NCBI GenBank assembly: GCA_902774185.1 | Contig: CACYHE010000008.1 | Span: 1 to 64,000 of the forward strand | Reading direction: 5' to 3' | DNA from: an uncultured Bacteroidales bacterium | GTDB lineage: Bacteria > Bacteroidota > Bacteroidia > Bacteroidales > Paludibacteraceae | DNA length: 64,000 bases | In this document: positions 1-64,000 of the stretch, piece after piece | Position numbering within the stretch: the stretch's first letter is position 1 | How the letters are laid out: every line of letters begins with the position of its first letter | The notes under the pieces: generated by a model | Databases searched by the model: none | The model's input: only the letters and a program-made list of their open reading frames with translations | Told to the model about the DNA's origin: nothing | Translations under genes and position numbers: made by a program

Positions 1-462
1 AACAACCGAATCGGGGCGACGATAGTGCATCGCCGTAAGCGTCCCACCTCCACTTGTATCGAGATCATCATCCTCAACGAATCCATCGATACATACACCG
101 GTCGTCTCAACACCCTCAAAGAAGCCGAATCCTGCGGCTTCTGGGTCATCAGCCGTGTCCAAAAAGGCAAACATGCCGTTTGGCACGGTTACCGCGTGTT
201 CCAACTCTTCCTCTCTCCCGTGCACCCGAAGAAACAACGCGAGCAACAACTGCAAACCACCTCCACCACCGTCCAACAACCTCAAATCACCGCTCAAGAC
301 GTCACTTTCGAACCTATTTTTGAGAAAAAACGACATCGTACTTGCATATATGCAAAAAAAATCGTACCTTTGCGCCAAATTTCGGATATCTATGAAAAAG
401 ATCATCTATCTATTCCTAATACTCGCGCTTCCGTTATCCGCATTCGCGCAGACGGCAAGTAA
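1..462 (+). CDS. Unidentified ORF, 5' end outside the window
   Basis: This frame is open from the first base to a TAA at 460-462, while the other two forward frames stop within 40 bases. Codon choice in the first 100 codons (ATC, CTC, AAC, GAA, CAA) resembles the neighbouring genes, so it is probably the 3' part of a real gene. A segment with the residues GFWVISRVQKGKHAVWHGYR looks like a small folded unit, but I do not recognise the family. The last 30-40 codons run through the promoter and start of the next gene, which is unusual; a frameshift or a lost stop could explain it. The function is unknown. Confidence 0.4.
   Translation, partial: NNRIGATIVHRRKRPTSTCIEIIILNESIDTYTGRLNTLKEAESCGFWVISRVQKGKHAVWHGYRVFQLFLSPVHPKKQREQQLQTTSTTVQQPQITAQDVTFEPIFEKKRHRTCIYAKKIVPLRQISDIYEKDHLSIPNTRASVIRIRADGK
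342..374 (+). promoter_or_regulatory. Promoter of the FGE-like gene
   Basis: The perfect palindrome TTGCATATATGCAA (342-355) is followed by the -7 box TACCTTTGCG (365-374), 23 bases from the first T of TTG to the first T of TACC. The mfd promoter has the same 14-mer and the same spacing. The start codon is 18 bases after the box. Confidence 0.8.
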
Positions 463-1417
463 CGTCGTTGCCGCGCAAGTGGGCAACACAATAGAAATTA
501 CTTACGACCTGGATCAGCCGGCACAAGTAACCCTGCTCCTTTCCCTTAATGGCGGTGCTACCTATTCCCCAACCCCAAAAGCCCTTACCGGCGATGTGGG
601 AATGAACATCCAACCCGGGCATAAGAAAATTATCTGGAACCTCTTTTCGGACGACCATAATTGGGAAATTGAACGTGCGCGTTTTAAAGTGGTAGCATTG
701 AATATGAATAAGGAGTTTTACCTTGGGAGAATTTCCTTCAAGATGATTTATGTAGAGGGTGGTACGTTCACGATGGGGGCTACTTCCGAGCAAGGAAGAG
801 GAACCGATAAAGATGAAAAACCCGCTCATCAAGTGACGCTAAGCGATTATTATATTGGTCAAACCGAAGTAACGCAAGGCCTGTGGGAAGAGATTATGGG
901 CGACGTTCCGCTAAAAAAATATAATGGGAGTAAATATCCGGTCGCCGTGGTGAGTTGGGAGGAATGTCAGAAGTTTATAGACAAACTCAACAGAGCGTTT
1001 GCTTCGCAATTAAGCGGTAAACGTTTTGCTTTACCTACCGAGGCACAATGGGAATATGCGGCTCGGGGAGGCAAAAAGAGCAAGGGTTACAAGTACAGCG
1101 GCAGCAATACGGTTGGTAGTGTGGCATGGTACAAAGATAATAGTGATCAATTATCGCATCCGGTGGGTGTCAAAACGGCAAATGAACTTGATATCTATGA
1201 TATGAGTGGAAATGTGTGGGAGTGGTGTCAAGATTGGTACGGCTCGTATAGCAGTAATCCGCAGACGAATCCTAAAGGCGCTTCTTCCGGCTCTGACCGC
1301 GTGATGCGTGGCGGCAGTGAGATTAACGATGCGAAAGCCTGTCGCGTGTCGTTTCGCAATTACGAAGCACCGGAGTCGCATTATAGCAACATAGGCCTCC
1401 GCCTCGTTATCCAGTAA
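392..1417 (+). CDS. Exported formylglycine-generating-enzyme-like (SUMF1 fold) protein
   Basis: 341 aa. The start is the ATG at 392, just after a clear promoter and directly at a signal peptide (MKKIIYLFLILALPLSAFAQ); the reading frame extends upstream but through the promoter. Residues 20-115 look like a beta-sandwich domain. From about residue 115 to the end the FGE-sulfatase fold is visible: GGTFTMG, HQVTLSDYYIGQTEVTQGLW, LPTEAQWEYAARGG, GNVWEWCQDWYG, RVMRGGS. Only one cysteine (in ACRVSFRN) lies where true formylglycine-generating enzymes carry a pair, so sulfatase activation is unlikely and a binding or structural role is more plausible. It heads a same-strand cluster with a caspase-like protein and an OmpA-type protein. 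Confidence 0.85.
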   Translation: MKKIIYLFLILALPLSAFAQTASNVVAAQVGNTIEITYDLDQPAQVTLLLSLNGGATYSPTPKALTGDVGMNIQPGHKKIIWNLFSDDHNWEIERARFKVVALNMNKEFYLGRISFKMIYVEGGTFTMGATSEQGRGTDKDEKPAHQVTLSDYYIGQTEVTQGLWEEIMGDVPLKKYNGSKYPVAVVSWEECQKFIDKLNRAFASQLSGKRFALPTEAQWEYAARGGKKSKGYKYSGSNTVGSVAWYKDNSDQLSHPVGVKTANELDIYDMSGNVWEWCQDWYGSYSSNPQTNPKGASSGSDRVMRGGSEINDAKACRVSFRNYEAPESHYSNIGLRLVIQ

Positions 1418-1422
1418 AATCG

Positions 1423-1432
1423 TAATTTTGCG
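1423..1432 (+). promoter_or_regulatory. Possible -7 box of the caspase-like gene
   Basis: TAATTTTGCG lies 18 bases before the ATG at 1450, a similar arrangement to the previous gene, but no TTG is found 23 bases upstream. This may be a weak promoter, or a copied promoter end without its -33 part. Confidence 0.4.
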
Positions 1433-1449
1433 CTAAATTTCAAACATAT

Positions 1450-2883
1450 ATGAAAAAAATCATCTATCTATTCCTAACACTTGTTCTACCGCTATCCCTC
1501 TCTGCGCAATCCAATGAGTCCAACATCATCCGCATCTCGGCGCATAAGATCCTGTACTTCAGCGACTATGCCAAGCCCATCGTGGAGAAAGCTATCAACG
1601 AGTGGCAAGTCAAAGATGAGTTCGAGAAGACCTCCGATTGGCAGAAACGGGTCAACGAGACTACCCGTAACGCCAAGATCAAAGAACTGACCAAACAATG
1701 TGAAGCGGAATACCTCAAAAAATACACCGCCACACTCAAACCCAATGTCAGCCTGGCAGGTTTCTATGATGCTGACAATGAGGTCTTTCTGCTCTCCGAA
1801 CCCCTTTTCGGAAACATGATCGTCTCGGTGCCTATCGGCGAAGCCCGCGCCTTCAAGCAGAACTGGGCTTCCGCCCAACTGACACCCCAATACTTCATCG
1901 AGAACGATGTACTGGCGTTGTCCTCCCTGGACATCTATTTCCCGTCTCTCAACAAGCACTATACCTATTCCAACCAGGCTTCGCTCAAATACGAGCAGGC
2001 ACAGGTGGATTATAACTTCGACCCCATCGACATCGCTGCAGGTGGCAGTTCGGTACAGAAAGGTCAGCAGACTATAGAGCAGAAGAAACTCACCATCGGC
2101 AAGTCCCAAGTGGACCTGCAGATCCCGGAGACCAATGCCTCCAACCCCAACACTTTCGTCATCATCATCGCCAATGAGGACTACAAATCCGTGGCATCCG
2201 TGCCCTTTGCCCTCAATGACGGACGAACACTCGCCAAGTACTGCCAACGCACCCTCGGCATCCCTGCCGCGAACATCAAGGTACACGAGAACGCGACCTA
2301 CAACGACATCCGCCTTGCCATGGCTTGGCTCAAGAATGTCTGCGAGAAATACGAAGGCGAGGCATCGGTCATCTTCTATTACACCGGTCACGGCATCCCC
2401 GACGAGTCGGACAAATCGGCGTACCTGTTGCCGGTTGACGGAGACGGTCGGTACGTGGCTACCGGCTACAAAGTGGACGACCTCTATCAGAAACTCGGCG
2501 AGATGCCTACCAAATCCGTCACCGTCCTGCTCGATGCTTGTTTCTCCGGCGCTACACGTGACGGTAAGATGGTCGCACAAGCCAAGGGCGTAGCCCTCAA
2601 AGTGAAGAAAGGTACCCCCTTGGGTAACACGGTGGTTCTCTCTGCCGCACAAGGAGACGAGACAGCCGGTTTCAATGAGGAAGAAGGACACGGTATGTTC
2701 ACCTATTTCGTCTTGAAAAAACTGCAAGAGACACAAGGCGATGTCAACCTCCAAGACCTCTCCGAGTACGTCATCCGTGAAGTAGGCCGCAAGTCTGCTG
2801 TCACCAACAAACCCCAAACCCCTTGCGTCACCCCCTCTGCCACCATCGGCAACGCATGGCAAAACTGGAAACTCAAACCATGA
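1450..2883 (+). CDS. Exported caspase-like (peptidase C14) protein
   Basis: 477 aa. It has a signal peptide (MKKIIYLFLTLVLPLSLSAQ), an uncharacterised N-terminal region to about residue 225, then a caspase/metacaspase domain. The catalytic dyad is visible as His314 in YYTGHG and Cys364 in LLDACFSG, with the usual opening strand VIIIANEDYK and the late motif VVLSAAQGDETA. The family cleaves proteins after basic or acidic residues; the substrate here is unknown. The signal peptide places it in the periplasm or at the surface. Its first 20 residues almost repeat those of the previous gene. The stop overlaps the ATG of the OmpA gene (ATGA), so the two are translationally coupled. Confidence 0.88.
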   Translation: MKKIIYLFLTLVLPLSLSAQSNESNIIRISAHKILYFSDYAKPIVEKAINEWQVKDEFEKTSDWQKRVNETTRNAKIKELTKQCEAEYLKKYTATLKPNVSLAGFYDADNEVFLLSEPLFGNMIVSVPIGEARAFKQNWASAQLTPQYFIENDVLALSSLDIYFPSLNKHYTYSNQASLKYEQAQVDYNFDPIDIAAGGSSVQKGQQTIEQKKLTIGKSQVDLQIPETNASNPNTFVIIIANEDYKSVASVPFALNDGRTLAKYCQRTLGIPAANIKVHENATYNDIRLAMAWLKNVCEKYEGEASVIFYYTGHGIPDESDKSAYLLPVDGDGRYVATGYKVDDLYQKLGEMPTKSVTVLLDACFSGATRDGKMVAQAKGVALKVKKGTPLGNTVVLSAAQGDETAGFNEEEGHGMFTYFVLKKLQETQGDVNLQDLSEYVIREVGRKSAVTNKPQTPCVTPSATIGNAWQNWKLKP

Positions 2884-4502
2884 GAAGATCTTTTATACTC
2901 CTTTTAGTAATCGTTGCAGCCCTCTCTCCTTGCTTCGCGCAACAGAAACTACCGCAAGTGCGGACGCTGGAGACGAAGGGATGGAAAGTGCAGCATTCGG
3001 TGATGAGCTGGGATTCGCTCAGCATCTATTTCGCTGCCAAAGAACCCGGCAAGTCCGATTATGACCTGTACGTGCTGTACGCAGAAGGTTGGCGCTGGGG
3101 TGAACCGCAGCGTATCAATGCCCTCAGTACCGCAGCGGATGAGATGTATCCGTCCATCAGCGGAGACGAGCAGATGCTCTTCTACGAGGTGCGTAACCAG
3201 ACGCCGGACATCCAAAGCCAGATCTGGCGGGCATGGTATCGGAATAACCGATGGCAGGAAGCCGCTCCCCTCATCATCAGTAGTGTGGAGGATGCCCAAC
3301 CCAAGCTGCTGGAAGATAACATGACCCTGGTCTTCAAACGGCGTGAGCAGACCAAGAAACACGACGGGGCATGGCTTCGATTCACCGCCACGATGATGGA
3401 CGATCATAACTGGACCCTCCCCATGCAGGTGGCGTCCAATCCCGCTCCGCAACCTATCTTGGCAGCAAGCGGTACCATCGTTCGGCAGAAAGGCAACCGA
3501 CCCTTGGCGGATGGTAAGGTGCTGGTATATGATGCGACGAACGAGCAGCTGTTACAGACCGCTTATGTCCATCCGATGACGGGACGTTGGCGCATCGCTC
3601 TGCAGCAGAACAAGCATTATCGCTTGGCGTTGACGGCTCCCGGTTACTCCTATCATTATATCGACATCCAGACCGACGGGCTGACCAAACGCGAGACACG
3701 TGATTACGGATCCATCGCCTTGGATGACCAATTGGTCTTGAACCTGACCACCTATGATGCCGAGACGCAAGTGGTGCTTACCAAACGGCAAGAGGTCCTG
3801 AGCTTGGGACAGATCCATACCTTGAACCTGTCGCAGGAGGGCTATAAGACCGCCTCGCTGACCGTGAATACGGAGCGGCCGACTGTCTTCACCCAAACCG
3901 AACTGGATATCCCTCTCCAGCCCCTCAAGCGGCTTCATCGTTTTGTCATCACCGATGCCCGAACGAACGAAGCGGTGGAAGGTCTCAACCTCCGTCTGAA
4001 CGGTCAACCGACCGCTCCACAAGCGGCATTGCGAATCAACCAAGAGCAGACCTTGCAACTATCCGCACCCGGGTATATCTTCTTCGACACCTTATTCAAC
4101 ACCGGCGCGGACACCACCGATCGCACGATAGCCGTTCGCCTGCTGCCCATTGAGAAGAACATGGTGCTCCAACTAAGGAACATCCAGTTCGAATACGACT
4201 CCTATGAGTTGACGGAGAGCTCGAACGACGAGTTGGAAGCATTGGCACAGTTGCTTTTCATGAACCCTACGCTGCGTATCGAGTTGTCTTCCCATACCGA
4301 TGACCAGGGTACGGACCGCTATAATGACCGTCTCTCTACGCTGCGTGGCAAGGCGGTGGAACAGTGGCTAAAGGAACGGGGTATAGAAGCCGGCCGTATC
4401 GAGACGGTAGGGTACGGCAAACGCAAACCGCTCGTTGCCAATGACAGCGAAGAGCACCGTGCGCTCAACCGCCGCGTGGAGATCAAAGTGATTGATTTTT
4501 AG
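2880..4502 (+). CDS. PD40 / OmpA-family outer-membrane protein
   Basis: 540 aa. The start is the ATG at 2880, which overlaps the upstream stop and begins a signal peptide (MRRSFILLLV...CFAQ). Residues 25-160 carry WD40-like (PD40) repeats, recognisable by SISGDEQMLFY. The middle contains carboxypeptidase-regulatory-like beta domains (for example GKVLVYDATNEQL and the region near TAPGYSYHYID). The last 110 residues form an OmpA C-terminal peptidoglycan-binding domain, with SHTDDQGTDRYNDRLSTLRG and NRRVEIKV. The PD40-CRD-OmpA order resembles PorE of the type IX secretion system, but the N-terminal TPR part of PorE is absent, so I call it only PorE-like. Co-transcribed with its neighbours. Confidence 0.8.
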   Translation: MRRSFILLLVIVAALSPCFAQQKLPQVRTLETKGWKVQHSVMSWDSLSIYFAAKEPGKSDYDLYVLYAEGWRWGEPQRINALSTAADEMYPSISGDEQMLFYEVRNQTPDIQSQIWRAWYRNNRWQEAAPLIISSVEDAQPKLLEDNMTLVFKRREQTKKHDGAWLRFTATMMDDHNWTLPMQVASNPAPQPILAASGTIVRQKGNRPLADGKVLVYDATNEQLLQTAYVHPMTGRWRIALQQNKHYRLALTAPGYSYHYIDIQTDGLTKRETRDYGSIALDDQLVLNLTTYDAETQVVLTKRQEVLSLGQIHTLNLSQEGYKTASLTVNTERPTVFTQTELDIPLQPLKRLHRFVITDARTNEAVEGLNLRLNGQPTAPQAALRINQEQTLQLSAPGYIFFDTLFNTGADTTDRTIAVRLLPIEKNMVLQLRNIQFEYDSYELTESSNDELEALAQLLFMNPTLRIELSSHTDDQGTDRYNDRLSTLRGKAVEQWLKERGIEAGRIETVGYGKRKPLVANDSEEHRALNRRVEIKVIDF

Positions 4503-4517
4503 GGAAAGGAGGAAAGT

Positions 4518-5930
4518 ATGAAACGTATATCCGTTATAGTTCTTATCTGCTCTTTGATCCTTCTCCCGCTTCGGGCACAGGAGAAATACAACGTGGTGCT
4601 GGAGCAAACGAAAGGGCTCAGTCCGTACGAGGCGATCTACGTGCTGATGGATTACCAGGCCTGGCATCCCGATAATGCCAGTATCTACTACCATCTAGGC
4701 GATTTGTGTTACGACCTGCTGCCTACGCGTGACCCCCTGCATCATTATACGGAATTGAGCAGTCTGCTCTATCAGTCCCGTCTGTTCTACGGCAACTGCC
4801 TGCATTTTGCCAAAGATCAGAAGTTACCGGGTTGGCAGTACGAACCCTTGGCGCAAGGGCAGAAGAAGATCGAGTACGATGCGCTCAAGCAGTATATCAA
4901 ACCCCGGTTGGAGGAAGTCAAACGGCAACAGACAGCCTGCGATTCGATCCATCATACCTTCGTGCGCATGACCGAGCGGTATAACCGATGCCAGAACCTG
5001 TTCACCGATTTCCTCAACCGGTACTCACGGGAGAAGACGGCGCACCTGCAGCTCTTACCGGCTGAACGGCGCCTGCTGGAGATGTTGCGTCAAGCAACAG
5101 ACAGTCTGAACAACGATATCGAGGCCTATCAGCAGGCACTTGCTTTGCAACCCGTTCCCGCTTACGCACCCGTCTTCCATAAGGAACCTATCGTCCTCTA
5201 CCGTTTGGACGGACTGACCCATACCGACTTCCTGCAGAACGATATCGCCATCTGGGACTACAGTCAATGGGCAAGCGCTTTCCTGGAGGAACAGGTGCAG
5301 GTCTATGAGCGGCTCTATACCGATGCCGCGCAGGAACAGCGACAGTTAGAGACCCAGTTGGCGCGTTACCGTGCCGGGCAGTCGATATCCGGATACATGG
5401 ACGAGACCCTCTTAGGCCGTTGTGACCGACTCGAATGGCAGACGAACCAGTCGGACTCGATTCGTTTTCTTCAAGAAGCAATTAAGAACGGAGCAGCCCA
5501 ACAGACCATCGCCCAGAGCAACGCTCCGCAGAGCATACGCGAACTGATCCCGCTTCTTCAACTGGCAGCCACCCGACGTCATGCGACCCAAGACAGTGCG
5601 TGGCGAACGATGAACGAACAACTCATCGAGATGGCGCAACCCCTGCGTATCCAACAGCAACCGACCTACAAACATCCGATAACCGGTGAGACCATCGCCT
5701 ATCAGGCTTCGGAAGGGGAGAAAGTGCATTGCTTGTTGCCGGACGAGATGGGGTACCGCTGCGTGCTGACCGACAAAGCCGGAGACCTGTGCGTCCTCAT
5801 TCTGGACTACGACCGGCATGTGCTGAAAGAGCAACTCCGTATCCCTGAAGAACAGGCACTCGTGTTCACCAAGATACCCGGTGGCTTATGGGGCCTCATC
5901 ACCGATAAAAAGCTCTATTGGGTCGAATAA
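4518..5930 (+). CDS. Exported helical (TPR-like) protein of unknown function
   Basis: 470 aa with a signal peptide ([21 protein letters not shown]). Residues 30-130 have TPR-like spacing ([27 protein letters not shown]); residues 130-330 are rich in Gln, Glu and Leu and probably form long helices. The C-terminal 90 residues look like a beta-rich read-out domain ([18 protein letters not shown]). It follows the OmpA gene by 15 bases and belongs to the same transcript. I do not recognise a named family. Because the adjacent protein can bind peptidoglycan, a role as periplasmic partner is a reasonable inference, not an observation. Confidence 0.7.
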
Positions 5931-5934
5931 TCGT

Positions 5935-5984
5935 AAAAAAATCGCGAAAAGAATGGCATACGCTTGCGTATGTCATTTTTTTTT
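5935..5984 (+). repeat. 50-bp terminator/promoter repeat, copy 1
   Basis: The 50 bases (seven A, a 34-base core, nine T) are identical to the reverse complement of 63662-63711. The core contains CATACGCTTGCGTATG, an inverted repeat followed by the T run, so it reads as an intrinsic terminator four bases after the upstream stop. Its right arm, TTGCGTATG, is also the -33 element of the next promoter. Confidence 0.8.
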
Positions 5985-5996
5985 CGTACCTTTGCA
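5964..5996 (+). promoter_or_regulatory. Promoter of the fumarase gene
   Basis: TTGCGTATGTCA begins at 5964 and the -7 box TACCTTTGCA at 5987, exactly 23 bases later. The -33 element overlaps the 3' arm of the terminator-like hairpin in the 50-bp repeat. Confidence 0.8.
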
Positions 5997-6021
5997 GCCA
6001 AATTGGGAAATATGGCTAAAT

Positions 6022-6081
6022 GACCCAATAAATCGTCCAATAAATCGTCCAATCGTAAATCGTAAAATCGTAAATAAAATT
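6022..6081 (+). repeat. Short tandem repeats in the fumarase leader
   Basis: Imperfect repeats of AATCGTCC, AATCGTA and AAATCGT fill the leader between the promoter and the ATG at 6082. Similar arrays precede several other starts in the window. Confidence 0.7.
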
Positions 6082-7719
6082 ATGGAATTTAAGTATGCGC
6101 CGATGTTTCAACTCGGTAAAGATGAAACAGAGTATTATCTGCTGACCAAAGACTATGTGTCGGTCAGTGAGTTTGAAGGACACGAGATCCTCAAAGTGCA
6201 ACCGGAGGCATTGACCCTCATGGCACAACAGGCTTTCCATGACGTGAGCTTCATGCTGCGACGTAGTCACAACGAGCAGGTGGCGAAGATCCTGCGTGAC
6301 CCCGAGGCTTCTGCCAACGATAAGTACGTAGCACTCACCTTCCTGCGCAATGCCGAAGTGGCTTGTAAAGGTCAACTGCCGCTTTGCCAGGATACCGGTA
6401 CGGCAATTATCCATGGCGAGAAGGGTCAGGAAGTATGGACCGGTTTCTGTGACGAAGAGGCCCTCAGCAAGGGTGTCTTCAATACCTATACCGAGTGCAA
6501 CCTGCGTTATTCGCAAAACGCACCGCTCAACATGTATGATGAGGTGAACACCAAATGTAACCTGCCGGCACAGATCGACCTCGAGGCTACCGAAGGTGCG
6601 GAATACAAGTTCCTTTGCGTAACCAAAGGTGGCGGTTCTGCCAACAAGACCTATCTCTATCAGGAGACCAAGGCACGTATCCAGAACCCGGGTACGCTCA
6701 TTCCGTTCCTGGTGGAGAAGATGAAGAGCCTCGGTACCGCTGCTTGTCCCCCGTACCACATCGCCATCGTCATCGGTGGTACTTCGGCGGAGAAGAACCT
6801 GCTCACCGTCAAACTGGCTTCTACCCATTATTATGACAGTCTGCCTACTTCTGGCGATGAGACCGGTCGTGCGTTCCGTGATATCGAACTGGAGAAACAA
6901 CTGCTCCAAGAGGCGTATAAGATCGGTCTGGGTGCTCAGTTCGGCGGTAAATACATGGCGCATGACGTACGCGTCGTTCGTCTGCCCCGTCACGGTGCAA
7001 GTTGCCCCATCGGTCTCGGCGTATCGTGCTCTGCCGACCGTAACATCAAATGTAAGATCAATAAAGACGGTATATGGATCGAGAAACTCGATAACAACCC
7101 CGCATCCCTCATCCCGGCAGAACTGCGTCAGGCAGGTGAAGGCGATGCCGTTCGTATCGACCTCAACCAGCCGATGAAGGATGTCTGCGCGATCTTGACC
7201 AAATATCCGATTGGTACGCGTCTAAGTCTGAACGGTACCATCATCGTAGGCCGTGATATTGCGCATGCGAAGATCAAAGCGCGTCTCGATGCAGGGGAAC
7301 CGATGCCCGAATACCTCAAGAACCATCCGATCTATTATGCCGGTCCGGCAAAGACTCCGGCTGGCATGGCCTGCGGTTCGATGGGTCCGACCACGGCCGG
7401 TCGTATGGATCCCTACGTAGATGAGTTCCAGGATCACGGCGGCAGTATGATCATGCTCGCCAAGGGTAACCGCTCCATCGACGTGACGAACGCCTGTCAG
7501 AAACACGGCGGTTTCTACCTCGGCTCGATCGGTGGTCCGGCTGCTATCTTGGCGCAGAACAACATCAAGTCCATCGAGTGCGTCGAATATCCCGAATTAG
7601 GTATGGAGGCCATCTGGAAGATCGAAGTGGAGAACTTCCCGGCTTTCATCCTGGTCGATGACAAAGGCAATGATTTCTTCAAACAACTCAAACCCTGCCA
7701 GGGTTGCACCATTTTGTAG
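6082..7719 (+). CDS. fum: Fumarate hydratase, class I (iron-sulfur)
   Basis: 545 aa. It interconverts fumarate and malate in the branched TCA pathway that Bacteroidales use for succinate production. Both halves of the class I enzyme are present: an N-terminal alpha domain with the cluster cysteines ([27 protein letters not shown]) and a C-terminal swivelling beta domain ([34 protein letters not shown]). The ATG at 6082 is chosen because the promoter lies inside the longer open frame. The length is typical. The cytosolic, oxygen-sensitive cluster fits an anaerobe. It has its own promoter, and the long gene run that follows may share the transcript. Confidence 0.95.
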
Positions 7720-7781
7720 TTTGAAAGTTTGAGGGTTTGAAAGTTTGAAATCGTTCAAACAACATCAAACAAAAGCAAACA
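7720..7781 (+). repeat. Tandem TTTGAAAG / CAAACAA repeats between fumarase and the M23 gene
   Basis: Four units close to TTTGAAAG are followed by three CAAACA-containing units, filling the whole intergenic space up to the ATG at 7782. No promoter is visible. Confidence 0.65.
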
Positions 7782-8594
7782 ATGTCAAACAAAAGAAGAA
7801 AATATCGGTTAGCGATGCTGGATGACACCACGCTGCGCGAAGTGTTTCACTTCCGCGTCAGTATGTTAGGTGCCATCAGCGTCATGACGGTCGCTTTCCT
7901 CTTGTTGGTAGGAATCCTGTCCGCCCTCATCGTATATACCCCGATCCGTAATATCTTACCCGGTTACAGCGCCAGCCTGCGCCAACAGTTGATCGAAGAG
8001 TCGGCACGTGTGGACTCCTTACAAGGCAGTCTGAGTGTGCAACGACAGTACTTGGAAGATATCAAACGGATGGTGGCAGGCGAACTGGAGACGGATAGCG
8101 TGCAGAGTCTGGATAGCTTGCAACGCGTGGAGCGTGCACAGATCGTGATGACGCAGTCCAGCGAAGTGACGGAGGCTTTCTTGGCGCAGTATGAGCAGAA
8201 AGAGCGGGACCGTCTTGCGCTTTTCGATAACACCGCCGCACGCACCCTCCGACGTTTGCAACGTCCCGTTCGAGGTGTGATCGTCTCTTCCGCCAACCCC
8301 GATCAACGGCTGTATGCGGTGACGGTAAAGACAGCGAAGAACGAACCCGTACTGGCTACGACACGAGGAACGATCGTGACGATAGAACGAATGATCGATA
8401 ACACCTTCGCCATCACTTTGCAGCACGGTTCGTTCGTGACGGTCTATCGTCATGTGACGCAGTCGTTCAAGGCACAAGGTGCAACAGTCGAGGCAGGTGA
8501 GTCGCTCGGACAGATGAACGGACAGACTCCCCTCACTATCGAACTATGGGACGCAGGGCAGTTCGTGAACCCCGAAGAAGTGATCGTATGGTGA
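7782..8594 (+). CDS. Membrane-anchored M23-like protein, probably inactive
   Basis: 270 aa. A basic cytoplasmic start is followed by one membrane segment (about residues 30-54), a coiled-coil-like stretch (about 60-140) and a C-terminal LytM/M23 fold. The fold is recognisable by PVLATTRGTIVTIE, LQHGSFVTVYRHV and VEAGESLGQMNGQTPLTIELWD. The zinc-binding residues of active endopeptidases are missing: the first His/Asp pair is replaced near RLYAVTVKT and the HLH motif reads LTI. It therefore resembles the degenerate LytM proteins that activate amidases or scaffold the divisome; that role is inferred. The stop overlaps the start of dxr. Confidence 0.8.
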   Translation: MSNKRRKYRLAMLDDTTLREVFHFRVSMLGAISVMTVAFLLLVGILSALIVYTPIRNILPGYSASLRQQLIEESARVDSLQGSLSVQRQYLEDIKRMVAGELETDSVQSLDSLQRVERAQIVMTQSSEVTEAFLAQYEQKERDRLALFDNTAARTLRRLQRPVRGVIVSSANPDQRLYAVTVKTAKNEPVLATTRGTIVTIERMIDNTFAITLQHGSFVTVYRHVTQSFKAQGATVEAGESLGQMNGQTPLTIELWDAGQFVNPEEVIVW

Positions 8595-9745
8595 AAAATC
8601 TTTGTATATTAGGTTCGACGGGGTCGATCGGAACGCAGACGCTGGATATCGTGCGGGCGTACCCCGAGCGCTATAGCGTCTATGCTATCTGTGCGAACCG
8701 CAGTGTCGATAAACTGGTGGAACAAGCCCTGGAGTTTCATCCCGAAGTGGTCTGCATCGCCGATGAGTCGTTATATGATACGCTCAACTCTCAACTCTCA
8801 ACTCTCAACTGTAAAGTGTGGGCCGGCCCCGACGCGATCGCTGAGCTAGTCACCATGCCGTCTATCGACATCGTCGTAGCCTCCATGGTGGGGTACGCCG
8901 GACTGCGTCCTACCATCGAAGCCATCAAAGCCGGTAAGACCATCGCGCTTGCCAACAAAGAGACGCTCGTCGTAGCCGGAGAGATCATCTGCGAATTGGC
9001 ACAACAGTACCATACGCCGATCTTACCGGTGGATAGCGAACACAGTGCGATCTTCCAATCCCTCGTCGGCGAAGACCGCAGTGAGATAGAGAAGATCCTG
9101 CTTACTGCCAGCGGAGGTCCCTTCCGTACGTTCACACTTGATCAGATGCGCTCTGTCACGGCTGACGATGCCCTCAAGCATCCTAACTGGGAAATGGGAG
9201 CCAAGATCACCATCGATTCCGCTTCGATGATGAACAAAGGCTTCGAAGTGATGGAAGCCAAATGGCTCTTTGGGGTACCGGTGGAGAAGATACAAGTACT
9301 CGTTCATCCGCAGTCTATTGTGCATTCGGCTGTTCAGTTCTCCGACGGTGCCATCAAGGCGCAACTCGGTGCACCCGACATGCATCTGCCCATCCAGTAC
9401 GCCCTCTCGTTCCCCGAACGACTCGCATCGGACTTCCCTCGTGCCGACCTGTTCGCACTCAAGAACCTGACGTTTGAACAACCGGACTTGGTACGCTTCC
9501 CCAACTTGGCACTCGCCTACGAAGCGATGCACCGGGGAGGAAACATCCCTTGCGTCCTCAATGCCGCCAACGAAGTGGTGAACCTCGCTTTCCGGCAAGG
9601 ACGCTGCGGCTTCCTGCAGATGTCTGACATCATCGCCGAAACGATGAACCAAGCGGACTTCATCCCAAAACCTACCTACGAAGATTACGTAGCTACCGAC
9701 ACTGCGGCACGCCGGATAGCCGAAAAAATGGTAAATGGTAAATGA
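8588..9745 (+). CDS. dxr: 1-deoxy-D-xylulose 5-phosphate reductoisomerase
   Basis: 385 aa. It converts DXP to MEP with NADPH, the committed step of the non-mevalonate isoprenoid pathway; ispG of the same pathway is at 49484. The NADPH site is GSTGSIGTQTLDIV; active-site motifs ANKETLVVAG, VDSEHSAIFQ and SMMNKGFEVMEAKWLF are intact. The start is the ATG at 8588, seven bases before the upstream stop ends. Residues 65-75 (TLNSQLSTLNC) are encoded by a perfect array of four CTCAACT units and look like an insertion after the strand VVCIADE. The C-terminus MVNGK and its stop come from a second repeat, GGTAAAT. Confidence 0.95.
   Translation: MVKNLCILGSTGSIGTQTLDIVRAYPERYSVYAICANRSVDKLVEQALEFHPEVVCIADESLYDTLNSQLSTLNCKVWAGPDAIAELVTMPSIDIVVASMVGYAGLRPTIEAIKAGKTIALANKETLVVAGEIICELAQQYHTPILPVDSEHSAIFQSLVGEDRSEIEKILLTASGGPFRTFTLDQMRSVTADDALKHPNWEMGAKITIDSASMMNKGFEVMEAKWLFGVPVEKIQVLVHPQSIVHSAVQFSDGAIKAQLGAPDMHLPIQYALSFPERLASDFPRADLFALKNLTFEQPDLVRFPNLALAYEAMHRGGNIPCVLNAANEVVNLAFRQGRCGFLQMSDIIAETMNQADFIPKPTYEDYVATDTAARRIAEKMVNGK
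8783..8810 (+). repeat. Heptad array (CTCAACT)x4 inside dxr
   Basis: Four perfect copies of CTCAACT, 28 bases, within the reading frame. The same unit occurs in the untranslated region between deoD and kdsB. Confidence 0.9.
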
Positions 9746-9764
9746 CCAAATAGTAAATGACTTT
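9729..9764 (+). repeat. Heptad-like array GGTAAAT at the dxr/rseP junction
   Basis: GGTAAAT, GGTAAAT, GACCAAA, TAGTAAA, TGACTTT run directly into the rseP start. The array supplies the dxr stop codon. A close relative lies at 15129-15165. Confidence 0.75.
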
Positions 9765-11192
9765 ATGATACAAGCAATACAGTTAATATGCGCATTGGCC
9801 TTTCTCGTGTTGATTCACGAGTTGGGACATTTTACTTTCGCCAAGATCTTCCATGTGCGTGTGGAGAAGTTCTATCTCTTCTTCAACCCTTGGTTCTCCA
9901 TCATCAAGATGAAGAAATTCGATGGTAAATGGCATTTTAAGTTCTTTACCAGGAATCAGGGAGAGGAAGATGAATGGGCGCAACATCCGGAAAATACGGA
10001 GTGGGGACTTGGTTGGCTGCCTCTTGGCGGTTACTGCGCCATCGGAGGTATGGTCGATGAGACGCACAAGACGGAAGACCTGGCGCCCGAACCGCAAGCT
10101 TGGGAGTTTCGTTCCAAACCGGCTTGGCAACGCATGTTCATCATCTTAGGCGGTATCCTCGTTAACTTCATCGGTGCCCTCGTCATCTTCTCCATGCTCC
10201 TTTGGCACTGGGGACAGGACACCTTACCGCTGCGTAACGTGACCACCGGTCTGTGCTATTCGCAGATTCTGTTGGATGAAGGATTCGAGCAACAGGATAA
10301 GATCCTCTTTATTAACGGCAAAGAACCCGAAGACCTGGGTGAAGTGATTGAAGCCATCCTCATCGAAGGTAAGCAGAATGTCGTCGTGCTGCGCGGTTCG
10401 GACACCGTACAACTGATGATGTCGGAGGACTTAGGCACCCGTTACTTGGCAGAACAGAACGCGTTCGACAAAGCGGAGCGGGATAAGAAACGGGCGAATA
10501 AAGACTATACCAAGCGACGTATGACCTTGGTGTCCGAATGGATCCCGTGTGTCATCGATACCGTCTTCCCGAACGAAGCGGGCGCTCTGGCAGGCTTGCG
10601 CAAAGGAGACAGCATCGTCACGGTGAACGATATCCCTACGCCTTGTCTGACCTTGCTGAATCGAGAGATGCGCCATCATACGGACGACACGATAACCGTT
10701 GCTTATTACCGTGCCGGAGAATACTGCACCGTACAGGCCATCGTCAAAAACGGTTCGCTGGGTTTTGCTGCTAAATGGGATTTCAAAGTGAAGCACCGGG
10801 ACTATACTTTCTTGGAATCCATCCCTGCCGGTATCGAGTACGGATGGGGTATCTTGACGATGTATGTCAAGCAATTCCGTCTGGTGTTCACCAAAGAAGG
10901 CGCACAATCGGTAGGCGGCTTCGGTGCAATCGGTTCGATGTTCCCCTCCACTTGGAGTTGGCAATCGTTCTGGCATATGACCGCCTTCCTCAGTATCATC
11001 CTTGCCTTCATGAACTTCCTGCCCATACCGGCTTTGGACGGCGGATACATCCTCTTCCTGCTGGTAGAGATGATCACCCGCCGCAAACCGAGCGATAAGT
11101 TCTTGGAGAAAGCCAACGAGATCGGTTTCTGGCTCTTGCTCCTCCTCCTTATCCTGGCGAACGGTAACGATTTATTAAAGCTGTTTTTCTGA
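9765..11192 (+). CDS. rseP: Site-2 zinc metalloprotease RseP
   Basis: 475 aa inner-membrane protease that cuts transmembrane anchors such as anti-sigma factors and leftover signal peptides. The zinc site HELGH lies in the first membrane segment (LVLIHELGHF); the second conserved motif, NFLPIPALDGGYILF, is near the C-terminus and supplies the aspartate ligand. A PDZ-like domain lies between (AGALAGLRKGDSIVTVNDI). I chose the ATG at 9765 because the in-frame upstream codons lie in a repeat array and the membrane segment starts at once from here. The location after dxr matches the frequent dxr-rseP order. Confidence 0.93.
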   Translation: MIQAIQLICALAFLVLIHELGHFTFAKIFHVRVEKFYLFFNPWFSIIKMKKFDGKWHFKFFTRNQGEEDEWAQHPENTEWGLGWLPLGGYCAIGGMVDETHKTEDLAPEPQAWEFRSKPAWQRMFIILGGILVNFIGALVIFSMLLWHWGQDTLPLRNVTTGLCYSQILLDEGFEQQDKILFINGKEPEDLGEVIEAILIEGKQNVVVLRGSDTVQLMMSEDLGTRYLAEQNAFDKAERDKKRANKDYTKRRMTLVSEWIPCVIDTVFPNEAGALAGLRKGDSIVTVNDIPTPCLTLLNREMRHHTDDTITVAYYRAGEYCTVQAIVKNGSLGFAAKWDFKVKHRDYTFLESIPAGIEYGWGILTMYVKQFRLVFTKEGAQSVGGFGAIGSMFPSTWSWQSFWHMTAFLSIILAFMNFLPIPALDGGYILFLLVEMITRRKPSDKFLEKANEIGFWLLLLLLILANGNDLLKLFF

Positions 11193-11194
11193 TT

Positions 11195-13639
11195 ATGAGA
11201 CGTTTTGTTTGTTATGTACTCATGGTGTTTCCTCTAATGGCATGGACAAAGAATCCTACCGTCAGCGGTTATGTCGTGGATATTCAAACAGGCGAACGAC
11301 TGATAGGTGCTACCGTCTTGGACTTACAATCAGGAGTCGGGGTAACGACGAATGTAAATGGTTTCTATTCATTGACGATTCCGGCAGATACGGTACAACT
11401 GCGAGCCAGTTATGTGGGATACGAAGCGGTATCTTCATCTATGTTTGTGCTTAAGACCGATACCTTGGTGGAGATAGCATTAACCTCATCGAATGTGTTG
11501 GAAGAGTTGACGGTGGAAGGAACATACTCGGTATCCGGTACGCAGTCCGTTCAGATGTCTGCGGTAGAGATACCTATATCGCAGATCAAAGGAATACCCG
11601 CTATCGGCGGTGAGGTGGATATCCTAAAAGTAATCCAACTATTACCGGGCGTGCAGTCGGGCTCGGAAGGCTCTGCCGGATTATACGTCCGAGGTGGAGG
11701 ACCGGATGAGAACCTGATCATGTTAGACGGGGTGCCCCTCTATTCGGTCAATCATATGTTAGGTTTCTTTTCTGTCTTCAATGCGGACGCTGTTAAGAAT
11801 GTGACCCTATATGAAGGTAATTTCCCGGCACGGTACGGCGGTAGGTTGTCTTCTATCATTGATGTGAGACAGAAAGATGGTGATGCGTATAGTTATCATG
11901 GTAACCTGACGGTCGGATTAATTGCAACCAAGTTCAGCCTTGAAGGCCCAATATATTGGACGAAAGAAGATTGGAGAAGGTACCGGAATAAAGAAACGGT
12001 GAAAGCACAGACGACGTTTAATATTTCCGCTCGACGAACCTTATACGACCTTTTTATGGCACCTGTCGCTGCGGCGGTAACTCGGTATGAAACGAATGGA
12101 GAGGAAACGGCTACCGGAGGATATTATTTCTATGATGTCAATGCCAAATTGACCCATACTTTCTCTGAGAACGATAAGTTAAGCGGTTCGTTCTATATGG
12201 GTGATGATGTCGTTTACGCGCGCATGCGTGATCGATCTATCTCTGAAGGGGATGCATATTCCGCTTATACGAAAATGCGCTATAACTGGGGTAACCTTTT
12301 TGCTGCGCTTAACTATGAGCACCGCTTCAACGGTCGCTTGTATAGTACGTCTCAAGTGAGCTATACGCGTTATAAGTATAAACTGTCTGCGGGCATGGAG
12401 GAAGAGTCCAAAAAGACGAACGAAAGAATGGAAGTGCGTATGAGCTATGACTCTTATATCATGGATCTGATGGCGCAGATGAACTTCGAATGGTGCCCGA
12501 ATACGCGTCATATAGTGCATTTCGGAGGCAATTACACCTATCATATGTTTCGTCCTCAAGTAGGACGTCTGGATGCAACATGGCCTGCCGATAGTGGGAC
12601 GGTTGCTAATGTGGATACCACTTTCTCTGTGGGTGGAACCAATCATACGCACGAAGCTAATATCTATATAGAAGATACATACGCACCGTGTTCGTGGTTC
12701 AAGATGAACATCGGTCTGCATGCCGGTTTGTATCATACTGACGGACGAACCTATCCTTCTATAGAACCGCGCGTCGGGTTGCGCTTCCTGCCGCATAAAG
12801 ATGTGGCAATCAAACTGAGTTATGCCTACATGTCCCAATACGTGCATATGCTCTCCAACACCTCCGTCTCATTGCCTACCGACTTGTGGGTACCGGTCAC
12901 ATCTGATATCCCACCGATGCGTTCGATGCAGGTGGCTGCGGGGGTGACGTATAATGTGCTTAACCAAGTAGAACTTTCCGTAGAAGGTTACTACAAGCGC
13001 TCACTGAACTTGCTGGAGTACAAAGACGGTGCGTCCTATATGAATGGTAAAAATTGGGAGGGTCAGGTGTGTGTAGGAGACGGGTGGAGTTACGGCGTTC
13101 AATTCCTTGCGCAGCGCAAGATAGGACCCGTAACGGGATGGATTGGCTATACATGGAGCCGTACAATGCGCCAGTTTGACAAACCCGGGCAGGAGATTAA
13201 CTTCGGCAAACCTTTTCACGCCAAGTATGATCGTGAGCATGACCTGAGTATTACGCTGCAGTACCAGATAAATAAGAAATGGGAGATAGCTTCCACTTTC
13301 GTCTATGGAACCGGTACGCGCGGAACGCTCGGACTACAGAAATATGAAGATCGTTATTCTTATTACCAAGGAATAGGAACGACAAGTACAACGTCATTAG
13401 TTTACGCAATAGAGGAACGTAATAACTACAAGATGCCGGACTATCATCGTTTGGACTTGGGCGCAACCTGTCATCTTCCGGATAAGAAGCATGCGGGTTG
13501 GGAGCATATCGTGAATATGTCGGTCTATAACGTCTATTGTAATTTTAATCCGTTTCTGGTCTATCCGCAAGGGAGCAGATTGTATAAACTAAGTCTGTTT
13601 CCTGTATTGCCCAGTGTCAGTTATACCTTTAAATTCTGA
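11195..13639 (+). CDS. TonB-dependent receptor with carboxypeptidase-regulatory-like domain
   Basis: 814 aa outer-membrane protein. After the signal peptide comes a beta-sandwich domain (VSGYVVDIQTGERLIGATV...GFYSLTIPADTVQLRASYVGY, residues 22-95), then a plug domain with LPGVQSGSEGSAGLYVRGGG and DENLIMLDGVPLY, then a 22-strand-type barrel ending in aromatic SYTFKF. Such receptors import ligands energised by TonB. The following gene encodes a DUF4249 lipoprotein, a recurrent partner in Bacteroidota, probably a surface ligand-binding lid. This is not a SusC/SusD pair: the plug lacks typical SusC motifs and no SusD follows. The substrate is unknown. Confidence 0.9.
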   Translation: MRRFVCYVLMVFPLMAWTKNPTVSGYVVDIQTGERLIGATVLDLQSGVGVTTNVNGFYSLTIPADTVQLRASYVGYEAVSSSMFVLKTDTLVEIALTSSNVLEELTVEGTYSVSGTQSVQMSAVEIPISQIKGIPAIGGEVDILKVIQLLPGVQSGSEGSAGLYVRGGGPDENLIMLDGVPLYSVNHMLGFFSVFNADAVKNVTLYEGNFPARYGGRLSSIIDVRQKDGDAYSYHGNLTVGLIATKFSLEGPIYWTKEDWRRYRNKETVKAQTTFNISARRTLYDLFMAPVAAAVTRYETNGEETATGGYYFYDVNAKLTHTFSENDKLSGSFYMGDDVVYARMRDRSISEGDAYSAYTKMRYNWGNLFAALNYEHRFNGRLYSTSQVSYTRYKYKLSAGMEEESKKTNERMEVRMSYDSYIMDLMAQMNFEWCPNTRHIVHFGGNYTYHMFRPQVGRLDATWPADSGTVANVDTTFSVGGTNHTHEANIYIEDTYAPCSWFKMNIGLHAGLYHTDGRTYPSIEPRVGLRFLPHKDVAIKLSYAYMSQYVHMLSNTSVSLPTDLWVPVTSDIPPMRSMQVAAGVTYNVLNQVELSVEGYYKRSLNLLEYKDGASYMNGKNWEGQVCVGDGWSYGVQFLAQRKIGPVTGWIGYTWSRTMRQFDKPGQEINFGKPFHAKYDREHDLSITLQYQINKKWEIASTFVYGTGTRGTLGLQKYEDRYSYYQGIGTTSTTSLVYAIEERNNYKMPDYHRLDLGATCHLPDKKHAGWEHIVNMSVYNVYCNFNPFLVYPQGSRLYKLSLFPVLPSVSYTFKF

Positions 13640-13644
13640 ACGCA

Positions 13645-14625
13645 ATGAAAAGATGTCTATACCTATTATTGACTATCGCAGTCCTTACTTCTTGTGAGCA
13701 GGAGATACCGTATAATGGGGAATACCAAGACCCGAAACTGGTGTTGCAATTAAGGGAGGAATTACCGGAAGGGCCATATTATGTAGGATGTTTGATATCT
13801 CGTTCTGCTTTTTTCTTGGATAAGTTATCTAGTCCTGCGGAATTGCGTATAAACGATGCCTCCGTAACTATGCAACGCAATGAGGATGAACCGATAGCGT
13901 TACAAAGAGTGGGGGAAGGGGTGTATGCGTTTACAAATGCGCTACCGTTTTTTCAGGTCGGCGATGTTATCCGTTTTCGTGCTTCGTGTTCCGGTTATCC
14001 GGATATAGAGGCTTGCGATACTATTGTGCCGCGACCGGAAGTGGACCTTGTCGCATACACGTATGATTCTATAAAGAATGTATTTCACGTACGCGTGCGT
14101 TTTGGCGATAATACTGGATACGAAGGTTTCTTAGGATGCAAAGGATATGTTTATATCAAATACAAAAATGCACCTTATGGAACCGCTAAAGAGTATGATT
14201 CTCGTCAAATCCGGAGTAAGGATGCTATCTTTTCAGGAGTTGGAAATGCGTTTTCTTCGGAAAGAGGATATAATGCGCCAATAGAATTGTTTTGTAAAAC
14301 GAAAGATGCCAGCAATAGAGAAGTAGAGTTTGAAATACCCGTCGGGTTAAGTCTGTCGAACGCAAATGTAATGGTAGTAGATGAACGTGTAGGGATTACC
14401 TTTACTACACATAGCCAACATTCTTATCGATATTGGAAATCGCTATACAACTATAAACATATACAAGGATCGGAAGATGTAGATATGAGCACAGCCATTT
14501 CAGGTATGTTTGGCTCAGAGGAAAGCGTACAACTGTATAGTAATGTAGAAAACGGGTATGGTATTTTATCGGCAGCTTCATCTAAATTTGTAAGTGTAAT
14601 TTTTGAAATAGAGTATAATCAATGA
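13645..14625 (+). CDS. DUF4249-family lipoprotein
   Basis: 326 aa. Its signal peptide ends in a lipobox (LTSC, Cys17), so it is lipid-anchored, probably at the outer membrane. The body shows the DUF4249 pattern: an N-terminal Ig-like part ([32 protein letters not shown]) and a C-terminal beta-rich part. It starts six bases after the TonB-dependent receptor and is likely its cognate partner. Its composition is more AT-rich than the neighbours, as often seen for surface proteins. The last bases overlap the next start (ATGA). The ligand cannot be told from the sequence. Confidence 0.8.
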
Positions 14626-15146
14626 ATTATTTTGTCCATGAATCGTCCTACGTGGACGAAGGTTGTCAAATAGGTGCGGGCACGAAGATCTGGCATTTTA
14701 GCCATGTTATGTCCGGTTGCATCATCGGTGAGAAATGCAATATCGGTCAGAACGTGGTGATATCGCCCGATGTGGTTTTAGGCCGTAATTGCAAGATCCA
14801 GAACAACGTATCCGTCTATACCGGTGTGCGTTGCGAGGACGATGTGTTTCTGGGGCCCTCGATGGTCTTCACCAACGTCATCAATCCCCGTGCAGCGGTT
14901 AGTCGCAAAGATGAATACAAACAGACCCTCCTCAAACGCGGTGTTTCTGTCGGAGCGAATGCCACCATCGTGTGCGGTCACACCTTAGGCGAGTACTGCA
15001 TGATCGGTGCCGGTTCGGTAGTAACCAAAGATGTGCCTGCCTATGCCCTGATGGTCGGTAACCCTGCCCGCCAAATAGGATGGGTCAACGCCCATGGCGA
15101 TAAATGCGCATCCCTCGAAGAGGCCCAAATGGTAAATGGTAAATGA
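14622..15146 (+). CDS. Left-handed beta-helix N-acetyltransferase (WbpD-like)
   Basis: 174 aa, built from hexapeptide repeats ([74 protein letters not shown]). The opening [20 protein letters not shown] and [17 protein letters not shown] match the UDP-2-acetamido-3-amino-glucuronate N-acetyltransferase subgroup, which makes sugars for surface polysaccharide. No other gene of such a pathway is nearby, so the exact sugar is uncertain. It overlaps the DUF4249 gene by four bases. The last residues, MVNGK, and the stop come from a GGTAAAT array, as in dxr. Confidence 0.85.
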
Positions 15147-15165
15147 CTAAATGGTAAATGGCTTT
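15129..15165 (+). repeat. GGTAAAT array between the acetyltransferase and DUF4293 genes
   Basis: Repeats of GGTAAAT and GACTAAAT cover the end of one gene and the whole leader of the next. The arrangement is almost the same as at 9729-9764, including the following TTTATGAT. Confidence 0.8.
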
Positions 15166-15648
15166 ATGATACAGCGAATTCAAACCCTTTATTTGTTGGC
15201 AGTAGTGGCATTGGGAATCACCTTATGCTTCATGCCGGTTCTTGAGTTTTATACCCCGGAGAACGCAGAAGTGTTGCGTATCTGGCAACTTGGTGCATTA
15301 GGTCTGACGGAGACCACCGTCACGGACTTGGCACCTGTGACCCTGCAAGGTCTTTGGGGCCTTACCGTAGCAACAGCTCTGATCCCCTTGTTGGCACTGG
15401 TGGATATCTTTCTCTTTAAGAAACGTATCCTGCAAGCACGCTTGAATATCTTCTCCGTCATGCTTTGTTTTGGTTACTACGGTGTGTTGGCTATCTATGT
15501 TTGGTTGGCCAAAGAGGCTATCGGCATCGAGTGGCGTATCCTGCCTTGGTCGTCCATCCCTGCCGTATGTCTGGTACTGACCTTCATGGCTACCCGTCGT
15601 ATTCTCAAAGATGAAGCCCTCGTGCGTGCCGCAGACCGCATCCGTTAA
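15166..15648 (+). CDS. DUF4293-family four-helix membrane protein
   Basis: 160 aa. Four hydrophobic segments (TLYLLAVVALGITLCFMPV; LWGLTVATALIPLLALVDIF; IFSVMLCFGYYGVLAIYVW; IPAVCLVLTFMATRRI) fit the DUF4293 pattern, a Bacteroidota family whose start, MIQRIQTLYL, is well kept. I chose the ATG at 15166 for that reason; the upstream in-frame ATG lies in the repeat array. The function is unknown. The neighbour downstream is a mechanosensitive channel. Confidence 0.8.
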   Translation: MIQRIQTLYLLAVVALGITLCFMPVLEFYTPENAEVLRIWQLGALGLTETTVTDLAPVTLQGLWGLTVATALIPLLALVDIFLFKKRILQARLNIFSVMLCFGYYGVLAIYVWLAKEAIGIEWRILPWSSIPAVCLVLTFMATRRILKDEALVRAADRIR

Positions 15649-15684
15649 ATCGTCCAATCGTCAATCGTCCAATCGTCAATCATT
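15649..15684 (+). repeat. AATCGTC(C) tandem repeats before the MscS gene
   Basis: Alternating 7- and 8-base units (CAATCGT, CCAATCGT) fill the space between the two genes. The region is otherwise featureless. Confidence 0.7.
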
Positions 15685-15687
15685 TTT

Positions 15688-16683
15688 ATGCTTTTATTAC
15701 AAGACATAACTACTTTGGCTGCCGATGCGCAGACGAAGATGTTGCCGCCTGACTCGGTGCGTGCCGGTGCGCGGCAGATGATCGAGTATGCCAAATCCGA
15801 TCCGCAAGGGTTCTGGAGTGTGGTAGGCGACACCGTACTGCATTTTGGTATCAAAGTGCTGATCGCCTTCGTTATCTACCTCATCGGTATCTGGCTTATC
15901 CGTATCGTGAAGAAAGGCTTGAAACGTGTCTTTGACCGCAAGCAGACCGAACCTACCATCGCTTCGTTCATCACGTCTTTCGTATCCATCTCGATGACCA
16001 TCCTGCTCATCGTGGTAACGGTCAGCACATTAGGCGTTAACACTACCTCCTTAGCCGCTCTGCTGGCAGCCGGAGGTATGGCGGTAGGTATGGCGCTGTC
16101 CGGTACGCTGCAGAACTTCGCAGGCGGACTCATGATACTGGCGTTCAAACCCTTCAAAGCCGGTGATTTCATCGAAGCGCAGGGACATATGGGCAAAGTG
16201 ATCGAAGTCAATATCACCGCTACGAAGATCCTTACCACCGATAACCGCGTCGTCATCTTACCCAACGGTGCCCTCTCTAACGGAACCATCAATAACTACA
16301 GCGGACGTCCGATGCGAAGGGTAGAGTGGAACGTCAGCGTGTCGTACGGGGTGGACTCGGCGGCATGCAAACAAACCATCCTGGATATCGTTAACAGTGA
16401 CGAACGCGTACTCAAAGCGGATACAAATATGAAGGCGTTGTACAAACAACTCAACATCTCCGCCTACCAACTCAACACGGTCAACTATCGCATGGAAGCC
16501 ATTCCGGCACCGTTTGTGGGACTGAAGAGCCTGAACAGCAACGACATTACATTTGTGGTGCGTGCATGGGTGAAAGCGGATGATTACTGGGATGTCTTCT
16601 TTGATCTGCAGGAGCGGTTCTATACCGAACTACCGCCGCAAGGCTTTACATTTGCTTATCCGCACATTGAGATAGTGCATTGA
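15688..16683 (+). CDS. MscS-type small-conductance mechanosensitive channel
   Basis: 331 aa. There are three hydrophobic segments (about residues 50-75, 95-115 and 120-150); the last is the pore helix with the glycine/alanine ladder ALLAAGGMAVGMALSGTLQNFAGG. It is followed by the cytoplasmic MscS beta domain (FKAGDFIEAQGHMGKVIEVNITATKI, LPNGALSNGTINNYS) and an alpha-beta C-terminal domain. It releases osmolytes on hypo-osmotic shock. The last 38 bases overlap the 3' end of rlmN on the other strand, so the two genes converge without a terminator between them. Confidence 0.9.
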   Translation: MLLLQDITTLAADAQTKMLPPDSVRAGARQMIEYAKSDPQGFWSVVGDTVLHFGIKVLIAFVIYLIGIWLIRIVKKGLKRVFDRKQTEPTIASFITSFVSISMTILLIVVTVSTLGVNTTSLAALLAAGGMAVGMALSGTLQNFAGGLMILAFKPFKAGDFIEAQGHMGKVIEVNITATKILTTDNRVVILPNGALSNGTINNYSGRPMRRVEWNVSVSYGVDSAACKQTILDIVNSDERVLKADTNMKALYKQLNISAYQLNTVNYRMEAIPAPFVGLKSLNSNDITFVVRAWVKADDYWDVFFDLQERFYTELPPQGFTFAYPHIEIVH

Positions 16684-17695
16684 CAAGCATACCGCAGGCG
16701 GCAAGGATATCTTCGCCTCGGGAACGACGAATGGTTGTGGTGATGCCGTTATCGGTCAGATAATCGCGGAACCACGCCATTTGTTTTTCGTCTGAGGAAG
16801 GAAAATGTCTTTCAACTTTCGACTTTTGACTTTTGACTTCTTCTACGCCTTCGTGAAAACGAATCAGGTTAATGCGGCAGTTAAGTCCCTTCAGCAGGCG
16901 CAATAACTCTTTCGCATGACGGATCGTATCGTTCTGACCTGCCCAACAGATATATTCAAAACTGACGCGTCGTTGATGCGACCAATCGTATTGCTTGAGC
17001 AACGCTACGACATCCGTGATGGACAGCATCTTCTCTGCCGGCATGATTTCTTTACGCTCTGCAGCAAAGGGATTATGCATCGATACCGCCAGATGGCACT
17101 CGCTCTCGTCTAAGAACCGCTTCATGGCAGGGATACCAACCGTCGATACCGTGATACGTTTCGGTGACCAGGCGCACCCGTACGGAGCGGTCATGATCTC
17201 CAAGGAGCGCAAGACATTGTCGATATTATCCATCGGTTCCCCTTCGCCCATGAAGACGATATTGGTCAAATCATCAAAGTAGAAAATCTGATTCAGGATG
17301 TCCGCAGCCGACAGATGACCATGAAAACCAAGAGTTCCCGTCATGCAGAACTTACAGCCCATCTTACAGCCCGCCTGCGTGGATACGCAGAGGGTAGCGC
17401 GATCCTCTTCCGGGATATAAACCGACTCAATGAATTGTTCGCCTACCGCAAACAAATACTTCCGTGTCCCGTCTGCACTGACCGCTTCCCGAACCGGTGC
17501 ATGACGACCGATGGTATAGTTGGCTTTTAACGCTTCCCGTCCTTTCAGACTGATATTGCTCATCGCATCGAACGTACTGACCCGACGCACATAGAGCCAC
17601 TCTGCCAATTGTTTACCGGCGAACTTCTGCAAACCGACGGACAACGCCACTTGCTGCAATTCTTCTAATGTTTTACCTAACAGAACCTCCATCAC
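16646..17695 (-). CDS. rlmN: Dual-specificity rRNA/tRNA A2 methyltransferase (radical SAM)
   Basis: 349 aa. It methylates C2 of A2503 in 23S rRNA and A37 in some tRNAs. The radical SAM cluster motif is CKMGCKFCMTG; FMGEGEPMDN and the SAM-binding RITVSTVGIP are present, and the late catalytic cysteine is in the AACGML segment. Residues near 287-297 (KSQKSKVERHF) are encoded by an imperfect heptad array and appear inserted into an otherwise conserved region before the DYLTDNGITTTIRRSRG segment. The start overlaps the stop of the LytTR gene (ATGA), so these two are co-translated. Confidence 0.95.
   Translation of the reverse strand: MMEVLLGKTLEELQQVALSVGLQKFAGKQLAEWLYVRRVSTFDAMSNISLKGREALKANYTIGRHAPVREAVSADGTRKYLFAVGEQFIESVYIPEEDRATLCVSTQAGCKMGCKFCMTGTLGFHGHLSAADILNQIFYFDDLTNIVFMGEGEPMDNIDNVLRSLEIMTAPYGCAWSPKRITVSTVGIPAMKRFLDESECHLAVSMHNPFAAERKEIMPAEKMLSITDVVALLKQYDWSHQRRVSFEYICWAGQNDTIRHAKELLRLLKGLNCRINLIRFHEGVEEVKSQKSKVERHFPSSDEKQMAWFRDYLTDNGITTTIRRSRGEDILAACGMLVNALSQCADKQM
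16809..16836 (-). repeat. Heptad array inside rlmN
   Basis: On the plus strand the units are CTTTCAA, CTTTCGA, CTTTTGA, CTTTTGA, 28 bases, within the reading frame. It belongs to the same family as the TTTCAAC arrays in intergenic regions. Confidence 0.8.
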
Positions 17696-18486
17696 AGTAA
17701 CTTGCTCAACTGCTCGTAGTACTTCGGCGAAACGGGTACGGACTTGCTGTTGGTTACATCCAACTCCGCCTGAATAAATCCTTCTTTATCCTTGCGCAGC
17801 ACCTTCACGTGACGCGGATTGACAAAGTACGAACGCTGACAACGGATGATACCGTGTTTCTCCATCAGCTCTTCAATGCGCCGCATCGACTGACGCAGTG
17901 AGTACTCTTTGAGTTTATCTCCCTCCAGATAATGAATGGATATATAGTTCTCTTGCGCTTCCACAAACAGGATGACATTATTGGCGATGACTAACTTCAA
18001 CCTACCCGTCGTATCGGTGAAACGCACAAGGTCTTCTTCGCCTACTTCCACTTCGTCCGGACGGATATATGCCATCAGCAGACCGAAGAGGAGGTAAGGA
18101 TATACCAACACCGCCAACGAGATCTGCATGCACTCGCCTAAAGCCGGAAAATAACCGTATCCCTTCCATGCCAATGCCATATAAAGGGCCGCAAAGGCAG
18201 AGAAGACAATCACTTCGCTCAGGGACCAAAGGATATATTGCCACCAACTCATCCTCAGATGCGAACGGACCGCCGTCATCGGGATACGGGATGCACAGAG
18301 CACGCCGATTAAGATACAGGTCACCATCAGCGCATTAAAAACCGCTCGGTCTTGACCCCCGTCGAAGAACGTCATCATCCATTGACTCTTATACGTCAGT
18401 ATAAATCCAAGGTAAAAAACCGGAATACCTATCACATGTACCAATAAGGTGGGTACGGATAGCAAAGAGGAAGGAATTTTAGCCAT
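17692..18486 (-). CDS. Membrane LytTR-family transcription regulator
   Basis: 264 aa. The N-terminal half holds four to five hydrophobic segments (for example LLVHVIGIPVFYLGFILTYK and MVTCILIGVLCASRIPM). Residues 160-264 form a LytTR DNA-binding domain with FVEAQENYISIHYLEGDKL, SMRRIEELMEKHGIIRCQRS and VNPRHVKVLRKDKEG. There is no receiver domain, so it is not a standard response regulator; the membrane part may sense the signal directly. It is divergent from a 31-aa membrane peptide gene, and the space between holds several GTCAC boxes that could be its binding sites. The link is inferred. Confidence 0.85.
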   Translation of the reverse strand: MAKIPSSLLSVPTLLVHVIGIPVFYLGFILTYKSQWMMTFFDGGQDRAVFNALMVTCILIGVLCASRIPMTAVRSHLRMSWWQYILWSLSEVIVFSAFAALYMALAWKGYGYFPALGECMQISLAVLVYPYLLFGLLMAYIRPDEVEVGEEDLVRFTDTTGRLKLVIANNVILFVEAQENYISIHYLEGDKLKEYSLRQSMRRIEELMEKHGIIRCQRSYFVNPRHVKVLRKDKEGFIQAELDVTNSKSVPVSPKYYEQLSKLL

Positions 18487-18499
18487 AATTTAGTCTCAT

Positions 18500-18600
18500 T
18501 TGTTAAGGTGACGAAATACGAAATAACCGATTTTCGTCCCTATATAGCCGTTTTAGTCACCATTTTGACCTATTTGGTCACTTTTTTTCGTCACTCATCA
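18500..18600. promoter_or_regulatory. Possible operator: repeated GTCAC/GTGAC boxes
   Basis: GTGAC at 18508-18512 and GTCAC at 18556-18560, 18577-18581 and 18590-18594 lie between the divergent LytTR and peptide genes. Part of the set forms GACCtatttGGTC (18567-18579). LytTR domains usually bind paired direct repeats about 21 bases apart, which is the spacing of the 18556 and 18577 boxes. No binding evidence is available. Confidence 0.4.
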
Positions 18601-18607
18601 CAATTAG

Positions 18608-18640
18608 TTGTACAGCTCGCCAAATAGCAGTAATTTTGCA
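18608..18640 (+). promoter_or_regulatory. Promoter of the 31-aa peptide gene
   Basis: TTG at 18608 and TAATTTTGCA at 18631-18640, the standard 23-base spacing. It lies just downstream of the GTCAC boxes. Confidence 0.7.
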
Positions 18641-18685
18641 CCGTCAAACGAAATAAATTGTATAACCAATTAAACTTTTAAACAT

Positions 18686-18781
18686 ATGAAAACTGCAAAA
18701 CGAATCGGATTTGACCTCTTGGTCGCATTGTATTGCTTACAGTTACCGGCTGTAATCGCCTATTTGGTATATAATCTATAA
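18686..18781 (+). CDS. 31-aa hydrophobic peptide
   Basis: This short frame starts 46 bases after a good promoter. It has a basic start (MKTAKR) and one hydrophobic segment (FDLLVALYCLQLPAVIAYLV), and ends after YNL. It looks like a single-span membrane peptide or a very short leader peptide. It is followed after 27 bases, filled by TTTCAAC repeats, by an SGNH-like gene on the same transcript. Divergence from a membrane LytTR regulator suggests a regulated peptide, but whether it is a signal, a toxin-like peptide or a structural subunit cannot be said. Confidence 0.55.
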   Translation: MKTAKRIGFDLLVALYCLQLPAVIAYLVYNL

Positions 18782-18808
18782 ACTTTCAACTTTCAACTTT
18801 CAACTAGT
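18782..18808 (+). repeat. (TTTCAAC) heptad array
   Basis: Three perfect TTTCAAC units fill the gap between the 31-aa peptide gene and the next ATG at 18809. Confidence 0.85.
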
Positions 18809-19333
18809 ATGAACAACATCATTATCATTCGTCCTGAACTGGTGCTGCAGTATGATTGGAAAGCAGTTGCCGCCAACCCTACAGGTGTTCATCGTCCTCA
18901 AGTGGATCTTGTTGCTTTCAAAGCACTCTATATTAATAAAATCGCACAGGCGCGCGCACGTGGTTTGGAACCCGTGCTGGTCAGTCTTCCGCTCATGGAT
19001 GAGAACCGCTATTTCGCCTATGTCACACGGGGCATGTCAACGCAAGAGCGTATCAACGTCCTGTCGTGGTTAGGCGGCGAAACGGAGCGCCTGCGTAACA
19101 TCTATGAGATGTACAACTTGGCGCTGTTCCGTTTAGCAGCCTTGCAATGTGTGCATATCGTCGATATCACAAGTCCGATGCTCAAGCATGAACAATACCT
19201 GTCCTTGCTTGAACTGGACGGTGTGACGCTTTCTCCCGCCGGAGAAGCACTCGTTAACGACGCATGTTCTTCTTTGCGTTCTCACGCGCCATTTGTTGTT
19301 GCTCACGCTGCATTTGTTCCAAACGCTGCATGA
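18809..19333 (+). CDS. Possible SGNH/GDSL-type hydrolase-like protein
   Basis: 174 aa, no signal peptide. The central part (ARARGLEPVLVSLPLMDENRY) and the late motif DGVTLSPAGEALV resemble the third and last blocks of SGNH hydrolases, where a D-x-x-H pair is normal; here the usual His is replaced by T-L, so catalysis is doubtful. The first SGNH block with its Ser is not evident. The last 26 codons lie opposite the 3' end of yidC (80 bases overlap), so the C-terminus is probably not conserved. Co-transcribed with the 31-aa peptide. Confidence 0.5.
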   Translation: MNNIIIIRPELVLQYDWKAVAANPTGVHRPQVDLVAFKALYINKIAQARARGLEPVLVSLPLMDENRYFAYVTRGMSTQERINVLSWLGGETERLRNIYEMYNLALFRLAALQCVHIVDITSPMLKHEQYLSLLELDGVTLSPAGEALVNDACSSLRSHAPFVVAHAAFVPNAA

Positions 19334-21113
19334 ACTTGGACTGCGGTTTCCCTGCCCGTTTCTTCTTGTTCGCCTCGATCTCCGCTAACATCTTCTTGTC
19401 GTCCAACGTCCAACGGAAGATCATGGTTTGGAAGATCGTGATGAACAACGAAACGAGGTAGTAGAAACTCAAACCGGCTGCGTAGTCGTTGAAGATGAAT
19501 AGGAACATGAGCGGCATGGCATACATCATGTATTTCATGAATTTCATGCTCGGATCCGTATTCTGCGACTGCATCGTGATATAGGTATAAACGATGTTAC
19601 AGATGGTCATCAGCAAACAGAAGAGGGACAGATGGTCGCCTAACAACGGGATGTTCGTTCCCCAATGGAAGACAGCGTCATAGGTGGACAGGTCATCTGC
19701 CCAGAAGAGCGACTTGCCTCGTAACTCGATAGCGGTAGGTAAGAACCAGAACATCGCCATCAATACCGGGAATTGGAAGAGCATCGGTAAGCAACCCGAC
19801 ATAGGACTGACACCCGCCTGACGGTATAGCTGCATCGTAGCTGCCTGACGCTCCTGCATCTTCTCTGCCGGATATTTGGCATTGATCTCATCGATCTGCG
19901 GTTTTAATGCACGCATCTTCGCGCTCGACTTATACGACACGAAGACAAACGGAAGGATAATCAGTTTGATCACCAGGGTCATCAACACGATGATCCATCC
20001 GATATGCAAACCCCAACCGGAGAAGAGATCGAACATCGGAATCACCAACGCGGTATTGATCCAACTGACGATTTTCCATCCCAGCGGAACGAGTTTCTTC
20101 AGATATAACTTTTCTTCTTTCTCTTTACCGTTGTCGTAAGCCTTGAGCGTGTTGTAGTGGTTCGGACCTAAGTAATAACGGAAACCTATCGAAGCATCAC
20201 TGGTCGGATCAAAAGGAACCAAAGTGGCAGTCTCGTATTTCTTTATATAACCCGATTGACGTTGTTGTGGGATAGAGTGGAAATAGGACTCACGGAACGC
20301 ATCATCGGCAATCAAAACCGTCGAGAAGAATTGATCCTTGTATCCGATCCATTTGACACCGGTACTCTCCTGTTCCCGATCTTCTTTGCTTTCGCTTAAC
20401 TTCTCCATTTCACCGCCTACCATCATGTATTGCAGTTGGGCATAACGCTCTTCGAACTTACGTCCCTGCTCTTGCTGCGGGATCAACTGAATCCAATCCA
20501 AACGAATAGAGGATACGTTAGGTGCGATATGCGCCTGCATGTTATGCGGTGCCACCTCAAAACGCAGCATGTAGTCTTCAGACAAGGTATAGACGAAATC
20601 GATCCATGCTTCCGGATCAGAAGTCGGCATGCGCAAAACAGCCGTGTTCGCTGAGTCGGTAGGTACCGGTTCGAAATAGAGCTTCGCCGTGTGCAGCGTA
20701 CCGTTCTCTGCGGTCTGTAACGAGAAACTCATCGATGACTCACTGCCGAAGAACAGGCACAAGGGATTCACCGTGTCCCCGGCTGCTTTGTATTCCAATA
20801 ACTCGGCGCGCTCGATCGTTCCGCCTAAGGTGGATAAGGTCACCCGAAGGTGCTCGTTCTCCAAACTCACCATCTTCTCTTCACCCGTCAAAGCCGGTGT
20901 GAAGACACCCATCTCAGCAGGTTTACTTACTACCGGTTTCTCCGGTGCGGACGCAACGACCTGCTCCGGTTGTTGCGCTTGTTCTACAGGTAGAATCAAC
21001 TCCTGTTTCGGTTGTTGTGCAGACTCCTTCGGTGCTTTCTTACTACCGAACATCGTGAAGCCCACAACGATTACGGCGATCAATAGAAAGCCGATCCATG
21101 TGTTTTTATCCAT
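19254..21113 (-). CDS. yidC: Membrane protein insertase YidC
   Basis: 619 aa. It inserts and folds inner-membrane proteins, alone or with SecYEG. An N-terminal membrane anchor (WIGFLLIAVIVVGFTMFG) is followed by a linker rich in Gln and Pro, the large periplasmic beta-supersandwich domain (about residues 75-340), and the conserved YidC/Oxa1 five-helix core (WIIVLMTLVIKLIILPFVFV, GCLPMLFQFPVLMAMFWFLP, PLMFLFIFNDYAAGLSFYYL). The C-terminal tail is Lys/Arg/Gln-rich, typical for ribosome contact. Length and domain order are normal for the phylum. Confidence 0.96.
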   Translation of the reverse strand: MDKNTWIGFLLIAVIVVGFTMFGSKKAPKESAQQPKQELILPVEQAQQPEQVVASAPEKPVVSKPAEMGVFTPALTGEEKMVSLENEHLRVTLSTLGGTIERAELLEYKAAGDTVNPLCLFFGSESSMSFSLQTAENGTLHTAKLYFEPVPTDSANTAVLRMPTSDPEAWIDFVYTLSEDYMLRFEVAPHNMQAHIAPNVSSIRLDWIQLIPQQEQGRKFEERYAQLQYMMVGGEMEKLSESKEDREQESTGVKWIGYKDQFFSTVLIADDAFRESYFHSIPQQRQSGYIKKYETATLVPFDPTSDASIGFRYYLGPNHYNTLKAYDNGKEKEEKLYLKKLVPLGWKIVSWINTALVIPMFDLFSGWGLHIGWIIVLMTLVIKLIILPFVFVSYKSSAKMRALKPQIDEINAKYPAEKMQERQAATMQLYRQAGVSPMSGCLPMLFQFPVLMAMFWFLPTAIELRGKSLFWADDLSTYDAVFHWGTNIPLLGDHLSLFCLLMTICNIVYTYITMQSQNTDPSMKFMKYMMYAMPLMFLFIFNDYAAGLSFYYLVSLFITIFQTMIFRWTLDDKKMLAEIEANKKKRAGKPQSKFMQRLEQMQREQQQMARENAKKNMRR

Positions 21114-21147
21114 ATATCTAAATCTTTAAACTTTCAACTTTCAACTC

Positions 21148-21903
21148 TTATCTCTTTTTCTTCAAATTTCCAAACATAACGCCTACGTACAAGCGAGGAC
21201 CGTTCGGCGTCTCAAAACTGCTCCATTTGAGGTTCTTTCCCAAATGGGCAATACCGTCATTCGGAATACGGAACGACAGCATATAGTCGATGCGAATAAG
21301 TAGCGCCATGTGATTTCCCAACCCGATCTCAAATCCTACATACGGGTCTAACAGGAAAATAGGCGTTTTGACGTACGATGAGTTGTAAATGGTGGAATCA
21401 GCACCTCCTGCAGACACAGGTACGTACTCCGTTTCGGGTACATACAGGCGTTTCATCGAACCGCCTCCGATGGTCATACCGATCAACGGACGCACGTTAC
21501 CCCAGTTGCCGTAGTAATCGCAGAACACGCCTCCCCAAGCGGTGCGAACATTCGAACCGGTGCTCATCAAAGGCATCGTGCTCACGAATCCTTCAGCGCC
21601 CAAGTGAATATGATCTATCAGATGAACACGCAGTGCACCACCCAGACCGTATTCGAAACCGGATTTAGGCAAACCTTTTACATAAGATTTACTACCCAAA
21701 CCTTCATTACTGAATACTTTCTCCGGCGTATCAGAGAACAGATAGCCGCCGTGCAGCATCATACCTCCGGAGAAACCCGTATAGACGGGACGGGAAGAAC
21801 CGGAACTTTTTTCTTTGACAGGACGGTCCTCGGCCTCCTGCTCTTGAGCCATCAGACCCAAGGGCAGAAGAACCAAAGCCATCATGATTAAATGTTTTCT
21901 CAT
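21148..21903 (-). CDS. Outer-membrane beta-barrel protein of unknown function
   Basis: 251 aa with a signal peptide (MRKHLIMMALVLLPLGLMAQ), a charged linker, then alternating beta strands with Gly/aromatic spacing (FSGGMMLHGGYLF, FEYGLGGALRVHLIDHIHLG, DPYVGFEIGLGNHMALLIRIDY, RLYVGVMFGNL). This fits an eight- to ten-strand barrel of the OmpW/porin-like class. The stop-side gene is yidC after a 34-base gap holding TTTCAAC units; the start overlaps the deoD stop by four bases. No function can be assigned. Confidence 0.7.
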   Translation of the reverse strand: MRKHLIMMALVLLPLGLMAQEQEAEDRPVKEKSSGSSRPVYTGFSGGMMLHGGYLFSDTPEKVFSNEGLGSKSYVKGLPKSGFEYGLGGALRVHLIDHIHLGAEGFVSTMPLMSTGSNVRTAWGGVFCDYYGNWGNVRPLIGMTIGGGSMKRLYVPETEYVPVSAGGADSTIYNSSYVKTPIFLLDPYVGFEIGLGNHMALLIRIDYMLSFRIPNDGIAHLGKNLKWSSFETPNGPRLYVGVMFGNLKKKR

Positions 21904-22622
21904 TCTTGTTCAATGATGTCAAAAGCGACATCCATCATGTTGGTAAATGAATTCTGACGTTGTTCAGCCGTAGTAGCCTCACCGGTCAGGATATGATCGC
22001 TTACGGTGCAGATAACAAGCGCTCTCTTGCCTGCACGAGCTGCGTTCATATATAACGATGGAGCTTCCATTTCGTCCGCCAATACACCCATCTTCGTCCA
22101 GTTTTTCTTGCGCTCGTCTTCGCAGTAGAAGATATCGGCGGAGAAGACGTTACCTACGTGGTATTTGTATCCGCGTTTCTCGGCAGCATCAACGGCCTTA
22201 CGGCACAGATCGAAGTTGGCAATCGGACAGTAACGACCCGGCAGGTTGTACTGCTGATCCCAGTTGCTGTCGGTACAACTGCCTTGCGCAATCACCAGAT
22301 CACCCAGGTTAACATACATCTGACGCGCACCGCACGAACCCACACGAATGATCGTATCTACGTCGTAGAAATTGAATAACTCATAGGTGTAGATACCGAT
22401 GGACGGGATACCCATGCCGTGACCCATCACCGTCACTCTCTTGCCTTTGTAGGTACCGGTGTAAGCTAACATACCGCGTACGTTATTCACCTGAACAGGG
22501 TTCTCCAAAAAACGTTCAGCCATCAACTTGGCACGTAACGGGTCACCTGCCATAATCATCGTCTTTGCAATTTCTCCATACTGCGCACCAATATGCGGAG
22601 TAGGACATTGTTCTTTACTCAT
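21900..22622 (-). CDS. deoD: Purine-nucleoside phosphorylase, hexameric (DeoD type)
   Basis: 240 aa, the usual length. It splits purine (deoxy)nucleosides with phosphate for salvage. Family motifs are TPHIGAQYGEIAKTMIMAGDPLRAK (start; phosphate-binding Arg follows MAGDP), GMGIPSIGIYTYELF, RVGSCGA, ADEMEAPSLYMNA (ribose binding) and the late catalytic Asp in TVSDHILTGE. It overlaps the barrel-protein gene by four bases. No promoter of the standard type is visible in the short upstream region, which is filled by heptad repeats, so it may be read from kdsB. Confidence 0.95.
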   Translation of the reverse strand: MSKEQCPTPHIGAQYGEIAKTMIMAGDPLRAKLMAERFLENPVQVNNVRGMLAYTGTYKGKRVTVMGHGMGIPSIGIYTYELFNFYDVDTIIRVGSCGARQMYVNLGDLVIAQGSCTDSNWDQQYNLPGRYCPIANFDLCRKAVDAAEKRGYKYHVGNVFSADIFYCEDERKKNWTKMGVLADEMEAPSLYMNAARAGKRALVICTVSDHILTGEATTAEQRQNSFTNMMDVAFDIIEQE

Positions 22623-22654
22623 AATGTGTTTTTTAAAAGGTTATTATATTTTTT

Positions 22655-22707
22655 CTTTCAACTTTCAACTTTAAACTTCTCTCAACTCTCAACTCTCAAC
22701 TCTCAAC
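22655..22707 (-). repeat. Heptad arrays between kdsB and deoD
   Basis: Plus-strand units CTTTCAA and CTCAACT (three perfect CTCAACT copies near 22681-22704) fill the gap and reach the kdsB stop. The CTCAACT unit is the one found inside dxr. Confidence 0.85.
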
Positions 22708-23452
22708 CATTAAATTTGTACCATTCAATGGCCTTCGCCAAATCTTCCGGCGTATCGATTCCTATCGTCGGTGTCTCTGTCACGCCTACCCGAATCGTAT
22801 AACCGTTCTCCAACCAACGCAACTGTTCCAAGCGTTCTGCTATCTCCAACGGACTCTGCGGTAACTTCGTGATCTTCGTCAGTACGTCTGCCCGATAGGC
22901 GTAGATACCGATATGCCGGTAATGACTACCGTCTGCACATGCCACCACCTTACGGGTAAACATCCTCGCTACGCCCGTCGCCTTGTCCCAATTGACCTTC
23001 GGCGTGTTCACGTTCTCCAGATCCGCCTGACTGTCTTTGTCGGTGAACGGTCGAACCAAGGTAGCAATATCCGTACCCGGTTTGTCAAAACACTTCATCA
23101 GCGCCTCTATCTGCTCTGGTTGAATGAACGGCTCATCCCCTTGGATATTAATAACCACGGTGTCCGTGTCGTTCTGCTCCCGCCAAGAAGTGGTGGTAAT
23201 CGCTTCGTAGGCTTCCAGGCAACGGTCCGTACCGCATTTATGATCCGCACGCGTCATGACAACTTTACCGCCAAAAGCCTCCACCGCATCATAGATGCGT
23301 TCGTCATCGGTGGCAACAACCACCGTGTCCAAAGCCTTACTGGCTTGCTCATAGACCCTGCGGATAACCGTCTTACCGCAGATCTCTGCTAACGGCTTGC
23401 CCGGAAAACGGGTGGACGCATACCGCGCCGGTATAATTCCTATAAATTTCAT
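22703..23452 (-). CDS. kdsB: CMP-3-deoxy-D-manno-octulosonate cytidylyltransferase
   Basis: 249 aa. It activates Kdo with CTP for lipid A-core assembly. The nucleotide-binding opening IPARYASTRFPGKPLAEICG, the divalent-metal motif NIQGDEPFI, and RHIGIYAYRADVL and PTIGIDTPEDL are all in place. The length is normal. It lies between mfd and deoD on the same strand; lpxK, another lipid A gene, is at 36449. Confidence 0.96.
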   Translation of the reverse strand: MKFIGIIPARYASTRFPGKPLAEICGKTVIRRVYEQASKALDTVVVATDDERIYDAVEAFGGKVVMTRADHKCGTDRCLEAYEAITTTSWREQNDTDTVVINIQGDEPFIQPEQIEALMKCFDKPGTDIATLVRPFTDKDSQADLENVNTPKVNWDKATGVARMFTRKVVACADGSHYRHIGIYAYRADVLTKITKLPQSPLEIAERLEQLRWLENGYTIRVGVTETPTIGIDTPEDLAKAIEWYKFNG

Positions 23453-23455
23453 ATC

Positions 23456-23507
23456 TCTTAACTTTCAACTTTCAACCTTAAACTTTCAACTCTCCACTCT
23501 CAACTTT
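23456..23507 (-). repeat. TTTCAAC/CTCAAC repeats at the mfd/kdsB junction
   Basis: Imperfect heptads of the TTTCAAC family cover the intergenic space and extend into the last codons of mfd, which ends in SKVESGELKV. Confidence 0.75.
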
Positions 23508-26500
23508 CGAGAGGAGCGTTATCGCTCCTCCTATCGAACGTACATTCGTAATGGTGATATATCTCCTTCCGGTCTTCAATCCTTTCTTGTCTTTCTCTTC
23601 GTGCAGCGAACAGCGTTCCGGTCGCGTAACGGCATATTGCACAAAATTACCAAATGCCTCGCTCTGCCAATACGCGTCTTTATGTTGCACAAAATACATC
23701 GTCAGATGTTCACCTTTCAGTAGCACTTTCTCGATACCCAACTTGCAACACAACCACCTCAACCGTACTACTTCCAACAACTCGTTTGCCGGTTCCGGTA
23801 ACACCCCGAAGCGGTCAATAAGCCGTTTGCGAAAATCCAATAACTGTTCTTCGCTGCTCAGGCTGTCCAACTCCCGATACAACGTGATACGCTCCGATAT
23901 GTTCTCGATATAATCGGTCGGAAAACAAACCGGCAAATCCGTCTCTAACTGCGAATCTTGACACCAGAGATGTTTTCCACCATTTTCATCATTGAGCGAC
24001 GTAGTCGCGCTCATTTCATCATTTACCGCGAGTTCTTCGCGGAGTTCCTCCACCGCCTCGTTCAGTATCCGTTGGTACGTCTCGTATCCCAAATCAGCAA
24101 TAAAGCCACTTTGCTCGGACCCCAACATGTTTCCGGCTCCTCGGATATCCAAGTCCTGCATCGCCAGATTAAATCCTGCCCCTAACTCAGCAAACGTACT
24201 CAAGGCCTCCAAACGCCGTCTTGCATCTTCGGTCAACAACTCTTTCTCCGGCGCGATCAAATAACAATACGCCTTGCGGTTACTTCGTCCTACGCGTCCT
24301 CTCAACTGGTGCAAGTCCGCCAGACCGTACTTGTCCGCACTGAAGATGAGTATCGTGTTCACGTTCGGTATATCCACACCTGACTCGATGATGGTCGTCG
24401 AAAGCAGGATGTCATAGTCATAATTGATGAACGCTTCCAGCCGCTCTTCCATCTCTTCTGCCGGCAACTGTCCGTGTGCGGTTACGATACGCGCCTCAGG
24501 TACTAACTTCCGGATCCGTTTCTCGATACGCGGTAACATCTCAATGCGGTTATTGACGATGAACACCTGTCCGTTCCGCTCCATCTCCATCTCGATCGCC
24601 TCTTTGATGATATCCTCATCATCGATGGTGATCAACTCCGTCTGAACGGGATACCGGTTCGGGGGGGGAGTAGTCATGATACTCAGATCCCGTGCACCTA
24701 ACAACGAGAACTGCAACGTTCTCGGTATCGGCGTTGCTGTCAAAGTCAGCACATCAACGTTCGTTCGCAGACTCTTCAACTTCTCTTTCGCTGCCACACC
24801 GAACTTCTGCTCCTCGTCGATAATCAGCAATCCCAAATCGTGCCACTTCACGCTCTTGCCGATGATCTTATGCGTACCGATCAAAATATCTATCTTTCCC
24901 GCTTCCAGGTCCGCCAAGATCTCTTTTATCTGTTTCGGACTCTTCAAACGACTCAGGTACTCAATCCTCACCGGCAGGTTCTTCATTCGTTCCGTGAACG
25001 TATTATAGTGTTGCAGCGCCAGGACCGTTGTCGGAACCAATACCGCTACCTGCTTGCCGTCTGTCGCTACCTTAAACGCCGCACGCATCGCTACTTCCGT
25101 CTTACCGAATCCCACATCGCCGCATATCAACCGGTCCATCGGCATCGGACTCTCCAGATCACGCTTCACATCAGCGGTCGCCTTTGCCTGATCCGGTGTG
25201 TCTTCGTATAAAAACGAAGCCTCTAACTCATGCTGCATGTATCCGTCGGGCGAGTAGGCAAAACCTTTCTGCTGCTTTCTGGTTGCATACAACCGAATCA
25301 GGTCCCGTGCGATATCCTTCACTTTATCCTTCGTCCGCTCTTTCAGCCGTTCCCAGGCACCCGAACCCAAACGTGCTATCGTCGGTTCCGAACCCTCACG
25401 ACCCTTGTACTTGCTAATCCGATGCAAGTTATGGATACTCACAAACACATTCGCGCCGTCACGGTAGTTCAATTTAATCATCTCCTGCGGTTTCCCGTTC
25501 ACGGGCGTCGTTACCAAACCACCGAACTTCGCAATTCCATGGTCGCTATGAACCACATAATCGCCGATCTGCAACTGGTTAATCTCCCGTAACGTGATAA
25601 TCGCCTTACCTCTTCGTGCGTTCTCGCTACTCATCTGTACGCGGTGGAAACGCTCAAAGATCTGATGATCGGTATAGCAGCATATCTTCAACTCCCGATC
25701 TACAAACCCCTCATGCAACGTCGCGTTGATGCCGATGAAACGAATACCTGTAGCGTTAGCGTCCTGTAGGCTCGCAGAGCCGTCCTCTAAACTCTCAAAG
25801 ATCGCCTTCAAGCGATCCAGCTGTTTCTGCTGTTCTGCCAGAATGTATATCTTGTACCCCTCGTCGATATGCTTTTTCAGATCTTCCGTCAATATATCGA
25901 ACTGCTTATGGAATACCGGTTGCGGCATCGTGTCGAAGCTCACCTTCGTATATTCCGCAAACGTACTCTTCTCATTGATTTCAATAGTTCTGTGTTCCTC
26001 TAATCTATAGGCTGTAGGCCGTCCTGTAGCGCTAGCGTCCTGTAGGCTCGCAGAGCCGTCCAACTTAAATTTGACCATCGTCCAATCATTGCTCACCCAC
26101 ACGAAATCTTCTGTCAGATACTCCGTGATGAATGCATCATTTGCTCCATTAAGCACGGAGGATTGCCTGTGGCCATCCGAATCGAGCAAGTCACCATTCG
26201 CACCATTCGAAGAACCAACAATTTCCGCGAAATCGATCTTGTTCTTCGACAACTGATCCTCTATATCAAACTCCCTGATACTCTCTATCTCATCTCCGAA
26301 GAAGTCCAATCGGTAGGGATTATCGTGACTATAACTGTATATATCCACAATACTTCCTCTTACCGCATACTGCCCGGGTTGGAACACAAAATCCACTCGC
26401 TCAAATCCCAAGTCTGATAACTGACTACTGAGTGCTGACTGCTGTATCTCCTGTCCCACTTTCACCTGAAAACTAACCGCCATCAACTCCTCCTTCGCCG

Positions 26501-26975
26501 GTACCGGTTCCGCCATCGCCTCAGGGTAGGTTACTACAATAAGCGGATGTGTAATTCGGTCTGTGCTCTGTGTTCTGTGTTCTGTGCTCCTTTCTAACGC
26601 CGTCAGGCATTCCGTCCGCTGTATCACAGCTGCATCATCGATAGTCCGTCTGCGTTTACTGCTCGGAAAAAATAAGACTTCACCCTTCCCTTCAGGGGTG
26701 AAGAGCTTTGCTCGATCGGACTGCCAGTGGCCGTCCGTAGAACATCGCGGGATGAGGCTTCTTAAGTCGCTATACACGTACTGTGCACTTTCTGCGTTGT
26801 CAAAGATCACAAATAAGGGCGTGCGTACTTGCGCCAACACCAGCGCGCGTGCAGATGCATGTAACCCGCTCAAAAGGACATGTCTATCCCCTTTCGCCTT
26901 TAACCTTTCGCCGATCACCTTTATCTGCGGATGCTGCCCAAACAGTATTTCCAGATCCTCTATCTGCACGTGCAC
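23478..26975 (-). CDS. mfd: Transcription-repair coupling factor
   Basis: 1165 aa. Mfd releases RNA polymerase stalled at lesions and recruits UvrA. The order is the UvrB-like N-terminal module, RNA polymerase interaction domain (YRDGANVFVSIHNLHRISKYKG region), helicase domains (CGDVGFGKTEVAMRAAFK, LLIIDEEQKFG, LTLTATPIPRTL) and C-terminal TRCF domain. I chose GTG at 26975: the frame is open to 27113, but a promoter lies at 26998-27030, so translation must begin downstream of it, and no in-frame ATG exists there. The N-terminal third is interrupted by low-complexity insertions: two copies of a 13-residue DGSASLQDAxATG module and two heptad arrays. Confidence 0.93.
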   Translation of the reverse strand: MHVQIEDLEILFGQHPQIKVIGERLKAKGDRHVLLSGLHASARALVLAQVRTPLFVIFDNAESAQYVYSDLRSLIPRCSTDGHWQSDRAKLFTPEGKGEVLFFPSSKRRRTIDDAAVIQRTECLTALERSTEHRTQSTDRITHPLIVVTYPEAMAEPVPAKEELMAVSFQVKVGQEIQQSALSSQLSDLGFERVDFVFQPGQYAVRGSIVDIYSYSHDNPYRLDFFGDEIESIREFDIEDQLSKNKIDFAEIVGSSNGANGDLLDSDGHRQSSVLNGANDAFITEYLTEDFVWVSNDWTMVKFKLDGSASLQDASATGRPTAYRLEEHRTIEINEKSTFAEYTKVSFDTMPQPVFHKQFDILTEDLKKHIDEGYKIYILAEQQKQLDRLKAIFESLEDGSASLQDANATGIRFIGINATLHEGFVDRELKICCYTDHQIFERFHRVQMSSENARRGKAIITLREINQLQIGDYVVHSDHGIAKFGGLVTTPVNGKPQEMIKLNYRDGANVFVSIHNLHRISKYKGREGSEPTIARLGSGAWERLKERTKDKVKDIARDLIRLYATRKQQKGFAYSPDGYMQHELEASFLYEDTPDQAKATADVKRDLESPMPMDRLICGDVGFGKTEVAMRAAFKVATDGKQVAVLVPTTVLALQHYNTFTERMKNLPVRIEYLSRLKSPKQIKEILADLEAGKIDILIGTHKIIGKSVKWHDLGLLIIDEEQKFGVAAKEKLKSLRTNVDVLTLTATPIPRTLQFSLLGARDLSIMTTPPPNRYPVQTELITIDDEDIIKEAIEMEMERNGQVFIVNNRIEMLPRIEKRIRKLVPEARIVTAHGQLPAEEMEERLEAFINYDYDILLSTTIIESGVDIPNVNTILIFSADKYGLADLHQLRGRVGRSNRKAYCYLIAPEKELLTEDARRRLEALSTFAELGAGFNLAMQDLDIRGAGNMLGSEQSGFIADLGYETYQRILNEAVEELREELAVNDEMSATTSLNDENGGKHLWCQDSQLETDLPVCFPTDYIENISERITLYRELDSLSSEEQLLDFRKRLIDRFGVLPEPANELLEVVRLRWLCCKLGIEKVLLKGEHLTMYFVQHKDAYWQSEAFGNFVQYAVTRPERCSLHEEKDKKGLKTGRRYITITNVRSIGGAITLLSKVESGELKV
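25747..25785 (-). repeat. 39-nt palindromic insert module in mfd, copy A
   Basis: It differs from 26023-26061 at one base and encodes DGSASLQDANATG. It contains GGCTCTGCGAGCC, able to form a small hairpin, and short inverted repeats around CCTACAGG. Confidence 0.85.
26023..26061 (-). repeat. 39-nt palindromic insert module in mfd, copy B
   Basis: It encodes DGSASLQDASATG, same frame and same strand as copy A, 276 bases apart start to start. The two copies make direct repeats within one gene. Confidence 0.85.
26414..26448 (-). repeat. Heptad array (CTGAnnn)x5 in mfd
   Basis: Plus-strand units CTGATAA, CTGACTA, CTGAGTG, CTGACTG, CTGTATC. They encode the stretch QQSALSSQLSDLG in the N-terminal module. 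Confidence 0.75.
26561..26588 (-). repeat. Heptad array (CTGTGYT)x4 in mfd
   Basis: Plus-strand units CTGTGCT, CTGTGTT, CTGTGTT, CTGTGCT, encoding STEHRTQSTDR. The same unit is used in the TrmH gene at 31488-31529. Confidence 0.85.
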
Positions 26976-26997
26976 ATTACTGCAAAATAAAATCGGG

Positions 26998-27030
26998 CGC
27001 AAAGGTACGAAAAATTTTGCATATATGCAA
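26998..27030 (-). promoter_or_regulatory. Promoter of mfd
   Basis: On the minus strand, TTGCATATATGCAA (27030-27017) is followed 23 bases later by TACCTTTGCG (27007-26998). It has the same 14-mer and box as the promoter at 342-374. Transcription should start near 26990, leaving about 15 untranslated bases before the GTG. Confidence 0.85.
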
Positions 27031-27107
27031 GTGAGCACACGATTTTGTGCAAAAAATAGTGCATTTTCATAATTTTTCGCGTATTCCATATAATTTTTCA
27101 CATTTAT

Positions 27108-27140
27108 TTGCATATATCAGATTTTTTTTGTAATTTTGCA
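27108..27140 (+). promoter_or_regulatory. Promoter of the DUF2442 remnant
   Basis: TTGCATATATCAG from 27108 and TAATTTTGCA at 27131-27140, spacing 23. Intact although the gene it reads is broken. Confidence 0.75.
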
Positions 27141-27174
27141 CGCAAAATCCGTTGCAATAAGGAAGGAGGCCATT

Positions 27175-27316
27175 ATGACAAACCCCATCTTAAAAGTAGT
27201 AAATGCCGATTACGTTCGCGATCATATCTTGCGTCTTTCACCCTTTTACTGTAGATTGGTCTAATGAAATCGGCTTTGCCCCGGAGTATCTCTACGAGAT
27301 AGGCACAGCGGCATAA
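27175..27316 (+). pseudogene. DUF2442 gene with internal deletion
   Basis: The N-terminal part reads MTNPILKVVNADYVRDHILRL, typical of the start of Bacteroidota DUF2442 proteins, but this frame stops at 27262. Shifting frame near 27244 gives TVDWSNEIGFAPEYLYEIG and a TAA at 27314, the usual C-terminus of the same family. The 30-40 residues between are missing. An unusually good ribosome-binding site (AAGGAGG at 27163-27169) and a promoter remain upstream. DUF2442 genes often accompany toxin-like partners; none is left here, as the next gene is a secreted protein. Confidence 0.7.
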
Positions 27317-27401
27317 TCATGCTACTTTTCTCCGTCTATTTTCACCGCATTGTATGCGGTCATCCCTTTGGAAAATTACAAATTCAAAAACATACATAAT
27401 T

Positions 27402-28370
27402 ATGAAGAAATTTTTTCTTTTTATCGCAGCCCTCTGCTGTGCAGTAACGATCAACGCTATCGAAGGTGCGTTGCACGGAGGTTTTACTATCAATTCTCAT
27501 GGAGACAAAATTCAATTCGCCAAAGGTAACTTGCAGTATCAAGCAAGTACAGACACTTGGCGTTTTGCCGAGAACCAATGGGATACAGTTGGCGTAGCCA
27601 ATAAGAATATATCAGAGTCTTATGATGGTTGGATTGATCTCTTCGGCTTTAGTACCGGTAATAAACCTACGGAGCGAAGTCAATATTACGACAATTATGA
27701 GACGACTTTCAACCATGACTGGGGAGCAAATGCTATCAGCAATGGAGGTAATGAACCGAATCACTGGAGAACGATGAGTCCCGACGAATGGGCATATATC
27801 TTTCATGAGCGTCAAAATGCGAAAAGTCGTCTTGGTTTAGGAAAAGTAAACGGCGTTAACGGTCTCATTCTCCTTCCGGATGATTGGGAGAAACCGATTA
27901 GTATGGAGTTTGCGTCCTGCGCAGTAAAAGGTTTTGAAACGCAATGGAATGGTAATCCCAAAATATGTATGTATTATGATGAGTCGGTCTATGCAGACCA
28001 TTATCCGGATAATGTATATACTTCTGAAGAATGGCAGGTGATGGAACAAGCTGGAGCTGTCTTCTTGCCGGCTGCAGGACTGCGTTATAATGGCACCTCC
28101 ATACAATATGTAAATAGTAGAGGCCATTATTGGACAACAACTGCAGGTTGCGTGGTGGAATTTCAAACATCCCATATGTATTCTGGAGATGCTTTTCAGC
28201 TTCAGTTTGGTGCCTCCGTTCGTCTTGTGCAACCTTATGATGAACACCAAGCCATCGACCAAATCGGCAATGACCAATCACAAATCACCAATAAGGCCAT
28301 CCGTGATGGCCAAATCCTCATCCTCCGTGGATCCAAGACCTACACGATGACCGGCCAAGAACTGAAGTAA
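27402..28370 (+). CDS. Secreted protein of unknown function, Bacteroidales FGE-like surface family
   Basis: 322 aa. The start is the ATG at 27402, where a signal peptide begins (MKKFFLFIAALCCAVTINA). The body has a repeated-family look: GKFT-like opening GGFTINSHGDKIQFAKGN, YQASTDTWRFAENQWDTVG, GWIDLFGF, HWRTMSPDEWAYIFHER, GVNGLILLPDDWE, AGAVFLPAAGLRY and GHYWTTTAG, followed by SVRLVQP. The C-terminus (GQILILRGSKTYTMTGQELK) is like the short sorting or read-out tails on many secreted Bacteroidales proteins. The role is unknown; surface exposure is inferred. A hairpin terminator follows at 28428. Confidence 0.65.
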   Translation: MKKFFLFIAALCCAVTINAIEGALHGGFTINSHGDKIQFAKGNLQYQASTDTWRFAENQWDTVGVANKNISESYDGWIDLFGFSTGNKPTERSQYYDNYETTFNHDWGANAISNGGNEPNHWRTMSPDEWAYIFHERQNAKSRLGLGKVNGVNGLILLPDDWEKPISMEFASCAVKGFETQWNGNPKICMYYDESVYADHYPDNVYTSEEWQVMEQAGAVFLPAAGLRYNGTSIQYVNSRGHYWTTTAGCVVEFQTSHMYSGDAFQLQFGASVRLVQPYDEHQAIDQIGNDQSQITNKAIRDGQILILRGSKTYTMTGQELK

Positions 28371-28427
28371 TTCCCTATTTCGTCCATTGTTCCGAAATAC
28401 CATTTAGGTCATCCTTTTCGTAAAGTG

Positions 28428-28455
28428 CGCGCGCCGAAAGACGCGCGTTCTTTGT
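28428..28455 (+). terminator. Hairpin terminator after the secreted protein gene
   Basis: CGCGCG (28428-28433), loop CCGAAAGA, CGCGCG (28442-28447), then a T-rich stretch. It is 57 bases after the stop. Confidence 0.6.
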
Positions 28456-28837
28456 ATCTCCTTTCTTGTATGTCCATTCCGCCGGATTGAATCCGGCATA
28501 TCGAACTCAACCATCGATACCTATGCAATCCCTGTAAATTCAAGGCTTGCACCGTAGGCGTATTGGGTGATTATAGGGCGATTATTGCGTGATTATTGCG
28601 TGATTCAATACCATTTGTAATGATTGATTAGCAATGAATTTTATCTATGTTTATCGCTTTTAAATGGTTTGACACGCAGAGTGTGGATTAAGGGGATTGA
28701 GCAGATAGAGAAGTTCACTTATATAGATGCTCAAGCGCTTAATACACAGAATGCGAAGCATTGAAAGCATTTAAAAGTGTTTATCTTTGTTTATTTTCTT
28801 ATTAACTAGCCACTAACACAAAAAAATCTTCAAAAAT
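28456..28837. other. Non-coding gap before thrS
   Basis: I see no gene. It holds a small perfect hairpin (GCCGGATtgaATCCGGC, 28481-28497), a tandem motif of GATTATTGCGT type near 28570-28605, and an inverted pair around CTTTTAAATG (28661) and CATTTAAAAG (28769). The stretch 28681-28765 reads as a short open segment without a start. It may be decayed sequence. Confidence 0.5.
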
Positions 28838-28870
28838 TTGCATATCTCAAAAAAAAGCAGTACCTTTGCA
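28838..28870 (+). promoter_or_regulatory. Promoter of thrS
   Basis: TTGCATATCT from 28838 and TACCTTTGCA at 28861-28870, spacing 23, followed by a leader of about 65 bases. Confidence 0.8.
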
Positions 28871-28941
28871 CCCGATTTTGTGCGAAGGGGCATTTGTGAG
28901 CCTCAAGCCGTAAACATTTGTAGGTTTATTTATTTGTATTT

Positions 28942-30885
28942 ATGATTAAAATTACTTTTCCGGACAACTCTGTCCGTGAGTATGAGAACGGCGTGACGCC
29001 GTTGCAAATCGCTGAGTCCATCAGCACTCGTTTAGCGCAAGACATCCTTTGCGCATCCATCAATGATCAAATCGTAGAACTCAATTTCCCCATCAACGAA
29101 GATGCGGCTATCAAGCTCCACAAATGGGAAGACGAAGAGGCCAAACATGCCTTCTGGCACACATCGTCCCACTTGATGGCGGAAGCCCTGCAGGAACTCT
29201 ATCCGGGCATCCAGTTCGGTATCGGTCCCGCTATCGAGAACGGTTTCTACTATGACGTAATGCCGCCTGAGGGCGTGGTCATCAACGACACCTGCTTTGC
29301 AGCCATCGAGAACAAGATGCTCGAACTCCGTGCGAAGAAAGAAGCGGTAGTCAAAGCTTCCATCGCTAAAGCCGACGCACTCAAAGCCTTCGGCGACAAG
29401 GGCCAGACGTATAAATGCGAGTTGATCTCCGAACTGGAAGACGGACATATCTCCACCTATACCCAAGGTAACTTCACCGACCTCTGTAAGGGGCCGCACC
29501 TCTTGTCCACCGAACCCATCAAAGCGGTCAAAGTGCTCAGCTGCTCTGCCGCTTACTGGCGTGGCGATGAGAAACGCCCGATGATGACCCGTATATACGG
29601 TATCTCGTTCCCGAAAAAAGCGATGTTGGACGAGTACCTGGCGCTGCTCGAAGAAGCCAAGAAACGGGACCATCGTAAGATCGGTAAAGAACTGGAACTC
29701 TTCATGTTCTCCGATATGGTAGGTAAAGGTCTGCCTATCTGGTTACCCAAAGGAACAGCGCTCCGTTTGCGCTTGGAGGACTTCCTCAAGAAGATCCAAA
29801 AGCGTTACGGCTACCAGCAAGTCATCACCCCGCATATCGGTTCCAAATCGCTCTATATGACCTCCGGTCACTGGGATCATTACGGCAAGGATTCCTTCCA
29901 ACCGATCACTACTCCGGAAGAGGGCGAAGTATATCTGCTCAAACCGATGAACTGCCCGCACCACTGTGCCATCTTCAAAAACTCGCCTCGTTCGTACAAA
30001 GACCTGCCCTTCCGCTGTGCGGAGTTCGGTACTGTCTATCGTTACGAGCAGTCAGGGGAGCTCCACGGTCTCACGCGTGTGCGTTCCTTTACCCAAGATG
30101 ACGCACATATCTTCTGCCGTCAGGACCAGGTAAAACAAGAGTTCATCCGTGTCATGGAGATCATCAACATCATCTTCAAAGCCCTCAATTTTGAGAACTA
30201 CGAAGCGCAGATCTCACTCCGTGACCCCAATAATCACGAGAAATATGTCGGTTCAGACGAAGTCTGGGAGCATGCAGAGAACGCGATCCGTGAAGCTTGT
30301 CGTGAGATGAACCTGCCGGCACGCGAAGAGACGGGCGAAGCCGCTTTCTATGGACCGAAACTCGACTTCATGGTCAAAGATGCACTAGGTCGTCGTTGGC
30401 AACTCGGTACCATCCAAGTGGACTATAACCTGCCGGAACGTTTCGAACTCGAATACACCGGTGAAGATAACCAGAAACATCGTCCGGTCATGATCCACCG
30501 TGCCCCCTTCGGTTCGATGGAACGCTTCGTAGCCGTACTCATCGAGCATACCGCCGGTAAGTTCCCCTTGTGGTTAACGCCCGACCAGGCTGTCGTTCTC
30601 CCGATCTCCGAGAAATCGAATGACTATGCTTGGAAAGTCAAAGAGATTCTCGAACAACAAGACGTACGCGTCATCGTAGATGACCGTAACGAGAAACTGG
30701 GACGTAAGATTCGTGACAACGAACTCAAACGTATCCCGTACATGTTGATCGTCGGTGAGAAAGAAGCGGAACAAGGACTTGTCTCTGTTCGTCAACAAGG
30801 CGCAGAAGAAAAGGGTCAGATGACCATCCAAGAGTTCGCCGACTTCATCAATAACACCGTTAAAGAGCAGATGAGCGCGTATTAA
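28942..30885 (+). CDS. thrS: Threonyl-tRNA synthetase
   Basis: 647 aa, normal length. N-terminal TGS domain ([20 protein letters not shown]), second-editing domain with HxxxH ([11 protein letters not shown]) and CKGPH, class II catalytic core ([10 protein letters not shown] with the zinc Cys, [18 protein letters not shown] motif 2, [12 protein letters not shown] motif 3) and the anticodon-binding domain ([19 protein letters not shown]). The last bases meet the stop of a minus-strand gene, so the two converge tail to tail with a four-base overlap. Confidence 0.97.
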
Positions 30886-31676
30886 CGGCGGAATTCTGCT
30901 AAGACAATAGCGGTCGCTATAGAAACGTTGAGGCTTTCGATAACTTCGGGAGCCTCTTCGCTTTTTCCGGAGTGCTCGGAAGCACCGTTTTTTGGATAGG
31001 AGGGGATACGAATCGGGTGGGTGATCAACTTCCGTACTTCCTGCGAGATACCGTTGCCCTCATTGCCCATCACGATAATAGTTGAAAGTTGAAAGTTGAA
31101 AGTTGAAAGGCTTTCATACATGTCCTTGCCTTCGAGAAGAGTGCCGATGATCGGGCATTGTTGCTCTTTCAGCCACTCCGGCAAGTCCACATAGTGGACC
31201 CGTACTCTTGCCAATGCTCCCATCGTAGCTTGAACCACCTTTGGGTTATAGCAGTCTGCCGTGTCTTTGGAACAAACGATATCATGCACCCCAAACCAAT
31301 CGCAAGTCCGTATAATAGTCCCCAGATTCCCCGGATCCTGCACCCCGTCAAGAGCAAGAATTAAATTTGAAATTTGAAATTTGAAATCACAAATGGAGTG
31401 TTTTCTAAACACTCCGATCACTCCCTGCGGTGTCCTCAATCCGCTCATCTGCTCAATCTCCGTCGGACTCGCCAAAAGATAATCGGTCTGTGTTCTGTGT
31501 CCTGTGTTCTGTGCTCTAAATTCTGTGCTCCGAATAAGATACACCAACTCGAACGATTTCGCCAATTCACCCACACATTTCTCCCCCTCTGCAACGAACA
31601 AACCCAACTCGTCACGGAACTTCTTTTGTTGCAAACTGCGAACCAGTTTGACCTGCGCTTTGCTGATTTTCTCCAT
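30882..31676 (-). CDS. TrmH/SpoU-family 2'-O-ribose RNA methyltransferase
   Basis: 264 aa. It methylates a ribose 2'-OH in rRNA or tRNA using SAM. The knot-fold motifs are [34 protein letters not shown] and [18 protein letters not shown]. The start ATG at 31676 is preferred to an upstream GTG because the promoter box ends at 31695. The gene has been invaded by repeats: (CTGTGTT)n encoding [21 protein letters not shown] units encoding [11 protein letters not shown], (GTTGAAA)x4 encoding [11 protein letters not shown], and an extra 15 or so residues ([17 protein letters not shown]) between the IPSY strand and ESLN. Without these it would have the usual 240-250 residues. Confidence 0.88.
30970..30987 (-). 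repeat. 18-nt palindromic element in the TrmH gene
   Basis: Identical to 59255-59272 next to the KilA-N remnant. Its core GTGCTcggaAGCAC is an inverted repeat. It encodes GASEH within an in-frame insertion. Confidence 0.75.
31081..31108 (-). repeat. Heptad array (GTTGAAA)x4 in the TrmH gene
   Basis: Four perfect 7-base units inside the reading frame, the reverse complement of the TTTCAAC units seen between genes. Confidence 0.9.
31363..31383 (-). repeat. Heptad array (AAATTTG)x3 in the TrmH gene
   Basis: Three perfect AAATTTG units followed by AAATCAC, in frame. The same unit precedes rnhB. Confidence 0.85.
31488..31529 (-). repeat. Heptad array (CTGTGYY) in the TrmH gene
   Basis: Six consecutive heptads (CTGTGTT, CTGTGTC, CTGTGTT, CTGTGCT, CTAAATT, CTGTGCT). 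Shares its unit with the mfd array at 26561. Confidence 0.85.
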
Positions 31677-31694
31677 AATAATACCGAAATCGGG

Positions 31695-31746
31695 CACAAA
31701 AGTAGTAAAAAATTTTGATATATCAAAATATTTTTGTAATTTTGCA
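31695..31746. promoter_or_regulatory. Mirror-image bidirectional promoter for the TrmH gene and tamL
   Basis: The 16-bp palindrome TTTTGATATATCAAAA (31713-31728) is flanked by TAATTTTGCA on the plus strand (31737-31746) and TACTTTTGTG on the minus strand (31704-31695). Each -7 box begins 16.5 bases from the palindrome centre, so a single -33 element serves both directions. Confidence 0.8.
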
Positions 31747-31760
31747 CGCCAATTATGTAA

Positions 31761-31788
31761 AGTGAAAGGTAAAAAGTGAAAGATGAAA
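31761..31788 (+). repeat. Heptad array in the tamL leader and start
   Basis: AGTGAAA, GGTAAAA, AGTGAAA, GATGAAA: four 7-base units that include the GTG start at 31776. A second array at 31829-31856 (CATTTTC, ATTTTTC, AATTTTC, ATTTTAT) encodes the signal-peptide core. Confidence 0.8.
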
Positions 31789-33968
31789 GGAGAAATAGTA
31801 TAAAAAGGTCAGGATGGATAGTCCTTTCCATTTTCATTTTTCAATTTTCATTTTATTCCTGCAACACCACGAAATTCGTGCCGCAAGACAAGTGCCTTTT
31901 GAATAAGGCACGGGTGGACGTAGTGGACGATAAATCTGTTTCGGAGTCCAACCTTCGTGGCTATCTTCGTCAGCGACAGAACACCGAGATACTGGGTTTC
32001 TGGAAACTCCAACTGCATATCTACAACACGGCGCCGAAGGACACCACTACCAAGTCCAACAAACGTCTGGCGCGTAATGCGCATAAGATGGGCGAGGCCC
32101 CCGTCATCTATGATGAGGAACTAACCTCCATCAGCATGCAGCAACTACGTCAGCAGATGAATAACATGGGTTATTTCCAAGCCGAAGTGGATACCGTCAA
32201 GACGGTTAAGGACCGCAAAGTGAATCTCAAATATGTCGTTACGGCGCATCAACCTTATACCTTACGCCATTACTCCGTCAACCTGCCTTTCCCCGAAGTG
32301 CAGGAGATAGCCGAAGACAGTCGCTGCAAAGTGGTGGAGGGCGAACGTTTCTCTACCGCTACGCTCGATGAGGAGCGGGACCGTATTACCACTGTCATGC
32401 GTAACCGAGGTTATTTCTACTTCGAGAAATCGATGTTGGAGTTCACGGCGGATAGTTCGCTCAACTCGCACGAAGTGGACGTCACCATGCATATAGCGCC
32501 TTACGTGGAGCATCTCGACTCCGCTTCCATTGCCAGCCTGCGTACCCGTTACACGATCCGGAATGTGGAGTACAAACTCGACAAACCCTTCTTGCGTCAG
32601 AACGCTCTGCGTCGTGCCTGCCGTATCCGTGCCGGAGAGAAATACGCTGAGTGGCGTGTGGAACGAACCTACGCGCGCATGAACGCTTTAGCGCCTGTCA
32701 AATATGTGGACATCGCTTTCACACCCGTCGGGGACTCCTTGCTCGACTGCGCCGTGACGGTGGCTCGGGGACGAATGAACACAATCGCAGCCGAAGTGGA
32801 AGGAACTTACAGTGCCGGCGACTGGGGAGTGGCTGCGGGACTGAACTATACGAATAAGAACCTCTTCAAAGGAGCCGAAGTGCTTAACATAGGTGCTCGG
32901 GCTTCGTACGAATGGCGGGCTAACGGCGGTCGGGCGATCGAAGCCAAAGCCGAAGCCGGACTGACTTTCCCCTCTAACGTCAAAGTGAATGTCGCGTATA
33001 ACTACCAGCAGCGACCCGACGAGTATACCCGTACCATCGCCAATGCCGGACTCAGTTATTTCGTGCATAAACCCGGTACGCGTTGGACCCATCAGTTCGG
33101 ACTCGTTGATATCAGTTATATCTATGTCCCTTGGATGTCGGATGCCTTCAAACGGACTTTCCTCGATCGTTCGAAAGTGCTCCTCGCCAGCTATGAGGAC
33201 CATTTCATCTTGGATTGGAGTTATACGGCAACCTACACCTCTTTCAATCCTCGTTTCCCGAACCGCTCGTACGTGCAGTTCGCTTTTCGGGCGGAGACTG
33301 CCGGTAACGCTTTGTACGGTGTCTCCAAACTGGCGAAACTCTCCAAGAACGATGCCGGACAGTACGCTTTGTGGCGTATCCCCTTTGCCCAGTATGCGAA
33401 AGGTGATATCAATTTCACCGTCCACGGCATCCTCTTACCCAAACATCATCTGGTGGGGCATCTCGGTGTCGGCGTAGCCGTACCGTACCTGAACGCCTCC
33501 GTGCTGCCCTTCGAGAAACGCTATTTCGGGGGTGGTGCGAATAGTATTCGTGGTTGGCAGGCACGAACCCTGGGACCCGGTGCCTTCAAAGGAGGCGGTA
33601 ACGCCATGGTGTATGACTTGCAGGTGGGCGATATCAAACTGGATATGAACCTTGAGTACCGGTACAAAGTGCTATCGTTCCTCGAACTGGCTGCCTTCCT
33701 CGATGCAGGAAACATATGGACCATTCGGGAGTATGAGTCGCAACCGGACGGCGTGTTTAAGTGGGATTCGTTCTACAAACAGATCGCTTGGAGCTACGGT
33801 GTGGGTATCCGTTTTGACCTGTCCGTGTTCATCTTCCGTGTGGATTTCGGTGTCAAACTGCATGACCCGAGTCGTATCTGGGAAGGCAAACAGTGGCGTA
33901 CTGCCGCTAACGGACTTGGATGGAAGAATGACATGACCTTCCATTTCGCGATAGGTTACCCCTTCTAA
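31776..33968 (+). CDS. tamL: Lipid-anchored TamA-like outer-membrane assembly protein (TamL)
   Basis: 730 aa. A lipoprotein signal ends in FYSC (Cys29), then POTRA-like domains (YTLRHYSVNLPFPEVQ, YTIRNVEYKLDKPFLRQNALRRACRIRAG) and a 16-strand Omp85 barrel. The barrel carries the family loop signature RYFGGGANSIRGWQARTLGPG and a C-terminal Phe. TamL works with inner-membrane TamB in Bacteroidota; tamB is not in this window. The start is the GTG at 31776: no in-frame ATG precedes the lipobox, and upstream frames stop. The hydrophobic core of the signal peptide (IFIFQFSFYS) is encoded by a heptad repeat. Confidence 0.88.
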   Translation: MKDERRNSIKRSGWIVLSIFIFQFSFYSCNTTKFVPQDKCLLNKARVDVVDDKSVSESNLRGYLRQRQNTEILGFWKLQLHIYNTAPKDTTTKSNKRLARNAHKMGEAPVIYDEELTSISMQQLRQQMNNMGYFQAEVDTVKTVKDRKVNLKYVVTAHQPYTLRHYSVNLPFPEVQEIAEDSRCKVVEGERFSTATLDEERDRITTVMRNRGYFYFEKSMLEFTADSSLNSHEVDVTMHIAPYVEHLDSASIASLRTRYTIRNVEYKLDKPFLRQNALRRACRIRAGEKYAEWRVERTYARMNALAPVKYVDIAFTPVGDSLLDCAVTVARGRMNTIAAEVEGTYSAGDWGVAAGLNYTNKNLFKGAEVLNIGARASYEWRANGGRAIEAKAEAGLTFPSNVKVNVAYNYQQRPDEYTRTIANAGLSYFVHKPGTRWTHQFGLVDISYIYVPWMSDAFKRTFLDRSKVLLASYEDHFILDWSYTATYTSFNPRFPNRSYVQFAFRAETAGNALYGVSKLAKLSKNDAGQYALWRIPFAQYAKGDINFTVHGILLPKHHLVGHLGVGVAVPYLNASVLPFEKRYFGGGANSIRGWQARTLGPGAFKGGGNAMVYDLQVGDIKLDMNLEYRYKVLSFLELAAFLDAGNIWTIREYESQPDGVFKWDSFYKQIAWSYGVGIRFDLSVFIFRVDFGVKLHDPSRIWEGKQWRTAANGLGWKNDMTFHFAIGYPF

Positions 33969-33989
33969 ATCATAAATTTGAAATTTGAA

Positions 33990-34607
33990 ATGCTCAAATC
34001 ATTTATGATATCAGGCCTCATCGAAGCCGGTTGTGATGAAGCGGGAAGAGGACCGTTGGCAGGCAGCGTCTTTTGTGCAGCGGTCATCTTGGACCCGGCA
34101 AGGGTAGAGCAGATCCCTGAGTTCGCATGGCTCAATGACTCCAAGCAGTTGACGGATAAGCAACGTTACGCCTTACGTCCTGTCATCGAACGCGAAGCGG
34201 TCAGTTGGGCAGTCGTTGAAGTGAGCGCCAAAGAGATAGACGAACGCAACATCTTGCAATGTTCGATCATCGGCATGCAACGGGCCTTGGACAAACTGAA
34301 CGTTCGACCCCAACATATTCTGGTGGACGGTAACAAATGGAAACCCTACGTGCCCGAAGGAGAACTGTTGGAGTTACCGGCGCACACGGTCGTGCATGGC
34401 GATGCTACCTATATGTCGATAGCGGCTGCAAGCGTGCTGGCCAAGACTTACCGGGATGACTACATGCTGAGGCTCCATAACGAATACCCGCAGTACGGTT
34501 GGGATACCAATAAAGGCTACCCGACGGCAGAACATTATGCAGCCCTCAAGCAGTTCGGTCCCACCCCCTACCATAGGATCAGTTTTAACTTAAAGTTAAA
34601 TGACTAA
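33990..34607 (+). CDS. rnhB: Ribonuclease HII
   Basis: 205 aa. It removes RNA from RNA-DNA hybrids and nicks at single ribonucleotides. Catalytic residues are visible in GCDEAGRGPLAG (Asp, Glu), HILVDGN (Asp) and VHGDATYMSIAAASVLAK (Asp). The C-terminus GWDTNKGYPTAEHYAALKQFGPTPYHR is typical. I use the ATG at 33990; a TTG further upstream lies inside AAATTTG repeats, and an ATG at 34005 is also possible. Confidence 0.95.
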   Translation: MLKSFMISGLIEAGCDEAGRGPLAGSVFCAAVILDPARVEQIPEFAWLNDSKQLTDKQRYALRPVIEREAVSWAVVEVSAKEIDERNILQCSIIGMQRALDKLNVRPQHILVDGNKWKPYVPEGELLELPAHTVVHGDATYMSIAAASVLAKTYRDDYMLRLHNEYPQYGWDTNKGYPTAEHYAALKQFGPTPYHRISFNLKLND

Positions 34608-34664
34608 ATGGCTAAATGATTAAATAAATCGTACATCGTAAATCGTTAAATCGTAAATTATATT
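34597..34664 (+). repeat. TTAAATG / AAATCGT repeats before sppA
   Basis: The rnhB end and the whole leader of sppA consist of units such as GACTAAAT, GGCTAAAT, AAATCGT. No standard promoter is seen, so sppA is probably read from tamL. Confidence 0.75.
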
Positions 34665-36437
34665 ATGTCTTTATTTCATCGTACACAACCGACGGAAGGT
34701 CAACAACCTCGTCCCCGTCGTAAGATCGGCTGCTTTGGTGGCTGTCTGATGTTTCTTGCTATCTATTTCATCTCCAGCGCTATCATGGGCTGGATCATGG
34801 GCGACCTCTTCTCTTCGTCCACGGTGAAGTTGCAACCCGAGACGGTTTATCGCCTTCAACTCAAAGGTACGCTCGTAGAGCAGGCACAGGAAGAGAATCC
34901 CTTTGCGGCCCTCTTCGCTTCGATATCGCCTTACGGTTCCGTAGAAGATAAAGTGGGTCTGGATCAGATCCTTTCTAACATCCGTCTGGCTAAGAACGAT
35001 GAACGGGTCCTGGGTATCTGGTTGGATGATGCCCAACTGTCTATGACGCCGGCAGGTGCGAAAGCGATACGTGATGCCTTGGTGGACTTCAAGCGGAGCG
35101 GCAAATGGATCGTAGCGTCCGCAACCCATTACGGGCAAAGCAACTACTACGTCGCTTCGGTGGCTGACTGCATCTGTCTCGACCCGACGGGCGAAGTGAG
35201 TTGGAACGGTCTGTCGGCACAGAAGATGTATTACACCCGTCTTATGGAGAAGATCGGTATCGAAGCACAGATCCTCAAAGTGGGTTCGTTCAAGTCGGCG
35301 GTGGAACCCTATTTCCGCACCTCTATGTCTGAGGCGGACAAAGAGCAGACTACCCATTATCTGAACGGTATTTGGGATGAATACAGATCTGCCGTTTCAG
35401 CTTCCCGTCATATCGATCCGGCCCAACTCAACACCTTGGCGGACCGTTATATGGGGCTCCAACCGGCTACGGAACAACAAATCGCCGGACTCGTCGATAC
35501 GCTCGTCTATGAACAAGACATAGAGAACGTCATCCGACTCTTCGCCGGAACGAAAGATTATCATACCCTCAAGACTTCCCAACTGGCACAAGTCAAACGC
35601 AACAAACCGCTTGCGCAAGATAAAGTAGCCGTTCTCTACCTCGAAGGAGAGATCACCGATGAGTCCGGAGAAGGTATCGTGGGAAAGAAAGTGGTGAAGA
35701 CCCTTAAGAAGATTCGCAAAGACGACGATGTCAAAGCCCTTGTGCTGCGCGTCAACTCTCCCGGCGGTTCTGCCGATGCCAGTGAGCAGATCTGGCATGC
35801 TGTCAAATCATTCCAGGAGACCGGAAGACCTGTCGTTGTCTCGATGGGCGGCTTGGCGGCTTCGGGTGGTTATTACATCTCCTGCGGTGCCGATTATATC
35901 TATGCCGAACCGACGACACTCACCGGTTCTATCGGTATCTTCGGTGTCGTTCCTAATGCAGGCAAACTACGTGATAAGATAGGTCTGGATATCGACGGCG
36001 TAAGCACCAACAAGCATTCGGACTTGGAGAGCAACATGATCTACAAAGGCATGAACCCCGAAGAGCGACAGATGATGCAAGCAATGGTGGAACGCGGTTA
36101 TGACCTCTTCACCCGTCGTTGTGCCGAAGGACGTAACGTCAGCCAGGATTACATCAAGTCCATTGGAGAAGGACGCGTGTGGTTAGGTATCGATGCCTTG
36201 GATAATAAACTGGTGGACGAGATGGGTAATATCCATGATGCCGTATCCAAAGCCGTTGAACTGGCAGGGCTGGAGAGCTATAAAGTAAGCTTCTATCCGG
36301 AGAAGAAAGATCCGTTAGAGGAATTATTGGCGGCATTGGATGACACGACGGAAGAAGAGAAACTGATCCTGAAGATGCGTGCGCTCTTCTCGCAACCCCG
36401 TATCATGGCACGTATGGATGACGTCATCATCAAATAA
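34665..36437 (+). CDS. sppA: Signal peptide peptidase SppA, 67K type
   Basis: 590 aa. It degrades released signal peptides at the inner membrane. One N-terminal membrane segment (LMFLAIYFISSAIMGWIMG) is followed by two tandem Clp/crotonase-like domains. The Lys general base is in the first half (ILKVGSFKSAVEPYF) and the Ser nucleophile in the second (TLTGSIGIFGVVPNAG), with VLRVNSPGGSADASE and GGLAASGGYYISCGAD completing the site. The length matches the double-domain bacterial type. Confidence 0.95.
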   Translation: MSLFHRTQPTEGQQPRPRRKIGCFGGCLMFLAIYFISSAIMGWIMGDLFSSSTVKLQPETVYRLQLKGTLVEQAQEENPFAALFASISPYGSVEDKVGLDQILSNIRLAKNDERVLGIWLDDAQLSMTPAGAKAIRDALVDFKRSGKWIVASATHYGQSNYYVASVADCICLDPTGEVSWNGLSAQKMYYTRLMEKIGIEAQILKVGSFKSAVEPYFRTSMSEADKEQTTHYLNGIWDEYRSAVSASRHIDPAQLNTLADRYMGLQPATEQQIAGLVDTLVYEQDIENVIRLFAGTKDYHTLKTSQLAQVKRNKPLAQDKVAVLYLEGEITDESGEGIVGKKVVKTLKKIRKDDDVKALVLRVNSPGGSADASEQIWHAVKSFQETGRPVVVSMGGLAASGGYYISCGADYIYAEPTTLTGSIGIFGVVPNAGKLRDKIGLDIDGVSTNKHSDLESNMIYKGMNPEERQMMQAMVERGYDLFTRRCAEGRNVSQDYIKSIGEGRVWLGIDALDNKLVDEMGNIHDAVSKAVELAGLESYKVSFYPEKKDPLEELLAALDDTTEEEKLILKMRALFSQPRIMARMDDVIIK

Positions 36438-36448
36438 AAACGGCAAAG

Positions 36449-37465
36449 GTGAAACGATTCTTAACCATACCGCTCAGTAAGGCCTATCAGTTCGGTGTCT
36501 GGATACGGCATCAACTGTTCGACCATCATCTGCTGCGTGCGCACGCAGTAGAGATCCCTACTATCTGCGTAGGTAACTTAGCGGTGGGTGGAACCGGCAA
36601 GACCCCGATGACCGCTTATATCGTCCAACTCCTCTTGGACCACGGTTACCATCCTGCTGTCCTTTCACGTGGCTACAAACGTAAGACCCGGGGTTTCGTA
36701 TTGGCGGATGAACATGCCACCACACAAACGATAGGCGATGAAGCCATGCAACTTCATCTCACCTTCCCGAAGGTACCTGTTGCCGTTTGTGAGAACCGTG
36801 TCAAAGGAGTGCATCGTCTGCAGCAACAGGTCCCGAACATAGATGTCATCGTCTTAGACGATGCCATGCAGCATCGGGCAATCCACTGCGGCATGACCGT
36901 CATGCTCACCCCGTACGACAGGCTCTACATAGACGACCATATGTTGCCTTGGGGAACCCTGCGCGATATCCCATCACGTGCCCTCAAAGCAGATGCTATC
37001 GTGGTAACCAAATGTCCGGAAACGATACGACCCATCGACATGCGGGTGGTGGATAACCGGCTGCATCAGCCTACCTATCAGCAACTGCATTTTGCCGGCA
37101 TAGCGTACGCTCCTTTGACGCAAAAAGGAACGCCGCTCGTGCTTTGCGGCATCGCCCAACCCGAATACCTGATGACGCATGTGCAACAACATTATCCCCA
37201 AGCACAACTGATGGCATTTGCCGATCATCATACCTTCAGCAAACGGGACATCAACGCCATCCTGCAAAAGGCGAAACACTTCGATTTTGTGCTGACTACC
37301 GACAAAGACATGCAGCGCTTGCGTAATACCTCTCTGGAGCAGGAATTGCTCAAACAAGGCAAAGCCTTAGTCGTACAATCGATCCAAACCCGTTTCCTGA
37401 CTCCCGCCAAACACTTTGATGATCAGATCCTGAAATACGTTCGCAAGAACAAGCATAAATCGTAA
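36449..37465 (+). CDS. lpxK: Tetraacyldisaccharide 4'-kinase
   Basis: 338 aa. It phosphorylates the 4' position of the lipid A disaccharide at the inner membrane. The Walker A-like motif is GNLAVGGTGKTPM; VLSRGYKRKTRGF, IGDEAMQL and IVLDDAMQHRAIHCGM follow the family. It starts with GTG at 36449, 11 bases after sppA, and is probably co-transcribed. The next gene encodes an MsbA-like exporter, the usual genomic company of lpxK. Confidence 0.95.
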   Translation: MKRFLTIPLSKAYQFGVWIRHQLFDHHLLRAHAVEIPTICVGNLAVGGTGKTPMTAYIVQLLLDHGYHPAVLSRGYKRKTRGFVLADEHATTQTIGDEAMQLHLTFPKVPVAVCENRVKGVHRLQQQVPNIDVIVLDDAMQHRAIHCGMTVMLTPYDRLYIDDHMLPWGTLRDIPSRALKADAIVVTKCPETIRPIDMRVVDNRLHQPTYQQLHFAGIAYAPLTQKGTPLVLCGIAQPEYLMTHVQQHYPQAQLMAFADHHTFSKRDINAILQKAKHFDFVLTTDKDMQRLRNTSLEQELLKQGKALVVQSIQTRFLTPAKHFDDQILKYVRKNKHKS

Positions 37466-37489
37466 ATCGTAAATCGTTAAATCGTAAAT
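37456..37489 (+). repeat. (AAATCGT) heptad array
   Basis: AAATCGT units run from the last codons of lpxK to just before the start of the ABC exporter gene. Confidence 0.85.
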
Positions 37490-37495
37490 GGGTCC

Positions 37496-39370
37496 ATGAC
37501 AAATGTCAAATTCGTACATATCCTTCGTCGTTTCGTCCCGCCTTACAAGGGACAGATGGCATTGAATATCTTCTTTAATATCCTCTCAACGCTCTTGTCG
37601 TTGTTCTCTTTTGCGGCGATCATCCCGGTGCTGCGTATCCTCTTCGGACTGACCACCAGCGATGTCACATGGATCAAGATGAGCAGCGTCAACGGTTTAC
37701 AAGAGACGATCAGTGCGGTGCGTAACAACCTCTATTGCCTGCTCAATGACCAGATCGCCCTTCGTGGTGCCGGAACGGTCCTCTTCTGGTTAGGGCTCTT
37801 CCTCGTACTGATGACCGGACTCAAATGTCTGGCGGCATGGCTTGCCAATTACTACATGGTGCCTATCCGGACCGGTGTGTTACGCGACCTGCGTAAGCAG
37901 TTATACGATAAAGTGCTGTCCTTACCGATGGGTTACTTCACCCAGGCGCGTCGAGGCGATGTCATCTCCCGCATGACGAACGATGTGAACGAAGTGGAGG
38001 CATCGATCATGTCCACCTTGGATATCTTATTCAAAAACCCCATCATGATCATCGTCTATCTGACGACCCTGCTCATTATCTCTTGGCAGCTGACCCTCTT
38101 CGTGATGGCACTTCTACCCATCGCAATCTTCTTTATCGGTCGTATAGGACGCAGTCTCAAACGGGCTTCTACCAAAGGACAGGAACAGAATGCGGAGATT
38201 CTCTCATCCATTGATGAGACGCTCTTGGGCTTACGGGTCGTCAAAGGCTTCAACGCGCAGGATAAGTTACGTACCCGTTTTGATAAACTCATCAATGCCA
38301 CCCGGGCTACCTTCAACCGCATCAACCGTCGTTACTACCTGGCGCATCCCTTGTCGGAGTTCTTAGGTACCGCCCTGATAGCGGTCATCCTCTGGTTCGG
38401 CGGTATCCTCATCCTTTCTGACCATGCCACCATCGATGCATCGACCTTCATCTATTACCTCGTCATCTTCTACTCGATCATCAACCCCGCCAAGGACCTC
38501 AGCAAAGCGTCCTACGGGATCCGTCGAGGCATGGCGTCGCTCGAACGTATCGATGCCATCTTGGATACCGAGTCCACGATTAAGGAACCTGAACAACCTC
38601 AAACCTTTACACCTTCCACCTTCCACCAAGGTATCACTTTCGACCATGTGTCCTTCCATTACCAACCGGATAGGGAAGTACTGACCGATATCAACTTAGT
38701 CGTGCCCAAAGGCAAGACCATCGCTTTGGTCGGACAGTCGGGTAGCGGTAAGACCACCCTCACGGACCTCGTGCCGCGTTTCTATGACCCCGTCTCCGGT
38801 ACCGTGCAGATAGACGGAACGGATATCCGTTGCTTCACGACGCATGACCTGCGTGCCTTGATGGGTATCGTCTGTCAGGAACCCATCCTCTTCAACGATA
38901 CGGTCTATAACAATATCACTTTCGGCGTCGATACCACCCAACCGGCTCCTAACGGCATGACCTGGCAGCAAGCCGTTGAGCTGGCAGCACGTATCGCCAA
39001 TGCCCATCAGTTCATCGTTGATATGCCCGAAGGTTACGACACCGTCATAGGTGACCGAGGCAGCCGTCTCTCCGGCGGCCAACGCCAACGACTCTCTATC
39101 GCACGGGCGATCCTCAAGAACCCGCCGATACTCATTCTCGATGAAGCGACCTCGGCGCTTGACTCCGAATCGGAAAAATTGGTGCAGGAAGCCCTCGAAC
39201 ATCTGATGAAAGACCGTACGACCCTCGTTGTCGCGCACCGTCTCTCCACCATCAAACATGCGGACCTCATCTGCGTCATGCACGAAGGACGTATTGTCGA
39301 ACGAGGCACGCACGAGTACCTCTACGCCCTTGGAGGCTACTACACCAAACTCGTAGATATGCAATCGTAA
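37496..39370 (+). CDS. ABC exporter, MsbA-like lipid flippase
   Basis: 624 aa half-transporter with six membrane helices followed by an ATPase domain: Walker A VGQSGSGKTTL, signature LSGGQRQRLS, Walker B ILILDEATSALD and the switch His in VVAHRLSTIKHAD. Its place directly after lpxK makes transport of lipid A the likely job, though other substrates are possible for this class. Between the membrane and ATPase domains lies EPEQPQTFTPSTFHQG, encoded by a partly heptameric repeat with two ACCTTCC units, an apparent linker expansion. The stop overlaps the start of mnmA. Confidence 0.9.
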   Translation: MTNVKFVHILRRFVPPYKGQMALNIFFNILSTLLSLFSFAAIIPVLRILFGLTTSDVTWIKMSSVNGLQETISAVRNNLYCLLNDQIALRGAGTVLFWLGLFLVLMTGLKCLAAWLANYYMVPIRTGVLRDLRKQLYDKVLSLPMGYFTQARRGDVISRMTNDVNEVEASIMSTLDILFKNPIMIIVYLTTLLIISWQLTLFVMALLPIAIFFIGRIGRSLKRASTKGQEQNAEILSSIDETLLGLRVVKGFNAQDKLRTRFDKLINATRATFNRINRRYYLAHPLSEFLGTALIAVILWFGGILILSDHATIDASTFIYYLVIFYSIINPAKDLSKASYGIRRGMASLERIDAILDTESTIKEPEQPQTFTPSTFHQGITFDHVSFHYQPDREVLTDINLVVPKGKTIALVGQSGSGKTTLTDLVPRFYDPVSGTVQIDGTDIRCFTTHDLRALMGIVCQEPILFNDTVYNNITFGVDTTQPAPNGMTWQQAVELAARIANAHQFIVDMPEGYDTVIGDRGSRLSGGQRQRLSIARAILKNPPILILDEATSALDSESEKLVQEALEHLMKDRTTLVVAHRLSTIKHADLICVMHEGRIVERGTHEYLYALGGYYTKLVDMQS

Positions 39371-40473
39371 TGACGAAAGGTAAAATGTCAAATCCCAAAT
39401 CTCAAATCTCAAATGCAAAACCTAAGGTTTTGCTGGGTATGTCCGGTGGAATAGACTCCACCGTCAGCGCCATGCTCCTTCTGGAGCAGGGCTACGAAGT
39501 CATCGGTGTCACCTTCCGAACCTACGACTCGATGAAAGAGTCTTGTATCGCCAAAGAGAAAGGGTGCTGCACGATCGAGTCTATCATGGAGGCGAAGCAT
39601 AATGCCGAGAAGATGGGTTTTGAACATCATATCGTGGATTTCCGGGAGACCTTTAAGCGCTGCGTGATACAGAATTTTATCGATGAGTACATGTCCGGTA
39701 GGACACCGAACCCGTGTGTGCTATGTAACAGTACGATCAAATGGGGTGAGATGCTGCATTTGGCCGATGAGATGGGATGCGATTTTATTGCGACGGGTCA
39801 TTATGCAAGGGTTGCTGAGAAAGCAGGACATGTCTATCTGCGCATGGGGGCGGACACGAAGAAGGACCAGACTTATTTCCTATGGATGCTGACGGAGGAA
39901 CAGTTGAAACGTACGATCTTTCCCTTGGGCGACTACACGAAGGAACAGGTGAGGAAAATAGCAAGGCAACACGGCTACGAGAAACTGGCGGTGAAGAAAG
40001 AAAGTCAGGAGATCTGTTTCATACCCAATGATGACTACCGTTCGTTCTTACGCACGCACGTACCCGATTATAAGGAACGCGTACACGCAGGTGAGTACGT
40101 GGATGCACAGGGCAAGGTGTTAGGTATGCACGAGGGATATGTGAACTACACCATCGGTCAACGCAAGGGGCTGGGAATTGCACTCGGTCACCCGGCTTAT
40201 ATCACCCATATTGATGCGAAAACGAACCGCATTACGTTGGGAACGAATGACGATATGTGGGCAACGGAGTTGCACTTTCGTCCATTCGCCATTCGTCCTT
40301 TCGGCCTTTCGCCATTAACGGCGAAGGTGCGTTATCGTTCCCAGGCCGTTCCTGTCAAAAAAATAGACGGGAATTGCATTGAATTTGCAACTCCCGTCTG
40401 GGGTATCACGCCGGGTCAATCGGTCGTGCTCTATTCAGACGATTTGGTCGTTGGCGGTGGAATAATCCAGTAA
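39370..40473 (+). CDS. mnmA: tRNA-specific 2-thiouridylase MnmA
   Basis: 367 aa. It makes 2-thiouridine at U34 of Lys, Glu and Gln tRNAs; tRNA-Gln and tRNA-Lys genes are in this window. PP-loop GMSGGIDSTVSAM, catalytic cysteines in TPNPCVLCNS and SQEICFIP, and FATPVWGITPGQSVVLY at the end. The N-terminal 15 residues (MTKGKMSNPKSQISN) come from four TCAAATC-like heptads, and FRPFAIRPFGLSPLT before the last domain comes from five more. The ATG overlaps the upstream TAA. Confidence 0.95.
   Translation: MTKGKMSNPKSQISNAKPKVLLGMSGGIDSTVSAMLLLEQGYEVIGVTFRTYDSMKESCIAKEKGCCTIESIMEAKHNAEKMGFEHHIVDFRETFKRCVIQNFIDEYMSGRTPNPCVLCNSTIKWGEMLHLADEMGCDFIATGHYARVAEKAGHVYLRMGADTKKDQTYFLWMLTEEQLKRTIFPLGDYTKEQVRKIARQHGYEKLAVKKESQEICFIPNDDYRSFLRTHVPDYKERVHAGEYVDAQGKVLGMHEGYVNYTIGQRKGLGIALGHPAYITHIDAKTNRITLGTNDDMWATELHFRPFAIRPFGLSPLTAKVRYRSQAVPVKKIDGNCIEFATPVWGITPGQSVVLYSDDLVVGGGIIQ
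39388..39415 (+). repeat. Heptad array (YCAAATS)x4 at the start of mnmA
   Basis: TCAAATC, CCAAATC, TCAAATC, TCAAATG: 28 bases within the first codons. Confidence 0.8.
40279..40313 (+). repeat. Heptad-like array in mnmA
   Basis: CGTCCAT, TCGCCAT, TCGTCCT, TTCGGCC, TTTCGCC, in frame near the C-terminal domain boundary. Confidence 0.65.
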
Positions 40474-40502
40474 ACCAGTAGACCAGTTGACCATTAGACC
40501 AG

Positions 40503-41051
40503 TTATTTTCCAAAATAACGCTTGTACAGACCTTCGAAGCCTTTACCGTGGCGTGCTTCGTCGCGTGCCATCTCATGAACCGTGTCATGAATCGGGTCGA
40601 GGTCGAGTTCTTTTGCACGTTTAGCGATCTTGAACTTATCTTCGCAAGCACCTGCCTCTGCCATCATACGTTTCTCGAGGTTCGTCTTGGTGTCCCAAAC
40701 GATCTCTCCTAACAACTCAGCAAAACGCGATGCGTGATCTGCCTCTTCGTAGGCATACTGACGGAAGGCAGCTGCGATCTCAGGATAACCCTCACGGTCT
40801 GCTTGACGAGCCATAGCCAGATACTGACCCACCTCGGAGCACTCACCCATGAAGTGTGCACGCAGACCCTCTGCGATAATCGGGTCTTTCACGTCTTTTG
40901 CTACGCCCAGTACATGCTCGCAAACGAAATTGAGTTTGTCGTCGGATGCTACTTTCCATTCAACGATTTGTTTGCATTGCGGACAACGCTCCGGAGCCTC
41001 TGCGCCTTCGTGTACATAACCGCAGATCGGGCAAATAAATTTCTTTGTCAT
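40503..41051 (-). CDS. rbr: Rubrerythrin with N-terminal rubredoxin domain
   Basis: 182 aa. The rubredoxin iron site comes first ([19 protein letters not shown] plus PQC) and the ferritin-like di-iron domain follows ([43 protein letters not shown]). This is the order of reverse rubrerythrin. It reduces hydrogen peroxide in anaerobes using electrons from NADH-linked partners. A weak TAAATTTG box is present at 41057-41066 but without a matching -33 element. Confidence 0.93.
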
Positions 41052-41101
41052 AATCTTACAAATTTAAGGGTTAATATAAAAGTTTATCTGTGCTAAATTT
41101 T

Positions 41102-42826
41102 TTATGTATTTTTCTTTTCTATAATATCACTCGCTCTGCGCAGCGCAAAATGAATATTCGCGCATATATTATGCGGATCCATCTGCTGCTCGATACCGCC
41201 TTGCATCAACTGCTTATGCACATGGTCGTTCACGCCGGACAGGATGATCGTGATTCCTTCTTTGTGACTACGCTGAATCAGCATACTCAAGTTATGCATC
41301 GCCGTCGAATCGACGAACGGCACCTTACGCATACGGATGATACGAATCGGATAGTCTTTTCCGCTCACGTGCGTCATGATATCGTCGAAGCGGTTAGCGA
41401 TACCGAAGAAATACGGACCGTCGATCTCATACACCTCCACACCTTCCGGTATCGTCAGATGCTCTAAGTTCAACTGGATATCCGTGTCTTCGTTCGGGTC
41501 GATCTCCTTATGTAAAGTGCGGATATGTGTCTGCTCGTTCGTACGCATCAGGAACAGCACCATCGCCAACAGCAGACCCACTTCAATCGCTACCGTCAGG
41601 TCGAAGATGACGGTCAGGAAGAATGTGATCAGCAGTACCCAGAAATCACGGTTACGATGTTTGAACAGTCCCACGATCGTCTGCCAGCCGCTCATCGAGT
41701 ATGCCACCATGATCAGCACCGCTGCCAGACAGCTCATCGGGATCATACCTACCAACTGTCCCAAGAACAGCAGCACCAGCAAGAGTACCACCGCATGGAT
41801 GATACCGGCTACAGGTGTGCGGCCTCCGTTGTTGATGTTTGTCATCGTTCGTGCGATTGCGCCGGTAGCAGGGATGCCGCCGAAGAATGGAACGGCGATG
41901 TTCGCGATACCTTGTGCGATGAGTTCGGTGTTGGAGTTATGCTTGTCGCCTATCACACCGTCCGCTACGATAGCGGATAACAAACTCTCTATCGCACCTA
42001 ACATCGCGATCGTGAACGCAGCAGGGAAGAGCTTCTGTACCATCGTGAAGAACGTCTCGCCTTCCGGCATATCTATCGACGGCAAAGAGGGCGCCGGGAT
42101 ACCGTTCGGTAAGGTGAACTGATCACCGATCGTGGTAACCGTCACACCCCATGCCTCCGGCGCGTATTCCTTCAGGAGCCAAACGGCGAAGGTCGCAAAC
42201 ACGATTGCCGCCAAACTACCCGGGATACGCTTCGTGATCTTAGGCATCACAATACATACCGCCAAGGAGAACAGTCCCACTCCGAACGCCCACCAGTTCA
42301 CATGAAAATGCTGCGCGTAGAAGATCCATTTATCGACGAAGTTTGCCGGCACATTGCTCAGACCCAGACCGAAGAAATCATTCATCTGCGTCGAAAATAT
42401 CGTCAACGCGATACCGGCGGTGAAACCGACGATGACAGGGTAGGGAACGAACTTGATCACATTACCCAGATGCGCCAGACCCATCAGCACCAACAGCAGA
42501 CCCGCCATGATAGTGGCGATCGCCAGACCCGACGTACCGAACTGCTGGATGATGCCGTAGATCACGACGATGAACGCACCCGTCGGACCGCCTATCTGTA
42601 CCTTACTGCCGCCGAACAACGAGATCAACAGACCGGCGATGATAGCGGTGATCAGACCTTCCGTCGGACCCACACCGGACGAGATACCGAACGCAATCGC
42701 CAGAGGAATAGCCACGATACCTACGATGATACCGGCTAAGGCGTCCTGACCCAACTGCGCCCGGCTATAGTGCCGCATCGTCTGAAACAGCTTGGGCGAA
42801 AAAACATCTTTTATATGATATTCCAT
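41102..42826 (-). CDS. SulP-family anion transporter with STAS domain
   Basis: 574 aa. The N-terminal membrane domain has about 12-14 helices and the family signature region (AIPLAIAFGISSGVGPTEGLITAIIAG; the helix-3 motif is near GLLISLFGGSKVQIGGPTGAF). The C-terminal 110 residues are a STAS domain (VEVYEIDGPYFFGIANRF, IRMRKVPFVDSTAMHNL). It carries sulfate, bicarbonate or other anions; the substrate is not evident. Start ATG at 42826, placed 18 bases after a clear promoter; an upstream in-frame codon lies within that promoter. Confidence 0.92.
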   Translation of the reverse strand: MEYHIKDVFSPKLFQTMRHYSRAQLGQDALAGIIVGIVAIPLAIAFGISSGVGPTEGLITAIIAGLLISLFGGSKVQIGGPTGAFIVVIYGIIQQFGTSGLAIATIMAGLLLVLMGLAHLGNVIKFVPYPVIVGFTAGIALTIFSTQMNDFFGLGLSNVPANFVDKWIFYAQHFHVNWWAFGVGLFSLAVCIVMPKITKRIPGSLAAIVFATFAVWLLKEYAPEAWGVTVTTIGDQFTLPNGIPAPSLPSIDMPEGETFFTMVQKLFPAAFTIAMLGAIESLLSAIVADGVIGDKHNSNTELIAQGIANIAVPFFGGIPATGAIARTMTNINNGGRTPVAGIIHAVVLLLVLLFLGQLVGMIPMSCLAAVLIMVAYSMSGWQTIVGLFKHRNRDFWVLLITFFLTVIFDLTVAIEVGLLLAMVLFLMRTNEQTHIRTLHKEIDPNEDTDIQLNLEHLTIPEGVEVYEIDGPYFFGIANRFDDIMTHVSGKDYPIRIIRMRKVPFVDSTAMHNLSMLIQRSHKEGITIILSGVNDHVHKQLMQGGIEQQMDPHNICANIHFALRRASDIIEKKNT

Positions 42827-42843
42827 CCTTTTTCCAATTCCGC

Positions 42844-42876
42844 TGCAAAGGTACAACAAATATTTGGAATATACAA
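42844..42876 (-). promoter_or_regulatory. Promoter of the SulP gene
   Basis: Minus strand: TTGTATATTCCAA from 42876, TACCTTTGCA at 42853-42844, spacing 23. Confidence 0.8.
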
Positions 42877-42932
42877 GGGTTTATCAAAAAATATAGAGAT
42901 TTTTGAAAGAAATTGTATTTTTGGTATTTTTG

Positions 42933-43053
42933 TGATGATTGATTTTATCAAGCATTGATGAGAATTATTTTGATAAAATGGTCTGTAAATTTATTTATGA
43001 GAGCAGTTTAGCAAAATAAGACTCCTGGTACAAAGTACAAAAATCAATCATCA
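42933..43053. mobile_element. 121-bp MITE-like element with 14-bp terminal inverted repeats
   Basis: TGATGATTGATTTT (42933-42946) is the exact reverse complement of AAAATCAATCATCA (43040-43053). A second inverted pair, ATTTTATCAA (42942-42951) and TTGATAAAAT (42970-42979), lies inside. It is AT-rich and has no coding capacity. No target-site duplication is obvious, so the call as a MITE is tentative. Confidence 0.4.
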
Positions 43054-43078
43054 ATTTTTTTCTGTATTTTTCTTTGTC

Positions 43079-43095
43079 GCCTAACCAGGACTCGA
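43079..43095 (-). repeat. Duplicate of the tRNA-Gln 3' end
   Basis: 17 bases identical to 43203-43219, the T-arm/acceptor part of tRNA-Gln, in the same orientation and downstream of it. Such duplications mark integration sites of elements that use tRNA genes. Between the copies lie AATCAGCttGCTGATT and GGCTtatgAGCC inverted repeats. Confidence 0.65.
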
Positions 43096-43170
43096 GCAAT
43101 CAGCTTGCTGATTAATCGTTCGAGGCTTATGAGCCGAGATAAGAACCTCTGGGTGAGAGCCGGTTAACAA

Positions 43171-43199
43171 AAAGAGACCCACAAAGGTCTCTTTTTCAT
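43171..43199 (-). terminator. Terminator of tRNA-Gln
   Basis: AAAGAGACC (43171-43179) pairs with GGTCTCTTT (43186-43194). With A and T runs on the two sides it could work in both directions; it is one base pair from the tRNA 3' side. Confidence 0.75.
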
Positions 43200-43200
43200 G

Positions 43201-43271
43201 TTGCCTAACCAGGACTCGAACCCAGACAGACAGAACCAGAATCTGTAGTGCTACCATTACACCATTAGGCA
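43201..43271 (-). tRNA. tRNA-Gln (anticodon CTG)
   Basis: 71 nt. The acceptor stem TGCCTAA pairs with TTAGGCA; the D arm has GTGTAATGGTAGCAC; the anticodon stem ACAGA/TCTGT encloses loop TTCTGGT, giving anticodon CTG; the T arm contains GGTTCGAGTCC. The discriminator is A. The CCA end is not encoded. Minus strand, with its own promoter. Confidence 0.9.
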
Positions 43272-43313
43272 CTGCTTTTCTTAGCCGAAGGCACGATTTT
43301 TTTCAAAAGCGGC

Positions 43314-43346
43314 TGCAAAGGTACTGCTTTTTTATGATATACGCAA
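43314..43346 (-). promoter_or_regulatory. Promoter of tRNA-Gln
   Basis: Minus strand: TTGCGTATATCA from 43346, TACCTTTGCA at 43323-43314, spacing 23. The tRNA begins about 40 bases downstream. Confidence 0.8.
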
Positions 43347-43383
43347 ATATTTTCGCAAAAAAATGCAAAAAAATGCAAAATTG

Positions 43384-44007
43384 TCACTTTTTTAGCTTCT
43401 GATGGCACTGCTCGATATACATTTTTGTCATGGCGCGTACCCAGCAGTACTCCCATTGCGGATCCTCAAACAGTTTATCTGCCCGTTCGAACCACTGCAA
43501 TGCCGCCTGCTTGCTGCCGAAAGGCTTAGGAGCAAAGAAAAGGCAGGTGGCGAAATATGCCAAGGTCAGCGGATCTTCCGGTGCCAGTTGTACCGCTGAT
43601 TGAGCGAGACTCATCGCCTTGACCGGACGCATCGACTCATGTAACCGCAGTTCATACACATAGACCGCCGACATGTACATCTCATAATGGCCTTTGGGCA
43701 GTTGTGATTTATGTGCTTGGACATGCTGCTTGAACTGCTTGACGTACGGCAAGGCATGTGCCTTATCCCGATCGACCATGTACCCGCAGAAACCGTATTC
43801 GTAGAGTAACGAATTATTGTGTAATGTGTAATGTGTAATGTGTAATGTGTCCACATACGTTTTCCACTCCGTCATGTCTTCACGTAGATAGGCATCCAGC
43901 ATGATACTATCCGCAGAGAAAGTCCCTGCGGATAGTGAGATGCTGAAGAGTAAAGCAGCAATTACTTGCCGCGCTCGAGCAATAACGTGCGAGTCGGTTG
44001 ATCGCAT
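43384..44007 (-). CDS. Exported TPR-like protein
   Basis: 207 aa. The start is taken as the ATG at 44007, overlapping the end of pfp by 46 bases; it gives a basic n-region and a hydrophobic core ([17 protein letters not shown]), a plausible signal peptide. The body has TPR-like helices ([45 protein letters not shown]). Residues near 54-63 ([13 protein letters not shown]) are encoded by four perfect GTGTAAT heptads (reverse strand) and look inserted. The function is unknown. It is probably read together with pfp. Confidence 0.65.
43819..43846 (-). repeat. Heptad array (GTGTAAT)x4 inside the TPR gene
   Basis: Four perfect 7-base units, 28 bases in frame. Confidence 0.9.
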
Positions 44008-45614
44008 ACTTCGCTCGGTCCGTAATACTGGATCGGACCCGGATAGATATAGCTGGTTACAGGATCTGCCCATTCCTCACGATGTGCTTGCAGATACTGG
44101 AACGGCTTGCCGTTGAGATCGACGAGTGCTTTCTGGATAACCGGTTTCATCTTACCGTTACGTTTCTCCATGTTCATCATCATCGTGATAGGCACACCGC
44201 CTGCAATCCACTCAGCAGCGGGTTTGGTGAGGTTGCGAACGAGCGACATGTATCCGGTCTTGCCTGCTGCGATGAGGTGTGTTGCGTTCACACCGATCGA
44301 GTAGCAGTAGTCGGCATCGAAGTTCGACGGGATAGCGCAACGACCTTCGTAACCGAAGAAGTGGTTGAGCGCGCTGAACTTGCCTTTGTACTCACCGTTG
44401 GCTTTGAGGACAGCCAAACGTTTCTGAACCATCTCGATCAGCAGTTTCTCGGTCTCGATCTGCGAAACCATGACGTTTCCGTGAGGATCACGATCGAGGG
44501 TGAGCTGTTTAGCGATACCCTTCGGCAGCGAACGGAAAAGCTCGCAGGAAGCCGGAGTCAGCATCGATTTGACGTACTCACGTTTCGCATCGTCGCCGTC
44601 GAGCGAGGTGAACTCCTCGTTGTTAGCGAGCAGGTCGTTCAACTCCTGAATCAGCACGCGCATTGCCGGGATGAACTCAATCAGACCTTCCGGAATGAGC
44701 ACTGTTCCGAAATTAAGACCTGCGTTGGCACGAGCTACGATCACCTTAACGATATCCTCCACGATGTCGTTGAGGGTCATTCGCTTTGCCTCTACTTCCT
44801 CCGAGATCAAGCAGATGTTCGGTTGGCTCTGCAGTGCGCACTCGAGTGCGATATGACTTGCACTACGACCCATCAGACGGATGAAGTGCCAGTATTTCTT
44901 AGCGGAGTTGGCATCACGCTGGATGTTACCGATGAGTTCGGCATAGGTCTTGCAAGCAGTGTCGAAACCGAAGGAGGTCTCGATCATCTCATTCTTGAGG
45001 TCACCGTCGATGGTCTTCGGGCAACCGATCACTTGGATACCGCATTGTTTCTGCAGATAGTACTCAGCCAGCACGCAAGCGTTGGTGTTCGAGTCGTCAC
45101 CACCGATGATGACAACCGCCTTGATACCCAGCTGCTTGCAGATCTCAATACCATTGTCGAACTGCCAAGTCTCTTCCAGTTTGGTACGACCCGAACCGAT
45201 GATATCGAAACCACCGGTGTTACGGTATTCGTCGATGATGTCACCGGTCAACTCCTGGTACTTACCGTCGATCAGACCGGAAGGACCACCGAGGAAACCG
45301 TACAGTTTGTTGTTCGGGTTCAGTGCCTTCAAACCGTCATACAGACCGGAGATGACATTGTGACCGCCGGGAGCTTGACCACCCGACAGGATAACACCTA
45401 CGTTAAACGGTTCTGAACAGGCATTCTTACCTGTGGTCGGTTCCATGGTGATGAGTGGCAGACCATAGGTGTTCGGGAACAAAGCCTTGATCTCTTCCTG
45501 ATCTGCAACAGACTGTGTCTTCTCGCCTTCTACAAGACGAACTGCGCCCTGTAATGCAACCGGCATCTTCGGTTGATATGCCTGACGCGCAATTTGTAAT
45601 GGACTTTTTTGCAT
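43962..45614 (-). CDS. pfp: Pyrophosphate-dependent 6-phosphofructokinase
   Basis: 550 aa, the long PFP type. It phosphorylates fructose 6-phosphate with PPi instead of ATP, reversibly. PPi use is indicated by GGDDSNTNA, where ATP enzymes have GGDGS, and by the Lys in [29 protein letters not shown] binds the phosphate donor, and [12 protein letters not shown] and [13 protein letters not shown] are also family motifs. Bacteroidales often rely on this enzyme for glycolysis. It has its own promoter at 45691-45723 and overlaps the downstream TPR gene. Confidence 0.96.
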
Positions 45615-45690
45615 AAGATTAAATATTTAGTTTTTTATCAATGTGTCAATTCCACAGTTTAGCGTTTAACGTACGCTAAACCTTTGCGCC

Positions 45691-45723
45691 TGCAAAGGTA
45701 CTGCTTTTTTTGGACATATGCAA
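45691..45723 (-). promoter_or_regulatory. Promoter of pfp
   Basis: Minus strand: TTGCATATGTCC from 45723, TACCTTTGCA at 45700-45691, spacing 23; the leader is about 70 bases and contains GTTTAGCGTAC inverted repeats (45658-45680). Confidence 0.8.
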
Positions 45724-45794
45724 GAAAATCATACAAAAATATAAAAAATGTTTCAAAAATTTCAGAAAAATATAGAAAAGGTATATCTATTAAA

Positions 45795-45824
45795 GAAAAT
45801 GAGCTCGGTATAAAACCGAACTCA
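45795..45824 (-). terminator. Terminator after the small secreted protein gene
   Basis: TGAGcTCGGT (45800-45809) pairs with ACCGAaCTCA (45815-45824); on the minus strand it is followed by TTTTCTTT. It lies 30 bases after the stop at 45854. Confidence 0.65.
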
Positions 45825-45853
45825 CTTTCCGAGTTTATTTATATATTTTGCTG

Positions 45854-46204
45854 TTACTGAATAGCATTTGCCAGTTTGGCGTTAATCTTCTGCAAACGAG
45901 CTAACTGAGCTGTAGTCATCTCATCTGTAGCCTCCTCAAGTTGCTCTGCTAATTTCTGATATTTCTCCATCAGAGAAGCCATTTTAGAATAAGCACTCAT
46001 GTCGCCGGCTTGTACTTTCTTGTACACTGCAATGTATTCATTTACATACTTTTCATACGCATCCAGGACGCTATCCCAATCGGAAGAGGAAGATGCTGCA
46101 GCCACAGATGTGGATGTCATTGCAGAAGTGCTAGTAGCGTTAGCATTGTTGCTGATGGTCAGGCCGAACATTACGACCATGATCAAGAAGAATAATTTTT
46201 TCAT
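45854..46204 (-). CDS. Small secreted helical protein of unknown function
   Basis: 116 aa. It has a signal peptide (MKKLFFLIMVVMFGLTISNNANA), a Ser/Thr/Ala-rich linker (TSTSAMTSTSVAAASSSS), and a helical domain of about 70 residues (DAYEKYVNEYIAVYKKVQAG, EKYQKLAEQLEEA, TTAQLARLQKINAKL). This pattern fits small periplasmic helical proteins seen in Bacteroidales, but no named family is clear. It lies 36 bases downstream of a lipoprotein gene on the same strand. Confidence 0.65.
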   Translation of the reverse strand: MKKLFFLIMVVMFGLTISNNANATSTSAMTSTSVAAASSSSDWDSVLDAYEKYVNEYIAVYKKVQAGDMSAYSKMASLMEKYQKLAEQLEEATDEMTTAQLARLQKINAKLANAIQ

Positions 46205-46240
46205 GTTTGTTTGATTTTATTTGTTAAACATAAGGGCGCT

Positions 46241-47056
46241 TTATTTTACGACTGCGCTCATGCGAATAGTTTTATTTTTGTTATCTTTTCCGCTAAATTG
46301 CGGGAAATCTTCATCTGAATAAGTTAAAATGGACTTTCTATGAGGAGGAGTCGGATAATAATATTTAAGGCTATAAATCAGTTCTTCCATTCCTTCCTTA
46401 TCGTATTGATTTGCACCGGGTTGACGACCATATGTTCTTGTCTCATCTACATCAAGAACCACCTTCAAGTTATCATTTATATAATACTTACCGGTACACT
46501 TTCTGGTAACACGTCCTAACTTATACCCACCAAATACATTCGTAATTTTCGAATCTATAGGGGAGGCTTCAATGATTACGTCTCCTTGACCATATTCATC
46601 CGGAGATTGAAAATCGTATTCGTACGTACCTCCATCGTTGTCTTTTTCTACAAATTTATATTGTTCAAAGACATTCCTTAATTCTTTAATTTGTGCTTTT
46701 AGAGATTCTGCAGTTTCTTGAGTTGCAGCAATGACAAGTTGCATCTCGCTTATATGGAGTCCGTTAGGGAATTCCTTCACATATGCGCTAGCTGCGTTAT
46801 ACTTCATAAGAATGCTAGTACCGTTGGTGGCCATTTCATAGTACGTAGAATCCTTAATGAGTGCTTCGAGAGCTACTGTGTAGTCGGCTTTCACCTTAGT
46901 TTCCATAATGCTGTCAGGGTAAGTTACTGCAAACTCACGAAGAACAGATAGTTGTTGCGTTTGAATAGCAGCTTCAAGTGCTTTCTCTTGCTCTGATTTA
47001 CCTCCACATCCTACGAGAATAATGGCTCCTAGGATAACAAATAAATACTTTTTCAT
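46241..47056 (-). CDS. Lipoprotein of unknown function
   Basis: 271 aa. The start is the ATG at 47056 because it opens a lipoprotein signal (MKKYLFVILGAIILVGCGG, Cys17). The first 100 residues are helical, with TPR-like character (EKALEAAIQTQQLSVLREFAVTYPDSI). The second half is beta-rich (KIYVNDN-like segments such as KYYINDNLKVVLDVDETRTYG). I do not recognise the family. The nearest promoters are more than 400 bases upstream, leaving a very long leader. Confidence 0.65.
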   Translation of the reverse strand: MKKYLFVILGAIILVGCGGKSEQEKALEAAIQTQQLSVLREFAVTYPDSIMETKVKADYTVALEALIKDSTYYEMATNGTSILMKYNAASAYVKEFPNGLHISEMQLVIAATQETAESLKAQIKELRNVFEQYKFVEKDNDGGTYEYDFQSPDEYGQGDVIIEASPIDSKITNVFGGYKLGRVTRKCTGKYYINDNLKVVLDVDETRTYGRQPGANQYDKEGMEELIYSLKYYYPTPPHRKSILTYSDEDFPQFSGKDNKNKTIRMSAVVK

Positions 47057-47472
47057 TACTATTGAATAAAATAAATAATTATGCCTACTCTTTATTGGAT
47101 TTTCGGCTTCCTCCATTATTATTTTTTTAGTTTGTTTTTATACCTATACTATCCAAATCAGACAGGCGAGACACTAACTTTCTTGTTTACCTGCGGATTA
47201 ACAGCGAATTTTCAACGGATATTCAGCAGTCATTCAAGGATTCATAGAGATACACACAAAAAAGTACTACTTCTGTTGTATCTTCACAGAGGCTCTCGCA
47301 TTGCCCGAATCGTAAATACAGCAAAAGTAGTACACCAAACGTGTACTAACATCCGCCAATTATATACGATTCCTGTGAAACTTGCGAGATTTCTGTGAAC
47401 CCAATTGGTGTGTTAGATTATTCAAATATGTAATCCGTGTCCGCTGACACGGGGCGTCTTTCATAAAGACGC
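47057..47472 (-). other. Long leader upstream of the lipoprotein gene
   Basis: No convincing gene. The transcript from the 47473 promoter would begin at or inside the hairpin GCGTCTTtcataAAGACGC (47454-47472), followed by CCGTGTCcgctGACACGG (47435-47452). Further on there is GTACACcaaacGTGTAC (47330-47346). A 34-codon frame starts near 47463 (MKDAPCQRTR...) but has no sign of being real. Confidence 0.5.
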
Positions 47473-47505
47473 TGCAAAGATACAACAAAAGTTTGAATTA
47501 CACAA
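47473..47505 (-). promoter_or_regulatory. Minus-strand promoter (proximal of two)
   Basis: TTGTGTAATTCAA from 47505 and TATCTTTGCA at 47482-47473, spacing 23. It points to the lipoprotein gene. Confidence 0.65.
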
Positions 47506-47575
47506 ATAATTCTGCATTTTTTTGTATTTTTTGCAACATACCGCACGTTTGGTGTACCACCACGCGATTTGCGTG

Positions 47576-47608
47576 TGCAAAGATACTACAAAAAAGCGAA
47601 AGGCGCAA
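47576..47608 (-). promoter_or_regulatory. Minus-strand promoter (distal of two)
   Basis: TTGCGCCTTT from 47608 and TATCTTTGCA at 47585-47576, spacing 23. Its -33 region is part of the terminator hairpin of the kinase gene, so termination and re-initiation elements overlap. Confidence 0.6.
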
Positions 47609-47633
47609 AGGTTTGACCCTTTACGCCCTAATT
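47596..47633 (-). terminator. Terminator of the kinase gene, left copy of a flanking repeat
   Basis: AGGCGCAAAGG (47601-47611) pairs with CCTTTACGCC (47618-47627) and on the minus strand is followed by TTTCGCTTTTTT. About 35 of 38 bases match 49417-49453 in the same orientation. Confidence 0.7.
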
Positions 47634-47650
47634 AGCCCTAAATTTCGAAT

Positions 47651-48799
47651 TTACTCCGTTTTATTTGCGTTTGAGTAGATTAACGGATAATCCTCGCAGA
47701 TACTCCGTAAGCGGTTATAGTCACGTAGTAAGTGCATGAGATAGAGTTCTTGCAACGAATCTTCATATTGAGGATAAGCGTCTGCTAAATGTTTATGCTC
47801 CTTCAATAATTCATTTGCATAGCCGGAAAGCAGTTCGATAGCGGCATTCATCGTCTTTTCCGGCATGTGTGACAGTGAATCGGCATAAGTGATATAGAGA
47901 GATGTATATTGCTTGTCGATTTCGTATTTCAGGTTTAGCCATGTAGAATCGACTGAATGCTGTTCGGTCATCTGTTGCGGTGACGACTTATCGGAAGGCG
48001 ACAACCACAGAAAGGCAACTATAGCAAGCAATACAGCCATCATCACCGGTAATAGCCACATCATCCGCCAATAGCGGTGAAGCGCAGCACGGACTTGGCG
48101 AACGGAAGTGTAACGGCTTCTATCCGATGCAAGGCAACGACGGATAATTGGTTTGGCGGAATGCGGGAAAAGGAGCGAGAGGATTTTGCCTAACGCATAG
48201 ATATCCCTCTCGGGAAGCAAGGCATCAGTCGGCAGCTGTTCTCCCATGCTAATAGACGGAGACGTACCGATATTCTTAGCGATATACGCCTCATTGTCCG
48301 CAAAGCCGAAATCAATCAGCCGCACATGATTGCCGGAGTCGGTAATGAGAATATTGCTTGGCTTCAGATCGCCGTGAACTATCTGGCGTTCATAGAGGAA
48401 AATCAATGCCTCCATTAGTTCGTCTGCTACGCGGCGACGCTCTGTAGAAGAAGGATTTTCCGCTACAAATTTGTCCAACGAACGGCCGTGTACATACTCC
48501 ATTAGGATAGCACGTCCTAACTGCGGGTCATCCACCATGGATATTGTCTGAACCACATAGATTGAGTCCAAACGATGCATGATTTCAAACTCACGCTCCA
48601 ATAAGAGTTGATTGCGAGTCTGTTCGCCTTCGGTAGGTTTGGCGGCTTTCAAAACCACCCATTTGCCTCCCATCTGTGCACGATAAACCAGGTTGTGCCC
48701 GGAGTCGGACAACAACTCATAATCCGTGAGACGATTTGCACCTAATTCTTGCGAACTAAGCGGACGGATAGGACCCGATGTGAACGAATTAGTATCCAT
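47651..48799 (-). CDS. Membrane-anchored serine/threonine protein kinase
   Basis: 382 aa. The start is the ATG at 48799, after the promoter. The cytoplasmic kinase domain spans residues 25-240: VVLKAAK with catalytic Lys51, ILMEYVHGRSLDKF hinge, VHGDLKPSNI with Asp144 (HGD in place of HRD, common in bacterial kinases), LIDFG with Asp163. One membrane helix follows (WLLPVMMAVLLAIVAFLWL, about 247-265), then an extracytoplasmic helical domain of about 115 residues without PASTA repeats. It probably passes an envelope signal to a cytoplasmic target; the divergent DNA-binding protein is an obvious candidate, by position only. Confidence 0.88.
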   Translation of the reverse strand: MDTNSFTSGPIRPLSSQELGANRLTDYELLSDSGHNLVYRAQMGGKWVVLKAAKPTEGEQTRNQLLLEREFEIMHRLDSIYVVQTISMVDDPQLGRAILMEYVHGRSLDKFVAENPSSTERRRVADELMEALIFLYERQIVHGDLKPSNILITDSGNHVRLIDFGFADNEAYIAKNIGTSPSISMGEQLPTDALLPERDIYALGKILSLLFPHSAKPIIRRCLASDRSRYTSVRQVRAALHRYWRMMWLLPVMMAVLLAIVAFLWLSPSDKSSPQQMTEQHSVDSTWLNLKYEIDKQYTSLYITYADSLSHMPEKTMNAAIELLSGYANELLKEHKHLADAYPQYEDSLQELYLMHLLRDYNRLRSICEDYPLIYSNANKTE

Positions 48800-48805
48800 T
48801 GACGG

Positions 48806-48857
48806 TGCAAAAGTACAAATAAATTTGCGTATGTGCAAATAATTTTATAATTTTGTG
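48806..48857. promoter_or_regulatory. Mirror-image bidirectional promoter of the kinase and its divergent neighbour
   Basis: The near-palindrome TTGCGTATGTGCAA (48825-48838) is flanked by TAATTTTGTG on the plus strand (48848-48857) and TACTTTTGCA on the minus strand (48815-48806). Both boxes start 16.5 bases from its centre. The kinase ATG is only seven bases beyond its box, so that mRNA should be almost leaderless. Confidence 0.8.
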
Positions 48858-48871
48858 CAAATTTTCAGATT

Positions 48872-49411
48872 ATGGAGACTTCTTTTCAAACAAATAGTAT
48901 CGCCATCTGCCAACTGAAAAAGGCAGTTGAAGTGCGTTTCGGACATGTTCCAGCAACACCAGCCGACTTCGGAGAGTTGAGTATTGCCGTATTTAGGATC
49001 ACCGGCGAACGCATCAGTCCGGACACCCTCAGCCGTATTTGGGGTTACAAGAAAGGCTATTCTTCCATTCGGCAAAGCACGGTGCGTGTGTTGGAACAAT
49101 ACGCAAAAGCAAACGAAGAATCGGACTTCATTCATACCGCCGCTATTCATGCTGATGAGTGTCAAAAGGGTGACCGCGTACGGATTGCGTGGCTACCGAA
49201 CCGCGTTTGTGTGTTGAGCTATTTTGGCGACTACCGATGGCGCGTGGAGGAAGCCGTCAACAGCAAGCTGCATGCCGGCGACACGTTTTCCTGCCGCACG
49301 ATAGCGCAAGATCAAGCGTTGATAGTGGATCATTTGCATACGAGAGATGCCGACTACGAAGGCTATGCCATCGGTGGTAAGAACGGCCTCACATTAGTAG
49401 CCAAGATATGA
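48872..49411 (+). CDS. Putative DNA-binding regulator, divergent from the kinase
   Basis: 179 aa, no signal peptide. Residues 10-80 have the pattern of a helix-turn-helix module common at the N-terminus of Bacteroidota proteins: FGELSIAVFRITGERISPDTLSRIWGYKKG, then RQSTVRVLEQYA. The C-terminal half is a small beta-rich domain (GDRVRIAWLPNRVCVLSYFG, RVEEAVNSKLHAGDTFSCRT) of unknown type. The start is 14 bases after the promoter box. Divergent transcription with a Ser/Thr kinase from one shared promoter suggests that the two act together. Confidence 0.65.
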   Translation: METSFQTNSIAICQLKKAVEVRFGHVPATPADFGELSIAVFRITGERISPDTLSRIWGYKKGYSSIRQSTVRVLEQYAKANEESDFIHTAAIHADECQKGDRVRIAWLPNRVCVLSYFGDYRWRVEEAVNSKLHAGDTFSCRTIAQDQALIVDHLHTRDADYEGYAIGGKNGLTLVAKI

Positions 49412-49416
49412 GAAAA

Positions 49417-49454
49417 GCAAAAGGCGCAAAGGTTTGAGCCTTTGCGCCTAATTG
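49417..49454 (+). terminator. Terminator of the regulator gene, right copy of the flanking repeat
   Basis: Perfect 11-bp stem AGGCGCAAAGG (49422-49432) / CCTTTGCGCCT (49439-49449). It lies between convergent genes and can serve ispG as well. Close direct repeat of 47596-47633. Confidence 0.75.
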
Positions 49455-49483
49455 GAATTCAAAATTCGGCAGACAGATTGATC

Positions 49484-50839
49484 CTATTTACCGTTTTTAT
49501 CTGCCTCGATGAGGGCGAGGAGTTGAGAAACGGCTTCTTCCTGCGGTATGTTTTTGAGCACGCACTCTTTGCCGCGATAGAGGGAGATACGGTCACGACC
49601 GGCGCCTACGTAGCCGTAGTCGGCATCCGCCATCTCGCCGGGACCGTTCACGATACAACCCATCACGGCGATCTTAAGACCGGTCAAGTGGGCTGTGGCT
49701 GCTTTCAGTTTATGGATCGTCTCTTCCAGATCGAACATTGTTCGTCCGCAACCCGGACATGAGATATACTCCGTTTTATAAATACGCACGCGCGCGGCTT
49801 GGAGGATGTCCTTGCTCAGGAAATTCAGTTTGGTCTCCGAGAAATTGGGGTTGACGAGTGTCAGTTCGGTCGCCTTGTAATCCCACAACAACCGTCCGCA
49901 TTCTGCCGCCGCTTGCAGACAGAACAGTTCCCAATCCTCCTCATAGCTGGTGTAACGGATCTCCGCATTGCCGCCAATGTTATCAAGCACTTCGGCGGTC
50001 ACCGAACCATCATATCGAACGGAGTCATCATCGGCGAAATAATCGACCAGATCCTGCGCAACAGGTATCTCGTTCTCTGGCGCTTCGCTGAGGCTCACAC
50101 GGATTGTGTCGCCTATACCGTCCGCCAAGAGTGCGCCGATACCCACTGCCGATTTGATACGTCCGTCTTCGCCTTCGCCTGCTTCGGTAACTCCTAAATG
50201 CAAGGGGAAATCCATCTGCTCATGATGCATCGTCTTGACGAGTAAGCGCACGGTATCCACCATCACGCGTGTGTTGGACGCCTTGACGGAGATGACGATA
50301 TTCGTGAAGTCATGGTTCACCGCAATGCGCAGAAACTCCATCACGGACTCTACCATACCTTGCGGTGTGTCGCCGTACTTATCCATCATGCGGGCACTGA
50401 GCGAACCGTGGTTCACACCGATACGGATCGCCGTTTCGTGCTCGCGGCAGATGTCCAAGAGGTGCACAAAACGCTCTTCCAGTTTGGAGGCATCCTTGCT
50501 GTAGTTACCCGGGTTGATGCGAACGGCTTCCACCACTTCGGCGGCAGCGTCAGCTACTTCGGCGTTAAAATGGATATCAGCCACCAAGGGTACGGCAGTC
50601 AGAACCTGCGCATGGATCTCACGTAGCGATTCCACTTCCCGCATACCTTGCGTGGTGAAGCGTAATAACTCCGTTCCCGCCTCAATACACCGTCTTGCTT
50701 GCTCCACCGAACCGTCTATATCGTTGGTGTCGGTGTTCGCCATCGTCTGCACCCGAATGGGGTAGTCGGAACCCAAAAAAATGTTGCCGACTTGCACATT
50801 TATGGTCTTTCTTCGCTTATTTTCTAATTTTATTTGCAT
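49484..50839 (-). CDS. ispG: (E)-4-hydroxy-3-methylbut-2-enyl-diphosphate synthase
   Basis: 451 aa. It converts MEcPP to HMBPP with a 4Fe-4S cluster, two steps before isoprenoid building blocks; dxr of the same path is at 8588. TIM-barrel part: QTMANTDTNDIDGSVEQARR, VADIHFNAEVA, RINPGNYS. Cluster part: CPGCGRT and GCIVNGPGE. It is shorter than many Bacteroidota IspG proteins, which carry a large insertion and approach 600 residues; the insertion is reduced here (region around DDSVRYDGSVTAE). Confidence 0.95.
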   Translation of the reverse strand: MQIKLENKRRKTINVQVGNIFLGSDYPIRVQTMANTDTNDIDGSVEQARRCIEAGTELLRFTTQGMREVESLREIHAQVLTAVPLVADIHFNAEVADAAAEVVEAVRINPGNYSKDASKLEERFVHLLDICREHETAIRIGVNHGSLSARMMDKYGDTPQGMVESVMEFLRIAVNHDFTNIVISVKASNTRVMVDTVRLLVKTMHHEQMDFPLHLGVTEAGEGEDGRIKSAVGIGALLADGIGDTIRVSLSEAPENEIPVAQDLVDYFADDDSVRYDGSVTAEVLDNIGGNAEIRYTSYEEDWELFCLQAAAECGRLLWDYKATELTLVNPNFSETKLNFLSKDILQAARVRIYKTEYISCPGCGRTMFDLEETIHKLKAATAHLTGLKIAVMGCIVNGPGEMADADYGYVGAGRDRISLYRGKECVLKNIPQEEAVSQLLALIEADKNGK

Positions 50840-50886
50840 AAAAATGCCCTAAAATGCTATTTTTTGTTAAAAAAGTTCAAAAATAT

Positions 50887-50919
50887 TTGCTCAATTCAAA
50901 AAAATGTAGTACCTTTGCA
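50887..50919 (+). promoter_or_regulatory. Promoter of tRNA-Lys
   Basis: TTGCTCAATTC from 50887 and TACCTTTGCA at 50910-50919, spacing 23. Confidence 0.8.
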
Positions 50920-50952
50920 CCCGCTTTTGTGAAAAAGCAACAAAATTGTGTT

Positions 50953-51025
50953 GAATCAGTAGCTCAGCAGGTAGAGCACATCCCTTTTAAGGATGGGGTC
51001 CTGGGTTCGAGCCCCAGCTGGTTCA
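50953..51025 (+). tRNA. tRNA-Lys (anticodon TTT)
   Basis: 73 nt. Acceptor GAATCAG/CTGGTTC with one G-T pair, TA at positions 8-9, D arm GCTCAGCAGGTAGAGC, anticodon stem ATCCC/GGGAT-like enclosing CTTTTAA (anticodon TTT), T arm CTGGGTTCGAGCCCCAG. Discriminator A; CCA is not encoded. Confidence 0.92.
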
Positions 51026-51028
51026 CGA

Positions 51029-51052
51029 AGCAGCCAACCGGCTGCTTTTTTG
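51029..51052 (+). terminator. Terminator of tRNA-Lys
   Basis: AGCAGCC (51029-51035) / GGCTGCT (51040-51046) followed by TTTTTTG. Confidence 0.85.
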
Positions 51053-51139
51053 TTTTATGTACTACTTCTATTCTCATACTCTGATTAATTTAGAAAAAAA
51101 CCTATAAAACCCCTCGTGTATGTTTTTGGGTGTTTGGGC

Positions 51140-51265
51140 CTACGCGGCCTGAGCGTACTTGCCTCTTAATTCGCGCTTGTGAGCGAGCTCCCAGCGCGCC
51201 TTAATAGCCAATTCCGCAGCAGCTTTTGCTGCTTTCAAACACCCTAAATCATTCACTTCGGACAT
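51140..51265 (-). CDS. Small alanine-rich protein
   Basis: 41 codons from an ATG at 51265 (or 43 from an ATG at 51271) to TAG at 51140. It reads as one amphipathic helix rich in Ala, Lys, Arg and Glu (LKAAKAAAELAIKARWELAH). It lies 45 bases downstream of a GxxExxY gene on the same strand. Codon choice and helix pattern suggest it is real, but no family is recognised and a chance frame cannot be excluded. Confidence 0.4.
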   Translation of the reverse strand: MSEVNDLGCLKAAKAAAELAIKARWELAHKRELRGKYAQAA

Positions 51266-51315
51266 AAACATAAAAAACAATTATTATTCAACGTAACTCA
51301 CTAAAAATAGATGGG

Positions 51316-51612
51316 TCAGCAACGGTTACCACTATCGGACGCTTGTTCTTTCTCCACGAGAAAATCTACGAAATGCTTGTGCTGTATGGGCCTGCCGTGA
51401 AAGACTACCGAGAAGTAGTACTCTCGTTGGTAAGGTATCTGTTGCTCATCCAATAGAATCTGCAACGCTTCCTGATACATATACTCATTGAGAAATGGAC
51501 CCAACTCGCGGTGAACCGCCGCGCAGCAACCGTTGATAGCATAGCAGCGTTGTTTCAACTGCATCGCCAACTCCGGCTTCGTGTCCATTAATCTTTTGAG
51601 CGAATATTGCAT
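51316..51612 (-). CDS. GxxExxY-family protein, C-terminally shortened
   Basis: 98 aa from the ATG at 51612. Family features are the helix INGCCAAVHRELGPFLNEYMYQEAL, where the GxxExxY signature is imperfect, and the strand IPYQREYYFSVVFHGRPI, followed by HFVDFLVE. Normal members have about 125 residues and continue with a conserved IVELKA-like strand containing the Glu-x-Lys pair; here the protein ends in EQASDSGNRC, so that part is lost. The function of the family is unknown; it often sits in variable regions. Confidence 0.6.
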   Translation of the reverse strand: MQYSLKRLMDTKPELAMQLKQRCYAINGCCAAVHRELGPFLNEYMYQEALQILLDEQQIPYQREYYFSVVFHGRPIQHKHFVDFLVEKEQASDSGNRC

Positions 51613-51634
51613 AAATTGTTTTGTATGTTTATTT

Positions 51635-51776
51635 CCTTTGAATCCTTTTGCCCGTAAGGGTCGCGGATTAGTGATAAAAAATATCTGGGAGGTGTATCGG
51701 TGTGCCCGAAGGCTCCTCACAAGGATTTTTTAGCAGTAATACGCGTAGGAAGCAAAGCTTCAAAAGGATTCAAAGG
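51635..51776. repeat. 142-bp segment bounded by 16-bp inverted repeats
   Basis: CCTTTGAATCCTTTTG (51635-51650) is the exact reverse complement of CAAAAGGATTCAAAGG (51761-51776). The segment lies between leuS and the GxxExxY gene. It could be a MITE-like element or a large stem in the transcript. Confidence 0.5.
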
Positions 51777-51803
51777 GGTTTTTAATGTTTTTTTCTTAAT
51801 AAA

Positions 51804-54557
51804 TCACATTACGATATTTACGATCCTGCCCGGGACGACGATGATCTTTTTGATCTCAGCGCCGTTCAGGTACTTGGTCGTATCTTCGTGGGCAAGGACC
51901 AGTTTCTCCACTTCGTCCTTCGGAGTGTCTTTCGGGCACTCGAAGGTAAAACGCACTTTGCCGTTAAACTGAACCGGGTATTTCTGGCTATCCTCGACTA
52001 AGTACGCCTCGTTGCACTCTGGCCATTCGGCATTCACCACAAAACTCTCATTGCCGCAACGATGCCATGCCTCTTCTGCAATATGCGGAGCGTACGGCGC
52101 TAACAGAACCGCAATCGGTTCAAGGATCGCGCGCTTGTTGCACTTGAGTGCGGAGAGTTCGTTCTGCGCGATCATGAAGGCAGGAATGGAAGTATTGAAC
52201 GAGAAGTTCTCGATATCCCACGTGATCTTCTTAATGAGCTTGTGCAGGCTCTTGAGCTCCTCTTTCGTCGGTTCTTCGTCCACGATATTCTCGTACATAT
52301 TCCAAAGACGACGCAAGAAACGATGCACACCGTCGATACCGTTGGTATCCCACGGTTTGGACATCTCCAGCGGACCGAGGAACATCTCATAGAGACGCAG
52401 CGTGTCCGCTCCGAACTTCGCGATGACATCATCGGGATTGACCACGTTGAACATCGACTTGGACATCTTCTCTACCGCCCAGCCGCAGATATACTGCTTT
52501 GCACCGGCGGTGTAACCCGTGAGTTCGGACGAGGTACCATCGGCAAAGACGAACTCGGCGTTCCTGAACTCCGGCATCCATGCACGGAAAGCGTTGATGT
52601 CAAGCACATCATTGTTGACGATATTCACGTTCACGTGAATCGGTTGCACTTTGTCCTTGTACTCGGGGTTCTCGATGAGGTTGTAACTGATATAGAGATT
52701 GCCCGTCGCACCCTCGCCGATGTAGCGATAAACGAAGTTCGAGCGACCTTGAATCATACCTTGGTTGATGAGTTTCTTGAACGGCTCGTCTTCGCATACA
52801 TAGCCGAGATCATAGAGGAACTTATTCCAGAAACGCGAATAAATCAAGTGTCCAGTAGCGTGCTCGGAACCGCCCAGATACAGATCCACTTGACGCCAGT
52901 AATCGTTCGCCTGCTTGCCCACAAGCGCCTCATCATTCTGCGGATCCATGTAGCGGAGATAGTAAGCCGATGAACCGGCAAAGCCCGGCATCGTACACAA
53001 CTCTAACGGATTGCCTTCGTACTCCCAGTTCTCCGCATTGCCCAACGGCGGACGACCGTCAGCCGTCGGCTTGAAGTCTTTTACTTCCGGCAACTCCAGC
53101 GGCAACTTGTCTTCCGGCAGGGTATAAGGCATACCGTCCTTGTAATAAACCGGGAACGGTTCGCCCCAATAACGCTGGCGCGAGAAAATAGCGTCGCGGA
53201 GACGATAGTTCACTTTCACGCGACCGATGCCGGTGTTCGTGATATATTCCTTCATTGCCTGAATCGCGTCCTTGACCTCCATGCCGTTGAGGAAACCGGA
53301 GTTGATCATCTTGCCTTCCTTAGCGTCAAACGACTCCTCGCTTACATCTGCTCCTTCGATCAACGGAATAATCGGTAGGTTGAAGTGTTTGGCAAACGCA
53401 TAGTCACGACTGTCGTGTGCCGGAACCGCCATGATGGCACCGGTTCCGTAACCTGCCAGTACGTAGTCCGAGATATAGATGGGAATCTCGCCTTGCGTGA
53501 GCGGGTTGATGGCATAACTGCCGGTGAAGACACCTGTTACACGACGGTCAGCGATACGCTCCCGTTCCGTACGGTTCTTGCAGCGTTGCAGATAAGCCTC
53601 CACCTCTTCGCGTTGCTCATCCGTGATGACACGTTGTACGTACTCGCTCTCCGGTGCCAACACCATGAACGTCACACCAAAGACCGTGTCCGCACGGGTG
53701 GTGAAGATGGTGAAAGGCGCATCCTGACCTTTGACAGCAAACTGCATCTCCGCTCCTTCGGAACGGCCGATCCAGTTACGTTGTGTCTCTTTCAAACTCT
53801 CCGTCCAATCGATACGGTCCAAGCCTTCCAACAAGCGACCGGCATAAGCGCTCACGCGCAAACACCACTGCCGCATCACGCGTTGCTCTACCGGATAACC
53901 GCCACGAACGCTCAAGCCCTCGCTCACCTCATCATTAGCTAACACCGTACCGAGTTTCGGGCACCAGTTAACCTTCGTATCAGCCAAATAGGCGATACGG
54001 TATTTCATCAAGCGTTCTTGCTGCTCTTTCTCGCTCAGTGTTGCCCATTTGGGGTCATTGGCTTCCCATTCGGCAATCAGTTTGCTAATCGGCTGCGCTT
54101 TCTGCGTCTTGGGATCGAAATAGCTGTTGAACATCTGCACGAATGCCCACTGTGTCCACTTATAGAACTTAGGGTCACAGGTACGCACCTCGCGGTTCCA
54201 GTCGTAGCAGAAACCGATTTTCTTGAGTTGCGAGATATAGCGGTCGATGTTCTCGAACGTCGTTTTCTCCGGGTGTTGGCCGGTCTGAATAGCGTACTGC
54301 TCTGCCGGCAGACCATAACTGTCAAAACCCATCGGGTGGAGTACGTTAAAGCCCTTCAAACGTTTGTAACGGCTGTAAATATCGCTGGCAATGTAGCCTA
54401 ATGGGTGACCGACATGCAGACCCGCTCCCGAAGGATAAGGGAACATATCCAACACGTAGTAATGCGGCTTGTCGGATTCATTAGAAACGGTATAAACGCC
54501 GTTCTCCTCCCACGCTTTTTGCCACTTTTTCTCAATCTCTGAAAAGTTGTATTCCAT
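51804..54557 (-). CDS. leuS: Leucyl-tRNA synthetase
   Basis: 917 aa, normal size. HIGH motif in [17 protein letters not shown], editing domain ([29 protein letters not shown]), KMSKS motif in [11 protein letters not shown], anticodon-binding domain and C-terminal tail. Start at the ATG at 54557 ([13 protein letters not shown]); the few codons upstream lie in the leader between promoter and gene. Confidence 0.96.
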
Positions 54558-54576
54558 ACTTAAAAACAAATTTGCG

Positions 54577-54609
54577 TGCAAATTTACTACTTTTTTTTGA
54601 CATATGCAA
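54577..54609 (-). promoter_or_regulatory. Promoter of leuS
   Basis: Minus strand: TTGCATATGTCAA from 54609, TAAATTTGCA at 54586-54577, spacing 23. The element is nearly palindromic (TTGcATATGtCAA). Confidence 0.8.
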
Positions 54610-54658
54610 GAATTTGTATAAATTTATACAAAAATTGCACTTGGAATGTCATAGAAAT

Positions 54659-54691
54659 TTGCATATATGAAATATTTTTTGTATTTTTGCA
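54659..54691 (+). promoter_or_regulatory. Promoter of the structured leader
   Basis: TTGCATATATGAAA from 54659 and TATTTTTGCA at 54682-54691, spacing 23. Confidence 0.8.
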
Positions 54692-54696
54692 TCGAA

Positions 54697-54960
54697 TTTC
54701 CAAGCCCCCGTTTATTTCTCTTCATTTACTTCACATGGGTGCGCAAATCAGACTAGTGTGAAGAAGCCAATTGACTTTTGGCTTCGAAATAGGGTGGAGA
54801 ATGTCCGGTGGACATTCGAATAGAGAAGCTGGCGGGGAGCCAAAGCCGACTGAGAACGTCTCGCACGATGATTAAGCACTATACGTGCGCAAATCAGACT
54901 AGCGAGACACTATCGAGAGAGAATCGAACCGAGGGAATCTCGAGGTTAAAACGGACTAAA
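54697..54960 (+). ncRNA. Candidate structured leader RNA or independent ncRNA
   Basis: About 265 transcribed bases with at least five stems: CTTCACA/TGTGAAG (54729-54735, 54757-54763), GAAGCCAA/TTGGCTTC (about 54763-54785), AATGTCC/GGACATT (about 54800-54816), GTCTCGC/GCGAGAC (54858-54864, 54902-54908) and TCGAGA/TCTCGA (about 54913-54943). The loops of the first and fourth stems both end in the same 18-mer, GTGCGCAAATCAGACTAG (54739-54756 and 54885-54902). No stop-free coding frame with a start spans it. I cannot match it to a known RNA class such as tmRNA, RNase P RNA or a common riboswitch. Confidence 0.55.
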
Positions 54961-54983
54961 ATGCTACTAAAACAACAACTAAT

Positions 54984-55313
54984 ATGGCTAAAGCAACCTT
55001 AAACAAAAAGTTCAAAACCTACACAGGCAAACTGCCGCCTAACGGACACCGTTTCTATCTCACCAACCGTTTCGGCCAAGAGATCATCTCCCACATGCCC
55101 GAACACCGAGATCCAGACTCCGTAACGGAGGCACAACGTCATGCCTTCCAACTCATCAAAGAGGCTTCTGCTAAAGCAGATGCCGAACTACGAGACCCGC
55201 TCAAGCACGACGAATGGCTCCATAAATGGCACGACTCGCTATCCAACCGCCGTGCTAAACAATACAAAACCCTCCGTGGCTTCGTCATCGCCCAAATCCG
55301 CCAACAACTATAA
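54984..55313 (+). CDS. Small basic protein of unknown function
   Basis: 109 aa, about a quarter Lys, Arg or His. The start MAKATLNKKFKTYTGKLPPNGHR resembles a group of short Bacteroidales hypothetical proteins that begin with ATLN-x-x-FK. The rest is probably helical (EAQRHAFQLIKEASAKADAEL, AKQYKTLRGFVIAQIRQQL). It follows the structured leader by 23 bases and ends in a good terminator. A nucleic-acid-binding role, perhaps on its own leader, is conceivable but is inference from charge and position only. Confidence 0.6.
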   Translation: MAKATLNKKFKTYTGKLPPNGHRFYLTNRFGQEIISHMPEHRDPDSVTEAQRHAFQLIKEASAKADAELRDPLKHDEWLHKWHDSLSNRRAKQYKTLRGFVIAQIRQQL

Positions 55314-55353
55314 AGACAAAGGCGACATATCTGCCGCCTCTGTCTTTGTTTTT
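55312..55353 (+). terminator. Terminator after the small basic protein gene
   Basis: AAAGACA (55312-55318) with GGCG (55321-55324) pair with CGCC (55335-55338) and TGTCTTT (55341-55347), followed by GTTTTTG. Confidence 0.85.
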
Positions 55354-55517
55354 GTTAATTCCTGATTTCTTCGATTATTTTGCAAACTTTTTCAAGACGC
55401 ATGTCTATGTATTTTGTAAATCGCATACTTATGACTTTTTACCTTTTTTAGTACTTTTGCTATAGTTATCTTACGTCCATGAACGGGATGATCGTCATAA
55501 TAGAGGGAATTGAAAGG

Positions 55518-58500
55518 TTAATCTATTTCTTTCATTATGCGACTTGTCTCCACGAGTACGGATATAATCTTGCGGTAGTGCTCAATGTCGTCAAAGGAGA
55601 GCACGCGACCTTTGCGGTCTTTGAGCCATTTCTGTGCAGGCTGATAACCACCGATATAGAAATTCCATGCCTCGGTCGGAACACCCTCAAAACATTGAGT
55701 TTCGTTGATCCATATATTGCCCGAATAACCGTCATCTTTATTCCACTCCCAACGCAGATAATCCACTTGCATAGATCCGGCATTGGGGAAAGAAACAGGC
55801 GAATCCGGCACATTGTGCATGAGGTGAAGTTCACGGAGTTGGTTGCCAAAAGAGCGGAAATGCTCGAATTCATCGGCATTTTTCGGGTAAGGAATACGCG
55901 GGAAATCAACCTTTAGGAACTCCTTATATTTCGCACGATAAGCAGGCGAATGCAAAACACCATAGATATAATCGAAGATGTCTTCGGGGTATAGCACATT
56001 TTCATACCCTTCTGCCAAATCAACGACAATACGGCTATCCGGGACATATGCCCAATGAAGTATATCGCCTATCTTATTGGCTATCGTTTCGTCTATATTG
56101 GCACGACGTTCCGATTCGAAAGAGCCTGATTCCGGATATAGGTAGAGAGGGAAGACAGATTCTGCGCCCTGCATTCCAGAACTTGACCAAGCACGCCTAT
56201 CTGAAAGGCTATCGGTAACAAATGCTTGAGCGCGGTCTTGATATGGGAATCCGCGTTTTACAAGGAGCGCAATGTTTTCCTCTAACATATGCTGCATAAC
56301 CTCATATGCAGGACGAGATATTACATTTCTATCGTAATAAACATAAACAAAATCAAATGGACGATAAATGTACTTCTTCACATATTCCTTCTCAAATTGC
56401 CGAGACTGGATCTTTTGTGTAAGTTTATATGAACTTGAATCTTTAACATTGTATTGTTCAACAAAATCTTTCTCAAGCGCAGAAGATAGCAGAGTTCTAA
56501 TTCTAGAGGCTAAAACATTATGATCATAGTCTACGAAAAGAGGATCTCTATCTGTCTGTACGCCAGAGTTGCAGAGTTTCATCAATTCATCAATCTTAAA
56601 TCCCTTTTCGTATTCATCTTGCTCACTAAAATCTTTAGGGACAAAGAAATTCATTGGAGCCAGAGGATTAAGCATTTGCCATTCAACAGAACGTAAATCG
56701 TGTTGCTTTAAATACTCATACTTATATTCACGTGTGCCGTACAGGTTAAAGTGCCGAACTATTGCCGGTTCTTTGCTTTTAGCGGATTTCTTGACGAAGA
56801 TATTGATACTTACGCCCTGCATAATATCAAAGACATTCTCGTCTTTGCTACCATTAGGACAAGTCTCTTTTTTGCGAGCATTGCCGTGCAGATCTAGGAT
56901 ATAAATCTCGTCAAAGACACGCATCAATTCGCTACGCATTTGGCGATATGTGAGACCATCAATAAAAGAACTATTACTGATATACGCCACAATTCCTTCT
57001 CCATTACGCTCTACATAATACTGCGCCAGACGGATAAACTTGATGTAGTCGTCATCCAGATTAAGCTTCTTCTCGTTAAGATTCTTTTTATAATCGTCCA
57101 ATAATTTGCCTATCCATTCGCCTTTATTATTGCTGCTAACCGAATACGGCGGATTGCCCATAACAATCATCACAGGGCTCTCTTTCTTGATACAGGAAGC
57201 GGCATTGGCTTCTTGTGCCAGATAATCTCCAAAGAGCGTACCTGAATCCATATTGGCTTCTTCCAGCGAATTAGTAAGATATACATTAAGACGGTTATCC
57301 ATCTTGACGCCTATCTCCATATCCAGTTTGATATGTGCGATGGTATAGGGTGCCATCATCAGTTCGAACCCAAATAACCGAGGGCGCAGGTGTTCCGGAA
57401 CATAACTCGGCCAAGCGCCCAACTGTCCGCCGAGGTCGCGTTTGATTTGGCGTACCGCCTCCGCCAAGAATGTACCTGTTCCTGTAGCCGGATCAAGGAC
57501 TTGGACGCGATGGACAAGTTTCTTCTCTTTGCGATGTCTGGGGTCTTGCGGTATCTCTTGCTCTACTTCCGTTTTTGAGGTGTCCGCCAAGCCCATCGGC
57601 AGGTTAAACTCCGTACGCAAAATATCATCCACAGCCCGCACAATAAACTCGACCACCGGTTGGGGTGTGTAATAGACGCCGCATTGTTTCTTGGTGGCAG
57701 GGTCATATTGGAACAAGAAATCTTCGTAGAAATGGAGAATAGGATCAGTCTGTTGGGTGTCTTTCCCAAATCCCTGCATGATTTTCTCCATGTCGGTAGC
57801 CGCAAACGCGGAAACGAGGTCATCCACAATCCACGCGATACGTTCGTCCAAGTCAAAGCCGGCTATCTGTTGGAAGATCTTGCGCAAGAAGGGATTGGTT
57901 TTCGGGATGAGATTCGCAGCCTCGGAGCGTGAGAAATCATCCGGACTTTCGTCATGCAGACGTGCGGCAAACATACCATAAGCGATAGTCTGAGCATAAA
58001 TATCCGCAAATTTTTTGGGAGTAATATCATGCAAAAGCGTTTTACGGAAATCCTCCATGTAGCAACGGAGTTCCGTAGGATTATCTCCGTCTTGGATGAG
58101 TGCCTGCTCGATGATGTCTCGTAACAAACGCGCCTTACCTGCCATTAGTTGCGCTAATTTGGAGGCAGAAGTAATACGTTGCGGACGCGCATTTTTGATA
58201 TGCTCCATGAGCGAGACAAAACGTTCTGCGTCCGACAAACGGATTTTATTGCCTTGTATCTCTGCCAAGCGAACGGATTGTTGCCATTCACCGTGTTCGT
58301 ACAAATGGAAATCCAGATAATCGGTAAAGATAATCGTGTCCAACGAAGCCTTGTAGCGGTCAAACTGCTCTTTGTTCTTCTTGCGTCCGTCGAGGTCTCC
58401 GTCTTCGAGGTCTTTAGCCTCGATATAAGCAATCGGCAGTTGTTTACTGAGCAAGGTCAAATCCGGCGCACCGCAATCAATATGACTTTGCTCATTGATG

Positions 58501-58625
58501 ACAGTACAGCCCGTGCAATCGCGCAAGAGACGCTGGAGCGCAGGACGGAAAGAATGCTCGGTCGTCAGACCTGTCTGATACAATTGATTGATCTCCTTGA
58601 TATACGTGGAGATAAATTCGTTCAT
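55518..58625 (-). CDS. Nuclease-methyltransferase of type ISP-like / type IIG restriction class
   Basis: 1035 aa. A PD-(D/E)xK-type nuclease site stands near the N-terminus (Asp55 in GAPDLTLL; Glu69 and Lys71 in YIEAKD). An adenine methyltransferase core follows, with SAM motif I VLDPATGTGTF (376-386) and catalytic motif NPPY (491-494). A long C-terminal target-recognition region ends in the type ISP pattern (FYIGGYQPAQKWLKDRKGR, LSFDDIEHYRKII). The helicase domains of full type ISP enzymes are missing, as in single-chain type IIG enzymes that methylate and cut from one polypeptide. No separate specificity, helicase or methylase gene is adjacent. It likely restricts foreign DNA. Confidence 0.85.
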   Translation of the reverse strand: MNEFISTYIKEINQLYQTGLTTEHSFRPALQRLLRDCTGCTVINEQSHIDCGAPDLTLLSKQLPIAYIEAKDLEDGDLDGRKKNKEQFDRYKASLDTIIFTDYLDFHLYEHGEWQQSVRLAEIQGNKIRLSDAERFVSLMEHIKNARPQRITSASKLAQLMAGKARLLRDIIEQALIQDGDNPTELRCYMEDFRKTLLHDITPKKFADIYAQTIAYGMFAARLHDESPDDFSRSEAANLIPKTNPFLRKIFQQIAGFDLDERIAWIVDDLVSAFAATDMEKIMQGFGKDTQQTDPILHFYEDFLFQYDPATKKQCGVYYTPQPVVEFIVRAVDDILRTEFNLPMGLADTSKTEVEQEIPQDPRHRKEKKLVHRVQVLDPATGTGTFLAEAVRQIKRDLGGQLGAWPSYVPEHLRPRLFGFELMMAPYTIAHIKLDMEIGVKMDNRLNVYLTNSLEEANMDSGTLFGDYLAQEANAASCIKKESPVMIVMGNPPYSVSSNNKGEWIGKLLDDYKKNLNEKKLNLDDDYIKFIRLAQYYVERNGEGIVAYISNSSFIDGLTYRQMRSELMRVFDEIYILDLHGNARKKETCPNGSKDENVFDIMQGVSINIFVKKSAKSKEPAIVRHFNLYGTREYKYEYLKQHDLRSVEWQMLNPLAPMNFFVPKDFSEQDEYEKGFKIDELMKLCNSGVQTDRDPLFVDYDHNVLASRIRTLLSSALEKDFVEQYNVKDSSSYKLTQKIQSRQFEKEYVKKYIYRPFDFVYVYYDRNVISRPAYEVMQHMLEENIALLVKRGFPYQDRAQAFVTDSLSDRRAWSSSGMQGAESVFPLYLYPESGSFESERRANIDETIANKIGDILHWAYVPDSRIVVDLAEGYENVLYPEDIFDYIYGVLHSPAYRAKYKEFLKVDFPRIPYPKNADEFEHFRSFGNQLRELHLMHNVPDSPVSFPNAGSMQVDYLRWEWNKDDGYSGNIWINETQCFEGVPTEAWNFYIGGYQPAQKWLKDRKGRVLSFDDIEHYRKIISVLVETSRIMKEID

Positions 58626-58711
58626 GGTAGCGTTTGTTTATGGTTCGCTACTTATACGCTATACGAGAATCAGCAAATACAGAGACAAAAGAAAAATGGG
58701 CTTCCCTTAAG

Positions 58712-58817
58712 CCTCTAGGTATTTGCCGACACCCGTATCACATAAGTTCCGCCCACAATGTGGACGTTCACTGAACTTACTCGTGTGATACATTCTTCTA
58801 TCGGCAAATTTTAGAGG
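58712..58817. repeat. 106-bp nested palindrome
   Basis: Four nested pairs: CCTCTA/TAGAGG (58712-58717, 58812-58817), ATTTGCCGA/TCGGCAAAT (58721-58729, 58801-58809), GTATCACA/TGTGATAC (58735-58742, 58784-58791), TAAGTTC/GAACTTA (58743-58749, 58773-58779), closed by CCACA/TGTGG. The whole can fold into one long hairpin on either strand. Confidence 0.75.
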
Positions 58818-58900
58818 TATCTCGAATAAATAGCAAACGCTAAATTATAAATATGTTTATTGCGCAACGCTTTGCGCTTGTCTTTCTCCATCTTTTACGT

Positions 58901-58917
58901 CTCGGAGAGGGACGATT
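58901..58917. repeat. 17-bp direct repeat, left copy
   Basis: CTCGGAGAGGGACGATT, repeated exactly at 59273-59289. The two copies bracket the KilA-N remnant. Confidence 0.75.
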
Positions 58918-58946
58918 AGTCTTAGCCCTAAAGGGCATGATTTGTG

Positions 58947-59270
58947 CTATCCTTTCAAAATATGCTTGCTCTCCACATTTTCCAGCACGGTCATTTGTTG
59001 GATTGCTATTTGATTAAGTTTCTGGAGTCGTTCGCCTTGCGGCAGACCTTCGTTGATAAAGACCGCGTTGAGGTTTTCCATATTACTTAGGCAAATCAAT
59101 TGGTTTATCGTCGCATAATCGCGTATATTACCTTTATCCTCAGGATGAGCGTCACGCCACTCTTTTGCACTCAAACGAAAACTATGAAGACCTGCCTGAC
59201 TTTTTATTATGTCGAATTCGCCATAATTAAAATTGGGATTATGCACCTTTCCCCGAGTGCTCGGAAGCAC
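58947..59270 (-). pseudogene. KilA-N domain gene, truncated and internally deleted
   Basis: 107 codons remain. The N-terminal piece NPNFNYGEFDIIKSQAGLH belongs to the middle of a KilA-N domain, whose intact proteins have about 270 residues. It runs straight into FRLSAKEWRDAHPEDKGNIRD and ATINQLICLSNMENLNAVFI, the C-terminal part of the same family. About 120 residues in between and the original N-terminus are missing. The present start codon (GTG) lies inside the 18-nt palindromic element at 59255-59272. KilA-N proteins are phage- and accessory-region-associated DNA-binding proteins; this one should be non-functional. Confidence 0.75.
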
Positions 59271-59272
59271 CG
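59255..59272 (-). repeat. 18-nt palindromic element, second copy
   Basis: Identical to 30970-30987 in the TrmH gene, same orientation. It supplies the present start codon of the KilA-N remnant. Confidence 0.75.
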
Positions 59273-59289
59273 CTCGGAGAGGGACGATT
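59273..59289. repeat. 17-bp direct repeat, right copy
   Basis: Exact copy of 58901-58917; directly abuts the 18-nt palindromic element. Confidence 0.75.
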
Positions 59290-59324
59290 GTTTTATTTAG
59301 CCATAAGCGGGATTTTATTTGAGG

Positions 59325-60477
59325 TTATTTATTGGATAACTGATTAAACAACATCATTCCTTTTACCGTCAGTAGGTATTTCTGCCGAGGGTGACGAGGA
59401 CTATCCGGATAAAGTAGACGCACAAAGCCGTTTTCGATAGCAGGATTGAGATATAAATTCAAGAAATTATCGCGGCCTTTAAGTCCTATAGCCGCCATTA
59501 TATCCTTTATGGATAACTTCTCAAATTTCATTGCTTGTAGCAAACGGATGATATTTTCATCGTTTGTATATAGTTGATTTTCAGCACTTATAGGGTTACT
59601 TACCCCAAGCTTGTCCTGTACTTGTCCTGTACTTGTCCTGTGCTTGTCCTGAACTTGTTCGGGTAACTTGTTCGGTGTATTGGTAATCCCGACTTGCAAA
59701 TCCCTGTTATTCAGAGGTGTTTGTTCGTTTAATAGTAAATTGCGAAAGAACGCCACAAGATATGAACTATCCGGATTGACAGATTTCGCAACACTCTTAT
59801 AGTTGGCACGAACTAATGCATTTCTAAAATACCATGAGTGTTGCTCAAAAAGGGTATTATCAATATTCTGGAATCCTATCGAACGCAGATACTTGATAGT
59901 AAAGACCCACAAAATTAGCGATATGACTGATGGCATCGGGAAGCGCAAGATTCGTATAATCGAATTGCTTTTCTTGGTTTATGTCATAATCCAAGGTTGC
60001 TCGCAATTCCAGACAGCTACCATAAAGAACCGAATCTCCGTTCAGTGCCCATTCTTTTTTAGAAAAATCGTAGTCTCGGAACGAACCTGCATGCTTGAAA
60101 ACTCCTTTGAATATCTGGCGATGAATAGCCGCGAATCCAGCCACACTAAACGTAAACGATTGCTCACTAAGTAACTTAGTGATATTCATTGCGACTTTAT
60201 CGGCTTCCTCTTTCTCATCGTCATCCGGCAAACGAGCCTCTTTGGCTTGGTAATAGGTCTTAATCCGTTCCTCTGCCTCCTCTGTGTTTATCTGCCCTTC
60301 AATATGTTGTTGAGCCGTTTGTTTGAGGAAGTCTGAAACGGTCAGTTGATCGACAGCCTGCAGACCTATAGCCGTACGCCAATAATCTGCACGTTCACGC
60401 ACAGAGGGTTCCGGAGTTCGAAGATATTTCTCAAACTCCGGAATATAGGGATTCTCTATGTCGTTTGTCTTTGCCAT
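59325..60477 (-). pseudogene. Fic-family AMP-transferase gene, catalytic motif deleted
   Basis: The 5' frame (start ATG 60477) encodes an N-terminal helical region (TAQQHIEGQINTEEAEERIK, VbhA antitoxin-like) and the first Fic helices (FAAIHRQIFKGVFKHAGSFR, then DAISHIANFV). It then goes out of frame and stops at 59860. The other frame continues the family sequence at once: FTIKYLRSIGFQNIDNTLF, then HSWYFRNALVRANY and a C-terminal winged-helix part. The 15-20 residues normally between, which carry the HxFxEGNxR AMPylation motif, are absent. So about 60 bases plus the frame were lost. The C-terminal part also holds 11-base repeats (CTTGTCCTGTA, 59611-59660). Confidence 0.8.
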
Positions 60478-60487
60478 CAATAATTTC

Positions 60488-62497
60488 TTACAGCAGCTTC
60501 TTCACTTGGTCATAGACGTTCTGGGCGGTGAAGCCGAGTTTTTCGTCGAGGACCTTGTAAGGAGCGGAGAAACCGAAGGAGTTGAGGCCCCAGATCGCAC
60601 CGTTCTCGCCCACGAGGGACTCGAGGGTGCAAGGTAAGCCCGCGGTCATACCGAAACGCTTAACGCCTTTCGGGAGAACGGATTCTTGATACTCTTTCGG
60701 TTGCTCGCGGAAGAGACCTTCGGACGGAACGCTTACTATCTGCAGGCGTACACCCTCTGCACGCAGCAGTTCTGCGCCGGCGAGTAGGGTAGATACCTCT
60801 GAGCCGGAAGCCAACAGAACGACCTGCGGGTTCTCATCTTTGGATACGATATATGCACCTTTGCGGAAACCGTCGAGGTTGACGTTTGGCACCGGAGCGA
60901 TGTCCTGACGACTCAGGATGAGTGCCGTCGGAGTATCCGTGTTCTCGAGTGCTGCACGCCAAGCAAGGGTGGTCTCCTCGGCATCAGCCGGACGAAGCAC
61001 CAACATCGACGGAGCGCCGTGGTGGTTATGCAGTTTCTCCATCAGACGGATCTGTGCTTCCTGCTCCACCGGTTCATGGGTAGGACCGTCTTCGCCTACA
61101 CGGAACGCATCGTGGCTCCAGATGAACTTAACCGGAAGCTCCATGAGGGCAGCCATACGAACGGCAGGTTTCATATAATCGCTGAACACGAAGAACGTAC
61201 CGCATGCCGGAATGATACCGCCATGCAGCGCCATACCGATACATACGCAAGCCATCGTCAGTTCGGCTACACCGGCCTGTAAGAACTGACCACTGAAATC
61301 ACCCTTGGTTAGTGCGTGGGTCTTCTTGAGGAAGCCGTCCGTCTTATCTGAGTTCGAGAGATCAGCGGACGAAACAATCATGTTTCCTACATGCTCCGCT
61401 AAGAAAGAGAGCACCTTACCGCTTGCATTACGCGTTGCGTCACCGGCTTTCTGCTCGATGAGACTCCAATCCACACAAGGCGTCTCACCGGACATGAAGG
61501 TCTCATACTCATTGGCTGCTAACGGGTTCGCTTGCTTCCACTCGTAATAAGCCTCATATCGTTTGTTGCATATCTCACGCAGTTCGGCTGCACGATCATC
61601 ATACAGTTTCTTCACTTCAGGGAAGATGACGAACGGGTTCGCCGGGTCGCCGCCAAGATGCTCGATGGTCTTCTCAAACGAAGCACCGGCTTTGCTGAGC
61701 GGTGCACCGTGCGTGGCACATTTGCCTTCCCAACTGGCACCCTCTGCCGTCACGCAGCCTTTGCCCATGGTCGTATGACCGATGATGAGGGACGGTTCGC
61801 CTTTATGTGCTTTAGCACGTATGATCGCTTCACGAATAGCGTCAGGGTCATTACCCGGTATCTCTTGCACGAACCATCCCCATGCTTGGTATTTGGCAGC
61901 CACATCTTCCGATGTCACTTCGCCGCATTCGGTGGAGAGCTGAATGGTGTTGGAGTCATAGAACATGACGAGGTTATCCAAACCCAGGTGACCTGCCAAG
62001 CGACCTGCCCCCTGCGAGATCTCCTCTTGCACACCGCCATCCGAGATGAAGGCATAGATAGTAGGATTATGAATCGCTCCGTAACGGGTGTTGAACCATT
62101 TGGCGGCAATCGCTGCGCCTACTGCAAAGGTATGACCTTGTCCCAACGGACCGGAAGTGTTCTCGATCATGCGCTCTACCTCACGCTCCGGGTGGCCCGG
62201 TGTAACCGAACCCCATTGACGCAGGTTCTGCAGGTCCTCCAATGTGAACTTACCTGCCAGGCAGAGTTGGCTATAAAGCATCGGAGCCATGTGACCCGGA
62301 TCCAAGAAGAAACGGTCTCTTGCTTCCCAACCCGCATTGTCCGGATCGTATTCCAGAAACTCACTGAAGAGTACATTGATAAAGTCTGCGCCTCCCATGG
62401 CTCCACCCGGGTGACCACTCTTCGCTTTCTCTACGGCTGCGGCTGCTAAAATGCGAATGTTGTCCGCTGCACGATTCATTAATTGTGTCTTGTTCAT
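60488..62497 (-). CDS. tkt: Transketolase
   Basis: 669 aa. It transfers two-carbon units between sugar phosphates with thiamine diphosphate. Family features: KSGHPGGAMGGADF, MAPMLYSQL, GPLGQGHTFAVGAAIA, the ThDP motif region ISDGGVQEEISQGAGRLAGH, THEPVEQEAQIRLMEKL and the C-terminal domain. Start ATG at 62497 (MNKTQLMNRAADN). A heptad array lies immediately upstream. In the ThDP motif, the segment after GDG-type GG differs slightly (SDGGVQEEIS), a common variant. Confidence 0.95.
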   Translation of the reverse strand: MNKTQLMNRAADNIRILAAAAVEKAKSGHPGGAMGGADFINVLFSEFLEYDPDNAGWEARDRFFLDPGHMAPMLYSQLCLAGKFTLEDLQNLRQWGSVTPGHPEREVERMIENTSGPLGQGHTFAVGAAIAAKWFNTRYGAIHNPTIYAFISDGGVQEEISQGAGRLAGHLGLDNLVMFYDSNTIQLSTECGEVTSEDVAAKYQAWGWFVQEIPGNDPDAIREAIIRAKAHKGEPSLIIGHTTMGKGCVTAEGASWEGKCATHGAPLSKAGASFEKTIEHLGGDPANPFVIFPEVKKLYDDRAAELREICNKRYEAYYEWKQANPLAANEYETFMSGETPCVDWSLIEQKAGDATRNASGKVLSFLAEHVGNMIVSSADLSNSDKTDGFLKKTHALTKGDFSGQFLQAGVAELTMACVCIGMALHGGIIPACGTFFVFSDYMKPAVRMAALMELPVKFIWSHDAFRVGEDGPTHEPVEQEAQIRLMEKLHNHHGAPSMLVLRPADAEETTLAWRAALENTDTPTALILSRQDIAPVPNVNLDGFRKGAYIVSKDENPQVVLLASGSEVSTLLAGAELLRAEGVRLQIVSVPSEGLFREQPKEYQESVLPKGVKRFGMTAGLPCTLESLVGENGAIWGLNSFGFSAPYKVLDEKLGFTAQNVYDQVKKLL

Positions 62498-62500
62498 AGT

Positions 62501-62528
62501 AAATATCAAATATCAAATTTCAAATTTC
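62501..62528 (-). repeat. Heptad array (AAATATC)x2 (AAATTTC)x2
   Basis: 28 bases between transketolase and the next gene; the last unit supplies part of the stop codon of the upstream gene. Confidence 0.85.
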
Positions 62529-63117
62529 AAAACCTCCATCCTAGGTAGTAGTTTAACCCCCAACCGATATTGTCTCTGGCTCCGAACCCGGGGATGTATT
62601 CGGGGATATCCTCTCCTTTGCGGGTAAACAGCACCTTCAATCGTCCCATCCAACCCATGTAAAAAGCGGTGTTGTTCACTTCGCAGATCTCCACCTGACA
62701 ACCGGCATCTATCTCTCCCCAGCAATCGGTCCGTTTGGACTGCATCCCTGTTCCGATACGTGCACCGATGAGCAAGGCGTGCGGACTGTTCGGATGTTTC
62801 TTGAGCATGTTGATATCACAACCTACTCGAAAAAATCCGCCTTGTCCTTGGTATGCCACCGTGTCGCTTCGCATCAGTTGTCCGCCTGCATAACCGAGTT
62901 CGAGAGTAGGGTAGTACCGTTTCGCCAAACGGACGTTCACCGCTACCTCATACTGCTGCATCTTCCAGTTATTCAACGCCGGAACGACAATGGGCGAAGC
63001 GATATCAAATTTCACCTGCGTTCCCATGTAGATACTGTCGTTCTTGGCTGTCAACTGTTGGCAGTTCGCCGTAAGCAGCAGGATCAGTACTATGTTACAT
63101 AAGCGTCTTAGCTTCAT
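62527..63117 (-). CDS. Small outer-membrane beta-barrel protein
   Basis: 196 aa. A signal peptide (LCNIVLILLLTANCQQLTA) is followed by alternating strands (YMGTQVKFDIASPIVVPALN, YEVAVNVRLAKRYYPTLELG, HALLIGARIGTGMQ, AFYMGWMGRLKVLFTRKG) ending in GLNYYLGWRF, a typical barrel C-terminus. The spacing resembles the Bacteroidota DUF6048 group, but I am not certain. It overlaps the upstream gene by 23 bases and is co-transcribed with it. Confidence 0.65.
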   Translation of the reverse strand: MKLRRLCNIVLILLLTANCQQLTAKNDSIYMGTQVKFDIASPIVVPALNNWKMQQYEVAVNVRLAKRYYPTLELGYAGGQLMRSDTVAYQGQGGFFRVGCDINMLKKHPNSPHALLIGARIGTGMQSKRTDCWGEIDAGCQVEICEVNNTAFYMGWMGRLKVLFTRKGEDIPEYIPGFGARDNIGWGLNYYLGWRF

Positions 63118-63625
63118 TCTTCAGCATCTCGATGGCTTTATCTGTAGGGGTAGTACCGTTACTCATATAGGCGGTCAGCAAGGCAGTCGCATAGGTTTGC
63201 GCATTGGCATCTTGCGGTATCTGCGCCATGATGGCGATGACGAACGAGGCCATCTGATCCCGTGCACTGATCACCGCATCCCACACTTCGTTGCTCACAT
63301 AAACCTGCTGACTCTGGTTGTGGTCAAACTCCATACGGATCGTCTGGAGCAGATATTGCTGTACTTGTCCGACCGTCCATGTGTTCAGCGCTTCCGGCTC
63401 GTTCTTGCGCAACTCCATCAACATATGTTCCGGCTTCGTTCGTTCCAATAACAAAGCCAGACGCTCATAAGCGCGTAAACGGATAGGAGAAACGGCTTTC
63501 TGACTCTCTCGTTTCAAGTCCCATTGTCGTTTCCGCTCCTCATTTTTGTAAAACGTATGAAGGATAAACCAGAAACCCAAAATCATCACTGCCACCAGCA
63601 GTATATAGGGTAAAATCTGTGCCAT
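63095..63625 (-). CDS. Single-span membrane protein of unknown function (Bacteroidota type)
   Basis: 176 aa. One N-terminal membrane helix (LPYILLVAVMILGFWFILHTF) is followed by a charged cytoplasmic helical domain (RLRAYERLALLLERTKPEHML, QVQQYLLQTIRMEFDHNQSQQ, VWDAVISARDQMASFVIAIM). The family occurs widely in Bacteroidota without a known role; the number DUF7935 may apply, with low certainty. It is read from the promoter at 63650-63682 and overlaps the downstream barrel gene. Confidence 0.6.
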   Translation of the reverse strand: MAQILPYILLVAVMILGFWFILHTFYKNEERKRQWDLKRESQKAVSPIRLRAYERLALLLERTKPEHMLMELRKNEPEALNTWTVGQVQQYLLQTIRMEFDHNQSQQVYVSNEVWDAVISARDQMASFVIAIMAQIPQDANAQTYATALLTAYMSNGTTPTDKAIEMLKNEAKTLM

Positions 63626-63649
63626 TTTATAATGTCATTATAAATTCGC

Positions 63650-63682
63650 CGCAAAATTACAAAAAAAAAATGACATACGCAA
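63650..63682 (-). promoter_or_regulatory. Promoter of the single-span membrane protein gene
   Basis: Minus strand: TTGCGTATGTCA from 63682, TAATTTTGCG at 63659-63650, spacing 23. Overlaps the 50-bp repeat as at 5964. Confidence 0.8.
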
Positions 63683-63711
63683 GCGTATGCCATTCTTTTC
63701 GCGATTTTTTT
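63662..63711 (-). repeat. 50-bp terminator/promoter repeat, copy 2
   Basis: Exact reverse complement of 5935-5984. It lies 27 bases after the murG stop and provides both a hairpin with a T run and the -33 element of the following promoter, the same gene-to-gene context as copy 1. Confidence 0.8.
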
Positions 63712-63737
63712 CGCTTTTCCCTTTTCCGGATATCCAT

Positions 63738-64000
63738 TTATTTCGCTTTTTTGGCCAGTTTAATCACCTCTTCGGCGATACGTTTGGCAGAGTCTGTTTG
63801 AGCCAGTTTCAGCACATTGGTATGTAACTCTTCCAATCGTTTTTTATTACCGATCAACTCCAATGCCGTAGGGATGAGTTGTTCGGCAGCATCGACATCA
63901 CGCACCAAAACAGCAGCCTCTTTGTTAACCAATGCCATCGCATTATGCGTCTGATGGTCCTCGGCTACGTTGGGGGACGGAACCAGTATAGCCGGTTTAC
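63738..64000 (-). CDS. murG: MurG, UDP-GlcNAc:lipid I transferase (3' end only)
   Basis: The reading frame enters from beyond the window edge with PAILVPSPNVAEDHQTHNAM, the conserved sugar-nucleotide-binding segment of MurG, then ALVNKEAAVLV and the helical C-terminus ending in LAKKAK. MurG makes lipid II at the cytoplasmic face of the membrane. About 85 C-terminal residues are present; the 5' part is outside. Confidence 0.88.
   Translation of the reverse strand, partial: KPAILVPSPNVAEDHQTHNAMALVNKEAAVLVRDVDAAEQLIPTALELIGNKKRLEELHTNVLKLAQTDSAKRIAEEVIKLAKKAK

Follow-up and report, generated by a model that had tools for sequence, protein, structure and literature searches.

Dispersed seven-base tandem arrays with preferred ends in a rumen-type Bacteroidales bacterium

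Short tandem arrays of seven-base units recur through the 64,000 nucleotides analyzed here (the window), which come from an uncultured Bacteroidales bacterium, and they occupy both gene junctions and the interior of conserved genes. What are these arrays, and how could they keep one period while the unit sequence changes? Every array named in the original prediction is present in the sequence, exactly or within a few bases of where it had been placed. The arrays of the window are as follows.

8783..8810, + strand: exact CTCAACT x4 in dxr (residues 80-89, LNSQLSTLNC), equal in length to most congeners.
9726..9744, + strand: AAATGGT array spanning the dxr stop and the next start.
15127..15145, + strand: AAATGGT array at the 14622/15151 junction, where congeners have other units.
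16809..16839, - strand: AAAGTCG-type array in rlmN (from about residue 286, EVKSQKSKVE).
18781..18805, + strand: AACTTTC array, non-coding by a simple ORF rule, ahead of the ATG at 18809.
21121..21156, - strand: GTTGAAA array filling the 21148/21113 junction.
22655..22707, - strand: AAAGTTG then AGAGTTG arrays at the 22703/22622 junction.
23446..23508, - strand: AAAGTTG-type array over the mfd 3' end and the mfd/kdsB junction, adjoining an 8-bp hairpin.
26414..26444, - strand: degenerate CTGA-type array in mfd (QQSALSSQLS), length-neutral.
26560..26589, - strand: GAACACA-type array in mfd (RSTEHRTQST), in a length-variable loop.
28268..28292, + strand: weak AATCACC-type array near the 3' end of ORF 27354-28370.
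31080..31109, - strand: exact 30-base array in a TrmH-family gene (GTTGAAA x4 in the original prediction).
31363..31387, - strand: AAATTTC array in a TrmH-family gene, adjoining a 9-bp hairpin.
31487..31517, - strand: AACACAG array in a TrmH-family gene, ending ACACAGACCGA.
31756..31795: weak array at tamL.
31825..31854, + strand: AATTTTC array in the apparent lipoprotein signal-peptide h-region of an Omp85/POTRA gene (first read as tamL).
33966..33991, + strand: AAATTTG array at the tamL/33978 junction.
34625..34658, + strand: TAAATCG array at the 33978/34665 junction.
37456..37489, + strand: TAAATCG array filling the lpxK/37496 junction.
39376..39414, + strand: AAATCTC array at the start of the mnmA ORF, adjoining an 8-bp hairpin.
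43815..43850, - strand: ACACATT array in an ORF without family matches.
62501..62531, - strand: AAATATC/AAATTTC array filling the 62527/62509 junction before a transketolase-like gene.

We scored exact runs as at least 10 matches at a lag of 7. The window holds 19 such runs, whereas 10 dinucleotide shuffles averaged 0.0, and every other period from 4 to 24 gave at most 5. A tandem-repeat scan comparing periods, which had been proposed as a check, extended the excess to the genome: period 7 dominates the exact arrays, with 90 in 464 kb against 0 in one shuffle, and a held-out 400 kb of this genome contains 115 imperfect period-7 arrays against 0. This host, a rumen-type bacterium, carries hundreds of short seven-base tandem arrays. 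Twenty other genomes of the order gave 0 period-7 arrays in 298 kb. A minor period-8 class is also present, and some congeners have period 8. The 134 arrays catalogued in this genome fall into 58 unit classes, the commonest with 13 arrays, and the period is kept genome-wide while the unit changes. The impression that 28 bases recurs did not hold, as the coding arrays peak at 30 to 33 bases (40/93; held-out, 37/75); these lengths also contradict a 1+3n rule, with a 28-base array being one unit plus three.

By the simple ORF rule, 78 of the 134 arrays are coding, and density is 144 per 100 kb in non-coding sequence versus 18 per 100 kb in coding sequence. Arrays do fill intergenic gaps, as first supposed, and in 20 of the 33 gaps that hold one, array makes up 80% or more of the gap. 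Gap arrays lie in co-directional gaps in 47 of 54 cases, compared with 63% of non-coding bases (held-out, 28/35 versus 52%). Junction units are mostly purine-rich in the sense direction (27/35) and mostly hold stop codons (32/35; held-out, 21/25), an orientation that is partly ascertainment because an array free of stops would lengthen the called ORF. Seven is coprime to 3, and therefore a unit with one stop codon gives stops in all three frames; some units contain an ATG, GTG or TTG as well. Hairpins beside non-coding arrays were not enriched relative to random non-coding places. We compared orthologous junctions between congeners wherever the own stretch was at most 220 bases and at least 4 genomes were represented, and all 8 junctions with arrays in at least two genomes show more than one unit class. 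Units thus turn over at orthologous junctions while the period is retained.

Arrays in coding sequence lie in length-variable protein loops. The length test covered 20 coding arrays, all in 4 genes and each with two anchors; a gene needed at least 5 sequences, which excluded TrmH, and each genome contributed one orthologue, in frame, free of stops and with at least 70% coverage and 45% identity. Seventeen of the 20 are at length-variable sites, compared with 159 of 1128 random segments, and the array-holding gene is longer than the median orthologue at the site in 12 cases, equal in 4 and shorter in 4. Insertion into conserved genes, as originally proposed, stands for some arrays only. Extra length is found at rlmN (30 bases over the shortest orthologues, with a low-confidence segment, 282-295, around the array in the model), at mfd 26560 and at TrmH 31487 (45 bases over G015 and G002). 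Insertion is not supported for dxr, where 24 of 29 congener genes are equal in length (10/11 after filtering), or for mfd 26414 (9/9 orthologues equal), a result at both sites of the kind that the prediction itself had named as counting against it. The rightmost CTCAACT unit of dxr is present singly in relatives (for example L032, L039 and L040), which fits local slippage.

With one genome per species, 27 of 30 array-holding orthologues are intact, and in the remaining 3 every stop falls within the first 24 aligned bases, upstream of the likely start. No frameshift occurs at the array in any of the 30; two frameshifts were seen, both in array-less genes (this check dropped 18 sequences for coverage and 7 for identity). 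The proposed role of arrays as switches is therefore unsupported, and the length test, which kept in-frame orthologues only, is silent on it.

Arrays at gene starts have a character of their own. Hydrophobic arrays make up 14 of 28 N-terminal but 3 of 96 internal ones, and the hydrophobic ones near gene starts mostly look like signal-peptide cores, a putative role read from sequence. Here the pyrimidine-rich strand (CTGTGTT, AATTTTC, ACTTTTC) would supply a signal-peptide-like h-region, and in two genes an AAAGGTG array would supply the basic n-region as well; such array-built N-termini may direct export. The tail sequence ACACAGACCGATAATG is the reverse complement of the codons preceding CTGTGTT-type h-regions, and ACACAGACCGA occurs at 7 sites in the genome, 6 of which close an array. 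The arrays of tamL and mnmA, predicted to lie inside genes, are present there, at gene starts and outside domains: the mnmA array precedes the HUP domain, which begins at residue 19, and two congeners have h-regions unrelated to that of the tamL AATTTTC array. The supposed TPR gene at 43819 has no Pfam or NCBIfam match. Reading-frame lock within families is uneven, being clear only for AATTTTC (7/7).

Loci of this genome share units well beyond expectation. We counted 233 same-class pairs between loci, against 26.4 in 500 letter shuffles within units (maximum 47) and 33.2 when stop status was kept (maximum 51 of 200); the 30-mer at 31080..31109 recurs identically at one other genome locus. Sharing amounts to 233 of 8911 pairs within the genome versus 185 of 13802 with congeners, and congener units are shared in 7 of 517 pairs within a genome versus 66 of 4736 between genomes. 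The contig sample in one comparison included several very short contigs (down to 422 bases). Exact (CTTTCAA)x4 arrays occur in at least 120 stretches from many phyla, often with the same start. Among the matches listed, arrays starting AGTTGAAAG come from records titled Clostridiales, Chamaesiphon, Patescibacteria, Gammaproteobacteria and Opitutaceae; the search pattern is itself biased towards this start when an array is shorter than 35 bases. This start check took 26 of 80 loci among the matches listed, chosen by non-Bacteroidota title, several of them from one genome.

Families have unit-specific preferred ends. In this genome 76 pairs share a start and 68 share an end, compared with 29.7 (sd 5.1) expected, and held-out arrays of the predicted families start in the predicted phase in 27 of 53 cases and end in it in 31 of 53 (chance, 1/7), so that about half depart from the predicted start. 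The bias persists in internal coding arrays alone (64 same-start and 55 same-end pairs versus 20.5, sd 4.2) and in non-coding arrays alone (52 and 71 versus 25.2, sd 4.7), and a Planctomycetota genome shows it too (208 and 261 versus 114.9, sd 9.9). Congener arrays share the end phase in 17 of 30 cases; their start phase is not significantly shared (7/30, p 0.13), and their coding lengths show no clear 30-33 peak (18/88).

We tentatively favour, at somewhat under even confidence, dispersed families of heptanucleotide arrays that are templated from a limited unit set and then filtered by selection. Arrays at new sites would arise by copying or templating in a 7-base step, acting in trans through some enzyme. 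The families here usually span about 30 to 33 bases (4 to 5 units), each tending to open and to close on a particular base of its unit. Arrays would persist where cells tolerate or use them; inside genes, reading is mostly along the stop-free strand, and the insert stays in frame in a length-variable loop. Several results count against templating. Loci do not share the sequence in which variant units follow one another beyond chance (29 pairs versus 29.6 expected, a test of low power because most arrays hold few variant units), which argues against block copying, and the congener sharing reported above argues against within-genome dispersal. Target-site duplications are rare, with direct matches of at least 6 bases in 4 of 152 coding arrays (0.8 expected) and 2 of 96 non-coding arrays (1.4 expected; mean nearly unchanged), and congeners lack a significant start phase or clear length peak. 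Direct or inverted flanking repeats show a slight excess at most. Neither Ku nor the reverse transcriptase PF00078 was found in our own 87%-complete genome, and none of the gene families tested tracks the trait: Ku is in 1 of 25 genomes, PF00078 in 10 of 25, and the Y-family polymerase PF00817 in 19 of 25, array-poor ones included.

Growth of each array from a local seed, by replication slippage strongly biased towards 7 bases (through polymerase contact, for example) and with purifying selection afterwards, is possible, if on the unlikely side. The available text of one study proposes that heptamer excess in bacteria reflects the stretch of DNA within the active site of the polymerase (PMC4692102), and the single dxr unit in relatives, the period-8 class, the unshared variant order and the congener sharing are all consistent with slippage. 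Slippage alone does not explain the preferred length and ends or the cross-phylum sharing of (CTTTCAA)x4: ends were predicted in held-out data, length peaks at 30-33 in this genome instead of falling monotonically, and unit sharing over loci and phyla exceeds composition and stop status. No local seed is evident at junction arrays (4.20 versus 3.60 expected; 38 arrays, low power). MutS1 and MutL score above cut-off in 18 of 18 congeneric genomes, array-rich or array-poor, which argues against simple repair loss and against slippage. More broadly, a sequence-directed activity in scattered members of many phyla might build roughly 30-base arrays with preferred ends, whose products would be raw material for new protein segments, including signal peptides, a wider claim that we consider unlikely.

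It is less probable still that arrays have a selected RNA- or DNA-level function, as leader or regulator-binding arrays of the kind proposed for TAACTGA repeats, with coding copies as by-products. The higher non-coding density, the favoured co-directional gaps and the purine-rich, stop-holding junction units point that way, as does the match of the C-rich strand of non-coding arrays to the regional C-rich strand (43 versus 14), an agreement that may reflect only regional skew and not replication-strand polarity. Yet congener units differ at the same junction, just 34 of 126 junction-by-genome cells hold an array and many congeners have none there, arrays do not cluster at certain junctions (6 with at least 3 arrays versus 6.6 expected), over half of the arrays are coding, and unit choice is spread over 58 classes. 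That protein-level selection or duplication of a signal-peptide module made the families, with loop and leader copies secondary, is very improbable: the N-terminal hydrophobic arrays and the ACACAGACCGA and ACACAGACCGATAATG relationships favour it, but it covers mainly CTGTGTT, AATTTTC and AAAGGTG, the phase bias persists away from gene starts, and families without a signal-peptide member already partly show the same preferred ends. Phase-variation switching by gain or loss of one unit, although 7 is not a multiple of 3, is barely credible, given the absence of frameshifts at arrays, the presence of arrays in dxr, mfd and rlmN, and, at the rlmN, TrmH and mfd sites, lengths that differ by multiples of 3.

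Preferred ends and length, together with cross-phylum sharing, make heptamer excess less a slippage statistic than a question of one particular process. The loop cases and those resembling signal peptides point to a way in which repeats could turn into working protein segments, also in conserved genes, and junctions at which the period is retained and the sequence turns over are a natural experiment on what a junction needs.

How do these arrays compare with known repeats? Cyanobacterial STRR sequences are heptamer arrays, and the suggested likeness to them is supported: period 7 and many loci are found here, a near-identical unit at most loci is not. Rickettsia palindromic elements and REP-like repeats are likewise short and dispersed, with set ends and some copies in frame inside genes, but they are palindromic and longer and are not known to have a heptamer period. 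Set ends, as in transposon-like elements, are strongly preferred here, but about half of the copies depart from them; target-site duplications are rare, and block-inherited internal sequence was not found, the latter in a test of low power.

The constant-size, variable-sequence repeats of Bacillus and others also combine fixed size with varied sequence and several families per genome (PMC8161180), and constant unit length with sequences differing between species is found here too. Their size is 20-21 or 52 bases versus 7, and in-frame protein inserts, present here, are not among the features in the available part of that description (PMC8161180). The heptameric SSRs of Xanthomonas and Nostoc (GGGNATC) are heptamer arrays, mostly of four units in Xanthomonas, and vary in length and sequence between close species, as here (PMC4692102). 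In what is available of that account they are G-rich and studied in intergenic regions, whereas most of our units have one strand poor in G, and a given locus does not conserve its unit (PMC4692102). Heptamer excess in bacteria had been noted before; the same paper, from 2015, states that it then lacked any detailed literature (PMC4692102).

The original prediction knew of no description for Bacteroidales, but TAACTGA direct repeats are recorded in Beggiatoaceae, Cyanobacteria and five Bacteroidetes, and other heptamer arrays in some Bacteroidetes, including Paludibacter (PMC4679880). As far as the available text describes it, the TAACTGA system resembles ours in its 7-base unit, short arrays, many of them before start codons, stops in all frames, some overlap with upstream gene ends and cross-phylum occurrence (PMC4679880). 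In contrast, one unit dominates its main genome and related heptamers are rare, and its within-protein repeats are mainly peripheral, whereas here there are many unit families and more than half of the arrays are coding (PMC4679880). TAACTGA is not among our common classes, and the one array of the window that resembles it is the degenerate array at mfd 26414. Relative to that system our arrays differ in their preferred ends and signal-peptide-like use (PMC4679880), and what is new here is these two features together with preferred length and cross-phylum sharing.

The heptanucleotide arrays are a real feature of this genome. Every array named in the original prediction was found in the window, which has 19 exact period-7 runs. 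Ten shuffled versions averaged 0.0, and none of the other periods from 4 to 24 exceeded 5 exact runs. The excess also proved genome-wide: a tandem-repeat scan of 464 kb (the window together with the initial 20 kb from each of 20 contigs) gave 90 exact period-7 arrays versus 0 in one shuffle, followed by periods 14 (33), 21 (26), and 15 (15). Tolerating mismatches raised the count to 134, or 28.9 per 100 kb. A held-out second 400 kb of this genome (2.19 Mb, 35 contigs, 87% complete) had 115 period-7 arrays versus 0 when shuffled, with periods 14 (29), 15 and 21 (18 each), and 8 (16) next. A second repeat class of period 11 is present in the window:

28561-28605, period-11 array TATTGGGTGAT
59610-59658, period-11 array CTTGTCCTGTA

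Heptamer arrays are widespread in this lineage. They were present in 14 of 17 congeners sampled, at 5 to 38 per 100 kb, with none in the remaining three (40 kb searched in each); the leading period was not 7 in genomes G030 and G034, and another period tied with 7 in G003 and G006. The closest named relatives among the loci compared were MAGs from rumen and deer with differing record titles: Paludibacteraceae (L175, 91.5% over 271 aa), Bacteroidales (L135, 90.8%), and Prevotella (L174, 88.6%).

Beyond these genomes the trait is patchy and crosses phyla. No period-7 array occurred in 297.6 kb of 20 other genomes of the order, three of them in the same family. Among 393 genomes in the order, 25 (our own counted) matched a search with (CTTTCAA)x3, and genomes picked this way held 39 period-7 arrays in 339 kb, although G073 (60 kb) and G152 (20 kb) had none despite this selection. 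Exact (CTTTCAA)x4 occurred, among the matches listed, in records titled Clostridiales, Chamaesiphon, Moorena, Acidobacteria, Parcubacteria, Geobacter, Planctomycetota, Chloroflexi, Opitutaceae, and others. The Planctomycetota genome reached by this search had 74 overlapping CTCTCAA x3 matches and 71 period-7 arrays per 100 kb, with none of period 8 (140 kb, contigs with matches only); CTCTCAA x3 was found in 3 of 15 genomes checked for it.

Based on a simple ORF rule, array density was 144 per 100 kb in non-coding versus 18.3 in coding sequence (held-out, 141.7 versus 20.2). Among the 54 non-coding arrays whose flanks were both called, 47 lay in co-directional gaps, versus 63% of non-coding bases (held-out, 28/35 versus 52%). 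Short co-directional gaps held an array in 33 of 108 cases, 20 being at least 80% filled (held-out, 25 of 104 and 14). A weak period-7 signal was present in 48/105 gaps versus 1 shuffled, and one of period 8 in 14 versus 0 (held-out, 39/104 versus 2 and 11 versus 0). Units at junctions carried a sense-strand stop in 32/35 cases (held-out, 21/25), a frequency partly forced by the ORF rule.

At orthologous junctions, the unit sequence turns over and the 7-base period stays. The window junction 14622|15151 has arrays in 8 of 16 genomes, with five unit classes among them, and more than one class was found at all 8 junctions where two or more genomes have arrays. Across 10 junctions, arrays occupied 34 of 126 genome-junction cells, with no clustering at particular junctions. 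At junction 22703|22622, G015, G030, G022, and G006 have period-8 arrays and other congeners period 7.

The arrays show more structure than simple slippage would predict. Within 11 unit families (66 arrays), same-phase pairs numbered 76 for starts and 68 for ends versus 29.7 expected (SD 5.1), and the bias persists in internal coding arrays alone and in non-coding arrays alone. AAAGTTG arrays start with AGTTGAA in 9/13 cases; simulated chance extension of this family gave even start phases. Phases predicted from the first set recurred in the held-out set at 27/53 starts and 31/53 ends (7.6 expected). The genome has seven ACACAGACCGA sites, six of which terminate an AACACAG array; the reversed pattern had none. 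Coding array lengths peak at 30-33 bases (40/93; held-out, 37/75), with no clear peak there in congeners (18/88). Congener arrays matched our phases at 7/30 starts and 17/30 ends. Among the matches listed for cross-phylum loci, AAAGTTG arrays of at least 35 bases started with AGTTGAA in 26/80, and a comparison of 26 hand-chosen non-Bacteroidota loci, several from one genome, gave the same start phase in 10/20 and end phase in 6/20 (p 0.055).

Unit choice is likewise non-random, with 233 same-class pairs in this genome versus 26.4 after letter shuffling. Between our arrays and cross-phylum arrays, AAAGTTG excluded, 156 were shared versus 58.8 (maximum 89) with stop status kept. Similar flanks accompany 16/233 same-unit pairs versus 45/8672, an excess that degenerate array edges can produce. 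Against copying between loci, the order of variant units was not common to loci beyond chance (29 versus 29.6), target duplications are rare at arrays, and in congeners units are shared no more within genomes than between them.

Within genes, 17 of 20 coding arrays (ours and congeners', four genes) lie at length-variable orthologue sites, versus 159/1128 random segments (Fisher p 5e-12); relative to the median orthologue, 12 were longer, 4 equal, and 4 shorter. The predicted extra length in conserved genes is present at rlmN (+30 bases relative to the shortest orthologues) and TrmH 31487 (+45 versus both close orthologues compared), and at mfd 26560 the compared 120-base stretch ranges from 72 to 126 in relatives. 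Insertion is contradicted at mfd 26414, where 9/9 keep the length, and at dxr, where 24/29 do and several relatives have a single copy of the last CTCAACT. The RlmN model places the array within segment 282-295, with pLDDT below 50; 118-124 and 326-349 are low too. Frame switching, also proposed, found no backing, as no frameshift coincided with an array in 30 array-holding orthologues. Other repeats were seen within genes: mfd has a near-identical, non-heptamer in-frame pair (26019-26060 and 25743-25784, DGSASLQDA(S/N)ATG), and a G002 TrmH-family gene (L060) has longer repeats, including TCTTACAGCAACGCGG x3, in loops where the window has heptamer arrays.

Hydrophobic segments are encoded by 14/28 arrays starting at codons 4-40 versus 3/96 internal arrays (congeners, 3/6 versus 3/51). 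Visual inspection suggests putative signal-peptide cores in 13 of these 14 hydrophobic segments, the exception being L011 10963. Array-built N termini include yialsVCVLCSVFCAplhaq (CTGTGTT family) and LSIFNFQFSIcsaq (AATTTTC family), and AAAGGTG arrays encode a basic stretch preceding the hydrophobic segment in two genes (L295 8353-8441, L308 11563-11645). The putative signal-peptide h-region of window TamL is array-encoded, and the h-regions that two congeners carry there are unrelated.

Perfect hairpins of at least 7 bp adjoin 8/77 coding arrays versus 9/1000 random coding positions (held-out, 4/75 versus 8/1500), with no such excess at non-coding arrays. Examples in the window are:

31363-31387, coding array with adjoining hairpin
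39376-39414, coding array with adjoining hairpin

A separate 20-mer, AAAAAAGCAGTACCTTTGCA, has 9 copies in the 464 kb (e.g., L011 9919, L019 16072) and resembles a Bacteroidetes -7 promoter box.

Taken together, the heptamer arrays work like a stock of short inserts, in-frame or junction-safe. Titles and abstract openings found by searches of open-access literature mention neither preferred ends nor signal-peptide use of such arrays, and a term search of PMC4060949 yielded no passage on heptamers. Other papers record heptamer repeats in Beggiatoaceae, Cyanobacteria, and five Bacteroidetes (PMC4679880) and in Xanthomonas and Nostoc (PMC4692102), as well as repeats of constant size (PMC8161180).
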